Origin: Oscillospiraceae bacterium
Lineage (GTDB): Bacteria > Bacillota > Clostridia > Oscillospirales > Oscillospiraceae
Direction: 5' to 3'
NCBI GenBank assembly: GCA_009784725.1
Contig: WQXS01000014.1
Coordinates: 1-51,645 of the forward strand
Length of the DNA stretch: 51,645 nucleotides
Below the pieces are notes generated by a model. That model did not search any database, had not been told where the DNA came from, and was given only the letters and a program-made list of their open reading frames with translations. Below are positions 1 to 51,645 of the stretch, in pieces; position 1 is the stretch's first letter; each line of letters starts with the position of its first letter. The translations under genes were made by a program, and so were the position numbers.

Positions 1-489
1 AGAACAGCAATAAATAATAATTCAAACACACCGGTTGTAATGCATCATAAAGCAAAATACAAAGGAGTGTTTCCAATATGGGTTATTATTGATTTTTTCT
101 CTTTAGGAAACTTGTCCTATTTTTATAATGACTGGTTAGTAGCAGATAAAAAAGTAATTGCTAAAAATCTTTTCAATACTCAATATACATATTTAGATAG
201 CTGGTTAAAATGTATAACAGTATTAAGAAATCGTTGCGCCCATTATTCACGCTTATATTTTTCAACATTCACAGATAAACCAAAAATCCCGTCTATTGTA
301 GAGTATACATGTACCAGGCGCGTTTTCGACCAATTAATAATGCTAAAATTATTATACCCTGATAAAAGCAAATGGAATGAAATGTTTTTCAATCCAATTG
401 TATTATTAATTACTGAATATAAAGATAGTATATCATTAAACCATATTGGATTTCCGAGGAATTGGAGGAGTTTACTTAAAGAAAACTAA
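1..489 (+). CDS. Abi_2-type (AbiD/AbiF-like) protein, 3' part
   Basis: The reading frame is open from base 1, so the gene begins before the window; an internal ATG lies at 40. The visible ~163 residues contain W-L-x-x-I-x-x-L-R-N-x-C-A-H-x-x-R-L-Y, the H-x-R-L type motif of the Abi_2 family, which includes lactococcal AbiD/AbiF abortive-infection proteins and shares an RNase-like 'RN...H' pattern with HEPN domains. From that family the protein may be an RNA-targeting phage-defence effector, but only its C-terminal half is seen. It is AT-richer than the downstream genes, in keeping with an acquired defence gene. No partner gene is visible on this side. A compound hairpin follows the stop codon. 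Confidence 0.72.
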   Translation, partial: RTAINNNSNTPVVMHHKAKYKGVFPIWVIIDFFSLGNLSYFYNDWLVADKKVIAKNLFNTQYTYLDSWLKCITVLRNRCAHYSRLYFSTFTDKPKIPSIVEYTCTRRVFDQLIMLKLLYPDKSKWNEMFFNPIVLLITEYKDSISLNHIGFPRNWRSLLKEN

Positions 490-490
490 T

Positions 491-535
491 AATCCGAACC
501 GCACCATCGTAAGAAAATGGTGATACGTTCGGATT
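491..535. terminator. Compound hairpin between convergent genes
   Basis: Outer arms AATCCGAAC (491-499) and GTTCGGATT (527-535) enclose inner arms CACCAT (502-507) and ATGGTG (517-522). It begins 2 bases after the Abi_2 stop and lies 37 bases beyond the 3' end of the convergent anti-sigma gene, so it can serve both. Neither side has a long T tract, so its strength is uncertain. Confidence 0.55.
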
Positions 536-571
536 TGTGGTTTGGTACATTGGTTTGCTTATTCGGTAAAG

Positions 572-1369
572 TTATGAAATTGATTCTGCTATTTTTATCA
601 TGGTTTCTAAAGTATATCCGTCATGGTATTCAACATGCAGATTATATGCAATACCGTCTTTTAACCAGTTTAAATGGTAGGCGGTAATGTTATCATCGAA
701 TATTTGCTTTCCGTCTATGTCATAAAAATATCCTGTTGAGCTAATAAGAACACCTTCTATATCTCCAATTATAACTTTTTCGACAGGTGAAATATTATCT
801 ATAAGAAGAAAAGCGTTATCACCTGCATAAGTTTGCCATAGCTGGAGTACAGAGCTATTTCCGTTTTTAAGGGTAATATCATACACAATAATAACATAAT
901 GCAGCCAGGGTGTTTCAGTTGTTTCCACACGCCACACGCCTACAGACTGCAGTCCTGTAACATTGTCCGGCAAGTATGAGGGTTCACGAATGGAGAACGG
1001 TGCAATCAGGCGGGCTTCTTCAAGAGTTGTATATAATCCTTGAGTATAATCCGGAGCGGTACTTAATTCAGTTCTGTTTATAACCCCCATAGTACCTGCA
1101 GTGAAATCATCGTCGAAAACTACCTGCCTTGCAATTGAATCCCCGAAAACTACCTGCTTAAGCACACTGACAATCCCGGTACTATAAGCAAATACCGTTG
1201 TTCCGGATATTAAAAACATAATTAGAAACGCAATTAGTAAAGTTTGTATTTTAATCGTTTTTACATTAATAAAGCTCTTTCTGCGTTTACGTATAAAAAC
1301 GCTTTCTTTCAAGCCGTCAGGTATATTAAATGTATTAACTGACTGTTTATACATAGACTCAAAATTCAT
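572..1369 (-). CDS. Membrane anti-sigma factor, DUF4367-type C-terminus
   Basis: 265 residues. A basic cytoplasmic N-terminus of about 45 residues is followed by one membrane segment (about 43-63) and a ~200-residue outer domain containing APFSIREPSYLPDN, the usual opening of DUF4367 domains in Firmicutes anti-sigma proteins. It overlaps the upstream ECF sigma gene by 11 bp, the normal arrangement for translational coupling of a sigma factor and its antagonist. Expected role: hold the sigma factor at the membrane until an envelope signal arrives. The classic zinc anti-sigma HxxxCxxC motif is not present in the short N-terminus, so binding would be through another helix. The function follows from context and fold class, not from a catalytic signature. 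Confidence 0.75.
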   Translation of the reverse strand: MNFESMYKQSVNTFNIPDGLKESVFIRKRRKSFINVKTIKIQTLLIAFLIMFLISGTTVFAYSTGIVSVLKQVVFGDSIARQVVFDDDFTAGTMGVINRTELSTAPDYTQGLYTTLEEARLIAPFSIREPSYLPDNVTGLQSVGVWRVETTETPWLHYVIIVYDITLKNGNSSVLQLWQTYAGDNAFLLIDNISPVEKVIIGDIEGVLISSTGYFYDIDGKQIFDDNITAYHLNWLKDGIAYNLHVEYHDGYTLETMIKIAESIS

Positions 1370-1844
1370 AATCGGCCAACCTTTCCTTTAGTAGACTTCT
1401 TGCTCTGAATAAATGCGACTTGACTGTGTTCTCTTTAGTCTTTGTTGCTTTTGCTATATTAGAAATTGTAAACCCCTCGTAATAATGCAGGAATATGACA
1501 GTTCGGTATTTTAAAGGAAGCTGCATTATTACATCATATACCTCTTGGACTTCCGGTTGGTCTACAGCAAGGGATTCATCAAGCGGCACCATGCGCTTTT
1601 TCCATAATGACCCCAGCATACTTTTTGAGCAATTTATTGTTACACGGATTATCCACGCCTTTTCATGTTCATCGCTTAAAAAAGAAGGACGCTTTTTGAA
1701 ATACCTGAAAAACACATCTTGAAAAACATCGTCTGCACTTGTTAAGTCTCTTGTTCGTGTTAGAGCTAATTTGTACACCAGTGAGGAATATTTCTCAACA
1801 AATTCAACATCATTTCGCTTATTCATAGTTTTTACCGTTTTCAT
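1359..1844 (-). CDS. ECF RNA polymerase sigma factor
   Basis: 161 residues, normal for a group 4 sigma factor. Region 2 is at about 10-75, with ADDVFQDVFFRYFKK and AWIIRVTINCSKS, and region 4 at about 105-155, with LPLKYRTVIFLHYYEG and the helix-turn-helix ENTVKSHLFRARSLLKERL. No sigma-3 region is present. It probably directs RNA polymerase to a small envelope-stress regulon and is held in check by the overlapping downstream anti-sigma gene. Either the ATG at 1844 or one six codons later could be the start; neither has a strong ribosome site. An ECF-like promoter lies just upstream, suggesting autoregulation. Confidence 0.88.
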   Translation of the reverse strand: MKTVKTMNKRNDVEFVEKYSSLVYKLALTRTRDLTSADDVFQDVFFRYFKKRPSFLSDEHEKAWIIRVTINCSKSMLGSLWKKRMVPLDESLAVDQPEVQEVYDVIMQLPLKYRTVIFLHYYEGFTISNIAKATKTKENTVKSHLFRARSLLKERLADYEF

Positions 1845-1868
1845 CTGGCTTAATAATTTTTTCTATAT

Positions 1869-1898
1869 ATAATACTTTTCAAACTGTAGAAAGGTTGC
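1869..1898 (-). promoter_or_regulatory. Putative autoregulated ECF promoter
   Basis: Read on the minus strand there is GCAACC (1898-1893) followed about 17 bases later by GTATTAT (1875-1869), about 25 bases before the sigma start. ECF sigma factors commonly recognise a -35 element with an AAC core. The match is by eye and the -10 element is not diagnostic. Confidence 0.4.
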
Positions 1899-1985
1899 AA
1901 AAATTCACATACAATTTTTTTGGGCTGTTGCAAAATGATATACAACAGCCCCTTTGCTTGTCGATTATATAATTACTAAACCCAC

Positions 1986-2972
1986 CTATATCGCACCGAC
2001 AACTTTGTGCGGGATGTAGGGTTCTTCTAAATAACTGATATCATCCACGGATAATTTTAGCGAAAGGGATTCGGCGGCTTGTTCGATGTGTGAGGTTTTT
2101 GTTGCGCCGATTATTGTTGATGCAACAGGTTCTTTTTGCAATAACCAAGCTGTTGAAATATGTGACATCGGTACCGAATATTTTAGTGACAGCTCAGCTA
2201 CACGGTCGACAATCGGCTTGTCAACATCCTCTGTCGGGCCATATTTCATTGCCATGATTTTATCTGTCCGTGAGCGCTCAGTGGTTTCCGACCAAACTCT
2301 TGCTAATTTTCCGGATGCAAGAGGACTGTAAGGAGTGCAGGCTATTCCCGCATCTTTACAAAGCGGAGCCATCTCCCGCTCCTCTTCACGATACAGAAGG
2401 TTCCAATGATTCTGCATTGAAACAAACCGGGTTAAATTGTGTTTTTCTGCAGTATAAAGAGCCTTCTGGAATTGCCATGCATACATTGCCGATGCTCCGA
2501 TATACCGTACTTTACCGGACTTAACAATATCATGAAGCGCAGTCACAGTTTCCTCAATCGGTGTGTTATAATCCCACCGGTGAATTATATATAAGTCAAC
2601 ATAGTCCATATCAAGACGCCTTAAGCTGCTTTCAATCTCAGCCATAATATGCTTACGTGAAAGCCCGCCTCCGTTTGGGCCCTCCCGCATTGGTATAAAT
2701 ACTTTTGTTGCAACAACAATTTCATCAAGGTTATAGTCCTTCAGAGCTCTGCCAAGATATTCTTCGCTGGTACCATTTGAATAACAGTTTGCCGTATCAA
2801 AGAAATTTACTCCAAGCTCTACAGCTCTTTTAATAATCTTCCGGCTCTCATCTTCGTTAATTACCCACCCATGAGAACCCGCAGATTCGGTTTGAAATTC
2901 ACCAAACCCCATGCAACCCAAGCATATACGCGATACATCCAGACCTGTTTTCCCTAACTTTATATACTCCAT
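1986..2972 (-). CDS. Aldo/keto reductase
   Basis: 328 residues, the usual length for an NADPH-dependent aldo/keto reductase. The (alpha/beta)8 barrel family is shown by the N-terminal GKTGLDVSRICLGCMGFGEF, the catalytic Asp and Tyr in FFDTANCYSNGTSEEYLGRAL, the Lys in VVATKVF and the His in LYIIHRWDYN. The C-terminal half has the cofactor-site region STIIGATKTSHIEQA. It looks like the tas/YhdN-type cytosolic reductases. Single-gene unit; the substrate cannot be deduced. Convergent to nothing: the sigma gene downstream runs in the same direction, with a 141-bp gap holding a GGGCTGTTG/CAACAGCCC hairpin at 1922-1951. Confidence 0.9.
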   Translation of the reverse strand: MEYIKLGKTGLDVSRICLGCMGFGEFQTESAGSHGWVINEDESRKIIKRAVELGVNFFDTANCYSNGTSEEYLGRALKDYNLDEIVVATKVFIPMREGPNGGGLSRKHIMAEIESSLRRLDMDYVDLYIIHRWDYNTPIEETVTALHDIVKSGKVRYIGASAMYAWQFQKALYTAEKHNLTRFVSMQNHWNLLYREEEREMAPLCKDAGIACTPYSPLASGKLARVWSETTERSRTDKIMAMKYGPTEDVDKPIVDRVAELSLKYSVPMSHISTAWLLQKEPVASTIIGATKTSHIEQAAESLSLKLSVDDISYLEEPYIPHKVVGAI

Positions 2973-3161
2973 TCCAATGTCCCTCCCGACTTAAAAAAAT
3001 AATCATTTTATTAATTATAGCCACGGTTTTACCGAATAGCAAATATTTATGTTAAACACCCTGCTTTGCTTCGAAAATAATATGTTTGGAAAGATACATC
3101 AGTGATGGTATATTATAGGTACGGGTAAAAATCCCGCAACAAAAGACATGAGGGTAACCAA

Positions 3162-4169
3162 GTGAAAAAGATTAACATTAAATTTATACTGATATTATCT
3201 GTTGTTTTCCCGGTTTGCATATTATTCGCCGCCTGCGCTTCCGGGACAGCTGACATTGACAACGAACCACCACCACTACCTGAACCCGAGAATATAGAGC
3301 AAAGCGTAGAAACACCGCCGCCTGCGGAAGAAAACAGCGACAATAATAGCAACAATTTAAATCAACCGGAGGGAAAAGCTATGGGATTTGAATACGACCG
3401 TGAAAGCTTAACATACGAGCTTGTCTGGAGTGACGAGTTTGACTACGAAGGTCTGCCCGACCCGCAAAAATGGGATTATGACACAGGCGGACACGGCTGG
3501 GGAAACAATGAACTTCAGCATTACACAAATGACGGCAACGCATATGTTGACGGAGAGAAACTGATTATTGAAGCAAGAGCCGAGAAAATGGCGGGACGTG
3601 AGTATACATCGGCACGCCTTGTCACACGTGACAAAGGTGACTGGCTTTACGGTAAAATAGAAATCAGTGCAAAGCTGCCGTCGGGACTTGGCACATGGCC
3701 TGCAATATGGATGCTTCCGACCGACTGGGAATACGGCGGCTGGCCGGGCAGCGGTGAAATCGACATAATGGAACATGTCGGCTTCGACCAGGACCGTGTC
3801 CATGCATCAATACACACAAAAGCTTTTAACCATATGATTAATACAAACAAAGGAAACGGCGGGGTAGAAGTCACCGGCGCATCCGAAGAATTCCATTTAT
3901 ATTCCATCGAATGGCTGCCCGACAGGATATTTTTCTTCATCGACAATGAGCAGGTCTACGAATATGACCCGCACCGCTATACCCCGGAGGCAGACTATTC
4001 ACACTGGCCGTTCGACAAACGTTTTCACCTGCTGATAAACATCGCTCTCGGCGGCAACTGGGGCGGTCAACGCGGCTTCGACCCCGACATGCTTCCCGTC
4101 ACAATGGAAATCGACTTCGTACGCATCTACCAATCCCCCGAAATAACCGCTCTTGCACATGACCGTTAA
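3162..4169 (+). CDS. GH16 endo-beta-glucanase lipoprotein (laminarinase/lichenase-like)
   Basis: 335 residues starting at a GTG (3162) with GAGGGT just upstream. Signal peptide with lipobox LFAAC, lipidated Cys25, then a Pro/Glu-rich linker to about 80. The catalytic domain runs from ELVWSDEFDYEGLPDP to the C-terminus and carries the GH16 signature GEIDIME, nucleophile E199, D201 and acid/base E204. WDYDTGGHGWGNNELQHYT and INIALGGNWGG are also typical of the family. It should cleave internal beta-1,3 or beta-1,3/1,4 glucan bonds at the cell surface. Transcribed alone, ending at a hairpin with a T tract. Exact specificity within GH16 is not resolved. Confidence 0.92.
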   Translation: MKKINIKFILILSVVFPVCILFAACASGTADIDNEPPPLPEPENIEQSVETPPPAEENSDNNSNNLNQPEGKAMGFEYDRESLTYELVWSDEFDYEGLPDPQKWDYDTGGHGWGNNELQHYTNDGNAYVDGEKLIIEARAEKMAGREYTSARLVTRDKGDWLYGKIEISAKLPSGLGTWPAIWMLPTDWEYGGWPGSGEIDIMEHVGFDQDRVHASIHTKAFNHMINTNKGNGGVEVTGASEEFHLYSIEWLPDRIFFFIDNEQVYEYDPHRYTPEADYSHWPFDKRFHLLINIALGGNWGGQRGFDPDMLPVTMEIDFVRIYQSPEITALAHDR

Positions 4170-4219
4170 AATAGCGGAAAAAGCATCATCATATAATAAA
4201 AAGCATCCTGCTATAAATT

Positions 4220-4254
4220 AATGGCCTGTATTGTTACAGACCATTGATTTTTTT
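4220..4254 (+). terminator. Rho-independent terminator after GH16 gene
   Basis: The imperfect arms AATGGCCTGT and ACAGACCATT (4220-4245) are followed by a T7 run at 4248-4254. It overlaps the last codons of the convergent XRE gene. Confidence 0.7.
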
Positions 4255-4563
4255 ATTATAGTTAATCAACAATTTTCCCTGTTGAATGAATAACTCCTGT
4301 TGGTCAACTGAAAGATTACGGAAAATACGGATTAATTCATCCTCGTTAATTGAAGTAATTTGATTTGTTTTATGCTCAAGCAAATAATCGGTAGATACAT
4401 TAAAATAGCTTGCCAGAATTTTAAGAACCTCATAGTCGGGTTCTCTTATATCCTGCATATAATTTCCTAATGTTGAAGCGCCTATATTTATATTGCTTGC
4501 CAACTCTTTTTGCGTTATATCCCATTCATCTAAAAGATTACGTAACATTTCGCCCAAGCTCAT
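4234..4563 (-). CDS. XRE-family helix-turn-helix regulator
   Basis: 109 residues. An N-terminal HTH_3 domain (about 6-62) contains WDITQKELASNINIGASTLGNYM and the trailing EPDYEVLKILASYFNVSTDYLL typical of Cro/CI-type repressors; the last 40 residues are a probable dimerisation tail. AGGTGA lies at a good distance before the ATG. It is transcribed divergently from the secretion block that begins at 4750, and the shared intergenic region has two matching ACAC-N5-GTGT dyads over the block promoter. The simplest reading is a local repressor of that block and perhaps of itself. No sensory domain is visible, so the inducing signal is unknown. Confidence 0.88.
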   Translation of the reverse strand: MSLGEMLRNLLDEWDITQKELASNINIGASTLGNYMQDIREPDYEVLKILASYFNVSTDYLLEHKTNQITSINEDELIRIFRNLSVDQQELFIQQGKLLINYNKKINGL

Positions 4564-4617
4564 AATATATCACCTCAAAATAATTCTACTTTGTCTTGAG
4601 AGGAATGTTTCCGTAAT

Positions 4618-4650
4618 ACACAAAATGTGTTGACACAACACGTAAAGTGT
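4618..4650. promoter_or_regulatory. Twin operator dyads ACAC-N5-GTGT
   Basis: Two 13-bp dyads, ACACAAAATGTGT (4618-4630) and ACACGTAAAGTGT (4638-4650), have centres exactly 20 bp apart, about two helical turns. The first abuts the -35 hexamer and the second fills the spacer of the block promoter, as expected for a repressor acting cooperatively on one DNA face. The likely ligand is the adjacent XRE protein (inference). Confidence 0.65.
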
Positions 4651-4658
4651 AGCATAAT
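4630..4658 (+). promoter_or_regulatory. Sigma-A-type promoter of the secretion block
   Basis: TTGACA (4630-4635), a 17-bp spacer, then CATAAT (4653-4658). Expected start is about 4665, giving an 85-base leader before the first gene. The -35 hexamer is perfect and the -10 matches five of six. Confidence 0.7.
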
Positions 4659-4749
4659 GTTCTTTATTCCGTCATTATTGATTTGAAATGAAACACATCA
4701 TTCAATCAATATAATTTTTACTAAAAATCACTTCGAGGTTCGTATCGTA

Positions 4750-5469
4750 ATGAAGAGAGTTTGCAGTCACTGTTTTCAGGAAATTAAAGAGGGTGAAAAG
4801 AATTGCAGTTTGTGCAAAAACCCGTACATTCCCGTATCTGAAGAAGAAAACTATAAACCTGTAAAAGAGCGGACCATTCGCACAAAACTTCATATACCGA
4901 AAGGGGTACTGGCAATAGTTGCTAGTGCCGTAATTGCCGTTGCCGCTGCAACAGCGGGAACATTACTGTATCTGCGAACCCCCGAAACGCCGGAAAGTGC
5001 TGCACTCAACGGGATAAATATGCTGCTGCATGCCGATATCAGAGAGTTTGCGGCACGTCATGCATTTATGGAGGCAGACATAAGTCTGGCAATACGTACC
5101 GGAAGAGCAGCCATGTGGGATGATGCAGTTCTGCCGCTCGTTTGGAATAAATACAGTAACCTTAACAGTGTTTTAAATGAGTTGGGAAAAAACGATATTA
5201 AAATAAATGCTGTTAACAGTGAAGAGTTAAGCGAGGCGGAAAAAGACGCAGAATTAAAGAAAATTTTTAACTCCATTATCACGGATTCCGACAACAGTCA
5301 GGCCAGAGTGGATATGATTGAATCAATTATTGACAGTATTACCGATGTATACCGTGTTGACTTGGAAGCCACCATAGTTAATGAAAAAGATGCACCTGAT
5401 GCATTAATTATTGTACTTGTCGGGTTGATTGACGGAAAATACTCAATCTTATCGGAAACAATGCAATAA
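4750..5469 (+). CDS. Zinc-ribbon, single-pass membrane protein, first gene of type VII block
   Basis: 239 residues. The N-terminal zinc ribbon has C5-x2-C8 and C19-x2-C22, followed by a basic stretch, one membrane helix at about 54-76, and an outer domain of about 160 residues. No family is recognised for the outer part, which is helical and charged in character. The same layout (cytosolic zinc ribbon, one helix, outer domain) recurs in the last gene of the block at 19681, suggesting related jobs at the two ends of the operon. It sits 40 bp before the vWA gene. A scaffold or sensor role in the envelope is inference only. GAGGTT precedes the ATG. Confidence 0.75.
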   Translation: MKRVCSHCFQEIKEGEKNCSLCKNPYIPVSEEENYKPVKERTIRTKLHIPKGVLAIVASAVIAVAAATAGTLLYLRTPETPESAALNGINMLLHADIREFAARHAFMEADISLAIRTGRAAMWDDAVLPLVWNKYSNLNSVLNELGKNDIKINAVNSEELSEAEKDAELKKIFNSIITDSDNSQARVDMIESIIDSITDVYRVDLEATIVNEKDAPDALIIVLVGLIDGKYSILSETMQ

Positions 5470-5509
5470 AACTATATAGAGCAGGAATATTGAAAGGTAT
5501 AGACAATTA

Positions 5510-6235
5510 ATGGATGACAGAAGAGGTTTCATGGGATCATCACGCCGCGGAAAAAGACCGTCCCGCCACCCGGAAAGTCCGGCGGAGGCGCATGTTGCAC
5601 TTGCATTGGTTCTTGATGTGTCAAGCTCAATGACATATGAAGAAAACGGTGAACGTATAGATGCGCTCAATAATGCAGTCAATGAAATGATTTCACAAAT
5701 GAAAGCAAATGTACGCCTTAAATGTATTGTCGATTTGGCGATATTTTGTTTCGGCAACTATAACAAACCTAAAAACGAAATTATGTACCAGGGATTCAGC
5801 TCTATAGCCTCGTGCGAACAGGTTTATCTGGTGGCGGAGGATGAAAATACTTATGTTGTGGATGTTTTGGAGCATGCACTCGATATAATCGGAAAACGCT
5901 GCGAAGTATACGATAAACTGGGTGGCTCATATAAACCCTGGATTGTTTTGATGACCGACGGAGAGCTGCATGACAGTGCAGCAGAAATTAATGCAATAGG
6001 AAGAAAACTCAAAGAACGCGAATCAAAAGGAAGGCTTCATTTTCTGGGACTTGGAGTCAGAGGTTTTGTACGGTCTCAGCTTGAGAAATTCACAAATAAC
6101 AAAGACCATATTATTGAAATTGAATCAGCAGATTTCGGCGAATTCTTCAAATGGGTCGGAAGAAGCATGAGCGCAGTATCAACAAAAGGATTAAATGATA
6201 ATTTCGAACTCCCGGTTTATCAGCCGAAGCATTAG
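5510..6235 (+). CDS. von Willebrand factor A (TerY-like) protein
   Basis: 241 residues, almost entirely one vWA domain. The metal-ion-dependent adhesion site is intact: D36-x-S38-x-S40 in LVLDVSSSM, a candidate Thr at 114, and D150 in LMTDGE. No signal peptide or membrane helix is visible, so it should be cytosolic. vWA proteins of the TerY type occur in conserved triads with a PP2C phosphatase and a kinase-like protein, exactly the next two genes here (established for TerY-P gene neighbourhoods). It probably binds a partner through its metal site and helps assemble the signalling complex. The basic N-terminal 25 residues are unusual. Confidence 0.88.
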   Translation: MDDRRGFMGSSRRGKRPSRHPESPAEAHVALALVLDVSSSMTYEENGERIDALNNAVNEMISQMKANVRLKCIVDLAIFCFGNYNKPKNEIMYQGFSSIASCEQVYLVAEDENTYVVDVLEHALDIIGKRCEVYDKLGGSYKPWIVLMTDGELHDSAAEINAIGRKLKERESKGRLHFLGLGVRGFVRSQLEKFTNNKDHIIEIESADFGEFFKWVGRSMSAVSTKGLNDNFELPVYQPKH

Positions 6236-6287
6236 AAATTAAGTAATGTGAATATATAACATAAATTATTGAAAGAACAGTAAAACA

Positions 6288-7724
6288 ATGAGTAATTATC
6301 GTTTTTGCGGAAGCTCACAAATAGGGAAATCTCACGAAGTCGATGATACCGTCTGCCAGGACTCGTATTATATACAGCAAGGGAACGGCTTTTTCGTTGC
6401 AGCTGTAGCCGACGGCCTTGGTACTTCCGTGCATTCGGATGTAGCAAGTAAAATTGCCGCAGAAAATTCTGTTAAATATTGTGTTGATAATATCACCACT
6501 TCAATGTCGGATGAGCAAATTCTCAGCGGAATAAAAGACGCATTCGAGCATGCAAATAACTCTGTCAAGCAAGAAGCCGGTGAAAAAATAAATGATTATG
6601 ATACGACGCTTACTCTTGCTTTTTTTAAGGAAGGTGAGCTTTTTTACGGTCATGCAGGTGACAGCGGTATCTTGGCTCTTTGTGCCGACGGCACATTCGA
6701 AGAGGTGACAACCGCACAGCAAGCCGAGGGTGAGGGGAAAGACCGCCCCGTATATCCTCTGATAAACGAATCGCGCTGGGTTTTTGAAAAATTTGATTTA
6801 CCCGTCCATGCGATATATCTGATGACAGACGGAATGCTCAATATGACCGTTCCGCCGATTCTGACAGACCAGCGTTATCATATGGACCATTCTTATCTGT
6901 TTTATCTTTACGAAGAAGTCAGAGACGGCGATGATAATGAGCTTTATGACTGGATCAACGAAGAGCTCGAACAGGTTTCGCCGGGGATGGTCAACTATGA
7001 TGATAAAACACTTGTTGTAGCAATTGACAGTTCTGTCGAGCTGGCAATGCAGCCCGATGAATATTATGAATTTCCAAGTGACTCGCTGTATAAAAGCCTG
7101 CTTGCTCCGAAGCCGGTAGCAGCAGCCGCTGCTCCCCAAAGCTTTTACGAAAAAGTAAAGGGTGTCACAAGCAAGGAATTGTGGAAAAAAAACCGCAAGA
7201 TGATTGCAATGGTAGCAAGCGTTGTTGTTGTGTTTTCGTTGACTATACCTGTTACGGTTACATATATGTCAGGGGTAGGAATTCTTGACCCGATAACTGA
7301 TACCTACCGTCCTTTTACGTTTGCTGAACTTGTGCAGCGAACATTCAATCCGACGGCTTCAAGCGGAGAGAGAGAATTAACGGAAGCGCAATATGTGCGG
7401 CTAAAGGAAATTGCGGATGAAGAAGGTAAACCTATTACAGAAGTATATGATGATGAAGTAGATGAAGATGGTAATCTTCCCGAACCGGAACCGGAACCAA
7501 CACCACCCCCTCAGACTGTGGCGACAACTCCGACTCCGCGCTCAACTCCTACACCACGTCCGACACCGACCCCGCCTACCCCCACCCCCCCCCCCCCGCC
7601 AAACCCCAACCCCAACTACACCGACACCGGTACATGCAACCCCCGCACCCGCACCCGGACATACCCCAACCCCAACCACTCCAACACCGACATATACTGT
7701 GATTTTTCTGAATGGTACGCATGA
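6288..7724 (+). CDS. PP2C-family Ser/Thr phosphatase with membrane helix; frame broken at a C13 tract
   Basis: As read, 478 residues. The PP2C/PPM domain (about 1-250) has its metal-binding acidic residues: D25 in CQDSYY, D42 in VADGLG, D125 in GHAGDSG, D181 in MTDGM and D239 in DDKTLVV. One membrane helix follows at about 304-326, then a Thr/Pro-rich wall-spanning linker. At 7585-7597 a run of 13 C shifts the frame: this frame continues about 40 residues of low-complexity sequence and stops at 7724, while the natural continuation lies in the next frame to 8196. Removing one C (or adding two) would give a 635-residue protein with an InlB-type exodomain. The catalytic part is unaffected, so it should dephosphorylate targets of the neighbouring kinases. 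Confidence 0.85.
   Translation: MSNYRFCGSSQIGKSHEVDDTVCQDSYYIQQGNGFFVAAVADGLGTSVHSDVASKIAAENSVKYCVDNITTSMSDEQILSGIKDAFEHANNSVKQEAGEKINDYDTTLTLAFFKEGELFYGHAGDSGILALCADGTFEEVTTAQQAEGEGKDRPVYPLINESRWVFEKFDLPVHAIYLMTDGMLNMTVPPILTDQRYHMDHSYLFYLYEEVRDGDDNELYDWINEELEQVSPGMVNYDDKTLVVAIDSSVELAMQPDEYYEFPSDSLYKSLLAPKPVAAAAAPQSFYEKVKGVTSKELWKKNRKMIAMVASVVVVFSLTIPVTVTYMSGVGILDPITDTYRPFTFAELVQRTFNPTASSGERELTEAQYVRLKEIADEEGKPITEVYDDEVDEDGNLPEPEPEPTPPPQTVATTPTPRSTPTPRPTPTPPTPTPPPPPNPNPNYTDTGTCNPRTRTRTYPNPNHSNTDIYCDFSEWYA
7585..7597 (+). repeat. Homopolymeric C13 tract inside the PP2C gene
   Basis: Thirteen consecutive C bases lie in the Thr/Pro linker codons. The exodomain is in frame only if the tract has 12 or 15 C. 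Such tracts slip during replication and are also prone to sequencing and assembly error. Confidence 0.9.
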
Positions 7725-8196
7725 GGTTAACAGGCAAAATGTGGCACATGGAGGACATGCAACAACACCATCAGCTCCAACAAGAGAAGGTCATACTTTT
7801 ACCGGTTGGTCAGGGTCATTAACAAATGTGACATCCAATAGAACATTAAATGCTCAATTTTCAGCAAATACATATACAGTAAGATTTTTAAACCATGATG
7901 GCACAGTATATAGAACACGGGACAATATTCCGCATGGTGGCAGTGCAGCAGCACCCAATACTAATCCAACCAGCACCGGATATAATTTTACCGGTTGGTC
8001 AGGGTCGTTAACAAATATAACATCCAATCGAGATATTCATTCTACTTGGACAGAAGTTCATTCCTGTTCAGATCATAGCTGTACTTCATGTTTCCCGGGA
8101 CACAATGCACATACATGCTCTGAGTGTAATCCGGGACACAATGCAAGCACTTGTCCGACTTGCACTCCCCCCGATGATGGCGGCGATGATGAGTAG
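7598..8196 (+). pseudogene. Out-of-frame InlB-repeat exodomain of the PP2C protein
   Basis: This open frame lacks its own convincing start or ribosome site and continues the PP2C linker in the +1 frame: more Thr/Pro linker, then two InlB B-type (Listeria-Bacteroides) repeats of about 63 residues, each with TYTVxFLN, HGG and FTGWSGSLTN, and a Cys/His-rich tail with C-x2-C pairs and two PGHNA units before an acidic end. These repeats form small beta-grasp-like modules on surface proteins. With one base fewer in the C tract it would be the extracellular part of the phosphatase. Treat it as the same gene as 6288-7724. Whether it is expressed depends on the tract length. Confidence 0.75.
7797..8030 (+). 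repeat. Direct repeat in the InlB-type modules
   Basis: The 45-bp segments at 7797-7841 and 7986-8030 match at about 41 positions and sit 189 bp apart, exactly 63 codons. They encode the FTGWSGSLTN core of each InlB-type repeat, so the modules arose by recent duplication or were kept alike by conversion. Confidence 0.85.
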
Positions 8197-8259
8197 AATC
8201 ACTACGATGATTTTTTTCCATACACAATAAACCATAAACCATAAAGGAAAACACAAAAC

Positions 8260-9924
8260 ATGGCATATGAACAAGGACAATTAATTAATGACGGCGGTGA
8301 GGGTTGTATATATGAGGTGAGGGGTAACCCGGGCCTGCTGATGAAGATATACAACGAGAAGGATATACTCGGTAATCCCATTGTCACTGCTGATTTGCAT
8401 AATAAACTAAAATATATGCAGGAAAATCCGCCCGAGGATATGGTAACAAGCGGTGTTGTAGCATGGCCGCTTGAGCTGCTTTATGATGATTCGGACGAAC
8501 TCATCGGATTTGTTATGCCCCGCATGAACTACGACCTGCATATATCGCATACATATAATTACGTTCACCCAAAGCACGAAGCTGAAAAATATAAAGAATT
8601 CCCGTCCGTGGAATCAAGAATCAAAATTGCGATGAACCTTTGTTCTGCTCTTTATGCACTTCATGATAAAGGTTATATCGTAGGAGATTTAAACCACGAT
8701 AATATAGGAGTCAGTTACAGCACGGACAGAATATGCCTTATGGACTGTGACTCGTTTCATATCACAGACGATGCGGGAGATGTATTCAGGACAAATGTAA
8801 TAATGCAGGGATATCTTGCGCCGGAAATAATCGACCACTGCAACAACGAACGTGCAGCCGGAAGACCGTTTAACCTCGATGATGTGGCACTCCCTACATT
8901 TACAAAAGAAAGCGACCTGTTCTGCCTTGCCGTACATATTTTCAAGCTGTTAATGAACGGAGCAGACCCGTTTAGGGGAGTAAAAAAAGGTGTTACCGAA
9001 GCAGCAGGAACGCAGCCTCTCGGAAATGATGCAATTGAACAGAACACATATATGTTCCGTGAAGGTTATGAGCCCTCTTCAGTTTTTTGCCCGCCCGCTG
9101 AAGCATTGCCCCGCAGTATATTCGCACTGTTTGACGATGCGTTTATCCGAAGCAGGGATAACCCTGCCCTGCGCCCCGACTCAACCGACTGGTACTCAAT
9201 ACTGGAACAATATCAAAAGCTTGAACTCACGCAATGCACAAAAAATCAAAAACATCAGTATTATAAAGTACTGAAAACATGCCCGTACTGCGCTGCGGAC
9301 AAAAAAATGCTGGATATCCTCAAAGGAAGAAAAAACTGGTATGACAGCATCGGGATTGTCGCAGCAATTTGCGGTATCCTTCTTGCAGGCGGAATTGGTA
9401 TAGGGCTTACATTTTCACTGATCAGCAGACCAAATACAACAGTAATAACAGGCGGACCGGATGCACCCGGAGTTGTATTGTGGAACGAGCTAAAAGATAA
9501 TCCGCCGGAAATCAAGTCGCCCGAAACCACACCTGTACCAACACCGGTACCGCAATCCAAACCTCCCGAAGAAGGAACCGGGCTTCGTGAGCTTTACGAT
9601 GCAATACTTGAATCAACCGATGAAATTATCCTGGTCATAGAATGGAAGGATATAGCCGATGACCCGAATGACCGCGGATATGCCGTACTGGAACGAACAG
9701 AAGAAAACCAAGAGTGGTTCTTACATAACAGATGGGGAGATGTATTCCCGATTCAACCGGAGTTTACATACAATGACGGCGTATTTTCAATCAGCCAGCC
9801 AACTGTTCATGACAGAGTCTATAACTTAAATGAAGATAATACAGGAATATTCACCAACGCCGATAACGGAGAAGAACTGACCTGGCAGCTCGAGGAAGAC
9901 GAACCGGAATCTGAGGATGATTAA
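8260..9924 (+). CDS. Membrane protein-kinase-like protein (vWA/PP2C-associated type), upstream of essC
   Basis: 554 residues. A kinase fold (about 5-320) has the Gly-rich NDGGEGCIYEV, Lys29 in LLMKIY, catalytic-loop GDLNHDN with D143 and N148, and LMDCDSF at 160-166 in place of DFG. GD-N and D-x-D-S-F variants are characteristic of the kinase partner in TerY/PP2C triads, so activity is plausible. A Cys/His cluster (C326, H332, C341, C344) suggests a zinc site. One membrane helix (about 363-387) leads to a Thr/Pro linker and a ~120-residue outer domain. It lies 57 bp before essC, the place and topology (kinase fold, helix, exodomain) of the pseudokinase EssB/YukC in classical systems, but no direct EssB similarity is recognisable. 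Confidence 0.82.
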   Translation: MAYEQGQLINDGGEGCIYEVRGNPGLLMKIYNEKDILGNPIVTADLHNKLKYMQENPPEDMVTSGVVAWPLELLYDDSDELIGFVMPRMNYDLHISHTYNYVHPKHEAEKYKEFPSVESRIKIAMNLCSALYALHDKGYIVGDLNHDNIGVSYSTDRICLMDCDSFHITDDAGDVFRTNVIMQGYLAPEIIDHCNNERAAGRPFNLDDVALPTFTKESDLFCLAVHIFKLLMNGADPFRGVKKGVTEAAGTQPLGNDAIEQNTYMFREGYEPSSVFCPPAEALPRSIFALFDDAFIRSRDNPALRPDSTDWYSILEQYQKLELTQCTKNQKHQYYKVLKTCPYCAADKKMLDILKGRKNWYDSIGIVAAICGILLAGGIGIGLTFSLISRPNTTVITGGPDAPGVVLWNELKDNPPEIKSPETTPVPTPVPQSKPPEEGTGLRELYDAILESTDEIILVIEWKDIADDPNDRGYAVLERTEENQEWFLHNRWGDVFPIQPEFTYNDGVFSISQPTVHDRVYNLNEDNTGIFTNADNGEELTWQLEEDEPESEDD

Positions 9925-9981
9925 TTATCTGCCATAGTAACCGAATCCATATTAAAGAATAACAAAGGGGGGAACATCTTA

Positions 9982-12900
9982 ATGAATTTTGTCCTTACAA
10001 TTCACTATAAACTGGGAGTTCAAGAGATTTTCCTTCCGAGTATTCAAAACCGTACAGTTACACTTGAGCTTGATAATAAACTAGCGGGCATTAACAAAGA
10101 ACTTACTTTATTACTGGATGTGTTTGACGGTGTATGGATTATACATCCGAACGATTCGGTAACTTTTGACAAATCGCAAACTCTTTCGGACGGCCTTAGA
10201 ATTAATGCAAAGGTTGTAAAAAATAATGACGAAATAATAATCTTTGCCGATGAGCTTAAAGTAAATCAAACACTGTTTAAGAAATACCATGTCGAACCGG
10301 GTTCAAAAATTAAACTGGGTTCAAATGAATCAAATAATATAGTTTACAGCACTAAAAACCTTGTTTCCGGCAATCATTTTGTGATTGAAGAATCATCACG
10401 CGGAGCAGAAATTGTTGATAAAAGCCGAAACGGAACATTTGTTAACGGCAAAAAAGTAAACGGAAGACAAAAAATAAACTACGGTGATGAAATTAATGTT
10501 TTTGGCCTTAAAATAGTATGGCTTAAAGCGTTTATTGCAATCAGCCAAGGTCAAAGCGACTGCAAAATCTCAGGGCTTAAGCCGGTGGACGCAGAGGATT
10601 TTCCTGTCGTTGAAAATGAACCGGCGGATGCAGATGAGTTTTACTCGCGCAGCCCGAGGCAGATTCCAAAGCTTGATGATGAACCGGTGGAGTTTGATTC
10701 ACCTCCGGACTCCGGAATCCGAAGGCAGCGCCCGTTATGGATGGCAATAGGCCCTGCAATGACAATGGTATTGCCTATGACCATAGGTATAATGTTCATG
10801 ATGCTTGCAGCAAGAGCTGCAGACGTTGCAAGAAGCCCGTTTATGTTTATGGGTATATTCACATCTGCAACAGCTGCTTGTATAGGTGTATTTTGGGCAC
10901 TTACAAACGCACGATATCAAAAGAGAGCCGAAAAAGAAGACGAAGAAAAAAGACAAAGCAAATACCGCGGCTATCTGGACCGTATGGAAAGTATCGTTGA
11001 TGAAAAACATGATTATAACCGCATGATTCTTTCCGAGAGTTATCCGAGTATTAATCAAAGCATGGAACTGGTCAGCAGGCTCGACAGTCATTTATGGGAG
11101 CGAAATGTAAATCATCCTGACTTTCTTACAATAAGAATCGGAATGGGTGCAATTCCGTCACCGAATAAGATAGGAGTTCCAAAGGAACGGTTTTCACTCG
11201 TGGATGATGACCTTGCGGAACGTCCGTTTATGATACAAAAAAAGTACAGATTGCTGAAAAATGTACCGATTTTATTATCCCTGCTTGAGCATAAACTGAT
11301 TGGTGTAATAGCCGATAACCGGAGAACCGTTCTGGAAACAGCAAATCTGATTGCAGCCGAGATTGCCGTACTGCATTCATATACCGATGTAAAAATGGTT
11401 TTCATTATACCTCAGACAGAGGACTGGAGCTTTGCAAAATGGCTGCCGCACACATGGGCGGAAGACAACTCAATCCGTTTGATTGCAAATAAACCGAGCA
11501 GCATCGGTGAAGTTCTTTACCATCTTTCGGGAGTGGTAAGGACCCGTTCCGATGATGACAGACAAAAAAGCAATAACCTGCCGCATTATGTTGTTTTTAT
11601 CGGTGACCCTGATCTTGTTGAGCATGAGGCGGCAATGAAATCAATAATGGATAAAGGGCAGGAAATAGGGTTTTCAACAATTCTTTTATATAACGAAATA
11701 GACAGACTGCCGAGCAACTGCACGGTAATCGTTCAAAGGACACAAGAATACAGCGGATATTACAGCTTTGACAACAAATTTGAAGACGTTTCGAAAGTTA
11801 ATTTCGACTCGGTTAAACCCGAACAGCTAAACAATACAACAAGATTTTTGTCGGGAGTTAAGGTTAAAGAAGCCGAAGGCTCCGGTGCAATCCCTCAAAT
11901 GCTGACTTTCCTTGATATGTACAAAACAAGCAAAGCCGATGGCATAGATATATACAGAAACTGGCTTGAAAACCGTACATATGAAAGCATGAAAGCAATG
12001 ATCGGCGCCCGAGGCGGAGGAACTCCCGTATACTTGGATATTCATGAAAAATATCACGGGCCGCACGGACTTGTTGCAGGCACAACAGGCTCGGGTAAGA
12101 GTGAAATGCTGCAGACATATATTCTTTCGCTTGCCGTCAGCTATCATCCGCATGAGGTTTCATTTATTCTCATCGACTATAAAGGCGGAGGAATGGCAGA
12201 GAGCTTTAAGGCACTCACTCATGTTGCAGGTATAATAACAAACCTCGGCGGAAACCAGACAAACCGTGCTCTTGCATCAATCAGAAGTGAAATAAAACGC
12301 CGTCAGGCGGTCTTTAACGAATATAAAATCAAACACATAGACGACTATATCGAACTGTACCGTGCAGGAAAAGCGGGAGACCCGATGCCGCACCTGCTTA
12401 TTATCGCCGATGAGTTTGCGGAGCTTAAAAAAGAACAGCCGGAATTTGTCCGTGAGCTTGTCAGTGCATCAAGGGTCGGGCGCAGTCTCGGAGTCCACCT
12501 GATACTTGCAACACAAAAACCCGACGGTGTTGTCGATGATCAGATCTGGTCAAACACAAAATTCAGAGTATGTCTGCGGGTTGCAGAGAAAGCAGACAGT
12601 ATGGGTATGCTGAAGCATCCGGAGGCTGCATATATTACGCAGGCAGGACGGGGATTCTTCCAGGTCGGTAACGATGAAATATTCGAAGAATTCCAATCTG
12701 GATGGTCGGGAGCCCGTTATGAGCCGGACATACCTTTTTCCGATGAAAAAAGCAGCGATGTAAAACTGATAAATCTTTGGGGCCGTGCAAGAGTGCTCAG
12801 TACAGGTAAAAAGAAAGAAACCGCATCGGAAGAAAAACAGATTCAACTCGATATTGTGACAGCCTACATTGCAGAAATTGCAAAAAAGCACGGAATTGAA

Positions 12901-14568
12901 GCGATTTCAAATGTATGGCTGCCGCCATTACCCAAAAAACTGTATCTAAGCGACCTGCAAGAGACAGAACTTCCGGACAATGAGCTTTGTGTACCGGTAG
13001 GTTTACTGGATGACCCTGTACTGCAAGAGCAACGGACTGTTTCGGTAAACTTCACACAGGATAATCACATGATAGTTGCATCCTCGGCTGCCGGAGGAAA
13101 AACAACTTTTATGCAGACAGTTTTATATGGCCTTATAACATCAAAAACACCGGAGCAATTACATATTTACATTATAGATTATGCATCAAGAGCACTGAGT
13201 GTATTTGGCGTACTTCCTCATGTCGGCGGAGTATTATTTGATGATAATCCGGATAAAATCGACAAGCTGATTTCAATGCTGATGAAAGAGTTAAACAGGC
13301 GTAAAATTCAAATTGCATCAAAAAGCCTCGGATCGTTTAAGGAATATTCAAAACTATATGATGATGTCCCGGCAATTATGTTGGTCGTAGACAACTTCTC
13401 TGCATATATGGAAGGCAACCCGAGGCAGGAGGATAACATGATGAAGCTTGCGGCAGAGTCTGCAAGTTACGGAATATATTTGATGATCAGCTGTACGAAT
13501 CATACGGATGTAAGAAGCAAGCTCAGACAAAATATCCGAAACGGCATTGGTCTGCAGATGCCGGGCAAGTACGATTATGATGAAATTCTTGGTAATCGAG
13601 GCAGTATGACCGCAGAAGAAGGCTGCCCCGGCCGCGGTCTTATCAAAATGGACAGCCCCGACCAAAAAGAATCACGCTCTCTGGAATTCCAGACTGCGTT
13701 ATGTATAAAAACTGATGATACATCTCTAATTAATGCAAAACTTGCAGAAGTATTCAAAGAGATGGCGGATGTTTGGAAAGGCAGAAAAGCGACACGGATA
13801 CCCGAAGTTCCGTCAGACCTTTCATATGAAGCGTTTAAGGATTATCCCGAGACAAAAGAAGCAATACAGGAAGGCCTTTTCCCGATTGCTTATGATATCT
13901 CTGAAGCACAGCTTGTTTCATTGAACCTTGAAGACATATTCTGCTATATTATCTCAGGCGGAATGCGTACGGGAAAAAGTAATGCAGTCCGGTTTTTTGC
14001 ATCCGCGGCAAAACAAACAGATACCGATGTCATCATAATTGATACAAGCGAACAGCTGAAGGATTTTGCTTCGGATAATGAAATATTATGCCTTGTAACT
14101 GCAGATGAAATTTACAATTGGGTAGAGCAAACACTTGAACCTGAGTTTAAACGCCGCAATGGTAATATCAAAAAAGCCGGAGGGCGCAAATTTACAAAGA
14201 AGGCACAGGAAAATGAAAAGCAGCTGCTTGTGCTGATTCATGATTTCAGCGGATTTATTGCAGCAGCAAAAACCGAAGAGAAAGATATGACGGATTTTCT
14301 TGCAGCAATGACAAAAATGGGCAGCGGCCACAAGGTTACTATTGCCGCTGTAATAACCCGTGAAGACAGCACAACTTACGCACATGATCCGATATATACC
14401 GGATTTATATCATGGAAAACAGGGCTTCACCTTGGCGGACAGGTTGATACTCAGCGTGCTCTCGAGTTTGATATGAACTATGCTGCAAGCTCCAAGAAAC
14501 TTCCGCCGGGATATTTCCATACAATGATTGGGCCAAACACAATAGTTGCTGTTATGCCGGAGGTTTAG
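9982..14568 (+). CDS. essC: Type VII secretion FHA/FtsK-SpoIIIE ATPase EssC
   Basis: 1528 residues, close to the size of Firmicutes EssC/YukBA. An N-terminal FHA-like segment precedes a clear FHA domain (about 85-165, with GSNESNNIV, SGNHFVIE and SRNGTFVNG), then two membrane helices (about 253-276 and 285-305), then three stacked ATPase domains. Walker A: GTTGSGKS (K706), SSAAGGKTT (K1040), GGMRTGKS (K1332). Walker B of domain 1 is LLIIADE (D810, E811); domains 2 and 3 have LVVDNF and LIHDFSG. It forms the hexameric motor that exports WXG100 proteins. The FHA domain binds phosphothreonine in other proteins, which fits the kinase and phosphatase genes alongside. Very strong ribosome site AAAGGGGGG. 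Confidence 0.95.
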   Translation: MNFVLTIHYKLGVQEIFLPSIQNRTVTLELDNKLAGINKELTLLLDVFDGVWIIHPNDSVTFDKSQTLSDGLRINAKVVKNNDEIIIFADELKVNQTLFKKYHVEPGSKIKLGSNESNNIVYSTKNLVSGNHFVIEESSRGAEIVDKSRNGTFVNGKKVNGRQKINYGDEINVFGLKIVWLKAFIAISQGQSDCKISGLKPVDAEDFPVVENEPADADEFYSRSPRQIPKLDDEPVEFDSPPDSGIRRQRPLWMAIGPAMTMVLPMTIGIMFMMLAARAADVARSPFMFMGIFTSATAACIGVFWALTNARYQKRAEKEDEEKRQSKYRGYLDRMESIVDEKHDYNRMILSESYPSINQSMELVSRLDSHLWERNVNHPDFLTIRIGMGAIPSPNKIGVPKERFSLVDDDLAERPFMIQKKYRLLKNVPILLSLLEHKLIGVIADNRRTVLETANLIAAEIAVLHSYTDVKMVFIIPQTEDWSFAKWLPHTWAEDNSIRLIANKPSSIGEVLYHLSGVVRTRSDDDRQKSNNLPHYVVFIGDPDLVEHEAAMKSIMDKGQEIGFSTILLYNEIDRLPSNCTVIVQRTQEYSGYYSFDNKFEDVSKVNFDSVKPEQLNNTTRFLSGVKVKEAEGSGAIPQMLTFLDMYKTSKADGIDIYRNWLENRTYESMKAMIGARGGGTPVYLDIHEKYHGPHGLVAGTTGSGKSEMLQTYILSLAVSYHPHEVSFILIDYKGGGMAESFKALTHVAGIITNLGGNQTNRALASIRSEIKRRQAVFNEYKIKHIDDYIELYRAGKAGDPMPHLLIIADEFAELKKEQPEFVRELVSASRVGRSLGVHLILATQKPDGVVDDQIWSNTKFRVCLRVAEKADSMGMLKHPEAAYITQAGRGFFQVGNDEIFEEFQSGWSGARYEPDIPFSDEKSSDVKLINLWGRARVLSTGKKKETASEEKQIQLDIVTAYIAEIAKKHGIEAISNVWLPPLPKKLYLSDLQETELPDNELCVPVGLLDDPVLQEQRTVSVNFTQDNHMIVASSAAGGKTTFMQTVLYGLITSKTPEQLHIYIIDYASRALSVFGVLPHVGGVLFDDNPDKIDKLISMLMKELNRRKIQIASKSLGSFKEYSKLYDDVPAIMLVVDNFSAYMEGNPRQEDNMMKLAAESASYGIYLMISCTNHTDVRSKLRQNIRNGIGLQMPGKYDYDEILGNRGSMTAEEGCPGRGLIKMDSPDQKESRSLEFQTALCIKTDDTSLINAKLAEVFKEMADVWKGRKATRIPEVPSDLSYEAFKDYPETKEAIQEGLFPIAYDISEAQLVSLNLEDIFCYIISGGMRTGKSNAVRFFASAAKQTDTDVIIIDTSEQLKDFASDNEILCLVTADEIYNWVEQTLEPEFKRRNGNIKKAGGRKFTKKAQENEKQLLVLIHDFSGFIAAAKTEEKDMTDFLAAMTKMGSGHKVTIAAVITREDSTTYAHDPIYTGFISWKTGLHLGGQVDTQRALEFDMNYAASSKKLPPGYFHTMIGPNTIVAVMPEV

Positions 14569-14571
14569 AAA

Positions 14572-15303
14572 ATGGAATATTCTCCGTCTTTGGCATTATG
14601 GGACGACAAACCGAAACGTGCTTTAATCCTGAAAAACCTTCTTGATATGTTTGCACCGGAGGACAAGGAAACAACGCTGCTGCCGAATGAACTGCTGCCG
14701 CCCATTGAGAATCATGATGTTGTTTTTCTTTCATTTGATGAATGCGACGAAGCTGCACTGAGTGCAGCACGTTCGGTACGTATATCAAACGATATGACAT
14801 ACCTGATGCTGATAGGTGATAAAAACAGTAATTTTCAGCCATTCTTTAAGCCGAAAATCAGACCGAGCGGAGTACTTTTTCATCCGTTGCAAACACCAAT
14901 ACTGCGCGAATCATTGGAAGAAATTGCAGAAGAATTTCAGCGGCTGACACAATCGGAAAATGATGAAATGTATGTACTCAAATCCGAGGGTGTGACATAC
15001 AGAATCGCATACAGGGATATACTTTTCTTTGAAGCAGACAATAAACAGATAATGCTGCATACATCCGGTCAGGCAATCCGGTATTACGAATCAATGGAAA
15101 ATCTGGCAACGGTTTTACCCGGTTATTTTATACGGTGCCACAGAGGTTATATAGTGAACATACGCAAGGTGGAGGAAGTACGGAGTGCCGAGATGGAGCT
15201 GAGATTATCCGGCGGCTACAGGATTCCGTTTTCACGTTCAAAACGCAGTGCAGTATCGGATGCATTGTCCCTGAAGGGTCAAGCTTCTGCTGATGTAAAC
15301 TGA
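14572..15303 (+). CDS. LytTR DNA-binding regulator with receiver-like N-terminus
   Basis: 243 residues. The C-terminal LytTR domain (about 130-235) contains YRIAYRDILFFEADNKQI, FIRCHRGYIVNIRKV and GYRIPFSRSKR, the usual DNA-binding features. The N-terminal ~115 residues look like a receiver fold (ALILKNLLDMF, HDVVFLSFD, ending GVLFHPLQTPILRESL like the conserved Lys-Pro strand), but acidic-pocket and phosphoacceptor residues are not in place, so it is probably phosphorylation-independent. The ATG is 3 bp after the essC stop, hence co-translated with the motor. It may activate the WXG gene group downstream: a single LytTR-like 9-mer, ACCGTTCGT, lies at 15950 upstream of 16022 (weak evidence). 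Confidence 0.83.
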   Translation: MEYSPSLALWDDKPKRALILKNLLDMFAPEDKETTLLPNELLPPIENHDVVFLSFDECDEAALSAARSVRISNDMTYLMLIGDKNSNFQPFFKPKIRPSGVLFHPLQTPILRESLEEIAEEFQRLTQSENDEMYVLKSEGVTYRIAYRDILFFEADNKQIMLHTSGQAIRYYESMENLATVLPGYFIRCHRGYIVNIRKVEEVRSAEMELRLSGGYRIPFSRSKRSAVSDALSLKGQASADVN

Positions 15304-15316
15304 AAGGATAACCAAA

Positions 15317-15667
15317 ATGGATATATCTTTTATCTTCACTGCAGATGAAATTTTCACTTTAGCATCAATGATAAATAACCATTCACCTGCCGGAAAAGAA
15401 TTTATCGGCAATGCTCTGACGGATGCACAGATATGTGATTTATCGAGCCTGGCAGAAAAAGAACATGCACAAATTAACGGGGATAAGTTGGAGCTTGAGC
15501 CTGTAATCCGTATGGTTTTTGACACTGTAACAAAAGCGGTAAGGGTTGTGAATGTTGACGATTACTGGATGATATATTCAAACCGGTTAACACTTAAATG
15601 TGAAAAGTACCGGTTTAAAGAGAACTCCTGGAAAATATCACCAATAAAAGGAGCAGCGGAACAATGA
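15317..15667 (+). CDS. Unrecognised 116-residue protein of the type VII block
   Basis: No family recognised. No signal peptide or membrane helix; predicted mixed alpha/beta. It sits 13 bp after the LytTR gene and its stop overlaps the YukD-like gene start by 4 bp, so it is translated with that partner. The sequence begins MDISFIFTADEIFTLASMI and has a central YWMIYSNRLTL strand. A substrate-chaperone or YukD-binding role is possible from position, but nothing in the sequence proves it. AAAGGATAA gives a good ribosome site. Confidence 0.7.
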   Translation: MDISFIFTADEIFTLASMINNHSPAGKEFIGNALTDAQICDLSSLAEKEHAQINGDKLELEPVIRMVFDTVTKAVRVVNVDDYWMIYSNRLTLKCEKYRFKENSWKISPIKGAAEQ

Positions 15668-15912
15668 AAATATTTATTGAAATTAATACACCGGGAAACG
15701 GCAAGAGTTATGAACTGCTCCTTGATGACAAGCTTACGGTAGGTGCAGCGAAGGAAATGATAATTGAACAAATAACTGCATTCGAAAATAATCATATTAT
15801 TTTTGATGAAGAGGCGGCATTATTTTCAACAGCAGAACGTATAAAATTACAGGATCACCGTAACCTGCGAAAAGCCGGGGTGGAAAGCGGAAATGTTTTA
15901 TTGCTTCTTTGA
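15664..15912 (+). CDS. YukD/EsaB-like ubiquitin-fold protein
   Basis: 82 residues, the size of YukD/EsaB. The pattern MKIFIEIN, SYELLLDDKLTVGAAKEMI and ending in RKAGVESGNVLLLL fits a beta-grasp (ubiquitin-like) fold with the characteristic G-D/N-x-L final strand. EsaB/YukD are cytosolic accessory proteins of Firmicutes type VII systems. It starts inside the stop of the previous gene (ATGA overlap) and lies between the motor and the secreted-protein genes. It lacks a C-terminal GlyGly, so no conjugation role is implied. Confidence 0.8.
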   Translation: MKIFIEINTPGNGKSYELLLDDKLTVGAAKEMIIEQITAFENNHIIFDEEAALFSTAERIKLQDHRNLRKAGVESGNVLLLL

Positions 15913-15990
15913 AGTTAAAGCATCAGATACAAGTGACACCATTTTTATTACCGTTCGTCAGAATGAACCATCCATAAAATTGCAGGCATG

Positions 15991-15996
15991 TATAAT
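15991..15996 (+). promoter_or_regulatory. Possible internal promoter (-10) before WXG genes
   Basis: TATAAT preceded directly by TG, 25 bases before the ATG at 16022, in a 109-bp gap that contrasts with the tight spacing upstream. No good -35 hexamer is seen, which would suit an activator-dependent promoter. Confidence 0.4.
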
Positions 15997-16021
15997 AGAG
16001 CCATCATGGAGGAGATAAACA

Positions 16022-16333
16022 ATGTCTGACTTTAATTATACAAAAACAAATCCCAAAGGTCTTGATACTTCGGCAAGAAGCATTGAAGAGAGCATAATAA
16101 GGATTGAAAGCGCAATTTCAACAATTGATGAGTCGCTGCGTTCCCTTGAAACCTCATGGACCGGCGAAGGCAGTACAGCGTTTTTCGACAGATATAACAT
16201 TGATATAAATAATTTCAACATGCTGATTAAAAAACTTAAATTACTAAACGGGCAATTAAGTCAGGCGGCAGGAATATATGACAAAGCAGACGATGAAGCA
16301 AACAACATTGTGAGCAACCTGAGTATCGGCTAA
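16022..16333 (+). CDS. WXG100-family protein 1
   Basis: 103 residues; two helices around W46-T-G48 (SWTGEG), the hairpin turn of ESAT-6/WXG100 proteins. The C-terminal helix carries Y86-DKA-D90, a YxxxD type VII export signal. Strong GGAGGAGA ribosome site. It should form helical-bundle dimers and be exported by EssC. First of a tandem group of WXG-like genes, 13 bp before the next. Confidence 0.9.
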   Translation: MSDFNYTKTNPKGLDTSARSIEESIIRIESAISTIDESLRSLETSWTGEGSTAFFDRYNIDINNFNMLIKKLKLLNGQLSQAAGIYDKADDEANNIVSNLSIG

Positions 16334-16346
16334 AGAGGTAAAAGTT

Positions 16347-16697
16347 ATGTCTGACAATATGAACATTAAAATAGATACCGGTAAAATGAAAGAAGCCGCA
16401 GGTATTGTTGAGAGCCAAATGAACATTATCACCAACTGCTTCGCAAGTATAAGAGATGACGTAAATATATTAAAAGCAAATAACTGGGAAAGCGACAGCG
16501 CAGATATTTTTATCAGGGGTATTAACAAAATCTGTAATGAACAGTTGGATGACAATACAGTAACTGCCGGGAGCATTATACAAACCTTAAAGGATTATAC
16601 AGCAAATCTTAATAATACAGCGGCAGCATTTGACACAGAAGATCAAAAACAAAACGATAAAATTGCATCGTTAAAAACAAGCATATTCGGAGTGTAG
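16347..16697 (+). CDS. WXG100-like protein 2
   Basis: 116 residues, all-helical with the central turn NNWESDS (W47-E-S49), so the Gly of WxG is replaced by Ser. FDTED near the C-terminus resembles the YxxxD export motif with Phe for Tyr. The start MSDNMNIKIDTGKMKEAAGIVE is typical of the family. It lies 13 bp after protein 1 and 11 bp before protein 3 and may pair with one of them as a heterodimer. Confidence 0.8.
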   Translation: MSDNMNIKIDTGKMKEAAGIVESQMNIITNCFASIRDDVNILKANNWESDSADIFIRGINKICNEQLDDNTVTAGSIIQTLKDYTANLNNTAAAFDTEDQKQNDKIASLKTSIFGV

Positions 16698-16708
16698 ACG
16701 AGGATTAT

Positions 16709-16999
16709 ATGGAAATTTCATTAGACTATTCAAAAGCGGAGCGTCAGGCAGATACTCTTGAGCAATGCGGAAATGACATGCTGCAGCAGAGTAATGATAT
16801 AAGTAATTTAATCACCGAAATACGCCGTGCCTGGCAGGGGGATACCTCAGAGATATACATAAAAAAGCTTGAAGCTTTGGGAAACGATTTAAAGCAAAGC
16901 TCCGATAAATGCAAGCAGGATGCAAAGGACTTCCGTGCAAGGATTAACTCGATAAGAAAAGCCGACGAGGAAGCAAGAGCATTTATAGAAAAGAAGTAA
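16709..16999 (+). CDS. WXG100-family protein 3
   Basis: 96 residues with W42-Q-G44 (RAWQGDTSEIYIKKL), a canonical WxG hairpin between two amphipathic helices. The tail has IRKADEEA where others have YxxxD/E, then a short Lys-rich end. It is 11 bp after protein 2, so the first three genes are one tight transcription group, followed by a 158-bp gap. Exported helical-bundle protein by family. Confidence 0.88.
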   Translation: MEISLDYSKAERQADTLEQCGNDMLQQSNDISNLITEIRRAWQGDTSEIYIKKLEALGNDLKQSSDKCKQDAKDFRARINSIRKADEEARAFIEKK

Positions 17000-17157
17000 A
17001 ATACAACTCACTCCAATAAACAGGTCATTCATCAGACCCGGCAACAGATGAAAAGCAGTATATGCTACATTAGAATCACAGAAGGAAAGCACCGCAAAAA
17101 ATGAATGTTATACATACTTGTATGTTTTGACATAAATAAAAATTAAGGAGCAAAGAA
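17000..17157 (+). promoter_or_regulatory. 158-bp gap with palindrome and TTGACA
   Basis: Holds the small palindrome ACATAC-tt-GTATGT (17112-17125) and a TTGACA at 17127-17132 without a matching -10 before the next ATG. A separate control point for WXG protein 4 is possible. Nothing else is recognisable. Confidence 0.3.
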
Positions 17158-17451
17158 ATGGAAATTAAAATTGACCCCAAATCAGTAAAGAACCATGTTG
17201 AGGAAATCAGAGCAGCAGCACGACAATACCAGCAAATGGAAGACCAAATGTTTGCAGACGGCAGAGATCTTGATACAAAGTGGGATGGCGCAGCAGCAGA
17301 CAAATTCGGATCAAAGATGAAAAATGAAGAGCCGTACTTTGATGAACTTTTTACAATCGCAGAGCAATGGTGTAAAGCAATCGACGATAGTGCAGACGAT
17401 TATGCAAAAACTGACAGCCAGGTCAGCGATAGCGTATCAACAAGAATATAA
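17158..17451 (+). CDS. WXG100-family protein 4
   Basis: 97 residues, the best match to a classical EsxA-like protein: MEIKIDPKSV start, W42-D-G44 in TKWDGAAADKF, and Y82-AKT-D86 (YxxxD export signal) in the C-terminal helix. AAGGAG ribosome site. It has its own upstream gap with possible control elements and 44 bp to the next gene. Likely the main secreted partner for the EssC motor, but which of the paralogues is structural and which is effector cannot be told here. Confidence 0.9.
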   Translation: MEIKIDPKSVKNHVEEIRAAARQYQQMEDQMFADGRDLDTKWDGAAADKFGSKMKNEEPYFDELFTIAEQWCKAIDDSADDYAKTDSQVSDSVSTRI

Positions 17452-17495
17452 ACATAAAAGTTCAAAATGAATTATTAAATTAAGGGAGAAAAATA

Positions 17496-17822
17496 ATGAT
17501 TACAATAAATGTTATTAACGTAAGTATGGGCGAGTTCGATAGCAAATTAGGTGCATTCAGAGACCATCGTGCAAAGTTGCAAAGTTTCATAGAAAAATGG
17601 GAAGCAATGATTGACGCAATAACAACAGTAGCATGGTTAAGCCCGGCATCAGCAGCACTGCTTGTCAAGTTTAGAACATTAATTGCAGCAGTAAAAGTAT
17701 CTTTGCAGATAGTAGATAAGTTTATTCAAGATTTGGAAGAAGCGAAAAGATTGTTCACAGCTGTTGACAACAGAGCAGAGCAAACAGCAAACAGCTTGAC
17801 AACAAGCGCATTTGGTTCATAA
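17496..17822 (+). CDS. WXG100-like protein 5 (degenerate)
   Basis: 108 residues, helical, with AWLSPAS (W47-L-S49) at the WxG position and FTAVDNRAEQ (FxxxD) in the last helix. The start MITINVINVSMGEFDSKL differs from the others. A hydrophobic stretch around 55-75 (ALLVKFRTLIAAVKVSLQIV) is unusual for a soluble bundle protein and may be buried or membrane-active. GGGAG ribosome site. Classified from gene order and helix pattern more than from motif strength. Confidence 0.7.
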   Translation: MITINVINVSMGEFDSKLGAFRDHRAKLQSFIEKWEAMIDAITTVAWLSPASAALLVKFRTLIAAVKVSLQIVDKFIQDLEEAKRLFTAVDNRAEQTANSLTTSAFGS

Positions 17823-17854
17823 GCAACCGTTATAGGATTTTGAAAAACAGACGT

Positions 17855-17892
17855 TTAAGGAAGCGGGAATGTTATACCTCCTGCTTCCTTAA
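17855..17892 (+). terminator. Hairpin between WXG proteins 5 and 6
   Basis: Ten-base perfect arms TTAAGGAAGC (17855-17864) and GCTTCCTTAA (17883-17892), no T tract after. It may slow or process the transcript and lower expression of the kinase genes relative to the WXG genes. Confidence 0.45.
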
Positions 17893-17910
17893 GGCAAAAA
17901 GGTGACAGTT

Positions 17911-18330
17911 ATGTCTCAGTACGAAATTTCAATAATACCGATAAATGAAGCAAGCGATAAGATTAATCTGCTTGTTAACCGGATAAGTGAAGTCTCAGAG
18001 CGCCTTCATGGTGTTCAGATTGACTTGCCTTCAAGTTTTAATGACATAAAAAGGCAAATTAATGTCCGTATTGAATCTGTAGACAAGCATAAATCACAAA
18101 CAGCGAAACTGAGTCAGGCACTTAAAGAGGTATCTGATATATATAAAAGAGCAGAGCAAACGGCAATAAGCTCTGATGTTAATGAAAATAATACAGCGGG
18201 AACACCGGGCATTGCCTATAAATTGCAGCGAAGAGCAAACTCCGGGCAAGGAGTTATATTATCGCGAAGGCTAATAATGCCTGACTGGCTCCAAATGGCA
18301 GTTGTAGAGTATGAGCAGTCAGGATTGTAA
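17911..18330 (+). CDS. WXG-related helical protein 6 with C-terminal extension
   Basis: 139 residues from the ATG at 17911; AAAAAGGTGA lies at ideal spacing, so this start is preferred to the in-frame GTG at 17902. Two long helices flank a turn DLPSSF with no Trp, and the second helix ends in YKRAE (YxxxE), the same place and type of export signal as in the WXG paralogues. A basic 40-residue tail with ANSGQGVILSRRLIMPDW follows. It could be a secreted partner with a processed or functional tail. The family assignment is by gene order and helix/YxxxE pattern only. Confidence 0.65.
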   Translation: MSQYEISIIPINEASDKINLLVNRISEVSERLHGVQIDLPSSFNDIKRQINVRIESVDKHKSQTAKLSQALKEVSDIYKRAEQTAISSDVNENNTAGTPGIAYKLQRRANSGQGVILSRRLIMPDWLQMAVVEYEQSGL

Positions 18331-18381
18331 AAAACGCAGCAGAAACACCATCGGAATGACACAAGGAGAAGCAGGGTATAA

Positions 18382-19602
18382 ATGGACATAGGTTATTTCA
18401 AAAAATATGAACCTCTATTCAAGACTTATTATATAAAAAAGTTCCTTGGAGAAGGAAGCTTCGGAAAAGTATTTTTAATTGAACGCGAAAGCTTCGGTCA
18501 GAAATACAGTGCCGCCCTTAAACTTATTACAATACCGCAAAGCAAAAGAGATTTGGAAAATAAACTGAGCTATATGACCGAGGCAAATGTGAGGTCATAT
18601 TATGAGGATATAGTCAATGGCATTGTCAGTGAATTCCACCTGATGTCAAAGCTTAAAGGCAACAGCCATATCGTCAGCTATGAAGACCATGATGTTATAT
18701 TGCATGATGGTGAAATAGGCTGGGACATTCTGATACGGATGGAGCTGCTGACACCCCTCCCGCAGCATACGGACCTGCAGAAAATCTCTCCGAAAGAGGT
18801 TGTAAAGCTTGGCATTGACATATGCAAGGCTCTGGAAAAATGTCAGAAGGAAGACATTATCCACAGAGATATTAAACCTGAAAACATATTTGTTTCTGCA
18901 GACGGAGATTATAAGCTCGGAGATTTTGGTGTTGCAAGAACAATTGAAAAAACAACAGGTGATTTTACGAGAATTGGCACTCCGCCGTATATGGCTCCCG
19001 AAATTCACAGCGGAAGCCAGTATGCATCATGTATAGATATATACTCTCTCGGACTTGTGATTTACCGTCTGCTCAATAAAAACAGAATGCCGTTTCTTCC
19101 CGCATATCCGCAAAAAATGGAACCCGGTGATGAAGAAACAGCAACTGCAAGGCGTATAAAAGGTGATGAAATACCGCCTCCGTTAAATGCAGATAAAAAG
19201 CTTGCTGAAGTTGTTCTTAAGGCATGTGCATTTAAGCCGCAGGACAGATACCAGAATCCTGCAGACCTGCGCAGTGATCTCGAAGCGATTCTGCGTGAAA
19301 ATGCTTCTGAGTTAAATGAAGCAATACCTGATACTAATGCAACAGAAAATGAAAAAACATCCGGTATTGAAGAAACTCCGTATGAACCTGCCGCTGTTTC
19401 TTCAAAAACCGAGCTTTTAATGAACTCGGACTCCGCTCTTGAACCAAAAAGCAGCAAAGTAATTAATAAAGTGCAAGTCACTCCGCCGGCTCAGAAAAAA
19501 CGTGTGAAAATCGGTTTTATTCTGTGTCCCAAATGCGGAGCGGAAATCCGCAGAGACAGTATTTCCTGCATATCCTGCAGAAGCCAGCTCAGAAGCATAT
19601 AA
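18382..19602 (+). CDS. Ser/Thr protein kinase with C-terminal zinc ribbon
   Basis: 406 residues. Canonical Hanks-type kinase domain (about 15-290): GEGSFGKV loop, Lys47 in AALKLI, HRDIKPEN with D163 and N168, D181-F-G, and GTPPYMAPE. After a low-complexity acidic linker (about 300-365) there is a zinc ribbon, CPKC and CISC, in the last 25 residues. No membrane helix, so it is cytosolic, unlike the kinase-like protein at 8260. It should phosphorylate Thr/Ser on partners; the EssC FHA domain is the natural reader and the PP2C protein the natural eraser. 51 bp after protein 6. AAGGAG ribosome site. Confidence 0.92.
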   Translation: MDIGYFKKYEPLFKTYYIKKFLGEGSFGKVFLIERESFGQKYSAALKLITIPQSKRDLENKLSYMTEANVRSYYEDIVNGIVSEFHLMSKLKGNSHIVSYEDHDVILHDGEIGWDILIRMELLTPLPQHTDLQKISPKEVVKLGIDICKALEKCQKEDIIHRDIKPENIFVSADGDYKLGDFGVARTIEKTTGDFTRIGTPPYMAPEIHSGSQYASCIDIYSLGLVIYRLLNKNRMPFLPAYPQKMEPGDEETATARRIKGDEIPPPLNADKKLAEVVLKACAFKPQDRYQNPADLRSDLEAILRENASELNEAIPDTNATENEKTSGIEETPYEPAAVSSKTELLMNSDSALEPKSSKVINKVQVTPPAQKKRVKIGFILCPKCGAEIRRDSISCISCRSQLRSI

Positions 19603-19680
19603 CATAGGCGATAAAGCCCGGCAGTGACATAAAAACTCCTAAGGAATCAACATTATTATAAAAGGCGGAACAAAGCAGAT

Positions 19681-21372
19681 ATGGAATGTAAAGGCTGTAA
19701 AAAATCAATACCATCCGACAGTGTAATTTGTCCTTATTGCATGAAAAAAATAAGGAAAGGGGATGCGCCGATAGCGGAGAAGCTTAGAAAAAGGCTTGGA
19801 AGACCTGCAAAAGGAACGGATGCTCCCGTAGACCTGGAACTGAGAAAACTAAAGAAACGCCTGCTAATAATAGGCATACCTGTTGCAGCCGCTCTTATTG
19901 CAGGGGTTATTTGGCTGATAGTCAGCAATATAGACGACCCGCCTGAAACCGGCATCGAGAGCCGTGTCTTCACAGAACCTCTTCCCGAAGACTGCCCGCC
20001 GGAGCTTCTTAAACCATGGCGGCCGGAAAGGGCTTTGGAACTTACTTCATTTATCTGGGGTGATTATATATTGGAACTCCCGGAATACACACAGCTGCTT
20101 GACGGAGCATCACTTGCAGATATTAATTTAACAGGAGTTATGACTTCACTTGGAATGCAGTTTGAAGAGATGACAGTAAACGGAAATATCGAGCAGGTAT
20201 CAATACTTCCCCTCAGAATCACGGCAGGGCCGAGAAATATAGACCATAGTTATGTAGCGGATTTTATGAATGAAGGCTACGGTTTTATGTCATACGGGGT
20301 ATTTTGTGAAGTTACATATGATGTGATTTATACAGGCTTGCCATACGAAGTAGAGGGCAATAAACTGATTGTTTACCGCGAGTGGTGGCATGGTGGGGAT
20401 GACTCAACGGATATAGGTGTTTACGATGATTCAAAGGTCGAAATTGAGTATTATTTTGAAGGATATAACCTGGTTCTTGAGCGTAATGATATAAAGGTAA
20501 AGCTGACACCCCGGCGCTTTGCAGACGAAAACCCGTGGATAATAATTTCGCATCAAGTCTCGGGTAATAATGCCTTTAACGAAATTGCATATATAGAACA
20601 TGTTGTCACACCCTTAATGCCCGACGGATCAATAAGAACAGGTGACGGTTCATTTATCAGCTTTAGTGATATTGCATCAAAGGATGAAGTAGTAATTGAG
20701 CTGTATAAAGAAGGTATAATGCGCATAATTCAGGGCAGAAAAACAGACATAACGGAAAATTCCGAATCAAACGAAAATGAAACAGTGCTTTGGGCAAGGT
20801 TTTTATGGTGTGCAAATGACGGGCTTATTCTAATAGACGAAAACGGACAGTACCATTTATATCAGGAGCTGTATACGGAAACTGTTAAAGCAGAACCGAC
20901 CCCGACACCTCTTACACTGATTGAAAGATTGGAAATAGCTCTTACGGAAGCAGGTATTAAACACGAAATCGACCCGGTGAGAGGGACAATATCAGCTTCG
21001 GCAGAATCGGATGTGCTTTTTGACGTTAATAAATATGAACTGTCAGACAGCGGTAAAGAGTATCTTATAAAGTATTTTGATGTCCTTGCCATGGTTATGC
21101 AAAGTGATGAGTTTACAGGCAGTGTTGCAGAAATATTGGTTGAAGGTCATACCTGCTCGAGAGGAACATATAACATGAACCTAAGGCTTTCCGAACGGCG
21201 TGCCGAAGCGGTAAAAATCTTTGCAGAATCAGTTCACCCGGAGCTGGCAGAAATTATGGACACGGTTGGTTTGTCATACGACCGTCCCATCCTTGACGAA
21301 AACGGAAATGAAGACAGAGATGCCTCAAGACGGGTGGTATTCCTCTTTACATTCAAAACACCGGTTGGTTAA
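19681..21372 (+). CDS. Zinc-ribbon membrane protein with OmpA-type peptidoglycan-binding domain
   Basis: 563 residues. N-terminal zinc ribbon C3-x2-C6 and C17-x2-C20, a basic segment, one membrane helix (about 61-84), a ~330-residue outer region of unknown family, a short Thr/Pro linker near 410, then an OmpA/MotB C-terminal domain (about 435-560): VLFDVNKYELSDSG, ILVEGHTCSRG, NLRLSERRAEAV and DRDASRRVVF. OmpA domains bind diaminopimelate-type peptidoglycan, so the protein probably ties the complex to the wall. The zinc ribbon and helix repeat the plan of the first gene of the block. OmpA domains are less usual in Gram-positive secretion loci. Last gene before a strong terminator. Confidence 0.88.
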   Translation: MECKGCKKSIPSDSVICPYCMKKIRKGDAPIAEKLRKRLGRPAKGTDAPVDLELRKLKKRLLIIGIPVAAALIAGVIWLIVSNIDDPPETGIESRVFTEPLPEDCPPELLKPWRPERALELTSFIWGDYILELPEYTQLLDGASLADINLTGVMTSLGMQFEEMTVNGNIEQVSILPLRITAGPRNIDHSYVADFMNEGYGFMSYGVFCEVTYDVIYTGLPYEVEGNKLIVYREWWHGGDDSTDIGVYDDSKVEIEYYFEGYNLVLERNDIKVKLTPRRFADENPWIIISHQVSGNNAFNEIAYIEHVVTPLMPDGSIRTGDGSFISFSDIASKDEVVIELYKEGIMRIIQGRKTDITENSESNENETVLWARFLWCANDGLILIDENGQYHLYQELYTETVKAEPTPTPLTLIERLEIALTEAGIKHEIDPVRGTISASAESDVLFDVNKYELSDSGKEYLIKYFDVLAMVMQSDEFTGSVAEILVEGHTCSRGTYNMNLRLSERRAEAVKIFAESVHPELAEIMDTVGLSYDRPILDENGNEDRDASRRVVFLFTFKTPVG

Positions 21373-21398
21373 CCGGCGGGGGAAAGGGTTTAATAATA

Positions 21399-21440
21399 AG
21401 CAAAGCGGCAAACTATGCTTCGGTGTTTGCCGCTTTGCTT
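21399..21440. terminator. Bidirectional terminator, 16-bp perfect arms
   Basis: AAGCAAAGCGGCAAAC (21399-21414) pairs perfectly with 21425-21440 around a 10-base loop, followed by TCTT on the plus strand and an A/T-rich run on the other. It ends the secretion block and the convergent response-regulator gene; the last codons of the latter lie inside the stem. Confidence 0.88.
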
Positions 21441-21838
21441 TCTTGCAGTTCTCTTTTTAGCTGCTCGACAAGCAGGAGGTTGTTTATACGGCGGAGGAGG
21501 AGCGGGCCGTAGAAGGGTTTCGTTACGTAGTCCACAGCGCCGAGGTCAAGGCCTTTTGCGGCGCTTTCTTCGTCGTCTTTTGCGGTGATGAAAACAACGG
21601 GGACATCCTTAAAACGCGGACTTTCCTTCATAAGTGCAATTGCTTCAAACCCGTCCATTTCAGGCATGCTGATATCGAGCAGCACCATATCGGGGATAAA
21701 ATTATCCATTATCTGAAAGAGTTTTGCTGCCGACGGCGCAGGATAAATATCATAATATGGCTTCAGTAAAGTCCTTACTACAGACAAGTACGACGCATTA
21801 TCGTCAACAATTATTATCTTTTTCCGTGTATTTTCCAT
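21413..21838 (-). CDS. Single-domain CheY-like response regulator
   Basis: 141 residues, one receiver domain plus a short helical tail, no output domain. Acidic pair D12/D13, phosphoacceptor D55 in LLDISMPEMDG, T85 and K107 (VTKPF) are all present, so phosphorylation is expected. It lies 13 bp downstream of the hybrid kinase gene, whose Hpt domain is a probable phosphodonor. The 16 or so residues after the fold contain the coding part of the shared terminator stem. Confidence 0.92.
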   Translation of the reverse strand: MENTRKKIIIVDDNASYLSVVRTLLKPYYDIYPAPSAAKLFQIMDNFIPDMVLLDISMPEMDGFEAIALMKESPRFKDVPVVFITAKDDEESAAKGLDLGAVDYVTKPFYGPLLLRRINNLLLVEQLKRELQESKAANTEA

Positions 21839-21851
21839 TTTTTATACCCCG

Positions 21852-24626
21852 CTATCCACAATATTCCGAAAGTTTTTCTACTATTTCATCGAAATTCATC
21901 TGCTCGACATTTTCCCTAAGCCATACCACGAGTTTATTGTCCTGTTCATAATCATATGATTCCAGCTCCTCAAGAGCCGAATCCACCTTCCTCATATCGT
22001 AATCATTACATGCCGCATGTAATAATTTCAAAGTCTCAATATCAGGTTTGACTTTCTTCGGTTTTTCATTGTCGGCGCTCAGCTCCTCAAGCATTATTAC
22101 AATATCGGAAATGAGCCGGCTGACCGTATCAATAAGGTTTTTATTATAAACGGTTATATAATCATAATCACCGTCGAGAGCAGCCTTTTCCAATGCCTCG
22201 GCTATGGCAGCGGCTCCACCCGCACTGATACCGCTGCTTGAGCCTTTAATCCCGTGCACAACAGTAATATAACTCTGAAGGTCATCCTTGCTGACAGCCT
22301 TAGCTGCAGAAATAAGAGGAACTGTATTTTTTGCATAGGAGCGCATAACTTCAACATATGCGCTTTTATCACCGTAAAACCGTGATAATCCTTTTTCTAT
22401 ATTTACTCCCGGAACACCTTTTTCCAGTGCACGCCAATTCATATCATCATCCTGAACCGGCTGCAGCTGCTCATCGGTGCGGGTATATAATTTTTCCTGC
22501 TCCTTATCTCTGATAAGCTCGCGGATAATATTATCAAGGCTCGCTATTTCAATGGGTTTGGATATAAATGCATTAAACCCGTTTTGCAGGAACATTTCCT
22601 CGTTACCCACAATTGCATTTGCGGTCAAAGCGATGATGGGGATGTTTCTTGCATAATCGGAATCAATTTCACGAATCTTGCGTGTAGCTTCAATGCCGTC
22701 CATTCCCGGCATCATATGATCCATGAAAATTGCATTGTATCTGACCCGTTTATCCAAAACCGCCTCAATTGCCTCCCGGCCGCTTGTAACACAATCAATC
22801 TGCATGTGATATGGCTTCATCAAACCTCTTGCGACATCAAGATTTGTAATAACATCATCAACAATCAAAACTCTGGCATAAGGCATGTTGAGTTTTGCAA
22901 GCTTACCTGTCTGACGGCGTTTTATTTCGGAATAATTAAGCTGCTGCAGGCTTTCAATAACCTCAGGCCCGATAATTTCGTCACTGACATATTCCTGCAT
23001 AAATCTTACGGTAAATATACTTCCTTTTCCGTATTCGCTTTCAACCGTAATAATTCCGTTCATCTTTTCAACAAGCCGTTTTGCGATGGAAAGCCCAAGC
23101 CCGGTTCCTATAATTTTCCTGTTTGCGGACATATCCATCTGAACATAATCGTTGAATAAATTTTCTATATCCTCCTTGCGGATACCGATACCCGTATCCT
23201 TAACAATGAAGGTCAGCCACACCAAATCTTTGCCTTTGTCTTCTGTTTCCTGTTCACTGCAACGTTTGCAATTGACGGTCAGTTCGATTGTTCCCGACAT
23301 GGTGTATTTAAACGCATTTGACAAAAAGTTTGTCAGAATTTGTTTAATCCGAAGCTCATCGCCTATCAGATAGGTCGGCAGGTTTTCACAAACATTCATT
23401 ACAAACTCAATCGGTTTTTCACCTTTATGCAGAATACTTTGCGTAACGGCATCATTTATCATGCTCGGAATATCGTACTTAAATGGAATAAGCTCAAACT
23501 TACCCGCTTCAATTTTGGAAATATCTAAAATATCGTTGACGGTACTGAGCAGGGTAGAGCCGGCGCTGTTAATCTGCTCGAGCCTGTAGCGGCTTTCCGT
23601 ACTCAGCCCGCTGTCTGTTTCGAGAACAAGGTCGGATAACCCGATAACAGCATTAAGAGGTGTCCGTATTTCATGGCTCATATTTGCAAGAAAAACACTT
23701 TTTGCCTGATTTGCTTCCTCTGCAATGAGAAGAAGTCTTTCTGTGTTGGAAAGTGTTTCAATTTCTTCGGAAATGTCCATAATCGTACCTAATGTACGTA
23801 TTGCTTCACCGGATTCGTCACGTATTGACTGACCTGTCGCGCGGATATATGTATATTCGCCGTTTTTCTTTCTTGCTTTATACTCGGGGTCAAAGGGTGT
23901 GTTCCCCGTTATATCAGCTATATGGGCATTTAATGTGTCGGTCACCATTTGATAATCGTCGGGGTGCAGACAGTTATTGAAGCTGATGAGTAAATCGGGG
24001 AAATCGTTTTCATCGGTATATCCCAGAATTTCCCTGAATTCATTTGAATATGAAATTTTATTTTCTATATTCATCGGGTCGTCACGGATAATTTCCATAT
24101 CCCACAAACCTATCCGTGCCGCTTTATTAATAAGATTTATTTTGGCAAGCTGAAGCTTGTTCATTTCGTATGCGTGCATAAGGCTCAACTCACGCCTTCG
24201 TGTTTCCGTAATATCCATCAGCGCACCGGCTATACGTACAACATTACCTTTCTCGTCACGTATTGCTTCGCCGCATGCCCGGAAATATGAATACTCACCG
24301 TCCTTGCGCTGCAGCCTGTACTCGGTATCGTAATGCATTTCACCTGTTTCGTCCGATACATGCTCAATAACCTCCAGGATTGCTTTTTCTATATCATCGG
24401 GGTGCAGGTGAGTCTTCCATATATCTAATGAATTAGGGAAGTCGTTTTCATCGGTATACCCGAGCATATTTCTAAACTCATTTGTAAAAGATACCGTATT
24501 ATCCGGATGGAGAAAATCGTTATTGTTAATTTCGACATCATACAGACCTATCTTTGTAGCTTTAACAACTGCATTGAGCTTTGTCAGCTGCAGTTCGTTC
24601 ATCTTTTGCACATCATTATCCGACAT
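21852..24626 (-). CDS. Cytosolic hybrid sensor kinase: PAS-PAS-HisKA-HATPase-REC-Hpt
   Basis: 924 residues without a membrane helix. Two PAS_3-type domains (about 25-145 and 165-290), each with YxDENDFP and LHPDD and linked by a short helix, sense a cytosolic signal. HisKA has H318 in FLANMSHEIRTPLN; the ATPase has FLSNAFKYT and GTGLGLS (about 430-540); the receiver has D636 in IFMDHMMPGMDG; the Hpt domain has H791 in VVHGIKGSSS. The layout allows a full His-Asp-His-Asp relay to the single-domain regulator encoded next. The two PAS domains resemble each other closely, a sign of internal duplication. The output of the pathway is not visible. Confidence 0.94.
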   Translation of the reverse strand: MSDNDVQKMNELQLTKLNAVVKATKIGLYDVEINNNDFLHPDNTVSFTNEFRNMLGYTDENDFPNSLDIWKTHLHPDDIEKAILEVIEHVSDETGEMHYDTEYRLQRKDGEYSYFRACGEAIRDEKGNVVRIAGALMDITETRRRELSLMHAYEMNKLQLAKINLINKAARIGLWDMEIIRDDPMNIENKISYSNEFREILGYTDENDFPDLLISFNNCLHPDDYQMVTDTLNAHIADITGNTPFDPEYKARKKNGEYTYIRATGQSIRDESGEAIRTLGTIMDISEEIETLSNTERLLLIAEEANQAKSVFLANMSHEIRTPLNAVIGLSDLVLETDSGLSTESRYRLEQINSAGSTLLSTVNDILDISKIEAGKFELIPFKYDIPSMINDAVTQSILHKGEKPIEFVMNVCENLPTYLIGDELRIKQILTNFLSNAFKYTMSGTIELTVNCKRCSEQETEDKGKDLVWLTFIVKDTGIGIRKEDIENLFNDYVQMDMSANRKIIGTGLGLSIAKRLVEKMNGIITVESEYGKGSIFTVRFMQEYVSDEIIGPEVIESLQQLNYSEIKRRQTGKLAKLNMPYARVLIVDDVITNLDVARGLMKPYHMQIDCVTSGREAIEAVLDKRVRYNAIFMDHMMPGMDGIEATRKIREIDSDYARNIPIIALTANAIVGNEEMFLQNGFNAFISKPIEIASLDNIIRELIRDKEQEKLYTRTDEQLQPVQDDDMNWRALEKGVPGVNIEKGLSRFYGDKSAYVEVMRSYAKNTVPLISAAKAVSKDDLQSYITVVHGIKGSSSGISAGGAAAIAEALEKAALDGDYDYITVYNKNLIDTVSRLISDIVIMLEELSADNEKPKKVKPDIETLKLLHAACNDYDMRKVDSALEELESYDYEQDNKLVVWLRENVEQMNFDEIVEKLSEYCG

Positions 24627-24670
24627 ATGGATACCCCCCGCAAATAAAACCGCCCGCTTTATGGCAAATA

Positions 24671-24723
24671 TGTTACTTAATGTAACACAAATTCATGCAT
24701 AATTAAACAATTATGCATGAATT
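24671..24723. promoter_or_regulatory. Palindromes upstream of the hybrid kinase
   Basis: TGTTAC-ttaat-GTAACA (24671-24687) is followed by a perfect 15-bp inverted repeat with a 4-base loop, AATTCATGCATAATT at 24690-24704 and 24709-24723. They lie 45-100 bp before the kinase start. The first is a candidate operator; the second could be an operator or the hairpin of an upstream transcript. Confidence 0.5.
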
Positions 24724-24744
24724 AGTTGAAAATAGTTTGTTTTT

Positions 24745-24976
24745 GTGTCGAGGGGGCGGGGGTGCTGACAACTCGTTGAGGCGATTGCCGTTATTAATTT
24801 AAGTTGTTCTTTCTTTAAATAAAATATTTTTGTTTAAATTTTGTTTAAGTGTTCGTTGCAATAAGCAATAAATACTTTGTTGGCGCATCCATGCGTTTAC
24901 AATTTAGGCGTATTCAAAACCAAATTGTACTGCGGCGTGCATTGGCATGTTGCCAACACCCCCGTCCCCTCGACAC
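24745..24976. mobile_element. MITE-like element with ~28-bp terminal inverted repeats
   Basis: The left end from 24745 (GTGTCGAGGGGGCGGGGG...) and the reverse complement of the right end (24976 leftwards) agree at 25 of the first 28 bases. The 232-bp body has no gene and is A/T-rich in the middle with G/C-rich ends, unlike the flanks. No clear target duplication is seen. It lies in the 365-bp gap between the kinase start and the 3' end of the EF-hand gene, 15 bp after the latter. Probably a non-autonomous element moved by a transposase encoded elsewhere. Confidence 0.6.
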
Positions 24977-24991
24977 TGCCGGACTACCTCA

Positions 24992-26293
24992 TCATAGGTT
25001 TAGGTCAATGTGCGATAGGGTACCCGCACCGCCGCATTCTTTAACGAAAAAGCTGGTTGAACGCATTACGCCGAGTGTTTCGTTGCCATCGCCCTTAAAA
25101 GTAAACTCTGTTGAAATATCACCGAGAAAAATCGCTCCGATACCAAGCTCCTTCAGAGATTTAACGGTATCGTTCCCGTCCTTGTCACGGTGCCATACAA
25201 CAAGCTTGTCAAATATTTCATCTCCTTCGTCAATCCAGCCGTTACCGTCTGTATCGTATTTGCGAAGTTCATTAAATCCGCAGCCCGTGCTTGGGCCGAA
25301 AAGCTGACTTCCGTCATTTATCTTGCGGTCGCCGTTCCAATCGATTGCAAGAAATCCGCTGCCTTCTCCGAGAACAGAAAGGCTGTCAAGTTCACCGTCC
25401 ATTGTAAGGTCGAATGAGAATTTCTCGCCCATAAGTGATGCTGCCGTTCCGGCATAATTAATTACGATCGGGTCAACAAGCCTTGTTTCCGTAGATATAT
25501 TCATGTACGAAACAAACTCACGTGACATATGCATGTTTATATCAATGTTTATTTCTCTGCCGTCTGCAGTTATAACAGTGCCTTGAGCCTGATATGTGAT
25601 AGTTTCGGATTCATAGTGGAAGCTCTCTGCCTGTACAAGACCTATGCCCTGCAGACTCTCGGGCGGAGCCGTTCCGAAGATGCCGCCGAAAAATGCATTG
25701 ATATCAAGCCCGCGCCAGTCGCCGATATTTCCTATCTGCGGAGGAGGTGTATTTTGCTTCATCCTGCCCGTTAAAAGCTCGTAGATTATCTGCGATAATC
25801 TTGCTCTCAGCTCTAACGGGTTTGACGGAGATCTGTGTGAGCCTTTCATTGATGGGCGCTCTGCTCTCCCGGACCTGCGGGAATGCATAAGCTCATCAAT
25901 TCTGTCATTTTGTGCCTTTTTGAATAAATTCTTAAAATCGTTCTTAGTGTCCTGATTTTGCCCCTGGTTGTTAACGTTTTGCCCTTGGTCGTTTTGGCTT
26001 TGCCCGGCACCGGATACATTTTGCCCCTGACTGTTGCTGTTTTGCCCTTGACTATTACTGTTCTTCCCTTGGCTGTTTCCATTTTGTCCCTGACTGTTTC
26101 CGTCTTGCCCTTGACTGTTACCGTTTTGCGGTACGGCATGTGTTGCCGACAGAACCGCTGTGCCGTCTCCTTGCCCCGAGGACCCGAGAAATTGCCCTGA
26201 GATTTGATCGCGTGCTGCTGAAACATTGGTTGATTGTACCGACATGAATGTACGCTCGGAAGTTGCGCTTACATTGAAGCTTTGGATAACCAT
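24992..26293 (-). CDS. EF-hand protein with heptapeptide repeats
   Basis: 433 residues. The N-terminus (1-60) is Ser/Thr-rich without a signal peptide. Residues about 55-125 are low complexity, including five tandem GNSQGQN-type heptads, then a charged helix. The middle (about 180-330) is unrecognised and mainly beta. Near the C-terminus two calcium-type loops are visible: DWNGDRKINDGSQLF and DTDGNGWIDEGDEIF, as in EF-hand or dockerin-like proteins. The likely role is a calcium-binding structural or surface protein; export without a signal peptide is unexplained. GGAGG ribosome site. Transcribed in the same direction as hflC upstream but separated by 190 bp with a terminator. Confidence 0.75.
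   Translation of the reverse strand: MVIQSFNVSATSERTFMSVQSTNVSAARDQISGQFLGSSGQGDGTAVLSATHAVPQNGNSQGQDGNSQGQNGNSQGKNSNSQGQNSNSQGQNVSGAGQSQNDQGQNVNNQGQNQDTKNDFKNLFKKAQNDRIDELMHSRRSGRAERPSMKGSHRSPSNPLELRARLSQIIYELLTGRMKQNTPPPQIGNIGDWRGLDINAFFGGIFGTAPPESLQGIGLVQAESFHYESETITYQAQGTVITADGREINIDINMHMSREFVSYMNISTETRLVDPIVINYAGTAASLMGEKFSFDLTMDGELDSLSVLGEGSGFLAIDWNGDRKINDGSQLFGPSTGCGFNELRKYDTDGNGWIDEGDEIFDKLVVWHRDKDGNDTVKSLKELGIGAIFLGDISTEFTFKGDGNETLGVMRSTSFFVKECGGAGTLSHIDLNL
26020..26124 (-). repeat. Five 21-bp tandem repeats in the EF-hand gene
   Basis: Units at 26020, 26041, 26062, 26083 and 26104 encode the GNSQGQN-type heptads. The repeat is in multiples of three, so copy-number change keeps the frame. 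Confidence 0.88.
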
Positions 26294-26421
26294 TTTGAAT
26301 TATCCTCCATGAAAAATAGACTCAATGCACGCACATTGTGTCCATAGTAACTTCCTTGCCACTATTTCGCCTCTACTATTATTTATCGGCTAATTATAAA
26401 AAAACTTTAGTGAACAAAAAG

Positions 26422-26454
26422 AACAACAGGAGCAAAAAGACTGCCCCTGCTGTT
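26422..26454 (-). terminator. Terminator after hflC
   Basis: Arms at 26422-26433 and 26443-26454 pair at 10 of 12 positions. On the minus strand the stem is followed by GTTCTTTTTG, a T-rich tail. It separates the hfl genes from the EF-hand gene. Confidence 0.6.
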
Positions 26455-26483
26455 AATAAAATTTTCTATTTTTTAATTCCTTA

Positions 26484-27527
26484 TCAGTCTTCGTCACCGG
26501 TATCGTCGTCAACATCTATTGGAAGTATTGTGACAACATCGTCGGGGAGCATTTCCATGCCGAGGAGGTATTTGGAGAACGGGCTGTCGAGCGGGACGAC
26601 GAGGGTTGAGCGGCTGCCTACGGTTTGGCGGTATGTTTCGAGCAGGTTATAGAACTCGAAAAACTCAGGGTCACGGCCGTAAGCTTCGTTATAGATGCGT
26701 GCAGCCTCGCTGTCACCCTCACCGCGGATTTCCTCGGCTCTGCGCTCTGCCTCGGAGGTAATCGAAATGACTCTGCGATCGGTTTCGGAGCGGATACGCA
26801 GCAGATCCCTGTCACCCTCGGAGCGGTTCTCTGCGGCAACACGCTGACGCTCGGTATTCATACGGTTATAGATGCTTGCATATGTTTCGCTCGGTAAATC
26901 GGTACGTTTGATACGGATATCAACAACACTGATACCCTGCTGGACAAAGTTCGCGCTCACAGCCTCCGCCATATCAATCAGCATCTGCCCCGAAGTCTCA
27001 CGGTCACTTATAAGGACATATGAGTTAAGGCGGCCGACTGCAATTCTCATTTCAGAATAAAGAACGTCATCGATTCTCTCTTTTGCACCATCGATATTAT
27101 TATACGCTTCGTAAAAAAGCAGGGGATTATCGATCCGCCACTGAGCGGTATTGTCGAAATAGAGCCTATGGCGGTCAAGTGTAAGAACCTCACGCGGCGG
27201 TGAATCGTAAAGAATCAGTTTTGACGGGTATTTGATTACATTATCAATAAACGGAATCTTGAACTTAAGACCCGTGCCAAGCCGCAGCGCAACATCGGGA
27301 CGCTCTGCCATCTGCATTCTGACTGCATCGGAAACATCCCTCATGTATACAGCCTCAATACGGCCGAAACGCTGAACAAGAGCAGACTCGCCTTCGCGTA
27401 AAGTGAAAACGGAGTTTGAGACCACAATCAGCAGTAAAAATGCGATAACGCCTATGACTACATATTTTTTCGTACCGGGGTTTTTCTTTGATTTTACTTC
27501 GTAAATTACATTATCGTTTTCGTACAT
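26484..27527 (-). CDS. hflC: SPFH-domain protein HflC
   Basis: 347 residues. One membrane helix near the N-terminus (about 22-41) is followed by an SPFH/band-7 domain (LREGESALVQRFGRIEAVY, GLKFKIPFIDNVIKYPSKL) and a coiled coil rich in E-R-R-A-E-E-I-R-G-E-G (about 225-270). The acidic C-terminal tail is longer than in E. coli HflC. HflC and HflK form a membrane ring around FtsH and moderate proteolysis. Its ribosome site AGGAGGT overlaps the end of hflK 12 bp upstream. Confidence 0.92.
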   Translation of the reverse strand: MYENDNVIYEVKSKKNPGTKKYVVIGVIAFLLLIVVSNSVFTLREGESALVQRFGRIEAVYMRDVSDAVRMQMAERPDVALRLGTGLKFKIPFIDNVIKYPSKLILYDSPPREVLTLDRHRLYFDNTAQWRIDNPLLFYEAYNNIDGAKERIDDVLYSEMRIAVGRLNSYVLISDRETSGQMLIDMAEAVSANFVQQGISVVDIRIKRTDLPSETYASIYNRMNTERQRVAAENRSEGDRDLLRIRSETDRRVISITSEAERRAEEIRGEGDSEAARIYNEAYGRDPEFFEFYNLLETYRQTVGSRSTLVVPLDSPFSKYLLGMEMLPDDVVTILPIDVDDDTGDED

Positions 27528-27539
27528 TTTATCTACCTC

Positions 27540-28517
27540 CTATTGTCCGAGATGGAGAATCTCGAGGAGATTCCCGCTTGTTGAATCAAGGAAGTAAATT
27601 TTATCCACATTCGGCATGACCTCGCGGATCATTTCAAGATAGAGACGTGTACGCATGACATTCGGCTGGTTGTGGTACTCTGTTTCAATTGCGCTGTACC
27701 TTGCTACGGTACCGAGTGCCTCGTTTACCCTGCGCTCCTTGTAACCTTCAGCCTCGTTGACTGCTGCAACGGCACGGCCTTCGGCTCTCGGAAGCTCTTC
27801 GTTTCTGTATCTTTCAGCCTCGTTTGTTTTGGATATTTTATCTTCGAGTGAACGTGTTACATCAAGAAACGCATCACGCACTTCATCGGGCGGGGAAGCG
27901 TCCTGAAGCTGAACTGCCGTAATTTCAATACCCATTTCATACTTGTTGATTATCTCCTGCAGGTCGCGTAAAATCTCCCGCTGCATATCATCCTTGCGGT
28001 CGGTGAGAATCGCATCGAGCGGGTGAGCGGCAACAACACGCCTGTAAGCTGCCTGCGTGACCGAATGTAGCGTGCTTTCCGGGTTGTTTACCTTAAACAG
28101 ATAGTTGTAACTGTTGGAAATACGGTATTGAATAACCCAGTCGGCGTTAACGAGCCCGTTGACACGGCTCTCCTCACCGGTCAGCATAAGAGCTTCTTCG
28201 GGAATGTTCACATAAATGCCGTTTACAAGCTGCGAACCGAAGTCCATACGCCGGACACCCGCAACATTGACGATATAAGCTCTGTCGACGAACGGAATTT
28301 TAAATTTCAGTCCTGCGGTTTTTTCCGTTCCGATATGTCTGCCGAAACGTGTGATAACAGCCTCCTCACCGCTGTTTAAGCTGTAAACACCGTTGAAGAT
28401 AAAGATAAGCAGAAGTATTGCTGCTCCTATTACTATAATTATCCGCCGCCGTTTTTTCACAAAGTCTTTCATATCATGTCGTTTAACGCCTGAATACATT
28501 GGATTTTTTCTATTCAT
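27540..28517 (-). CDS. hflK: SPFH-domain protein HflK
   Basis: 325 residues. A basic cytoplasmic start, one membrane helix at about 24-44, an SPFH domain beginning VYSLNSGEEAVITRFGRHIG and GLKFKIPFVDRAYIVNVAG, and a coiled coil (EGYKERRVNEALG). Partner of HflC in the FtsH-regulating complex. It overlaps the hybrid kinase gene by 8 bp, and its ribosome site AGAAGGAA lies within that gene, so the kinase and both hfl genes are one operon. FtsH is not in the window. Confidence 0.92.
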   Translation of the reverse strand: MNRKNPMYSGVKRHDMKDFVKKRRRIIIVIGAAILLLIFIFNGVYSLNSGEEAVITRFGRHIGTEKTAGLKFKIPFVDRAYIVNVAGVRRMDFGSQLVNGIYVNIPEEALMLTGEESRVNGLVNADWVIQYRISNSYNYLFKVNNPESTLHSVTQAAYRRVVAAHPLDAILTDRKDDMQREILRDLQEIINKYEMGIEITAVQLQDASPPDEVRDAFLDVTRSLEDKISKTNEAERYRNEELPRAEGRAVAAVNEAEGYKERRVNEALGTVARYSAIETEYHNQPNVMRTRLYLEMIREVMPNVDKIYFLDSTSGNLLEILHLGQ

Positions 28518-31197
28518 TTTCTGTTATTCCTTCTTTTAACTTTTTCAGCTCTTCGAGTGCTTTTTTAAATTCAAAATCCTGAACATAGAGTGCAAGCTTC
28601 TCCGCTTCCGGAATTGCACGGATTTCATCAATATATTTCATACATCCGGGATTGCTTTTTTCCAGCATCGGCTCAAGCTCATCCATAATCTGCCTGACCC
28701 TCTGTGTATCGGTAATTTTATTTTGGCTCTTCTTGTCGGCTTCGTTGATCAGGGGAGCAAGCCTTGTTAATACCATACGAAGCTCGGTATCAAGATCGCT
28801 CATTGCTCTGCTTGCGTCGGCAAGTCTTTCACTGCTGACCAAAGCCTCGATTCTTGCCGCTGTTTCCTGCAGCATAACCTCGCCGATCTGCCCTGCGTTT
28901 CCTTTTAATGTGTGAAGCAGCCTGTGTGAAAGTTTAAAATCAACATCATTTATCGCCTGATTGATTTTGGAAATAATATCCTTATTCGACCTTGCAAAGT
29001 ATATACGCAGCTGGATTAAGGACTCGCTTTCCTCGGAGTTTTGGCTCAACTCGGACACCGATGTAAAGCTGATGGCGGAAAAATATTTCAGAAGACACTT
29101 CCACAAGTCCTGGGATGTAAAGGGTTTACCGAGATAATCATGCATACCGTGTGATTTGTATATCTCGAGGTCATTTGACATGATATTTGCGGTAAGTGCA
29201 ATTATGGGTGTTTTTATACCCATGTTAACGATTCTTGACGAAGCCTCAAGGCCATCCATGACCGGCATATGTATGTCCATAAATATAAGGTCAAAGGGTT
29301 TGTCGGAGCCGCGTTCAATATGCTCCATAACAGCATCAATCGCTTCCTGGCCGTTATTTGCGACAACGGTGCTTAGCCCGACTCTTGCAAGATGCTCACA
29401 TATGACCTGTTGATTTAAGCCGTTATCCTCACAAACAAGCACTTTTCCGTTGAAATTCGGTCTGTCGAGATTGCCTGAGGATGATAATTTTTGCTGCTCC
29501 ACATCCTCGCTGTCTGCAACATCAAATGTCAGCTCAAAACTGAATATACTTCCTGCACCCGGTTCGCTTTCCACTGCAAGCGACCCGTTCATAAGGTCGA
29601 GAATGCTTTTTGTGATTGAAAGACCGAGACCTGTGCCGCCGTAGTTACGTGTAACAGTATCATCCGCCTGCATAAACGGCTTGAAAATGTGCTTAATCTG
29701 CTCGGGTGTCATCCCGATACCGCTGTCTTTTATTTCAAAGCTGATTCTAGCATGCTTTTCATCAATGCTGCGGACCGATGAGAGAAACTTGACGGAACCG
29801 TTTGTTGTGAATTTTATTGCATTTGAAAGCAGGTTCATGAAAACCTGACGCAGCCTGACAGGGTCGCCGATAAGAGTTTTATTGTTAAGCGGCTCGGCAT
29901 AACAGTATAAAATTATACCCTTTTCAACGGCTTTCGGTAAAATAGCAGACTGGCACTGAGAAATAACATCATGCAAATCGAAGTGTATATGCTCGAGGAC
30001 AATTGTTCCCGACTCGATTTTTGAACTGTCAAGGATATCGTTGATTATATTAAGAAGCCACTTTGCATTATCGGCAATGCTTCGAAGGTAATGCTTGGTT
30101 TTCGGAGAAACATCATCATCGAGAGCAAGCTCGGAAAACCCTATAATGCTGTTCATCGGTGTTCTTATCTCATGGCTCATGTTTGCCAGAAAGTTACTTT
30201 TCTGATGGCTTTTAAGCTCCGACATTTTTCTTGCGGCATCGATGCGGATAAGTATATAACTGAGCAGAACCGCCATTACTAAACCGAGTAAGCTTATAAC
30301 CGAAAGCATGACATATAAATCTTCATAATATTCAACTGCGGGAACCATGAAGTTTACATACCAGCCGTTAAATGTCTCGCTGCTGAAAAGTATCGACCTT
30401 GCACCGGTATAACTGATGTAATTTGTTCGGGATATACCGTGCTCTCCGCGGATACCGCCAATAATATGACCTATTTCCGGGCTGCTTTCATCAATTCCGA
30501 CTCCAATCCACTCCTGACTCGGATGGACAATTATTTGAAGCTGCTCATCAACTATAAATCCGTAACTGCTCTCTGTGATTGTGCTTCTCATTATCTCGTT
30601 AATGAAGCTTACCGGAACATCCATTGAAACCACGCCCAACAGCTTACCGGAATCGTCATGCAGACTGCGCGAATATCCTATAACTGGTGTATTTGAGTAT
30701 AAATCAAGATAAACATGTGTGATTACTATACTGTTATCGCTCTCTAATGCTGCAATATACCAAGGCCGCTCGCGCGGAATATAGGACTCGGGTTGTGTCC
30801 ACGGGACGCCGCTGTAAAACTCATCAAAAACATCAAAAAACCCGTAAATACTGTAAAATGAGTAGTTTTTAAGCTGACCCTTAAACTCGTCTGATGAATA
30901 ACGCCTTAGAAGCTCTTGAACAGCTTCGAATCCTTCACCTCTGTTTATTGCGTCTTCTATTTTATCGGCGATAAAGTTAAGTGTGATTTTCGGTTCGGTG
31001 AGAACTATTTCAATAAGCGACTGAACGTCGGCAATTGATGATTCTGCATGCACGGTAAGCTTGTGGCTTAAAGTATTGTTCATTATAAGACAGCTTGAAA
31101 CAATCATTAAAGTGAACGCAGCAAATACGATAAGCACCTTAAGCTTCGGTCTGTCAAGCTCTATAAACTTGTTGATAGGATTACTTATTTTTTTCAA
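28510..31197 (-). CDS. Membrane hybrid sensor kinase: dCache-HisKA-HATPase-REC-Hpt
   Basis: 895 residues from a TTG at 31197, chosen because AAGGGGAGA sits at ideal distance; an in-frame GTG at 31227 has no ribosome site. Helix 1 (about 19-40) and helix 2 (about 296-318) bracket a double-Cache sensor domain, with PRERPWYIAALE and the late Cache strand LLGVVSMDVPVSFI. HisKA has H342 in FLANMSHEIRTPMN, the ATPase N459 and GGTGLGLSI, the receiver D641 in IFMDIHMPVMDG, and the Hpt domain H762 in LLHTLKGNAGQ. It should sense a small extracellular molecule and feed a phosphorelay. Co-transcribed with hflK and hflC, an uncommon pairing. Confidence 0.93.
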   Translation of the reverse strand: MKKISNPINKFIELDRPKLKVLIVFAAFTLMIVSSCLIMNNTLSHKLTVHAESSIADVQSLIEIVLTEPKITLNFIADKIEDAINRGEGFEAVQELLRRYSSDEFKGQLKNYSFYSIYGFFDVFDEFYSGVPWTQPESYIPRERPWYIAALESDNSIVITHVYLDLYSNTPVIGYSRSLHDDSGKLLGVVSMDVPVSFINEIMRSTITESSYGFIVDEQLQIIVHPSQEWIGVGIDESSPEIGHIIGGIRGEHGISRTNYISYTGARSILFSSETFNGWYVNFMVPAVEYYEDLYVMLSVISLLGLVMAVLLSYILIRIDAARKMSELKSHQKSNFLANMSHEIRTPMNSIIGFSELALDDDVSPKTKHYLRSIADNAKWLLNIINDILDSSKIESGTIVLEHIHFDLHDVISQCQSAILPKAVEKGIILYCYAEPLNNKTLIGDPVRLRQVFMNLLSNAIKFTTNGSVKFLSSVRSIDEKHARISFEIKDSGIGMTPEQIKHIFKPFMQADDTVTRNYGGTGLGLSITKSILDLMNGSLAVESEPGAGSIFSFELTFDVADSEDVEQQKLSSSGNLDRPNFNGKVLVCEDNGLNQQVICEHLARVGLSTVVANNGQEAIDAVMEHIERGSDKPFDLIFMDIHMPVMDGLEASSRIVNMGIKTPIIALTANIMSNDLEIYKSHGMHDYLGKPFTSQDLWKCLLKYFSAISFTSVSELSQNSEESESLIQLRIYFARSNKDIISKINQAINDVDFKLSHRLLHTLKGNAGQIGEVMLQETAARIEALVSSERLADASRAMSDLDTELRMVLTRLAPLINEADKKSQNKITDTQRVRQIMDELEPMLEKSNPGCMKYIDEIRAIPEAEKLALYVQDFEFKKALEELKKLKEGITENE

Positions 31198-31317
31198 GAC
31201 TTCTCCCCTTCTTGACAAAAAATACACTTATCAACATGATACCATTGATTCATCTTAAAAGCTAACACTTATTTGGGAAAAGGCATTAAATTATATTAAA
31301 TTTCAAAAAAAACGAAA

Positions 31318-31551
31318 CTATTTAACAAGTACACAAACAAACTTACAATCTTTTTCTTCATACACCGAATCGAGCTCACAATCATCTGAATCCACTTCGC
31401 AAGCACACTCATAAAAAACACATGTTCCGCAGGAAGAGCTTAACTTACGGGGGACAGGCATCAGCTTTGCAATGATACCTTGTTTTTGCAACTCCTTAAA
31501 ATAAGTAAGAGCTCCGAAATGACTGTAAAAAGTGGCGATATATTTGTTCAT
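31318..31551 (-). CDS. DUF3343 small Cys-rich protein (putative Se/S carrier)
   Basis: 77 residues. The start YIATFYSHFGALTYFKEL and the SSCGTC motif are those of DUF3343 proteins, often found with YedE, YedF and selenium-dependent enzymes. Seven Cys residues lie in a short span, including CVFYECACEVDSDDCELD, an acidic Cys-rich insertion. It overlaps yedE by 4 bp, so it is translationally coupled. A role handing selenium or sulfur from the transporter to an enzyme is a family-level proposal. Confidence 0.82.
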   Translation of the reverse strand: MNKYIATFYSHFGALTYFKELQKQGIIAKLMPVPRKLSSSCGTCVFYECACEVDSDDCELDSVYEEKDCKFVCVLVK

Positions 31552-32612
31552 GCTTGTGCTTTCTTCCTGAATGTATTGTATACCGCAATAAATATAACTG
31601 CGGCAAATGCTATAGCATAACCGGCCATGCCGTTTGTTGTCACGCCGGCAGGTGAGGATGCCATGCCGAGGTTATGAGCAAATGCTGCTCCTGCGGTCAT
31701 TCCCAGGACCGTAACGGCAGAATCGGAGTTTCCGCTGCCTGTCAGAACAAGCTGCTTAAACGGACAGCCTCCGAGCAAAACAGAGCAAAGCCCGACCATA
31801 AGCATTCCGAGAAAATTCCAAAGCCAATCGGTATGAGCAATAGGCTGATTTTCAAAACCTAAGTGAAAGCTTCCGAAAATAAGATTCCCTATTATACCTG
31901 CAATAATAAGAGCAATAAATGCACCGAACATGTAAAAATCCTTCAATAGCACGGAATCTCTAATCCCCGCAACAAAGCACAGTTTTGAAATGTATCCTAC
32001 AATACCCATTATAAACCCTGCGATAAGTGCAACAAGCAGGGGAGCGTGTTCACTTCCCGGACCTTCGGTTGAAAAACTAAGTATTGAAGGGACTAAAACC
32101 AAAAGCCCGAGCAGAATAAGAACCGCAACAGGTGATAAAAACCCGTCGGTTTTGGATACATCATAAGAACGTTTCAGCGAAAAACCCTTGTTCAGGAAAA
32201 ATACACCGCCGAAAATCCCTGCTGCAAAGCCGAAAAGCCCGACAACGGCATTTAAATCACCACCCGCAATACGCAGTGCCATCCTGAGCGGACATCCAAG
32301 AAATATAAGTGCCCCGACCATCAAAGCAAACCCCAAAACAAAACGTGTCAAAGGAGCCGAACCACCCCTGGGCTTAAACTCCTTTTTAATAAGTGAAACA
32401 ATAAAAGCACCAAGAACTATGCCGATAATCTCAGGTCTGACATATTGCACCGGAGCAGCACGGTGAAGCCTCAGTGCACCTGCTGTATCCCTGAGAAAAC
32501 ATGCAACGCAAAACCCCATATTCCCGGGGTTGCCGCACAAAACAAGAGTAATCGACACCGCCGCAGTTAGAATACCCACAAACGGCATCGCCATTTTCTT
32601 TATTGCTTTCAT
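31548..32612 (-). CDS. yedE: YedE/YeeE-type putative selenium transporter
   Basis: 354 residues with about nine to ten membrane helices. Two related halves each contain a G-C-P motif: LGCPLRMALRIAGGDLNA and LGGCPFKQLVLTGSGNSD, the conserved Cys sites of YeeE/YedE sulfur- or selenium-compound transporters. Divergent from the cysteine-desulfurase-like gene over about 100 bp and coupled to DUF3343, which is the usual selenium-metabolism neighbourhood. Substrate is inferred from context; related YeeE carries thiosulfate. Confidence 0.88.
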   Translation of the reverse strand: MKAIKKMAMPFVGILTAAVSITLVLCGNPGNMGFCVACFLRDTAGALRLHRAAPVQYVRPEIIGIVLGAFIVSLIKKEFKPRGGSAPLTRFVLGFALMVGALIFLGCPLRMALRIAGGDLNAVVGLFGFAAGIFGGVFFLNKGFSLKRSYDVSKTDGFLSPVAVLILLGLLVLVPSILSFSTEGPGSEHAPLLVALIAGFIMGIVGYISKLCFVAGIRDSVLLKDFYMFGAFIALIIAGIIGNLIFGSFHLGFENQPIAHTDWLWNFLGMLMVGLCSVLLGGCPFKQLVLTGSGNSDSAVTVLGMTAGAAFAHNLGMASSPAGVTTNGMAGYAIAFAAVIFIAVYNTFRKKAQA

Positions 32613-32712
32613 TTACAAAACCTCGTTTTTGCTTATCCTTGAGCTGTTTATTAAGACTAACAAAAAAAAAGATATATTGCAATGCCGTATGTTTAAATGT
32701 ACAATCTAACTC

Positions 32713-33927
32713 ATGAAAAAAGTATATGTTGATAACAGCTCAACATCATTTCCCAAAACCCCGGGGATATCTGATGTAATAAAGGATTATATCGAGAATA
32801 CCGGCTGTAATGTAAATCGGGGAGGATACTCCGATTCATATGACACAGCAATGGAAATTCTGGATACACGGACGCTGCTTGCTGATTTTTTCCATACGGG
32901 AAAACCCGCAGAGGTGGTATTTACTCCGGGAATTACATATTCATTAAACCTGATTCTGCAAGGGTTTTTAAGCGAAGGTGACCACGTAATAACATCATCA
33001 ATGGAGCATAACTCCGTTATGCGCCCGCTTCATGCTCTTTCAAAAAAAGGTGTGTCTTATGACACAGTGCCTTGCGGGGAAGACGGCTCGCTCTGTCCGG
33101 CCAAGTTGGCTTCACTCATAAGAAAAGAAACAAAAGCCGTAGTAATGCTGCATGCATCAAATGTAAACGGAACGATTATGCCGGTAAATGAAGTTTCGGA
33201 AATATGCCGCAAAAATAATATAAGGTTTATTCTTGACACAGCACAAACCGCAGGTGTACTTGATATTAACGCAGACGGCATTGACGCACTTGCGTTTACA
33301 GGACATAAGGGTCTTCTCGGACCGCAGGGAATAGGCGGCTTAATAATAAAAAGTGACTTCGCAAATGAAATTGAACCGCTTATTTTCGGCGGCACCGGAA
33401 GTCAATCGCACGAGTTTGCACAACCGGGCATGCTGCCCGACAAGTTTGAATCGGGAACAATGAACATTCCGGGCATCCTTGCACTTAAAAAATCCATAGA
33501 ATACATAAACTCCATTGGCATAAAAACCATATTCGAAAAAGAAATGGAGTTAACATCCGCTTTTATAGAAGGCATTAAAAAAATAAGCGGCATAGAGATA
33601 GTCGGAAATCGTGAGATAACCGAAAAAAAAGAGACAATCGGGAATTGTGACACCCCAAACAGAGTAGCGGTAGTATCTTTAAATTTCCCCGGCAAGGATA
33701 ATGCACAAATAGCCGCAGCACTTGATGAAAAATACGGAATAATGACCCGCTGCGGCCTGCACTGCGCTCCAAACGCTCACAAAACCCTCAACACCTACCC
33801 CCACGGCACCCTCCGCCTCTCCTTCGGCTACTTCAACACATCGGAAGAAATCGAATACATTATTGAATGTTTAAAAAGAACACAGGGGGACGACACAAGG
33901 GGACGGTTCTCTTGTGCAAAAAATTAA
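32713..33927 (+). CDS. Cysteine-desulfurase-like class V aminotransferase (EF2568 type)
   Basis: 404 residues. PLP enzyme with YVDNSSTSFPKTP at the start, SMEHNS, LDTAQTAG and PLP-binding K199 in TGHKG. The C-terminal RCGLHCAPNAH (about 349-360) carries the active-site Cys that takes sulfur or selenium. Related members accompany selenium-dependent hydroxylase genes; divergence from yedE supports this. The last ~14 residues, after IIECLKRT, are encoded by a CACAAGAGAACCGTCCCC-type repeat, and the stop codon lies in the loop between its two arms. The natural end has probably been replaced by the repeat. Confidence 0.9.
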   Translation: MKKVYVDNSSTSFPKTPGISDVIKDYIENTGCNVNRGGYSDSYDTAMEILDTRTLLADFFHTGKPAEVVFTPGITYSLNLILQGFLSEGDHVITSSMEHNSVMRPLHALSKKGVSYDTVPCGEDGSLCPAKLASLIRKETKAVVMLHASNVNGTIMPVNEVSEICRKNNIRFILDTAQTAGVLDINADGIDALAFTGHKGLLGPQGIGGLIIKSDFANEIEPLIFGGTGSQSHEFAQPGMLPDKFESGTMNIPGILALKKSIEYINSIGIKTIFEKEMELTSAFIEGIKKISGIEIVGNREITEKKETIGNCDTPNRVAVVSLNFPGKDNAQIAAALDEKYGIMTRCGLHCAPNAHKTLNTYPHGTLRLSFGYFNTSEEIEYIIECLKRTQGDDTRGRFSCAKN

Positions 33928-33950
33928 CACAAGAGAACCGTCCCCCTGTG
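33894..33950. repeat. Inverted pair of CACAAGAGAACCGTCCCC-type repeats
   Basis: Two 23-bp arms, 33894-33916 and 33928-33950, are inverted with one mismatch and an 11-base loop containing the upstream gene's TAA. A truncated third copy, CACAGGGGGACG, lies at 33881. Such palindromes recur in clostridial intergenic DNA and resemble REP sequences. Confidence 0.85.
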
Positions 33951-33952
33951 CT

Positions 33953-33989
33953 AAAAGTGGTCGCCGTCAGAGTGAGGGCGACCACTTTT
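33953..33989. terminator. TCAGAGTGAG-loop hairpin, copy A
   Basis: AAAAGTGGTCGCC and GGCGACCACTTTT enclose the loop GTCAGAGTGAG. A/T runs on both sides suit termination of the two convergent genes here. Same hairpin, inverted, at 38320. Confidence 0.8.
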
Positions 33990-33996
33990 ATTTATG

Positions 33997-35874
33997 TTAA
34001 TATCTTATCGGAATCAGGTCGATGTAATCCTGGAGGGAGCCGTCGTTCATTGCGCAGTCGAGGATTTTTTTGCCGAGCGGGTCGAGTTCGGGCAGGTCGT
34101 ATTTTTGGAGTTCTTTTTTTACGAAGTCAACGAGCTGCACAGCTCCTTTGTCGTAACCTTCGGTGCCGACTTCTGCTTGGGTTTCGGGTCTTAAAAATGC
34201 GGTGCGTACAAATTGACCGTCGATTTTTAAGTTATCAAGACAGTATCCGAGCATCGGCAGGCGTGCCGGGACAAGATGCTCGGGCTTGAATTTTGCACTG
34301 CCGCGTCTTGCGAGGTACTCGCGCATCAGCCATTGCGGCTTGAAGCCTACTTTGTAACAACCAATATGCTGGTTCGGGACAAGGACAAATCTTGTGCCGA
34401 GCGAGCTTGTTATTTGCTTAAGCAGCAGGTTTGCATGGTTGACCCATTTACCTGTGAGGAACGGGCCGTATGAGCCGATTCCTTCGCTTGTGATTCCTTC
34501 AGTTTCAATGATACTCGGATTATTGTGACCTCTCGGCGCAACAAGCCTCCAAAGCCATCCGAGAGCAGGTGGCAGAATGTGAATCATTCCAAGTATTCCG
34601 TAGCTCGGACGGTCGCTTGTACATGGTGGAGTGCGGATACCGAAGCTGCGCACATCGACCTCAACGGCTTCATTAATGATACCGGGCACCATTCTTCTTG
34701 GAAGAATTACCCTCGGGTTCGGGCAGGGTTTGCCGTCCGAATCGATTGTGTGTTCCCAGACAAGGCATGTTGAGTCCGGTACACCTTGAATGTTGATAAA
34801 TACAAGAGGCTCCGAGGGGTGGATATATATTTTTTCGTGGAATGGCTCTGTGCCGTATTGTTTTATATGGTCAAGCCTTATGAACCAGCCGTCCTCCGCA
34901 TCACGAATTACAAGCTTCTTACCGTTTTGCATATCGGGATGGCAAAGTGACATATCATCGGCAATCGGCTGCAGCTCGCAGGATTCTTCAAGGTTGAGAT
35001 AAAAATTCTCCTCGGTTGTCAGGTTCTGACCTATGAGTATCTTTCCGTCGGGTTCACGGTGAATGTTTTCACCCATTTCACTCTTACCGCCGCCCGATGC
35101 ACCCTCATGCATGAATACGATTTCGTTTTCATACGGTGTGATAACCTTAACAGCCGATGAATGCGTCGTTACCCAGCCTTCTCTTTCTCCGATATCGAGC
35201 AAAAAGCCGTATACTCCTTTTTTTGCACTCGGTCCGGGATACAGATTATATGAAAACATTTCGTATAAATCAGGTGTTCTGTTATGCACCACTATTTGCT
35301 TGCCGTTAAAATGTGTATGCCTGAATGGCGGTGCGAGGAATATCGCAACCTTCGGTTCAAATGTGCCTTCAAACTCGTCGATGTTTACGAATAACTGCAG
35401 TCCCGCAAGACCGGCTGCAAAAAAGGATGCATTTTTCGGAGCAATCAGCACACCGTGATATCCGCCGAACTCACCACCCGCCATAAACGGTACGACAATA
35501 AGCTCCTGCTTTTCAAGCCAGCGGTATGTATCTTCTTTCAGAACCGAAAAATCTGAACCGTACTCATCCTTGTATCTTGGTTTATCGGTTGGTAAATCGT
35601 CTGCGATAATAAGGCAGTCGGGGTCTCTTCTGCGCATATAATCCTCAGTGTAGTTTACGGCAACACCGTTTTTACACCTGACAATCGTAACTTCCTTGTA
35701 GCTTTTGCCTTCAACATCATAACAGACATCAAACTCATTAGCCTCGGGTGAGCCGAGAGTAAAATTAACAATTTCACCCCTGCTCTTGGGAACGGTCACG
35801 GATGTGCAGTTGTTAATAACCTGATTAATTTCATCGGAAAATTTGAACTTCTTTAAATCTTGTAGACTCAACAC
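33997..35874 (-). CDS. DUF4914 protein (PEPCK-like nucleotide-binding fold proposed)
   Basis: 625 residues from a GTG at 35874 with GGAGGA upstream. I recognise the family DUF4914 from its opening LQDLKKFKFSDEINQV and overall length. A Walker-A-like loop G-A-S-G-G-G-K264-S with HEGASGGGKSEMGENI suggests ATP or GTP binding, and members have been compared to phosphoenolpyruvate carboxykinase; I cannot assign a reaction. Highly polar, no membrane segment, cytosolic. Single-gene unit with its own AT-rich promoter region and a terminator hairpin 8 bp beyond its stop. Confidence 0.85.
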   Translation of the reverse strand: MLSLQDLKKFKFSDEINQVINNCTSVTVPKSRGEIVNFTLGSPEANEFDVCYDVEGKSYKEVTIVRCKNGVAVNYTEDYMRRRDPDCLIIADDLPTDKPRYKDEYGSDFSVLKEDTYRWLEKQELIVVPFMAGGEFGGYHGVLIAPKNASFFAAGLAGLQLFVNIDEFEGTFEPKVAIFLAPPFRHTHFNGKQIVVHNRTPDLYEMFSYNLYPGPSAKKGVYGFLLDIGEREGWVTTHSSAVKVITPYENEIVFMHEGASGGGKSEMGENIHREPDGKILIGQNLTTEENFYLNLEESCELQPIADDMSLCHPDMQNGKKLVIRDAEDGWFIRLDHIKQYGTEPFHEKIYIHPSEPLVFINIQGVPDSTCLVWEHTIDSDGKPCPNPRVILPRRMVPGIINEAVEVDVRSFGIRTPPCTSDRPSYGILGMIHILPPALGWLWRLVAPRGHNNPSIIETEGITSEGIGSYGPFLTGKWVNHANLLLKQITSSLGTRFVLVPNQHIGCYKVGFKPQWLMREYLARRGSAKFKPEHLVPARLPMLGYCLDNLKIDGQFVRTAFLRPETQAEVGTEGYDKGAVQLVDFVKKELQKYDLPELDPLGKKILDCAMNDGSLQDYIDLIPIRY

Positions 35875-35936
35875 TTTATCCTCCTCGCAACTGTGTATAT
35901 TTTATTCCGTTTGATAAAATAACACAAAAATAGCAA

Positions 35937-35968
35937 ATATGCAAGAACTTTTTTGATTTCTTGCATAT
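35937..35968. promoter_or_regulatory. 11-bp inverted repeat ATATGCAAGAA
   Basis: ATATGCAAGAA (35937-35947) and TTCTTGCATAT (35958-35968) are perfect arms around 10 bases, 63-94 bp before the DUF4914 start and just past the flavoprotein gene. Either an operator for the former or the hairpin of a weak terminator for the latter. Confidence 0.5.
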
Positions 35969-36030
35969 ATTGTGCATAATTAATAAAATATCATATCATT
36001 TTGCAAGATTGCCGATACGTCCTTGCATTA

Positions 36031-36681
36031 TTATAATGGTTCGAAATCGGAAGCACCGTGTTTGCAAAGCGGGCAGATATAATCATCGGGCAAAACATCA
36101 CCCTCGTAAACATAACCGCAAATTTTACAGATAAAACCTTTTTTCTTTTCCGGTGAATCCGCTGCTTTTTGCTGTGGTTTTGGTTTAATATTATCAAAAT
36201 AATACTGATACGTTACGCTTGGTTCGGGTGATAATACAATTGACTCTGTAACATCGGCGACAAATATGGTATGTGTACCATAATCATATATATCGGTGAC
36301 TTTTCCCGAAATTACACAGTTTGTGTATTTAGGAATATAACGCAAGCCGTTTTCGGTACGGTTATTATGTTCACAATCGGCAAACTTGTCGGTATCCCTC
36401 CCGCTTTTAAAGCCAAAATGTTCAAAGACCTTAAACGGTACTCTTGTATCCAGAATGGATATATTAAACACCCCTGTTTTGAGAATCATGTCGTGGGTAT
36501 AATTCGCCTTGCTCACTGCAATGGACATACGAAGCGGTGACGATGTTACCTGAATTGCCGTGTTAATTATACAGCCGTTGTCTTTGTTTTCGTCCTTTGC
36601 CGTCAATACAAACAATCCGTAGGAAAACTTAAACATAGCTGCCGGGTCGATTTTGTTTTGATTTGCAGAAATTTCTGACAT
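36031..36681 (-). CDS. Flavin reductase-rubredoxin fusion (high-molecular-weight rubredoxin)
   Basis: 216 residues. A flavin-reductase-like FMN domain (about 10-165; FKFSYGLFVLTAKD, GCIINTAIQVTSSP, GVFNISILD) is fused through a Pro/Lys linker to a rubredoxin with C185-x2-C188-GY and C203-x2-C206 binding one iron. Fusions of this order are the high-molecular-weight rubredoxins of anaerobes, which pass electrons from NAD(P)H to oxygen- or NO-scavenging flavodiiron proteins. It is divergent from the nitroreductase across a 131-bp gap. AGGAGG ribosome site. Confidence 0.93.
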   Translation of the reverse strand: MSEISANQNKIDPAAMFKFSYGLFVLTAKDENKDNGCIINTAIQVTSSPLRMSIAVSKANYTHDMILKTGVFNISILDTRVPFKVFEHFGFKSGRDTDKFADCEHNNRTENGLRYIPKYTNCVISGKVTDIYDYGTHTIFVADVTESIVLSPEPSVTYQYYFDNIKPKPQQKAADSPEKKKGFICKICGYVYEGDVLPDDYICPLCKHGASDFEPL

Positions 36682-36698
36682 AAAAACCTCCTGTAATA

Positions 36699-36721
36699 CA
36701 AGGGACCTGTCCCTCTGTCAC
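36699..36721. repeat. Palindrome ACAAGGGACCTGTCCCTCTGT
   Basis: A degenerate relative of the GTCCCC palindromes, AGGGAC-ct-GTCCCT, in the divergent gap before the flavoprotein gene. Confidence 0.55.
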
Positions 36722-36812
36722 TGTTAAATACAAATTTCATTGATAGTTAACGTAATATATGTTACATTATGTACCTAAACACATAAAACGTCAAGAAAGG
36801 ACTTATTTTATT

Positions 36813-37367
36813 ATGAATGAAACTCTTAAAAACATATATGACCGATTTTCCTGCCGTGATTTCAAAGATTCTCCCTTAAGACGTGAGCAAATAGATGCGC
36901 TTGTTAATGCGGCGCTTGCTGCACCGAGTGCAATGAACCTCCAACCCTGGCATGTAATTATGGTAACGGATAAAGCGCTTATTGATGAGCTTGACCGGGA
37001 AGGAATGAGAATCGTCGGTACATGGGAAGATAAATCAACACAGGAACGTTTCAAGGAAAGAGGTGGAAAACTCTTTTATAATGCTCCCTGCCTTATGCTG
37101 ATATTGTCTGACGGTTCAACATGGGGAACACTCGACTGCGGTATTCAATGCCAAAATGTGGTAATAGCAGCAGAATCAATGGGGCTTGGCAGCTGCATCG
37201 TCGGCATGGCAGGCGTACCGCTCGGCGGCGAAAAAGCAGATGAATACAGGAAAATATTCAGATTCCCCGAAGGCTACACATTTGCAATAGGTATCCTCTT
37301 CGGCGAAATCAACTCCGGCAAAGAACCGCATGAGCATGACTTAAACAAGGTTTCATATATTAGGTAG
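36813..37367 (+). CDS. Nitroreductase-family FMN oxidoreductase
   Basis: 184 residues from the ATG at 36813, which has AAGAAAGGA at good spacing; an earlier in-frame ATG at 36759 lacks one. FMN contacts are RFSCRDF near residue 12, APSAMNLQPWH, and the C-terminal GLGSCIVGMAG. Short class of nitroreductases, NAD(P)H-dependent, probably acting on quinones, flavins or nitro compounds. Divergent from the rubredoxin gene, so both may answer to redox or oxygen stress. TATGTTACATTATGTAC lies 60 bp upstream and resembles the TGTAACAT boxes found elsewhere here. Confidence 0.9.
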   Translation: MNETLKNIYDRFSCRDFKDSPLRREQIDALVNAALAAPSAMNLQPWHVIMVTDKALIDELDREGMRIVGTWEDKSTQERFKERGGKLFYNAPCLMLILSDGSTWGTLDCGIQCQNVVIAAESMGLGSCIVGMAGVPLGGEKADEYRKIFRFPEGYTFAIGILFGEINSGKEPHEHDLNKVSYIR

Positions 37368-37377
37368 GTGATTTCCA

Positions 37378-37502
37378 AGCATGGTATGGGGTGTTAAATT
37401 TAATTCCTATCGCCCAGAGGAAACGTCCTGTTTCCACAGAGCGCCCTCCGGCGTCCATGCCTCCGTGAAAGAAATTAAATTTAACACCCCATACCATGCT
37501 TA
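37378..37502. repeat. 125-bp element with 29-bp perfect inverted arms
   Basis: 37378-37406 and 37474-37502 are exact reverse complements (beginning AAGCATGGTATGGGG). The 67-bp centre holds a smaller GGAAAC/GTTTCC stem and G/C-rich CGCC-CTCC-GGCG. No gene. It fills most of the 222-bp gap between nitroreductase and SGNH genes. It is either a MITE or a very stable RNA hairpin acting as a terminator or processing site; arms are too long for an ordinary terminator and no T tract follows. Confidence 0.75.
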
Positions 37503-37589
37503 ATTATTAATAATTTGTTAACAGTTGCAACGAGTATATAATATATAATAGTATTTTAGTAATATACCTTTATTGCGAAAGGAAATTTG

Positions 37590-38309
37590 ATGGAGCAACG
37601 TAATGTAGAAATCTTCGGTGATTCAATATTAAAAGGTGTTCAGCTTGATGATGAAAACAAACGTTATCATGTTGACAATAATATTGATGTTACAATGCTT
37701 GAAAACAAGTTCCTGCTTAATATCAACAACTTTTCCAAGTTCGGCTGCACGATTTCAAAGGCGTTTGCCGCAATAGAAAAACGCTTTAAAAACGGGGAGC
37801 TTCAATGTGACGCTATTGTTTTAAATCTCGGCGGGAATGATTGCGACTTCGATTGGAAAGCGGTATCAGAGCGTCCCGATGACGAGCATCAGCCGAACAC
37901 CCCGCTTGATGTATTCTCCGACACATATAAGAAAATTATTGAATATTTAAAGGACAAAGGAATCCGTCCGATTTTAACAACACTGCCTCCGCTTGATGCT
38001 CAAAGGTTTTTCAACTGGTTCTGCGGAGGGCTTCCGGAAAAAGCAAATGTACTCAAATGGCTCGGCGGAGTGGAAGCAATATACCGCTGGCACGAGAATT
38101 ATTCAAGAACAGTCGAAAAAATCGCCGAAGAAACAGGCACTCTGTTAGTTGATTTAAGAGGAGCATTCCTCAAACACAGAAAACTCGAACATCTCTTATG
38201 CGCCGACGGCACCCACCCGAACACCGCAGGACAGCGTGTAATCACCCAAGGATTTCTGGAATTCATCGAAATGGCAAAAGCCAAAGGCAAAATCGAAATA
38301 TTTGCTTAA
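37590..38309 (+). CDS. SGNH/GDSL-type hydrolase
   Basis: 239 residues from the ATG at 37590 (GAAAGGAAA upstream; an in-frame TTG one codon earlier is less likely). Block I is IFGDSILKG with the catalytic Ser, block III LGGND with the oxyanion Asn, and block V DGTHPNTAG with the Asp-His pair. No signal peptide, so cytosolic. Esterase or acylhydrolase; the substrate is unknown. Followed by the inverted repeat module at 38320. Confidence 0.9.
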   Translation: MEQRNVEIFGDSILKGVQLDDENKRYHVDNNIDVTMLENKFLLNINNFSKFGCTISKAFAAIEKRFKNGELQCDAIVLNLGGNDCDFDWKAVSERPDDEHQPNTPLDVFSDTYKKIIEYLKDKGIRPILTTLPPLDAQRFFNWFCGGLPEKANVLKWLGGVEAIYRWHENYSRTVEKIAEETGTLLVDLRGAFLKHRKLEHLLCADGTHPNTAGQRVITQGFLEFIEMAKAKGKIEIFA

Positions 38310-38319
38310 AAAACAAGAA

Positions 38320-38354
38320 AAAGTGGTCGCCCTCACTCTGACGGCGACCACTTT
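38320..38354. terminator. TCAGAGTGAG-loop hairpin, copy B (inverted)
   Basis: AAAGTGGTCGCC and GGCGACCACTTT around CTCACTCTGAC, the reverse complement of copy A. T5 follows on the minus strand, so it can end the DUF1189 transcript as well as the SGNH transcript. Confidence 0.8.
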
Positions 38355-38360
38355 GTACAG

Positions 38361-38383
38361 CACAAGAGAACCGTCCCCTTGAG
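38361..38383. repeat. CACAAGAGAACCGTCCCC repeat
   Basis: Full-length copy of the 23-bp repeat just before the 3' end of the DUF1189 gene, next to hairpin copy B in the same relative order as at 33928-33989 but inverted. Confidence 0.85.
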
Positions 38384-38394
38384 CTAATTTATCC

Positions 38395-39132
38395 TTACGC
38401 TTTACTATAAAACTCTTCTTCTTCGAGTTCTTTTTCCCTTTTGTCGTAGCGTTTTGAGAAGTAGAAGAGGATTAGGATGTTTATGAGTTGGAAGAGGATA
38501 ATGTGTACTGCGGGGAGGATGAAGCCTAGGGCGGTGCAGATTAGGGCGGGGAAAAATGAGCTCATAATGGTTATTTTGACATTATCGCGAAACGGGAAAC
38601 GTGTTGATGCCATTCTGTAAAGGCCAAAAAATGCGGCAAATACAAGATAGAAGAAAAATTGTAAAACAAACATTACACCGAATGCAATAAGCAGCATAGG
38701 CAGGAGAAACTGCGGGATGTACAGATTATAAACAGCAAGCATGCTGAAAATTTCACCGAAAGGAAGCGCAAGCTCGGCAGGGCCGAAAAACTCCGACGGA
38801 GCCGATAACGCAAGAAGCGGGTCGGCATATACAATTACATCCCGGAAGACATAAATCGCCGGCAGGGTATTGTCAATTACGTCAGAATTAAAATCCTCTG
38901 ATTGAAAGTATAGAATTTGAGCATTTTCAAAACTGCCTGAATAAACTCTCGAATATAATTCATCAGGTTGTGTTCTGACAATATGAAAAAATAAAGGCAG
39001 ATACAAAAGACAGGAAATCAACACAAAGTGGAGAATTACGTATCTCCACTTTATGTTTCTTGCTGCATTAATAAATTCGTATGGTTTCCATTTGAAAAGA
39101 ACTGCAGTATAAATATATTCCTTTGGGTTCAT
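38395..39132 (-). CDS. DUF1189-type membrane protein of the maltodextrin operon
   Basis: 245 residues from the ATG at 39132 (MNPKEYIYTAVLFKWKPYEF), chosen because an upstream extension would run into malG and encodes Arg/Cys-rich junk. One N-terminal helix, an outer loop of about 110 residues, then three or four helices and an acidic tail. DUF1189 proteins end streptococcal maltodextrin operons (MalA), matching this position after malG. Precise function is unknown. A truncated GTCCCCCTGTG repeat lies just upstream at 39138-39150. Confidence 0.78.
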   Translation of the reverse strand: MNPKEYIYTAVLFKWKPYEFINAARNIKWRYVILHFVLISCLLYLPLFFHIVRTQPDELYSRVYSGSFENAQILYFQSEDFNSDVIDNTLPAIYVFRDVIVYADPLLALSAPSEFFGPAELALPFGEIFSMLAVYNLYIPQFLLPMLLIAFGVMFVLQFFFYLVFAAFFGLYRMASTRFPFRDNVKITIMSSFFPALICTALGFILPAVHIILFQLINILILFYFSKRYDKREKELEEEEFYSKA

Positions 39133-39158
39133 ATAAAATACGTCCCCCTGTGTTAGTG

Positions 39159-40022
39159 TTACTCGCCTTTGTTTGCGCCTGATGCAAGACCTTCGATGAG
39201 GAAGCGTTGGAAGATCATATAAAGTGTCGCAATCGGTATTGCAACCAAAACGGCTCCCGCACAAAACGCCGTAAAGTCATAGTTGGCGGAATCCGCCGGG
39301 TCAAGCATTCTAAAGAGCCCGATAGCAAGTGTTGTAACCTCTGTTCTGTTAATAAGAAGCCTCGGAAGCATGTAGTCCATCCACGGTGACATAAATGTTG
39401 TAAGTGCAATGAACGTTACAATAGGAAGCGATAAGGGCAAAAGAATCCGCAGAAATACCTGCATTTTCGAAGCACCGTCAATATACGCAGCCTCGTCGAG
39501 AGACTTTGGCAGATTCAAAAGATTCCCCCGCACAAGCCAGATGTTTGTCGGTATACTTCCCGCAACATATATGATTACAAGCATGTTCAGATTATTGAGC
39601 ATTCCGAAGTTTAAGGCAATCATATACAGTGCAATCATTCCCATAAAGCTGGGGAAGGTGTTTAGAATCATAACTGCAAGAAGACCTGCTTTTCTTCCTC
39701 GAAACTTAAAGCGCGCGAAAACAAATGCCGTGGTTATGTTTAACATTACCGAAAATAGCATGGTCATAATCGCAACATATCCGGTATTTCTGAACCATGT
39801 CAGGTAATTTGTTTCACTAATCAAACGGACATAATTATCAAAGGTGGCTCCTTCGGGAATCATGCTCGCTCTTGAAATACTGTTGATAGGATTAAGTGAT
39901 GAACCGATTACCCACAATAAAGGATAAAGAACAATAATCGCAACAATTACAAGCCAAAGATAAATAATGCCCCGTACGATATATCTTCTGATAACATGTG
40001 ATGTATTATGTTTATGCACCAT
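39159..40022 (-). CDS. malG: Maltodextrin ABC permease, MalG type
   Basis: 287 residues with six membrane helices and the EAA loop EAAYIDGASKMQVFLRILLP that docks the ATPase. Length and end are those of MalG. The ribosome site AAGGAGGAT lies in the end of malF 3 bp upstream, so the two are coupled. The ATPase (MalK/MsmK type) is not in the window and is probably shared from another locus. Confidence 0.9.
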   Translation of the reverse strand: MVHKHNTSHVIRRYIVRGIIYLWLVIVAIIVLYPLLWVIGSSLNPINSISRASMIPEGATFDNYVRLISETNYLTWFRNTGYVAIMTMLFSVMLNITTAFVFARFKFRGRKAGLLAVMILNTFPSFMGMIALYMIALNFGMLNNLNMLVIIYVAGSIPTNIWLVRGNLLNLPKSLDEAAYIDGASKMQVFLRILLPLSLPIVTFIALTTFMSPWMDYMLPRLLINRTEVTTLAIGLFRMLDPADSANYDFTAFCAGAVLVAIPIATLYMIFQRFLIEGLASGANKGE

Positions 40023-40025
40023 ATC

Positions 40026-41354
40026 TTAATCCTCCTTAAATGCGCGTGTTCTCATCAGATTTATTCCGCTGACAGTTGCAATCATGATGAAAATAATTAT
40101 GGAAATAGCGGCTGCATAGTTATACATTCGCTGGTCAAGAGTCAGCTTAAACAGCCAGGTAATGAGTATATCGGTTGAACCTGCCATCTGGAATGCCGGA
40201 TTTGGAGGTCCGCCTTGAGTGAGAAAGTAAACATGACCGAAGTTGTTGAAGTTAAATGTAATACTCATGACAATCTGCGGAGCGGTTGCGGTTAAAATCG
40301 CAGGCAGTGATATCGCTCTGAATTTCGTCCATCCGCCGCCGCCGTCTACATCCACGGCTTCATACAGCTCCGGAGAAATTGAAGTCATAACACCTGATAT
40401 AAGCGACATAAAATACGGGAATCCAAGCCATACATTTGTAAGGACCAATATAGTTCTTGCCCAGGTAGAATTACTTAAGAAGGGTAAAGCTTCATCAATT
40501 ATACCCATGTTCATAAGCAGTGTGTTAAATGCACCCTGACGGTTAAACATTGCTCTGAAAACAAGCAGGGAAACAAGTCCCGGTACCGCCCACGGAAGTA
40601 CATATAATCCGCGCCAGAATTTTTTAAAGAGTATTCCTTTTGTATTAATTAATACTGCATTTAAAAGTCCGAAGCTGTAGGCTGAAAAAGTAGCGAGAAA
40701 AGCCCAGCATATTGTCCAGATAAGGATGCTTACAAATGTTGTACCCCATATAGGGATTTGAACTATATCTTGAAATGTCTGAAATCCCGTCCAATCGATG
40801 AGATTTCTTGGAGGTACAGTATTGCGGTTGTAATTTGTAAATGCGATTGAAATGGAGAATAAGACAGGTATTACGGAAATAAATAATACAAGTAATGCGC
40901 CCGGAGTAATCATTATATACTCAAATGATTTTTCCCATAAACCTTTAACATAATCAAGACTTGATTGTTTTTGCCCGTGATCAATCAGAACATGTGTTTT
41001 ATATGCGTCTCTTATATTCCAAATCCATACTAAAATAAATAATAAAAGGATAAAAGTGGAAATGATTCCGCCAATCATCAACATAACCGAATGGTCAAAA
41101 ACCAAAACGGAAGAATCGAGCCTTGGAATTTCACCCAATGTAATAAGCCCCCAAAGCCCGCGTATAAAATACCCGCAATTTCGAAAAAGCGGTTCGGCTC
41201 TGCCGGTTATTACATCCAATAAACCGGTTGATAACTCAACAAACCAAAATATGCATTGGACAATAAAAAACACAGCGCCTTTTATCCACTGTTTGTTGAT
41301 TGCTTGTCCGCTGCCCCATATTATTGCCGAGCAAAGAGTGACAACATACTTCAT
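40026..41354 (-). CDS. malF: Maltodextrin ABC permease, MalF type
   Basis: 442 residues. An N-terminal extra segment with two or three helices (WIKGAVFFIVQCIFWFVE) precedes the permease core; EAVDVDGGGGWTKFRAISLP is the EAA loop. MalF proteins with such N-terminal extensions occur in Firmicutes maltodextrin systems. It partners MalG, 3 bp downstream. A hairpin with a TCAGAGTGAG loop separates it from malE and may lower its expression. Confidence 0.9.
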   Translation of the reverse strand: MKYVVTLCSAIIWGSGQAINKQWIKGAVFFIVQCIFWFVELSTGLLDVITGRAEPLFRNCGYFIRGLWGLITLGEIPRLDSSVLVFDHSVMLMIGGIISTFILLLFILVWIWNIRDAYKTHVLIDHGQKQSSLDYVKGLWEKSFEYIMITPGALLVLFISVIPVLFSISIAFTNYNRNTVPPRNLIDWTGFQTFQDIVQIPIWGTTFVSILIWTICWAFLATFSAYSFGLLNAVLINTKGILFKKFWRGLYVLPWAVPGLVSLLVFRAMFNRQGAFNTLLMNMGIIDEALPFLSNSTWARTILVLTNVWLGFPYFMSLISGVMTSISPELYEAVDVDGGGGWTKFRAISLPAILTATAPQIVMSITFNFNNFGHVYFLTQGGPPNPAFQMAGSTDILITWLFKLTLDQRMYNYAAAISIIIFIMIATVSGINLMRTRAFKED

Positions 41355-41383
41355 TAATTAATACCCCCGCCGTTATAAAGTAC

Positions 41384-41416
41384 AAGTGTGAACCCTCAGA
41401 GTGAGGGTTCACACTT
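41384..41416. terminator. TCAGAGTGAG-loop hairpin inside the maltodextrin operon
   Basis: AAGTGTGAACC and GGTTCACACTT enclose CTCAGAGTGAG. It lies between malE and malF, both on the minus strand. It may protect or partly terminate the abundant binding-protein mRNA, a common arrangement in ABC operons. Confidence 0.65.
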
Positions 41417-41426
41417 ACTTAATATA

Positions 41427-42767
41427 CTAGTCGTGAATCGAGAGACCCATTCCGTTGAGTAAAATTTCGTAGGTTTCCATTGCTTTGTCTTGTGCTTCTT
41501 CCGGAGACATATCACCGTTCCATGTAAATGTGAAGAGCTCGGCAAGGGGTTCCCACATTGCATGTACTTCGGGGATTACAGGCATCGGGTCGGCAAACGG
41601 AGATTGCTCAAGGATACCCATAAGCCACTCGTTACTGCTGAGACCCGGTACGCCGGAGCTGTCTTGAAGTGCAGGAAGCATACCAGTAACTTCGTACAGG
41701 ATTGCAGCGCCTTCATCAGATGCTACAAACTCAACAAATGCAAATGCTGCAGGGAAATTCTTTGCAAAGCTGGATACTGCCATAACTCTTGCGCCTGAGA
41801 AGCAACGGGGTTGTGTTCCGTTGATTGTCGGGAGCTTTGTTACACCAAAGTTGATGCCGTTGTCTCTTGCATCACCGATTGCCCACGGACCGGAAATTGT
41901 AAAGGGTGCTTCACCTCTTTGGAATGCTGCAACCGTATTATCCCAGTCAGCTTCTTCAGTGTGGACGGGGAATACTTCTTTTAATGATGAGTGGAATCTG
42001 AGACCATCTGCAACGCCCGGAATATCAAAGCCCGGATTTCTGTAATCGTCCATGTTCGGTCCGAATACTGTAAATCCGAATGCATTGAGGAAGTGATAAT
42101 TATGATATGCATCATTTACACCCCAACGCAATGCAAATTTATCTGCACCTGTATCATTGTATGTTTTTGCAAAGTCAATGATTTCTTCAAATGTTGAAGG
42201 TACAAAGTCAACAAGATCTCTGTTATAAAACAGAGCGATGTTTTCTGTTGCGAACGGTGCTGCATATACTCTGCCGTCGCTTTTAACAGTGTTGACTGCC
42301 GGTGTGAGAACTGTTGATTCGATTTTTGAAGCAAGGTCTGCCGGGAAAGGCTCTACAAGGCCGTCGGCAATTGCGTTTGCTGCATGGTCATGCGGGAAGT
42401 GGAATACATCGGGACCTTCGCCTGCCGGTCCGTCAAGTTCTACTTTCGCACGTGATTCGGTGTGGCCGATTTGCTCATATGTGACATTAACATCGGGGTA
42501 TTTTGCTGTAAATGCCGCAATAAGTGCATCTGCCCAGTCTTCGTTGTCAATCCAGATAAGCAAGTCGCCGCTGATGTCGCCTGCAGCTGCGCCGCCGCCG
42601 CCATCTGTTGTGCCGCCGCCATCTGTTGTACCGCCGCCGTCGGTTGTGCCGCCGCCGTCAGTTGTGCCGCCGCCGGTTGATCCACCGCTGCCGCCGGTTC
42701 CGCCGCATGCTGCAAACAGGGTAAATGCCATTGCGCATACTACAAGAATTGCTAAGATCTTTTTCAT
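41427..42767 (-). CDS. malE: Maltodextrin-binding lipoprotein, MalE type
   Basis: 446 residues from the ATG at 42767, with GGAGG at good spacing; the longer frame upstream has no signal peptide. The signal peptide ends in the lipobox LFAAC (Cys21), followed by a Gly-rich linker with tandem TTDGGG units (about 35-60). The solute-binding fold shows DLLIWIDNEDWADAL, VTYEQIGH, GPDVFHFPHD and EAPFTISGPWA. It delivers sugar to MalF/MalG. Expressed after the cyclomaltodextrinase gene, 31 bp apart. Confidence 0.92.
   Translation of the reverse strand: MKKILAILVVCAMAFTLFAACGGTGGSGGSTGGGTTDGGGTTDGGGTTDGGGTTDGGGGAAAGDISGDLLIWIDNEDWADALIAAFTAKYPDVNVTYEQIGHTESRAKVELDGPAGEGPDVFHFPHDHAANAIADGLVEPFPADLASKIESTVLTPAVNTVKSDGRVYAAPFATENIALFYNRDLVDFVPSTFEEIIDFAKTYNDTGADKFALRWGVNDAYHNYHFLNAFGFTVFGPNMDDYRNPGFDIPGVADGLRFHSSLKEVFPVHTEEADWDNTVAAFQRGEAPFTISGPWAIGDARDNGINFGVTKLPTINGTQPRCFSGARVMAVSSFAKNFPAAFAFVEFVASDEGAAILYEVTGMLPALQDSSGVPGLSSNEWLMGILEQSPFADPMPVIPEVHAMWEPLAELFTFTWNGDMSPEEAQDKAMETYEILLNGMGLSIHD
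42595..42675 (-). repeat. 18-bp tandem repeats in the MalE linker
   Basis: Four full units (42595, 42613, 42631, 42649) plus a partial one encode TTDGGG. Length changes would alter only the distance between lipid anchor and binding domain. Confidence 0.88.
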
Positions 42768-42798
42768 TGTTTTCCTCCTATAAAATTTGTTTCTTTCA

Positions 42799-44577
42799 TT
42801 ATATATCACATATCGCAAGGGTCTTCCCGGGCAATATGTTAATATCGTTTTTACGCTCACTTGTAGATAATAACACATTTAACTCAACTTTGGTATCATT
42901 TTTTGCCGAATTATACAATAAAATTATTTGTTCATTTTTATGTGATAAATCCCAGCGGCAGATTGAACCTTCTTTGGTATACGAAATGACAGCATTTTGC
43001 ACAAGTTTGTTATACTTTTTGCGCAGTATAATTAAATCCTTGAAAAACTTTTGTAAATCCAAATCCTGCTTTGCTTCATCCCAAATCATCGGACGGCGGC
43101 AATCGGGGTCATCATCACCTTCAAGTCCTATCTCCGTACCGTAATAAACACACGGCGAACCCTTCATAAAGAACATAAACATAAAACAGTTTCGCAGCAC
43201 ATGTTTATCACCGCCCGCACGGGTCAAAAGGCGTGCAGTATCATGTGAATCCAGTAAGTTAAATTGAACCCCGTTATGCAAATCGGAAAGTCTCATCAGC
43301 TTATCGGAAAAAGCGTGTGTAAATACATCCGGGTCGGTGTTTTTGCCTTGGAAGAAGTCACATATATCCCAGCCGAGCGGATAATTCATCACAGCATCAA
43401 AAGAACCGTTTGAAAACCACTTGCTCGGGTCATGCCAAAGCTCACCGAGAATATAGAAATCCTTTTTCTCTTTTGAAACTGCTTCATTAAAATCATGCCA
43501 GAAAGAGAACGAAACCTCGTCGGAAACATCCATACGCCAGCCGTCGATATTGCATTCTTTTATCCAATAAAGCGCAACATCAATCAGATACTTGCGCGCA
43601 TCCGGATTTTCAGTGTTCCACTTCGGCATTCTCGGTGTAAATGCAAATGTATAAAAGTTCAGGTCTTTTTTGTTTTTATACTCAGTCTCGGGCAGAACAG
43701 GGAAGCTGTGGATATGAAAATAATCCTTATACTTTGATTTTTCCTGATTTTTCAAAACATCCTGCCAAAACACATGCTTGCTTCCGATATGATTAAAAAC
43801 CGCATCGAGCATAACTTTAATACCCAGCTCATGGGCTTTTTTGACAAGCTTTTTAAGAGTATCCTTATCACCGAAGTGTTTATCGATACTGTAATAATCC
43901 TGTGTATCATATTTATGGTTTGTAGGGGATTCAAAAACAGGGGTCATGTAAATCCCGGTAAAACCGAGGTCTTTTATATACGGCAGCTTCTCGATGATAC
44001 CGTATAAATCACCGCCGTAGAAATCCGTCGACTTTGGTTTATTATCATCCCAGCTTTTTGCCTTCGGGGGTGAAATGGAAGGCTTGCCGTTACAGAATCT
44101 TTCGGGGAAAATCTGATACCATATTGTATCCTTTACCCACGAGGGAGTGTGCGGAGCATCAATTTCGTGAATAAACGGATAATGAAAATGAATAAAACGC
44201 TGATAAATACTCTCGTCTGTATACGGCTCAGGCCCTTTTTCTGAATAAAAAATCCGGCTGCCGTTTTCGCAGGTTAAAGCAAATGCATACTTGAGTCTTT
44301 TTGTCGGCGGGGGAGTGATTTCGCCCCTCCACATGATTTTATCGCCGCTTGAATACTGCTTGTGCAGCGGCGACTCGGTATGAACCCATTTCCAATCGGA
44401 CTTTTCCGGGTCCTTTTTTGTACCCGCTTTATCCGCTTTCAGTTCATACTCAAAAGGGTCGCCAAGCATAATAACCGCAGCCTTTATATCAACTCCGGTT
44501 ATTAACTTTATTATCACTTTTTTAAGCTCTTTATCATAATAGCACAGCGGAAGCGCTGCCTGATGTTGTATTAACAT
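42799..44577 (-). CDS. GH13 cyclomaltodextrinase/neopullulanase-like enzyme
   Basis: 592 residues, no signal peptide, cytosolic. A CBM34-type N-terminal domain (about 1-125) precedes the GH13 barrel with nucleophile D350 (GWRMDVSDE), acid/base E379 (ILGELWHD) and D446 (DSHDTARL); FPERFCNG and DAVFNHIGS are also typical of the neopullulanase/cyclomaltodextrinase subfamily (GH13_20). It should hydrolyse imported maltodextrins or cyclodextrins. First gene of the minus-strand operon to DUF1189. Its ribosome site is weak. Confidence 0.92.
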   Translation of the reverse strand: MLIQHQAALPLCYYDKELKKVIIKLITGVDIKAAVIMLGDPFEYELKADKAGTKKDPEKSDWKWVHTESPLHKQYSSGDKIMWRGEITPPPTKRLKYAFALTCENGSRIFYSEKGPEPYTDESIYQRFIHFHYPFIHEIDAPHTPSWVKDTIWYQIFPERFCNGKPSISPPKAKSWDDNKPKSTDFYGGDLYGIIEKLPYIKDLGFTGIYMTPVFESPTNHKYDTQDYYSIDKHFGDKDTLKKLVKKAHELGIKVMLDAVFNHIGSKHVFWQDVLKNQEKSKYKDYFHIHSFPVLPETEYKNKKDLNFYTFAFTPRMPKWNTENPDARKYLIDVALYWIKECNIDGWRMDVSDEVSFSFWHDFNEAVSKEKKDFYILGELWHDPSKWFSNGSFDAVMNYPLGWDICDFFQGKNTDPDVFTHAFSDKLMRLSDLHNGVQFNLLDSHDTARLLTRAGGDKHVLRNCFMFMFFMKGSPCVYYGTEIGLEGDDDPDCRRPMIWDEAKQDLDLQKFFKDLIILRKKYNKLVQNAVISYTKEGSICRWDLSHKNEQIILLYNSAKNDTKVELNVLLSTSERKNDINILPGKTLAICDI

Positions 44578-44592
44578 AGACTCACATTACCA

Positions 44593-44622
44593 TTGACAGG
44601 GGTTTTTGTCAATTAGTATAAT
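44593..44622 (+). promoter_or_regulatory. Promoter and operator dyad of the GH13 lipoprotein gene
   Basis: TTGACA (44593-44598), 18-bp spacer, TATAAT (44617-44622). A TTGACA-N8-TGTCAA dyad (44593-44612) overlaps the -35 and could bind a sugar-responsive repressor controlling both divergent transcripts. Confidence 0.65.
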
Positions 44623-44626
44623 AACA

Positions 44627-44649
44627 CAAGAGAACCGTCCCCCTGTGCT
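44627..44649. repeat. CACAAGAGAACCGTCCCC repeat in a 5' leader
   Basis: A 23-bp copy lies at the expected start of the GH13 lipoprotein transcript, between promoter and ribosome site. Confidence 0.85.
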
Positions 44650-44671
44650 AATAAACGGAAGGAAATTCTTA

Positions 44672-46252
44672 ATGAAAAAAATATTAATACTAATATTATG
44701 CCTTGCTGCTTTGTTTATTGTATTTATAACATCATGTTCGCAGAGCGCCGGTGGTGATAAATACAGGGATTATTATGAAATATTCGTGCGGACGTTTTAT
44801 GACTCCGACGGGGACGGCAAGGGTGACCTGCAGGGTGTTATCGAAAAACTGGATTATCTAAATAACGGGAAAAACGACGGAAAAAGCCTTCAAATAACGG
44901 GAATTTGGTTTATGCCGCTAAGCCCGTCGCCGACCTATCACAAATATGATGTAACGGATTATATGGAAATCGACCCCGAATACGGCACGATGGAAGACTT
45001 TGAAGAGCTGCTGCGCGAATGCGGTAAAAGAGGAATCAACGTAATAATCGACCTTGTTTTAAATCATTCATCCTCACGCCACCCGTGGTTTTTAAGTGCG
45101 AGGGAAAGCCTTGCAATCGACCCTTGCGGAGCAGAGGTTTGTATATATGAGGATCTGTGCAGGGAACACAACAAGCATGTAGGGTATTATAACTTCCATA
45201 ACGAACCGGGACCCGGGAGAACAAGTAATAGAATGCCTTCGGGTTGGTTTTACGAAGCTTTTTTCTGGGGTGAAATGCCCGACCTGAACCTGACAAACGA
45301 GGATTTACTTGTCGAAATCGAAGAAATCGTTGAGTTTTGGCTCGGCAAAGGCGTAGGCGGCTTCAGGCTTGATGCCGTTCAACATTTCTTTGATGAAAGA
45401 ACCGCAGAAAACGTCGAGTTTTTGAACTGGTTTATGGAAATTTGCCGTAAATATAACGAAGATGTATATGTTGTTGCCGAAGTATGGAATAATGCCGTTA
45501 CGATAACACGGTACTACAGCAGCACGGTTGACAGCTTTTTTAACTTCCCGTTTGCCGAAAATGACGGTCATATACGTTCAAGTATATTAAACTCGACAGG
45601 AGAGCGGCTTGCAAAACGTATTGCAGACTGGCAAAGTACCATCCGGGACAGAAACCCCGATGCAATCGATGCTCCGTTTCTCTCAAATCACGACAATAAC
45701 AGAAGCATAGATTATTTTAAAGATTTGGAATCGGCAAAGCTTGCTGCTTCGGTTTATCTTTTGATGCCCGGCAATCCGTTTATATATTACGGTGAGGAGA
45801 TCGGCATGACAGGCAGCGGCCGTGACGAAAATAAACGCCAGCCGATGGTCTGGTCAGTAAACGATTCATTCGGCATGACGAGAAGAGTACCCGATACCGA
45901 GCAACGGCAATCACTTGACGCAGGCGTATTTGAACAGCTCGAAGACCCCGGTTCACTGCTGAACCACTACATTGCAGTCCTCGCAGCAAAACGAAACCAT
46001 CCCGAAATAGCAAGAGGAGAAGTCACGGCATACGAAACCGGAGTACGGCAAATCTGTTTCTACGGCGTAGAATACAACGGAAAAACCGTCTACATAGTCC
46101 ACAACCTCTCCGACACAGAACAAACCTTCGAATTACCGCAAGAAACTTCACCAAAGAGCATCGCAAATACCCTCCACCCCGCCGGCGGAGAGAGCAAAAT
46201 AAACGGCACCACAATAACAATCGCCGCACGAGGCACATTAATAATGAGGTGA
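44672..46252 (+). CDS. Secreted alpha-amylase-family (GH13) lipoprotein
   Basis: 526 residues from the ATG at 44672 (GGAAGGA upstream; an earlier frame extension is repeat sequence). Signal peptide with lipobox FITSC (Cys22). The GH13 barrel carries D234 (GFRLDAVQH), E270 (VVAEVW) and D341 (LSNHDNNR); DSDGDGKGD near 45 is a calcium-type loop. It resembles surface amylases that cut starch into maltodextrins for the divergently encoded ABC system. The alcohol dehydrogenase starts 6 bp after its stop. Confidence 0.92.
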   Translation: MKKILILILCLAALFIVFITSCSQSAGGDKYRDYYEIFVRTFYDSDGDGKGDLQGVIEKLDYLNNGKNDGKSLQITGIWFMPLSPSPTYHKYDVTDYMEIDPEYGTMEDFEELLRECGKRGINVIIDLVLNHSSSRHPWFLSARESLAIDPCGAEVCIYEDLCREHNKHVGYYNFHNEPGPGRTSNRMPSGWFYEAFFWGEMPDLNLTNEDLLVEIEEIVEFWLGKGVGGFRLDAVQHFFDERTAENVEFLNWFMEICRKYNEDVYVVAEVWNNAVTITRYYSSTVDSFFNFPFAENDGHIRSSILNSTGERLAKRIADWQSTIRDRNPDAIDAPFLSNHDNNRSIDYFKDLESAKLAASVYLLMPGNPFIYYGEEIGMTGSGRDENKRQPMVWSVNDSFGMTRRVPDTEQRQSLDAGVFEQLEDPGSLLNHYIAVLAAKRNHPEIARGEVTAYETGVRQICFYGVEYNGKTVYIVHNLSDTEQTFELPQETSPKSIANTLHPAGGESKINGTTITIAARGTLIMR

Positions 46253-46258
46253 GAAATT

Positions 46259-47434
46259 ATGAATGCATTTACATTTTGGAGTCCGACTAAGGTGGTTTTT
46301 GGAGCTGATACCGCTAAGCTTGCAGGGCAGGAGGTCAAGGCGTCCGGCGGTACAAATGTGCTTGTTTTTTATGGCATGGGTAGTGCTGAAAAGAGCGGAG
46401 TGCTTGATACCGTGACCAAATCGCTTGAAGAAGCAGGTATTAAGTATGCCTGCGTTGGCGGGGTGCAAATTAATCCGCTTGTAGAGTTTGCAACAAAGGC
46501 TGTCGAGGATTATAAGGGCAAGGGTATTGATTTTATTCTTGGTGTCGGCGGCGGAAGTGTAATAGACACAGCAAAAGCAGTCGCTCACGGGCTTGCAAAC
46601 CCCGAAACTCCGCTTTGGGATTTTTGGACCTTGAAAGTGGAACTCAAAAAATCCCTGCCTGTCGGTTCGGTGCTGACTATTGCTGCTGCAGGCAGCGAAA
46701 CAAGTATGTCGGCAGTGCTTACAAACGAATCGCTCGCCATGAAACGGGGACTCACCACACAGCTTAACAGACCGAAATTCGCAATTATGGACCCGGTTTT
46801 GACATATACATTACCACCCCGCCACACTGCGTGCGGTGTAACGGATATCCTGATGCATACCCTTGACCGCTATTTTGCACCCGATACAGATAATGCAGTA
46901 ACGGACGAAATTGCAGAGGCATTAATGCGGGTGATACTCCGATACGGAAAAAGAGCAATGGAAAAACCCGACGATTACAAAGCAAGGTCGGAGCTCATGT
47001 GGGCAGGCAGCCTTTCACACAATACTTTAACAGGGCTTGGTCAGACACTGGACTTCGCAGTTCATCAGCTCGGACACACTCTTTCGGGAAAATACGACAT
47101 CCCGCACGGAGAAAGCCTCTCCATAGCATGGCCCGCCTGGGCAAGATACGTCTATAATCATGACATCGCACGCTTCGCAAATTACGCCCGCAAAGTATGG
47201 CAAATAGAAGACCCGGACGACAATGAAGCAGCCCAAAAAGGCATAAAAGCGACGGAAGACTACTTCCGCCTCATAAACATGCCCGTAACCCTCACCGAAT
47301 CAATAGGCGAATCCTGTAAAAACGACACCGCCGAACTCGCCGACTTCTGCACCTTCCACAAAGCTCGAACCATCGGCTCCTTCAAAACCCTCGACTTCAA
47401 CGACATCGAGAAGATATTTGAAATGATGATATAA
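46259..47434 (+). CDS. Iron-containing alcohol dehydrogenase (butanol-dehydrogenase-like)
   Basis: 391 residues. Cofactor loop GVGGGSVIDTAKAVAHG and metal-binding region LGHTLSGKYDIPHGESLSIAWPAW with conserved His residues, as in YqdH/BdhA-type NADPH-dependent alcohol dehydrogenases. AGGTGAG ribosome site 6 bp after the amylase stop, so co-transcribed; fermentative disposal of sugar-derived aldehydes is a reasonable role. Its stop codon touches the terminator hairpin at 47434. Confidence 0.93.
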   Translation: MNAFTFWSPTKVVFGADTAKLAGQEVKASGGTNVLVFYGMGSAEKSGVLDTVTKSLEEAGIKYACVGGVQINPLVEFATKAVEDYKGKGIDFILGVGGGSVIDTAKAVAHGLANPETPLWDFWTLKVELKKSLPVGSVLTIAAAGSETSMSAVLTNESLAMKRGLTTQLNRPKFAIMDPVLTYTLPPRHTACGVTDILMHTLDRYFAPDTDNAVTDEIAEALMRVILRYGKRAMEKPDDYKARSELMWAGSLSHNTLTGLGQTLDFAVHQLGHTLSGKYDIPHGESLSIAWPAWARYVYNHDIARFANYARKVWQIEDPDDNEAAQKGIKATEDYFRLINMPVTLTESIGESCKNDTAELADFCTFHKARTIGSFKTLDFNDIEKIFEMMI

Positions 47435-47470
47435 AAGTAGTGAACCCCCATTGTGAGGGTTCACTACTTT
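47434..47470. terminator. Hairpin terminator at convergent stops
   Basis: AAAGTAGTGAACCC and GGGTTCACTACTTT are perfect 14-bp arms around CCATTGTGA. It fits exactly between the stops of the two convergent genes and its loop resembles the TCAGAGTGAG family. Confidence 0.82.
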
Positions 47471-49150
47471 CTAATTCATTTTAAGCACTAAATTCCTGCC
47501 GGGTTGGAGGAATACTTCGTATAGGGTGTCGGTGATTTTTTTCAGGGAGTAGCGGCCGAAGCCGGTTAGGAGGTCTAGTTCGGATGGGGTTTTTAGATGG
47601 ACACGTATTTTTTCGGGACGGGTTAGGAATGATTGCAGAATGAATGTGTTGTTATCGTATGTGAACAGGCCGATGCCGCCGCCGCATTCGAGGGTGACGG
47701 GCAGGTCCAGCTCATTGCGGAGGCATGTGAGAACACCGCTCGGTAAATCATAAAGACTGTCGGGGGAATCGGGAATTGTCAGGACATAGAACTTGCCCTT
47801 GTCATATGTTCCGCAAAGCAGCATCGGGTGGCTGTAGTGTGAGGTCATGCCTGCCGACATCATCCAAACATCATTTGTATTATAGTCAACATGCGGCAAG
47901 GTGATATCGACCCTTGAGGTCTCAAATGCTCCGTTATTCATACCAAAGCCATTTGACTTGAATTTATTTGTCGTTACTTTTTTATCGGTTATGAAAACGG
48001 GGAAGATATCTTCTATTTTACCTTTTAATGCCTTGTATAAACCACTTGTTACAAAAACGGAGCCGCCGGATTTTAAGGTGGTTTTCATTTTATCGACTAT
48101 TTTTTCATCCCGTGACGCAGCTTCTGTTAAAATAACAACAGGAGCAGATGTTGGATACTCGGGATAAGGCTCGAGCGGGATTCCCAGCATGCCGAGAAAA
48201 TCGTATAAATGACGCTCGCCGATAGGGTTGTCGGCATAATGATAAGGCTCATAACATGCAATACCAACGGGATTGCCGAGCTGACCGATAATAGGATCAA
48301 ATTCATCATAAAACGCACCCGCAGCGGCTGTATAAAACGGCAGACCACTCAGCAGCGGCAGACAGAACATCATCTGCTCTTTGCACTTTGAAAACAGGGT
48401 CAGATATGCCTGCTGCACATAATCCTCAAGACTGCATTCAAACAAATCATACCAACCGCCGCCGTTTTTGCCCGGCTTGATATTTTCCATAAGACGGGGC
48501 AGGAAGTAACTTAAATAACGTGCAAGATTCTGCTGAGTATATGACTGATCGCGGGTCTCGGTACCCGTATAAACCATATCAAACATCGGTGAAGCCTGAT
48601 GCAGGTTATAGCCGCAGCTTGCAAAGCTCTCGTACCAGTTGGGGAACTTTATTATCACATTCACATCGGGTCTTGCGGCTCTGCAGTTTTTTATAATAAT
48701 ATTCTCTGAAACATCATTTATAAGCTCCAGCCTGAAAGACGCCCAATCTCTGTCACCCTTGGCTTTAATGCAGGCTTCGCAGCGGCAGTTCGTAAAATAG
48801 AAATCATCAAGCATAACCTCGTCAAAAAGCTCCGCCGTATAATATGCGACTTCACCGAGCAGCTTGCGTGTCTCCGGGCATGTATAACACATTGCACCCA
48901 TGAGAGTTCCCGCAGTAGCAGTGGTTATACCGCCCGAAAGTTTATAACCCCGCTCGGAAAATAAAGCAATAATAGCATCCATCTTCTCACGCTCTATAAG
49001 AATATCCGCACGGAAAGTCTCAAGATAAACCTTATCAAGCTTCACATACTTAGCGGCTTTATCAATATCACTTGCAATCTGCTCAGTACTGTTATCCTGT
49101 AAATACCCCGCAGGCGCATACGTCGCCGTAGAAAAATTATTATATTGCAT
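47471..49150 (-). CDS. Unrecognised 559-residue protein, possible glycoside-hydrolase-like barrel
   Basis: From the ATG at 49150 with GGGGG six bases upstream. No signal peptide or membrane helix. The first ~330 residues suggest a TIM barrel (KVYLETFRADILIE, DEVMLDDFYFTNCRCEAC, VNVIIKFPNWYESF, FDMVYTGTETRD), followed by an amidotransferase-like alpha/beta part (APVVILTEAASRDEKI, LKSGGSVFVTSGLYKAL) and a C-terminal beta domain. This order is seen in several glycoside hydrolase clans, and acidic pairs such as DD at FDEVMLDDF could be catalytic, but I cannot name a family. A NCRCEAC Cys cluster is unusual for such enzymes. Transcribed alone beside carbohydrate genes. Confidence 0.75.
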   Translation of the reverse strand: MQYNNFSTATYAPAGYLQDNSTEQIASDIDKAAKYVKLDKVYLETFRADILIEREKMDAIIALFSERGYKLSGGITTATAGTLMGAMCYTCPETRKLLGEVAYYTAELFDEVMLDDFYFTNCRCEACIKAKGDRDWASFRLELINDVSENIIIKNCRAARPDVNVIIKFPNWYESFASCGYNLHQASPMFDMVYTGTETRDQSYTQQNLARYLSYFLPRLMENIKPGKNGGGWYDLFECSLEDYVQQAYLTLFSKCKEQMMFCLPLLSGLPFYTAAAGAFYDEFDPIIGQLGNPVGIACYEPYHYADNPIGERHLYDFLGMLGIPLEPYPEYPTSAPVVILTEAASRDEKIVDKMKTTLKSGGSVFVTSGLYKALKGKIEDIFPVFITDKKVTTNKFKSNGFGMNNGAFETSRVDITLPHVDYNTNDVWMMSAGMTSHYSHPMLLCGTYDKGKFYVLTIPDSPDSLYDLPSGVLTCLRNELDLPVTLECGGGIGLFTYDNNTFILQSFLTRPEKIRVHLKTPSELDLLTGFGRYSLKKITDTLYEVFLQPGRNLVLKMN

Positions 49151-49317
49151 ACCCAACCCCCAAAATTTAATAAATAACTCTGTACAATATATACAAAAAT
49201 TGTGAATTTGTCTACACTTTAAGGCTTCAAATGTCTATTGAAGTGTAGAAAAACTCTGTGCTAAACTATTTATGTTGTCATCAACACCCAATCCGACAAC
49301 GGAAAGGGGGGTTAAGG

Positions 49318-49419
49318 TTGGCAATTCCCTTTTTGCTTTCTGTCGGAGCGGGCATTGTTGCGGGATTAATCCTGTACTTTGCCGGCAAGTGGCTGGATGG
49401 AAAGTTCGATGACGACTAG
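49318..49419 (+). CDS. 33-residue hydrophobic peptide (type I toxin-like)
   Basis: TTG start at 49318 preceded by the strong ribosome site GGAAAGGGGGG. The peptide has one membrane helix, FLLSVGAGIVAGLILYFAG, then KWLDGKFDDD. A perfect 12-bp terminator stem begins 5 bases after the stop. The size, single helix, charged tail and tight terminator fit small toxins of type I toxin-antitoxin systems or other membrane peptides. An antisense antitoxin RNA was not proven. Upstream, CTACACTT (49212) and AAGTGTAG (49241) form a dyad. Confidence 0.6.
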   Translation: MAIPFLLSVGAGIVAGLILYFAGKWLDGKFDDD

Positions 49420-49424
49420 CACAG

Positions 49425-49454
49425 AAAGCCCCGATGATAACGCATCGGGGCTTT
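49425..49454 (+). terminator. Terminator after the 33-residue peptide
   Basis: AAAGCCCCGATG and CATCGGGGCTTT are perfect 12-bp arms around ATAACG, with only a short T run. Confidence 0.75.
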
Positions 49455-49548
49455 CGCCGGGTTAAGATTGGTTCCCTTTTCTCTTTCGGTTGACAAAAGA
49501 ATACAACAGAAAAACAAAATTGTCAAGAAAAATAATCCATGTTTTTGT

Positions 49549-49577
49549 TTGACAAGTATGTCGCAATTGTGTAAAAT
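49549..49577 (+). promoter_or_regulatory. Promoter of the solute-binding protein gene
   Basis: TTGACA (49549-49554), 17-bp spacer, TAAAAT (49572-49577). The start would be near 49584, giving a leader of about 245 bases. Confidence 0.6.
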
Positions 49578-49580
49578 CTT

Positions 49581-49792
49581 TGTAACACTTATGTAATGAA
49601 TATACACATATAAAATCTTAATACTATGTAACATATTTTTGAAAATGTTACATAACCCAAGAGCATGTATATTTAGAAGTGAAATCATGCATTCCAGTTG
49701 GTTTTATTAACTAAAACGCAAAAAAACAGGACCCGAAGGCCCTGTTTCAATGGGAAATTTAACGGTGTAACATTTTCAAAACAATGTAACAT
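49581..49792 (+). promoter_or_regulatory. Structured leader with TGTAACAT boxes
   Basis: TGTAACAY occurs at 49581, 49627, 49766 and 49785 and inverted at 49645. TATGTAACAT (49625-49634) can pair with 49645-49654; alternatively 49637-49652 pairs over 16 bases with 49766-49781. Between them lies a terminator-like stem, AAACAGG (49724) and CCTGTTT (49741). Together these fill most of the 408-bp gap after the peptide gene. Confidence 0.5.
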
Positions 49793-49827
49793 AAAAATAT
49801 TTTGTCAGAAAAGGTGGAAAGTTATTT

Positions 49828-51645
49828 ATGAAAAAAGTTTTTAGACCGATTATTGCGATTTTGCTCGTTATTATGATGTGTGGCGTTATGCTTGCTGCTT
49901 GTTCGGATGACAAGCCGGGCAACGATACATCCGGTGAAGGAAGCACAGGCGAAGGCGGCGGCGGTGGCGGCAGCGGTTCGGACCGTATGGGGAATGAGCT
50001 TGCTGAGATTTTAGGACTGCCGACAACCCCAATGGCTGATGCCGATGATATAACATTTACAATATTTACCCGTAACATGGGTATTGCGGGAAGACAAGAT
50101 AATCCAATCCTCCGGCTCGTAAGAGAAATCACAGGCGTTACAATCGATATTCAGTTTTTAATAGGTGATATAAATACCACCTTCGGAACAATGCTCGCAG
50201 GAGGAATTCAAGAAGACGCAATGTTTGTTGGTGCTCTTGCTTCCGAGGCAGTTGCCGCAAACGCAATAATGCCTATCGACGACCTCATCGAACAACATGC
50301 ACCGAATCTCCGGGCGCACTATGACCCGTGGTGGGAGCTTATGAAAGCCGATGACGGAAAAGTTTATACAGCAGAAATATGGGGTACATATGTAGCTCCG
50401 CAGCAAATTGAGTTTTTTAATCAAACAGCATGGTGGCTCCAAAAGTCGGTTATCGACTTCCACGGACGTGCTCCAAACGATTTTGACGAGCTCTTTGAGT
50501 TTGTTTATGAGTATATGGAAGAAAACCCCACAATCGACGGCACAACTACCCTTGGTGTTGAGATTGGTGTCGATGCTCATACATGGCTTTTAACAAATCC
50601 GCCCATATTCCTCGCAGGCAACCCGAACATGGGTAGTGTGTGGAACCGCGGCGGAGCCAGAGAAGGAGCAACTCTTGACCTTGCAGTATTTCAAGACCTC
50701 GATTGGTTAAATGCAAATGCAAAACCTTATTTTGCAAAACTAAATGAGATGACTCATAAAACAACATCTCACGGACAAGCGGTTATCGACCCCGATACAT
50801 ACAGCCGCAAGCAAGCCGACTATGAAGCGGCAATCGCTCAAGGCAGAGTTCTTCTTATCCCCGGTCAGCAATGGATATGGGAAAATTCCACAAATACGCT
50901 TATTGGTGCAGATCTTTTTGAACGCACTCATGTGCCGCTCGACTTTATATGGGACCATGTAGACGAGTATAATTATTGGGATATAGGCGGAGGCTCATTT
51001 TCCGGAAATAACGGTCTGAATGTCAGCTTTAATAACGCAGACCCTATAAGATTCGCTCAATTCATGGACTGGATAATCCAAGAGCCTGTTCAGCGTTTCC
51101 TTTCCTGGGGTATTGAACGTGATATATATGAAGCAAATGAAGAACTCTTCAAATCCTTCGGAGTAGAGGACGGTTATCATTACTACTACGAGGACGGGCG
51201 TATTTTCCGCCCGCAGGTAATGCGCGATTTACAAGGAGATGCCCGCTGGCTCAGAAATAACATGGGCCGCCAGCTCAGAGATATACTTCCGAAAATTCAA
51301 GGCACATTCTTATCTGACGGCAATGCAGTCGACCCCGGCTCATCTCCGGAAGAATACTTTGCGGGTCTCAGTGATTATGACAAAGATTTCTTCCAAAGAC
51401 ATAATATCAACCATTTTACCGGATTTTTGAGAAGCGAACCGGAGCGCAGACCGGCATTTTATCCGCTCTACGGGTCAGTTCCGACACCGGGTTCCGATGC
51501 AGCCGAGTTTGCCTCTTATGTGGGAATGACTGTAGGTATTGATGAAGCACATATAATCCCGCTGGTCACAAGCCCGCCCGAAGAATTTGAAGACCGCTGG
51601 GCAGATTATTTAGATGCCATTGCTGCAATACCTCCTCATTTAATG
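49828..51645 (+). CDS. Extracellular solute-binding lipoprotein, 5' part
   Basis: 606 codons to the window edge with no stop. Signal peptide with lipobox MLAAC (Cys25), then an acidic/Gly-rich linker. The mature part begins ITFTIFTRNMGIAGRQDNPI and contains TGVTIDIQFLIGD, a LipO/YtcQ-like large binding protein for oligosaccharide ABC importers that pair with LplB/LplC-type permeases. AAGGTGG precedes the ATG. Permease genes would be expected just beyond the window. Confidence 0.88.
   Translation, partial: MKKVFRPIIAILLVIMMCGVMLAACSDDKPGNDTSGEGSTGEGGGGGGSGSDRMGNELAEILGLPTTPMADADDITFTIFTRNMGIAGRQDNPILRLVREITGVTIDIQFLIGDINTTFGTMLAGGIQEDAMFVGALASEAVAANAIMPIDDLIEQHAPNLRAHYDPWWELMKADDGKVYTAEIWGTYVAPQQIEFFNQTAWWLQKSVIDFHGRAPNDFDELFEFVYEYMEENPTIDGTTTLGVEIGVDAHTWLLTNPPIFLAGNPNMGSVWNRGGAREGATLDLAVFQDLDWLNANAKPYFAKLNEMTHKTTSHGQAVIDPDTYSRKQADYEAAIAQGRVLLIPGQQWIWENSTNTLIGADLFERTHVPLDFIWDHVDEYNYWDIGGGSFSGNNGLNVSFNNADPIRFAQFMDWIIQEPVQRFLSWGIERDIYEANEELFKSFGVEDGYHYYYEDGRIFRPQVMRDLQGDARWLRNNMGRQLRDILPKIQGTFLSDGNAVDPGSSPEEYFAGLSDYDKDFFQRHNINHFTGFLRSEPERRPAFYPLYGSVPTPGSDAAEFASYVGMTVGIDEAHIIPLVTSPPEEFEDRWADYLDAIAAIPPHLM

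Follow-up and report, generated by a model that had tools for sequence, protein, structure and literature searches.

The locus examined here raises the question of whether a type VII secretion system (T7SS) and the serine/threonine phosphorylation genes encoded with it form one regulated machine or are unrelated neighbours. The TerY-P triad, in which a vWA protein, a PP2C phosphatase and a kinase are encoded in a row, is familiar from tellurite resistance and defence loci, and in the stretch of an Oscillospiraceae genome that we analysed (51,645 nucleotides, hereafter the window) such a triad is placed beside a membrane secretion machine. Phosphorylation control of the newer T7SS subtypes has so far been proposed from gene neighbourhoods, and the window and its nearest relative, locus L006, provide two sister loci for comparison. 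The reading that we favour, with moderate confidence, is that the block is one operon encoding a T7SS of the FHA-EssC kind, separate from T7SSb, in which a conserved core would be combined with an exchangeable Ser/Thr-phosphorylation cassette regulating secretion.

Gene content and order

Open reading frames and Pfam matches placed 16 genes between positions 4750 and 21372, all on the plus strand, comprising an FHA-bearing EssC, YukD, five WXG100-like proteins, a LytTR protein, a TerY-type vWA/PP2C/kinase triad, a second kinase and further genes. The initial annotation had described a plus-strand block with an FHA-EssC, YukD-like and WXG-like proteins, vWA, PP2C, two kinases and LytTR, and this was confirmed by the reading frames and the Pfam and NCBIfam models. 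Intergenic gaps ranged from -4 to 158 bases with the single exception of 535 bases after position 7724, a gap that shrinks to 63 bases when a second frame of the PP2C gene (to 8196) is included.

The EssC ATPase (9982..14568) has one recognisable FHA domain (residues 102-183; Pfam 2.4e-10), two transmembrane segments (TMs) by hydropathy and FtsK domains (2.3e-52), and it scored 1138 bits against TIGR03928 (cut-off 778), its 1138 bits on the EssCb model standing against 392 on EccCa. A LytTR-domain protein (14572..15303; Pfam 5.9e-22) is encoded immediately after essC, as in 9 of the 13 rows of its clade in the EssC tree. Between LytTR and YukD lies the small protein ORF116 (15317..15667), with a 46% identical homologue at the same place in L006 and ORFs at that place also in L008, L010, L012, L013, L024 and L042; ORF116 had no Pfam or NCBIfam match, the seven same-place ORFs gave nothing informative, and calling it an EspG/EsaE-like chaperone would be a guess. 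The YukD/EsaB ubiquitin-like protein (15664..15912) matched Pfam below threshold (3.7e-4) and had no NCBIfam match. WXG100 proteins 1 (16022..16333) and 4 (17158..17451) exceeded both the Pfam and NCBIfam cut-offs, while the WXG100-like proteins 2 (16347..16697), 3 (16709..16999) and 5 (17496..17822, weak) remained below threshold. A helical protein follows (17902..18330; 33% identical to that of L006), with weaker relatives in L013, L053 and L054 in an iterated profile search. The locus thus has an ATPase of the EssC/EccC type, complete with TMs and FtsK domains, and WXG100 and YukD-like proteins with same-order homologues in L006, as expected of a T7SS.

The block begins with a zinc-ribbon, single-TM protein (4750..5469) and ends with a protein (19681..21372) in which a zinc ribbon and a TM precede an OmpA/MotB-like domain of the peptidoglycan-binding type (OmpA 1.7e-8) and which matches the PADLOC ZorB model at 6.8e-32. 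That these are two zinc-ribbon membrane proteins, as first annotated, held for the TMs, found by hydropathy in both; the zinc ribbons were sub-threshold in Pfam, the Cys motif of the first being recognised by eye. The triad stands after the first of these genes and 57 bases upstream of essC. It consists of a TerY-type vWA protein (5510..6235; PF00092 6.7e-6, with tblastn matches to plasmid vWA proteins), a PP2C_2 phosphatase (6288..7724; Pfam 8.3e-26) with a TM by hydropathy (residues 306-324) and a Pro/Thr-rich tail, and a TerY-P-type Ser/Thr kinase (8260..9924). The kinase is divergent (Pfam 6.3e-6, below the Pfam cut-off) and related to TerY-P kinases, and it carries the C-terminal zinc ribbon characteristic of them (Cys/His, residues 326-344, with C326, H332, C341 and C344 invariant in 5/5 aligned kinases), followed by a TM (364-382) and an extracytoplasmic tail. 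The same vWA-PP2C-kinase order is found on Granulicella and P. syringae plasmids and in locus L078. The second kinase (18382..19602) is canonical (Pfam 3.5e-35), with a sub-threshold C-terminal zinc ribbon and without a TM by hydropathy. The catalytic motifs of both kinases and of the PP2C appear intact by eye.

A conserved core with different signalling genes

Ten genes (EssC, LytTR, ORF116, YukD, the five WXG100-like proteins and the 17902 protein) are collinear with L006 at 33-67% identity (EssC 62%, YukD 67%). The signalling genes differ, L006 having an FHA protein, a different PP2C and a TPR kinase where the window has the TerY-P triad and the zinc-ribbon kinase. None of the 15 L006 proteins matched the vWA, PP2C, TM kinase or zinc-ribbon proteins of the window, whose 3' kinase found a match over only 119 residues at 31%. 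The triad occupies the place of the FHA and PP2C genes of L006, which retains a separate, Arg-bearing FHA protein that is absent from the window. Because the secretion core matches L006 while the kinase and phosphatase genes differ, the comparison suggests that phosphorylation control may be a plug-in part of the export machine. A collinear core accompanied by differing kinase and phosphatase genes is better explained by a function that is needed repeatedly than by inherited linkage. What is new here, as read from the sequences, is this ten-gene collinearity at 62% EssC identity with a different signalling set.

We then considered 62 related loci (L006-L067, being 60 fetched stretches and two named loci, and including L021 from the window's own genome and short contigs such as the 3.3-kb L023); matches in G731, G923, G778, G412 and G175 and the second places of G856 and G470 were left out of the counts. 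A signalling gene (a separate FHA protein, a kinase or a PP2C) was found in 43 of the 53 FHA-EssC loci, these being the loci matched by our FHA profile, which T7SSb FHA domains escape, versus 2 of 20 control stretches that were hand-picked from long contigs, one per genome in 20 of the genomes (in three of these, G464, G580 and G823, the locus had no detected FHA in EssC). Chance proximity of the signalling genes can be rejected on this comparison. Kinase and PP2C occurred together in 10/53 loci and all three, with the separate FHA protein, in 4/53, whereas another 10/53 had none of the three within the fetched stretch. The signalling-gene-free loci include the near relatives L007 and L009 as well as L024 (a 7.4-kb contig), all from the window's own set of 13. 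L012, which belongs to the clade, encodes a DUF6382-FHA protein in which DUF6382 falls just below the cut-off. These counts were made with home-made profiles at E<=1e-3, single-sequence ones for the triad genes; multi-sequence profiles added weak matches to vWA in an 864-residue L013 protein (1.6e-6) and to PP2C in L014, L018, L040 and L051, and the multi-sequence kinase profile cross-matches canonical kinases.

The triad itself was found in 0/62 related loci, so that among the loci compared the window is the single instance of it beside a membrane FHA-EssC. The prediction that the signalling genes would be conserved next to essC therefore failed for the triad itself. This absence from L006 and the 61 other loci is what would be expected if the triad were a self-contained cassette for stress or defence that had inserted upstream of the secretion genes without regulating them. 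Triads without EssC do occur elsewhere and have been linked to restriction loci (PMC11090510), and the other triads that we fetched had no EssC nearby, some of them lying on short contigs. Against such an origin, the triad sits within the gene string, 57 bases before essC, at the position that L006 gives to its FHA and PP2C genes, and the nearest triad, that of L078, also directly precedes an ATPase of this type: its TerY genes, with a TM kinase, lie immediately upstream of genes for an FtsK/EssC-like ATPase and two WXG100 proteins. The L078 kinase is the closest to the window kinase in the tree with moderate support (94/93), within kinase searches limited to 1e-5 in the family, 1e-8 in the class and 1e-25 in the phylum, which distant triads may escape. 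We regard an independent cassette as somewhat unlikely, although it is the most probable of the alternatives.

The FHA site and the PP2C frame change

The FHA domain of EssC is the only recognisable one among the 16 block proteins in Pfam. At the R, S, H and N positions of the phosphate-contacting site it has S, S, H and N, and its role as a phosphate reader is doubtful because Ser stands at the phosphate-binding Arg position. The annotated circuit, with its full set of a writer, an eraser and an FHA reader, is not supported for this reason, and we discarded a complete writer-eraser-reader circuit.

The PP2C gene is divided between two frames in the assembly, changing at a tract of 13 C (C13, 7585..7597); the overlapping frame (7462..8196), which seems to encode the C-terminal portion of the PP2C, carries two List_Bact_rpt repeats (PF09479 9.8e-16; TIGR02543). 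An arginine-less FHA together with a phosphatase whose frame is interrupted could indicate a decaying locus with no working circuit. Such decay is quite unlikely in our judgement: the remaining 15 genes are open frames, the frame change falls beyond the catalytic domain and the TM, a C13 tract is a place where sequencing error or slippage is likely, and the FHA substitution is shared by relatives. Within the 13-row EssC clade the Arg place is held by 6 Arg, 6 Ser and 1 Asn, and the Ser, His and Asn of the site are jointly kept in 10/13 rows (the alignment contains 53 EssC rows including the window, a different set from the 53 FHA-EssC loci).

Relationship to T7SSb

The EssC equivalog score, YukD and WXG100 proteins are shared with T7SSb. 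The difference lies in EssA, EssB and EsaA, whose models had no match among the 16 block proteins (Pfam E<=1; NCBIfam E<=0.1), in agreement with the initial reading that they are unrecognisable in the block. In the tree, the window EssC belongs to a group of 13 that is separate from the rows with EssB (support 100 and 99 in the two trees). L083 and L084 were placed in the tree and left out of the counts, neither tree contains L023 or L052, and L078, on a very long branch in the first tree, was omitted from the repeat tree together with L048. A plain T7SSb was rejected on the missing components and on this tree position. L063 groups with the EssB rows and has no EssB on its 14.7-kb stretch.

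It had been proposed that an EssB/EsaA set encoded elsewhere, with the genes of the block dispensable, would speak against a distinct variant. An EssB/EsaA set is indeed present in a T7SSb locus of the same genome (G000:C17, the only place where EssB was found in it), with an EsaA-like protein; an incomplete T7SSb borrowing these proteins is nevertheless highly improbable, as the C17 set adjoins its own EssC, the window EssC falls in another part of the tree, and EssB occurs in only 2/62 related loci (L021 and L044), both outside the FHA-EssC set, an exclusion that is partly circular since the profile defining that set misses T7SSb FHA domains.

Comparison with described systems

Kinase, PP2C and FHA genes have already been described in T7SS, in the subtypes T7SSc-j (Garrett, Higginson and Palmer 2024, PMC11217815), and TerY-P triads beside EssC-like/WXG100 genes have also been reported (PMC11090510, citing Anantharaman 2012). 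The union of a T7SS with Ser/Thr signalling, seen as well in L078, is accordingly not the novelty that it was first taken for, and we dropped the notion of a wholly new union. What survives of the proposed distinct phospho-gated variant is a unit separate from T7SSb whose gene string includes kinases and a phosphatase, together with the enrichment of signalling genes beside FHA-bearing EssC genes.

In the subtype descriptions of PMC11217815, T7SSc has WXG100, a YukD-like protein, an EssC-type ATPase, a TM kinase, a vWA protein and a PPM/PP2C phosphatase, and on domain content the window shares its combination of vWA, TM kinase and PPM phosphatase. The T7SSc EssC is described as lacking FHA and clustering nearer EccC, and its phosphatase is predicted to be cytoplasmic, whereas the window has an FHA-bearing EssC and a TM phosphatase, and beyond T7SSc it has FHA, LytTR, a second kinase and the zinc-ribbon/OmpA protein. 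An EspG-like chaperone, TscG, also belongs to T7SSc; the family matches of ORF116 and its seven same-place ORFs were uninformative in this respect. No T7SSc was recognisable among the 40 and 60 plasmid tblastn matches listed and the four regions inspected. T7SSe, T7SSf and T7SSj combine FHA-EssC with a phosphatase (a membrane kinase is present in e and j), and the TPR kinase of L006 recalls TsjD of T7SSj. Compared by description, the window differs from e, f and j in having the TerY-P triad and in being without a large Ig-like protein (I) and a separate DUF6382-FHA protein (TsxJ), the sole FHA match in the block being EssC; the conserved phosphothreonine motif of the T7SSe/j EssC is also absent. 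FHA-EssC and a LytR-like regulator link the window to T7SSi on domain content, although the description of T7SSi includes EspG-like and TshM-like components and that passage mentions neither PP2C nor vWA. TsiM and TsiG are further components of T7SSi, and ORF116 has no family assignment to set beside them.

The TerY-P/EssC-like/WXG100 unit of PMC11090510, as outlined there, shares with the window the vWA, PP2C, zinc-ribbon kinase, FtsK/EssC-like ATPase and WXG100 proteins; in that unit a coiled coil replaces the FHA and TMs of the ATPase, whereas the EssC of the window is a membrane protein and is accompanied by YukD. L078 looks like such a unit with its EssC-like/WXG100 extension. A possible functional parallel is offered by the threonine-phosphorylation pathway of the T6SS (PpkA-Fha-PppA), in which, in outline, a kinase, a phosphatase and an FHA protein control a secretion machine; the machine is a different one, the Arg position of the window FHA is taken by Ser, and we claim no homology.

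A model for the locus

Returning to the conserved core with an exchangeable cassette, phosphorylation control of secretion by the block is likely. The ten-gene core would export WXG100-type proteins and would be surrounded by the cassette, here the TerY-P triad. The membrane-anchored zinc-ribbon kinase may sense an outside or metal cue and phosphorylate some component of the secretion complex, a modification that the membrane-anchored PP2C would reset, and the vWA protein may act as scaffold for both enzymes. Attachment of the machine to the cell wall is the probable role of the zinc-ribbon/OmpA-type protein, and transcription could be under LytTR control. Gene content and order, the collinear core, the differing signalling set of L006 and the enrichment beside FHA-EssC are direct observations, and we infer that the genes are co-transcribed, which component is phosphorylated, which way control runs and that the machine is anchored. 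A bolder version, which we consider unlikely, is that T7SS cores in Oscillospiraceae-like bacteria stay collinear while unrelated plug-in phosphorylation modules are swapped around them, the triad of this operon having taken over with its receptor-like kinase, and that the C13 tract could frame-switch the surface half of the PP2C to give a stochastic secretion setting.

The operon is accessory, because EssC was unmatched in three same-genus genomes; the flanking aldo-keto reductase also had no match in those three, which taken alone is uninformative. A single transcript for the block is likely. The top promoter-like site (TTGACA-17-CATAAT, 4630..4658, plus strand, match 11/12 in the motif scan) lies upstream of the operon, such sites being at chance level in the window (41 versus 41.6 in shuffles). 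Terminator-like sites exceed chance (26 versus 15.9 in shuffles, sd 4.3), and five on the plus strand fall within block genes. A divergent helix-turn-helix protein on the minus strand (4234..4563; XRE-like, assigned by eye) is a possible regulator of the operon.

Gene content of the type VII secretion block

Examination of the ORFs and Pfam matches confirmed the + strand block of the initial annotation (4750-21372), which comprises 16 genes and in which EssC is accompanied by YukD, WXG100 proteins, LytTR, vWA, PP2C and two kinases. EssC (9982-14568) scored above the NCBIfam EssC equivalog cut-off (1138 versus 778 bits) and presents two transmembrane (TM) segments by hydropathy and one recognisable FHA domain. 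Curated cut-offs were not reached by YukD, three WXG-like proteins, the kinase at 8260-9924 and the zinc ribbons; L006, the locus of the nearest relative, carries homologues of the small genes among these in matching order, and the kinase is kin to TerY-P kinases. EssA, EssB and EsaA, described as not recognisable, indeed matched none of the block's 16 proteins with their Pfam or NCBIfam models.

Intergenic gaps range from -4 to 158 bases, with the exception of the 535 bases separating PP2C from the kinase (63 when a second PP2C frame is included). The best promoter-like site lies upstream of the block, such sites being overall at chance level, and terminator-like sites exceed chance (26 versus 15.9, sd 4.3); block genes contain five of these, on the + strand. 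Transcription of the block as a single transcript is plausible from this arrangement. The PP2C frame carrying the catalytic domain and TM (6288-7724) stops shortly past a run of 13 C (7585-7597), and the other frame encodes two List_Bact_rpt repeats. This is the only run of C or G of at least 8 in the whole window, the surrounding C-rich Pro/Thr code making long C runs less unlikely. The change of frame here may be a sequencing or assembly error, slippage or a fixed change, which a single assembly does not distinguish.

Collinear secretion core and putatively exchangeable signalling genes

Across three overlapping samples, and counting the window's own genome, EssC had matches in 15 of 200 genomes of the family (E<=1e-30) and, at E<=1e-60, in 29 of 394 of the order and 30 of 391 of the class. 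The EssC tree joins the window to L006, from a metagenome-assembled Oscillospiraceae bacterium, as a pair within a set of 13 rows (support 100; 99 in a repeat tree without two long branches), and the EssB-bearing rows L021, L044 and L083 form a separate group along with L063. LytTR directly follows EssC in 9 of the 13 rows, and in eight of these nine loci (L011 lying outside the check) an ORF of 114-257 residues stands between LytTR and YukD, represented in the window by ORF116 (15317-15667). We suspect this ORF to be an EspG/EsaE-like chaperone.

The window and L006 are collinear for EssC (62% identity), LytTR (50%), ORF116 (46%), YukD (67%), five WXG100-like proteins (34-42%) and the protein at 17902 (33%), L006 having two extra inserts, one a TPR protein and the other a protein of 535 residues. 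Their signalling genes are others: L006 encodes a PP2C (PF00481, 1e-11), a TM kinase with TPR and an FHA protein, and the window encodes the TerY-P triad, a TM-less zinc-ribbon kinase (18382-19602) and a zinc-ribbon/OmpA protein. The proposal of a single secretion-signalling unit implied that the window's signalling genes are conserved next to essC, and this did not hold, as the window-type vWA, PP2C, TM kinase, zinc-ribbon/OmpA and 4750 proteins were detected in none of the 62 related loci, annotated with home-made profiles.

Among the 53 relatives whose EssC has a detectable FHA domain, a separate FHA protein is encoded in 29, a kinase in 20 and a PP2C in 18; at least one of these is present in 43, kinase and PP2C together in 10 and all three in four. 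Any such gene occurred in 2 of 20 control stretches, hand-picked from 20 of the relatives' genomes. None of the three was found in 10 of the 53 loci, including L007, L009 and L024 of the window's set of 13, L024 being a short contig and L009 coming from the same genome as the kinase-bearing L008. Passages of PMC11217815 describe subtypes T7SSc-T7SSj with kinases, phosphatases and FHA proteins, a vWA/kinase/phosphatase set in T7SSc and a LytR-like regulator in T7SSi, report phosphothreonine motifs as intact or partial, and liken the signalling set to that of T6SS. We read signalling as a function that would recur, without being invariable, and that exchangeable genes would serve.

Other make-ups were seen within the clade. 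A kinase of 1540 residues with 14 PASTA stretches lies directly 5' of EssC in L008 (11571-16193), a protein near EssC in L010 (12045-13391) combines FHA and peptidoglycan-binding stretches, possibly another cell-wall link, and L013 carries a vWA-FHA fusion (16487-18040) followed by a PP2C, and a second vWA match (3-2594).

The FHA domain of EssC

The EssC FHA domains were scored at the R, S, H and N residues, which we take to be the reference positions of Rad53-type domains. The initial annotation had counted an FHA reader in the block; the domain is present in EssC, but Ser occupies the Arg position (S, S, H, N). Arg was found in 32 of 53 EssC main FHA domains, window included, and all four residues in 25. 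Within the clade of 13 the Arg column holds Arg in six, Ser in six and Asn in one, S, H and N occurring together in 10 and all four residues in three (L008, L012 and L013). The separate FHA protein of L006 has all four. Judged by these residues, the window domain may still bind something, but a role as phosphothreonine reader is not to be taken for granted.

The TerY-P triad and a proposed mechanism

Kinase 8260 aligns with kinases from vWA-PP2C-kinase triads of Granulicella and P. syringae plasmids, zinc-ribbon and catalytic positions being invariant in all five aligned TerY-P-type kinases. With its own genome counted throughout, it matched in three of 200 genomes of the family (E<=1e-5) and five of 391 of the class (E<=1e-8), and a search with the five-row alignment matched in seven of 398 genomes of the phylum (E<=1e-25). 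Its nearest relative (support 94/93), also with TM, belongs to L078 (5178-13775), where the triad stands directly 5' of a 1129-residue TM-less FtsK/EssC-like ATPase and two WXG100 genes. No EssC was seen beside the other fetched triads (L080, L081, L086-L091), some on short contigs. TerY-P/EssC-like/WXG100 units are described in part of PMC11090510, which cites Anantharaman 2012; among the open-licence PMC matches listed (titles and abstract starts), no title puts a membrane FHA-EssC and a TerY-P triad side by side.

Beyond gene content and comparison, we infer as most likely that the triad's membrane kinase (8260-9924) would sense an envelope or metal cue and phosphorylate some part of the secretion complex, that the membrane PP2C would undo this, and that the phosphorylation state would gate WXG100 protein export. 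EssC is one candidate target, on a par with LytTR, YukD, ORF116 and the zinc-ribbon proteins.

Genomic context

The window, contig C14, belongs to a 2.77 Mb genome, 98.4% complete, whose second EssC (contig C17, 20387-40287; row L021) lies beside EssB (PF10140, 185.7 bits, above cut-off; TIGR03926, 1.3e-46, below it), an EsaA-like protein (TIGR03929, 3.5e-20, below cut-off), one WXG100 protein and a YukD-like protein of marginal match. EssC, EssB and EsaA-like proteins at this place indicate a T7SSb in this genome, apart from the system of the block.

The operon is accessory. No EssC was found in three same-genus genomes (G008, G111 and G176; E<=1e-30), and G111 keeps the sensor-kinase/response-regulator pair flanking the operon (67% identity over 785 and 64% over 135 residues). 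When 33 window proteins were compared with this 19.9-kb stretch of G111, the sole match beyond the pair was a second sensor kinase cross-hitting the same gene. In the window the response regulator and hybrid sensor kinase (21413-24626) are convergent with the operon, which is absent where G111 keeps them; matches to this sensor kinase number 47 in G111 (E<=1e-20). Further along the window, two neighbouring SPFH/Band-7 proteins (26484-28517) adjoin a Cache-domain hybrid sensor kinase (28510-31227).
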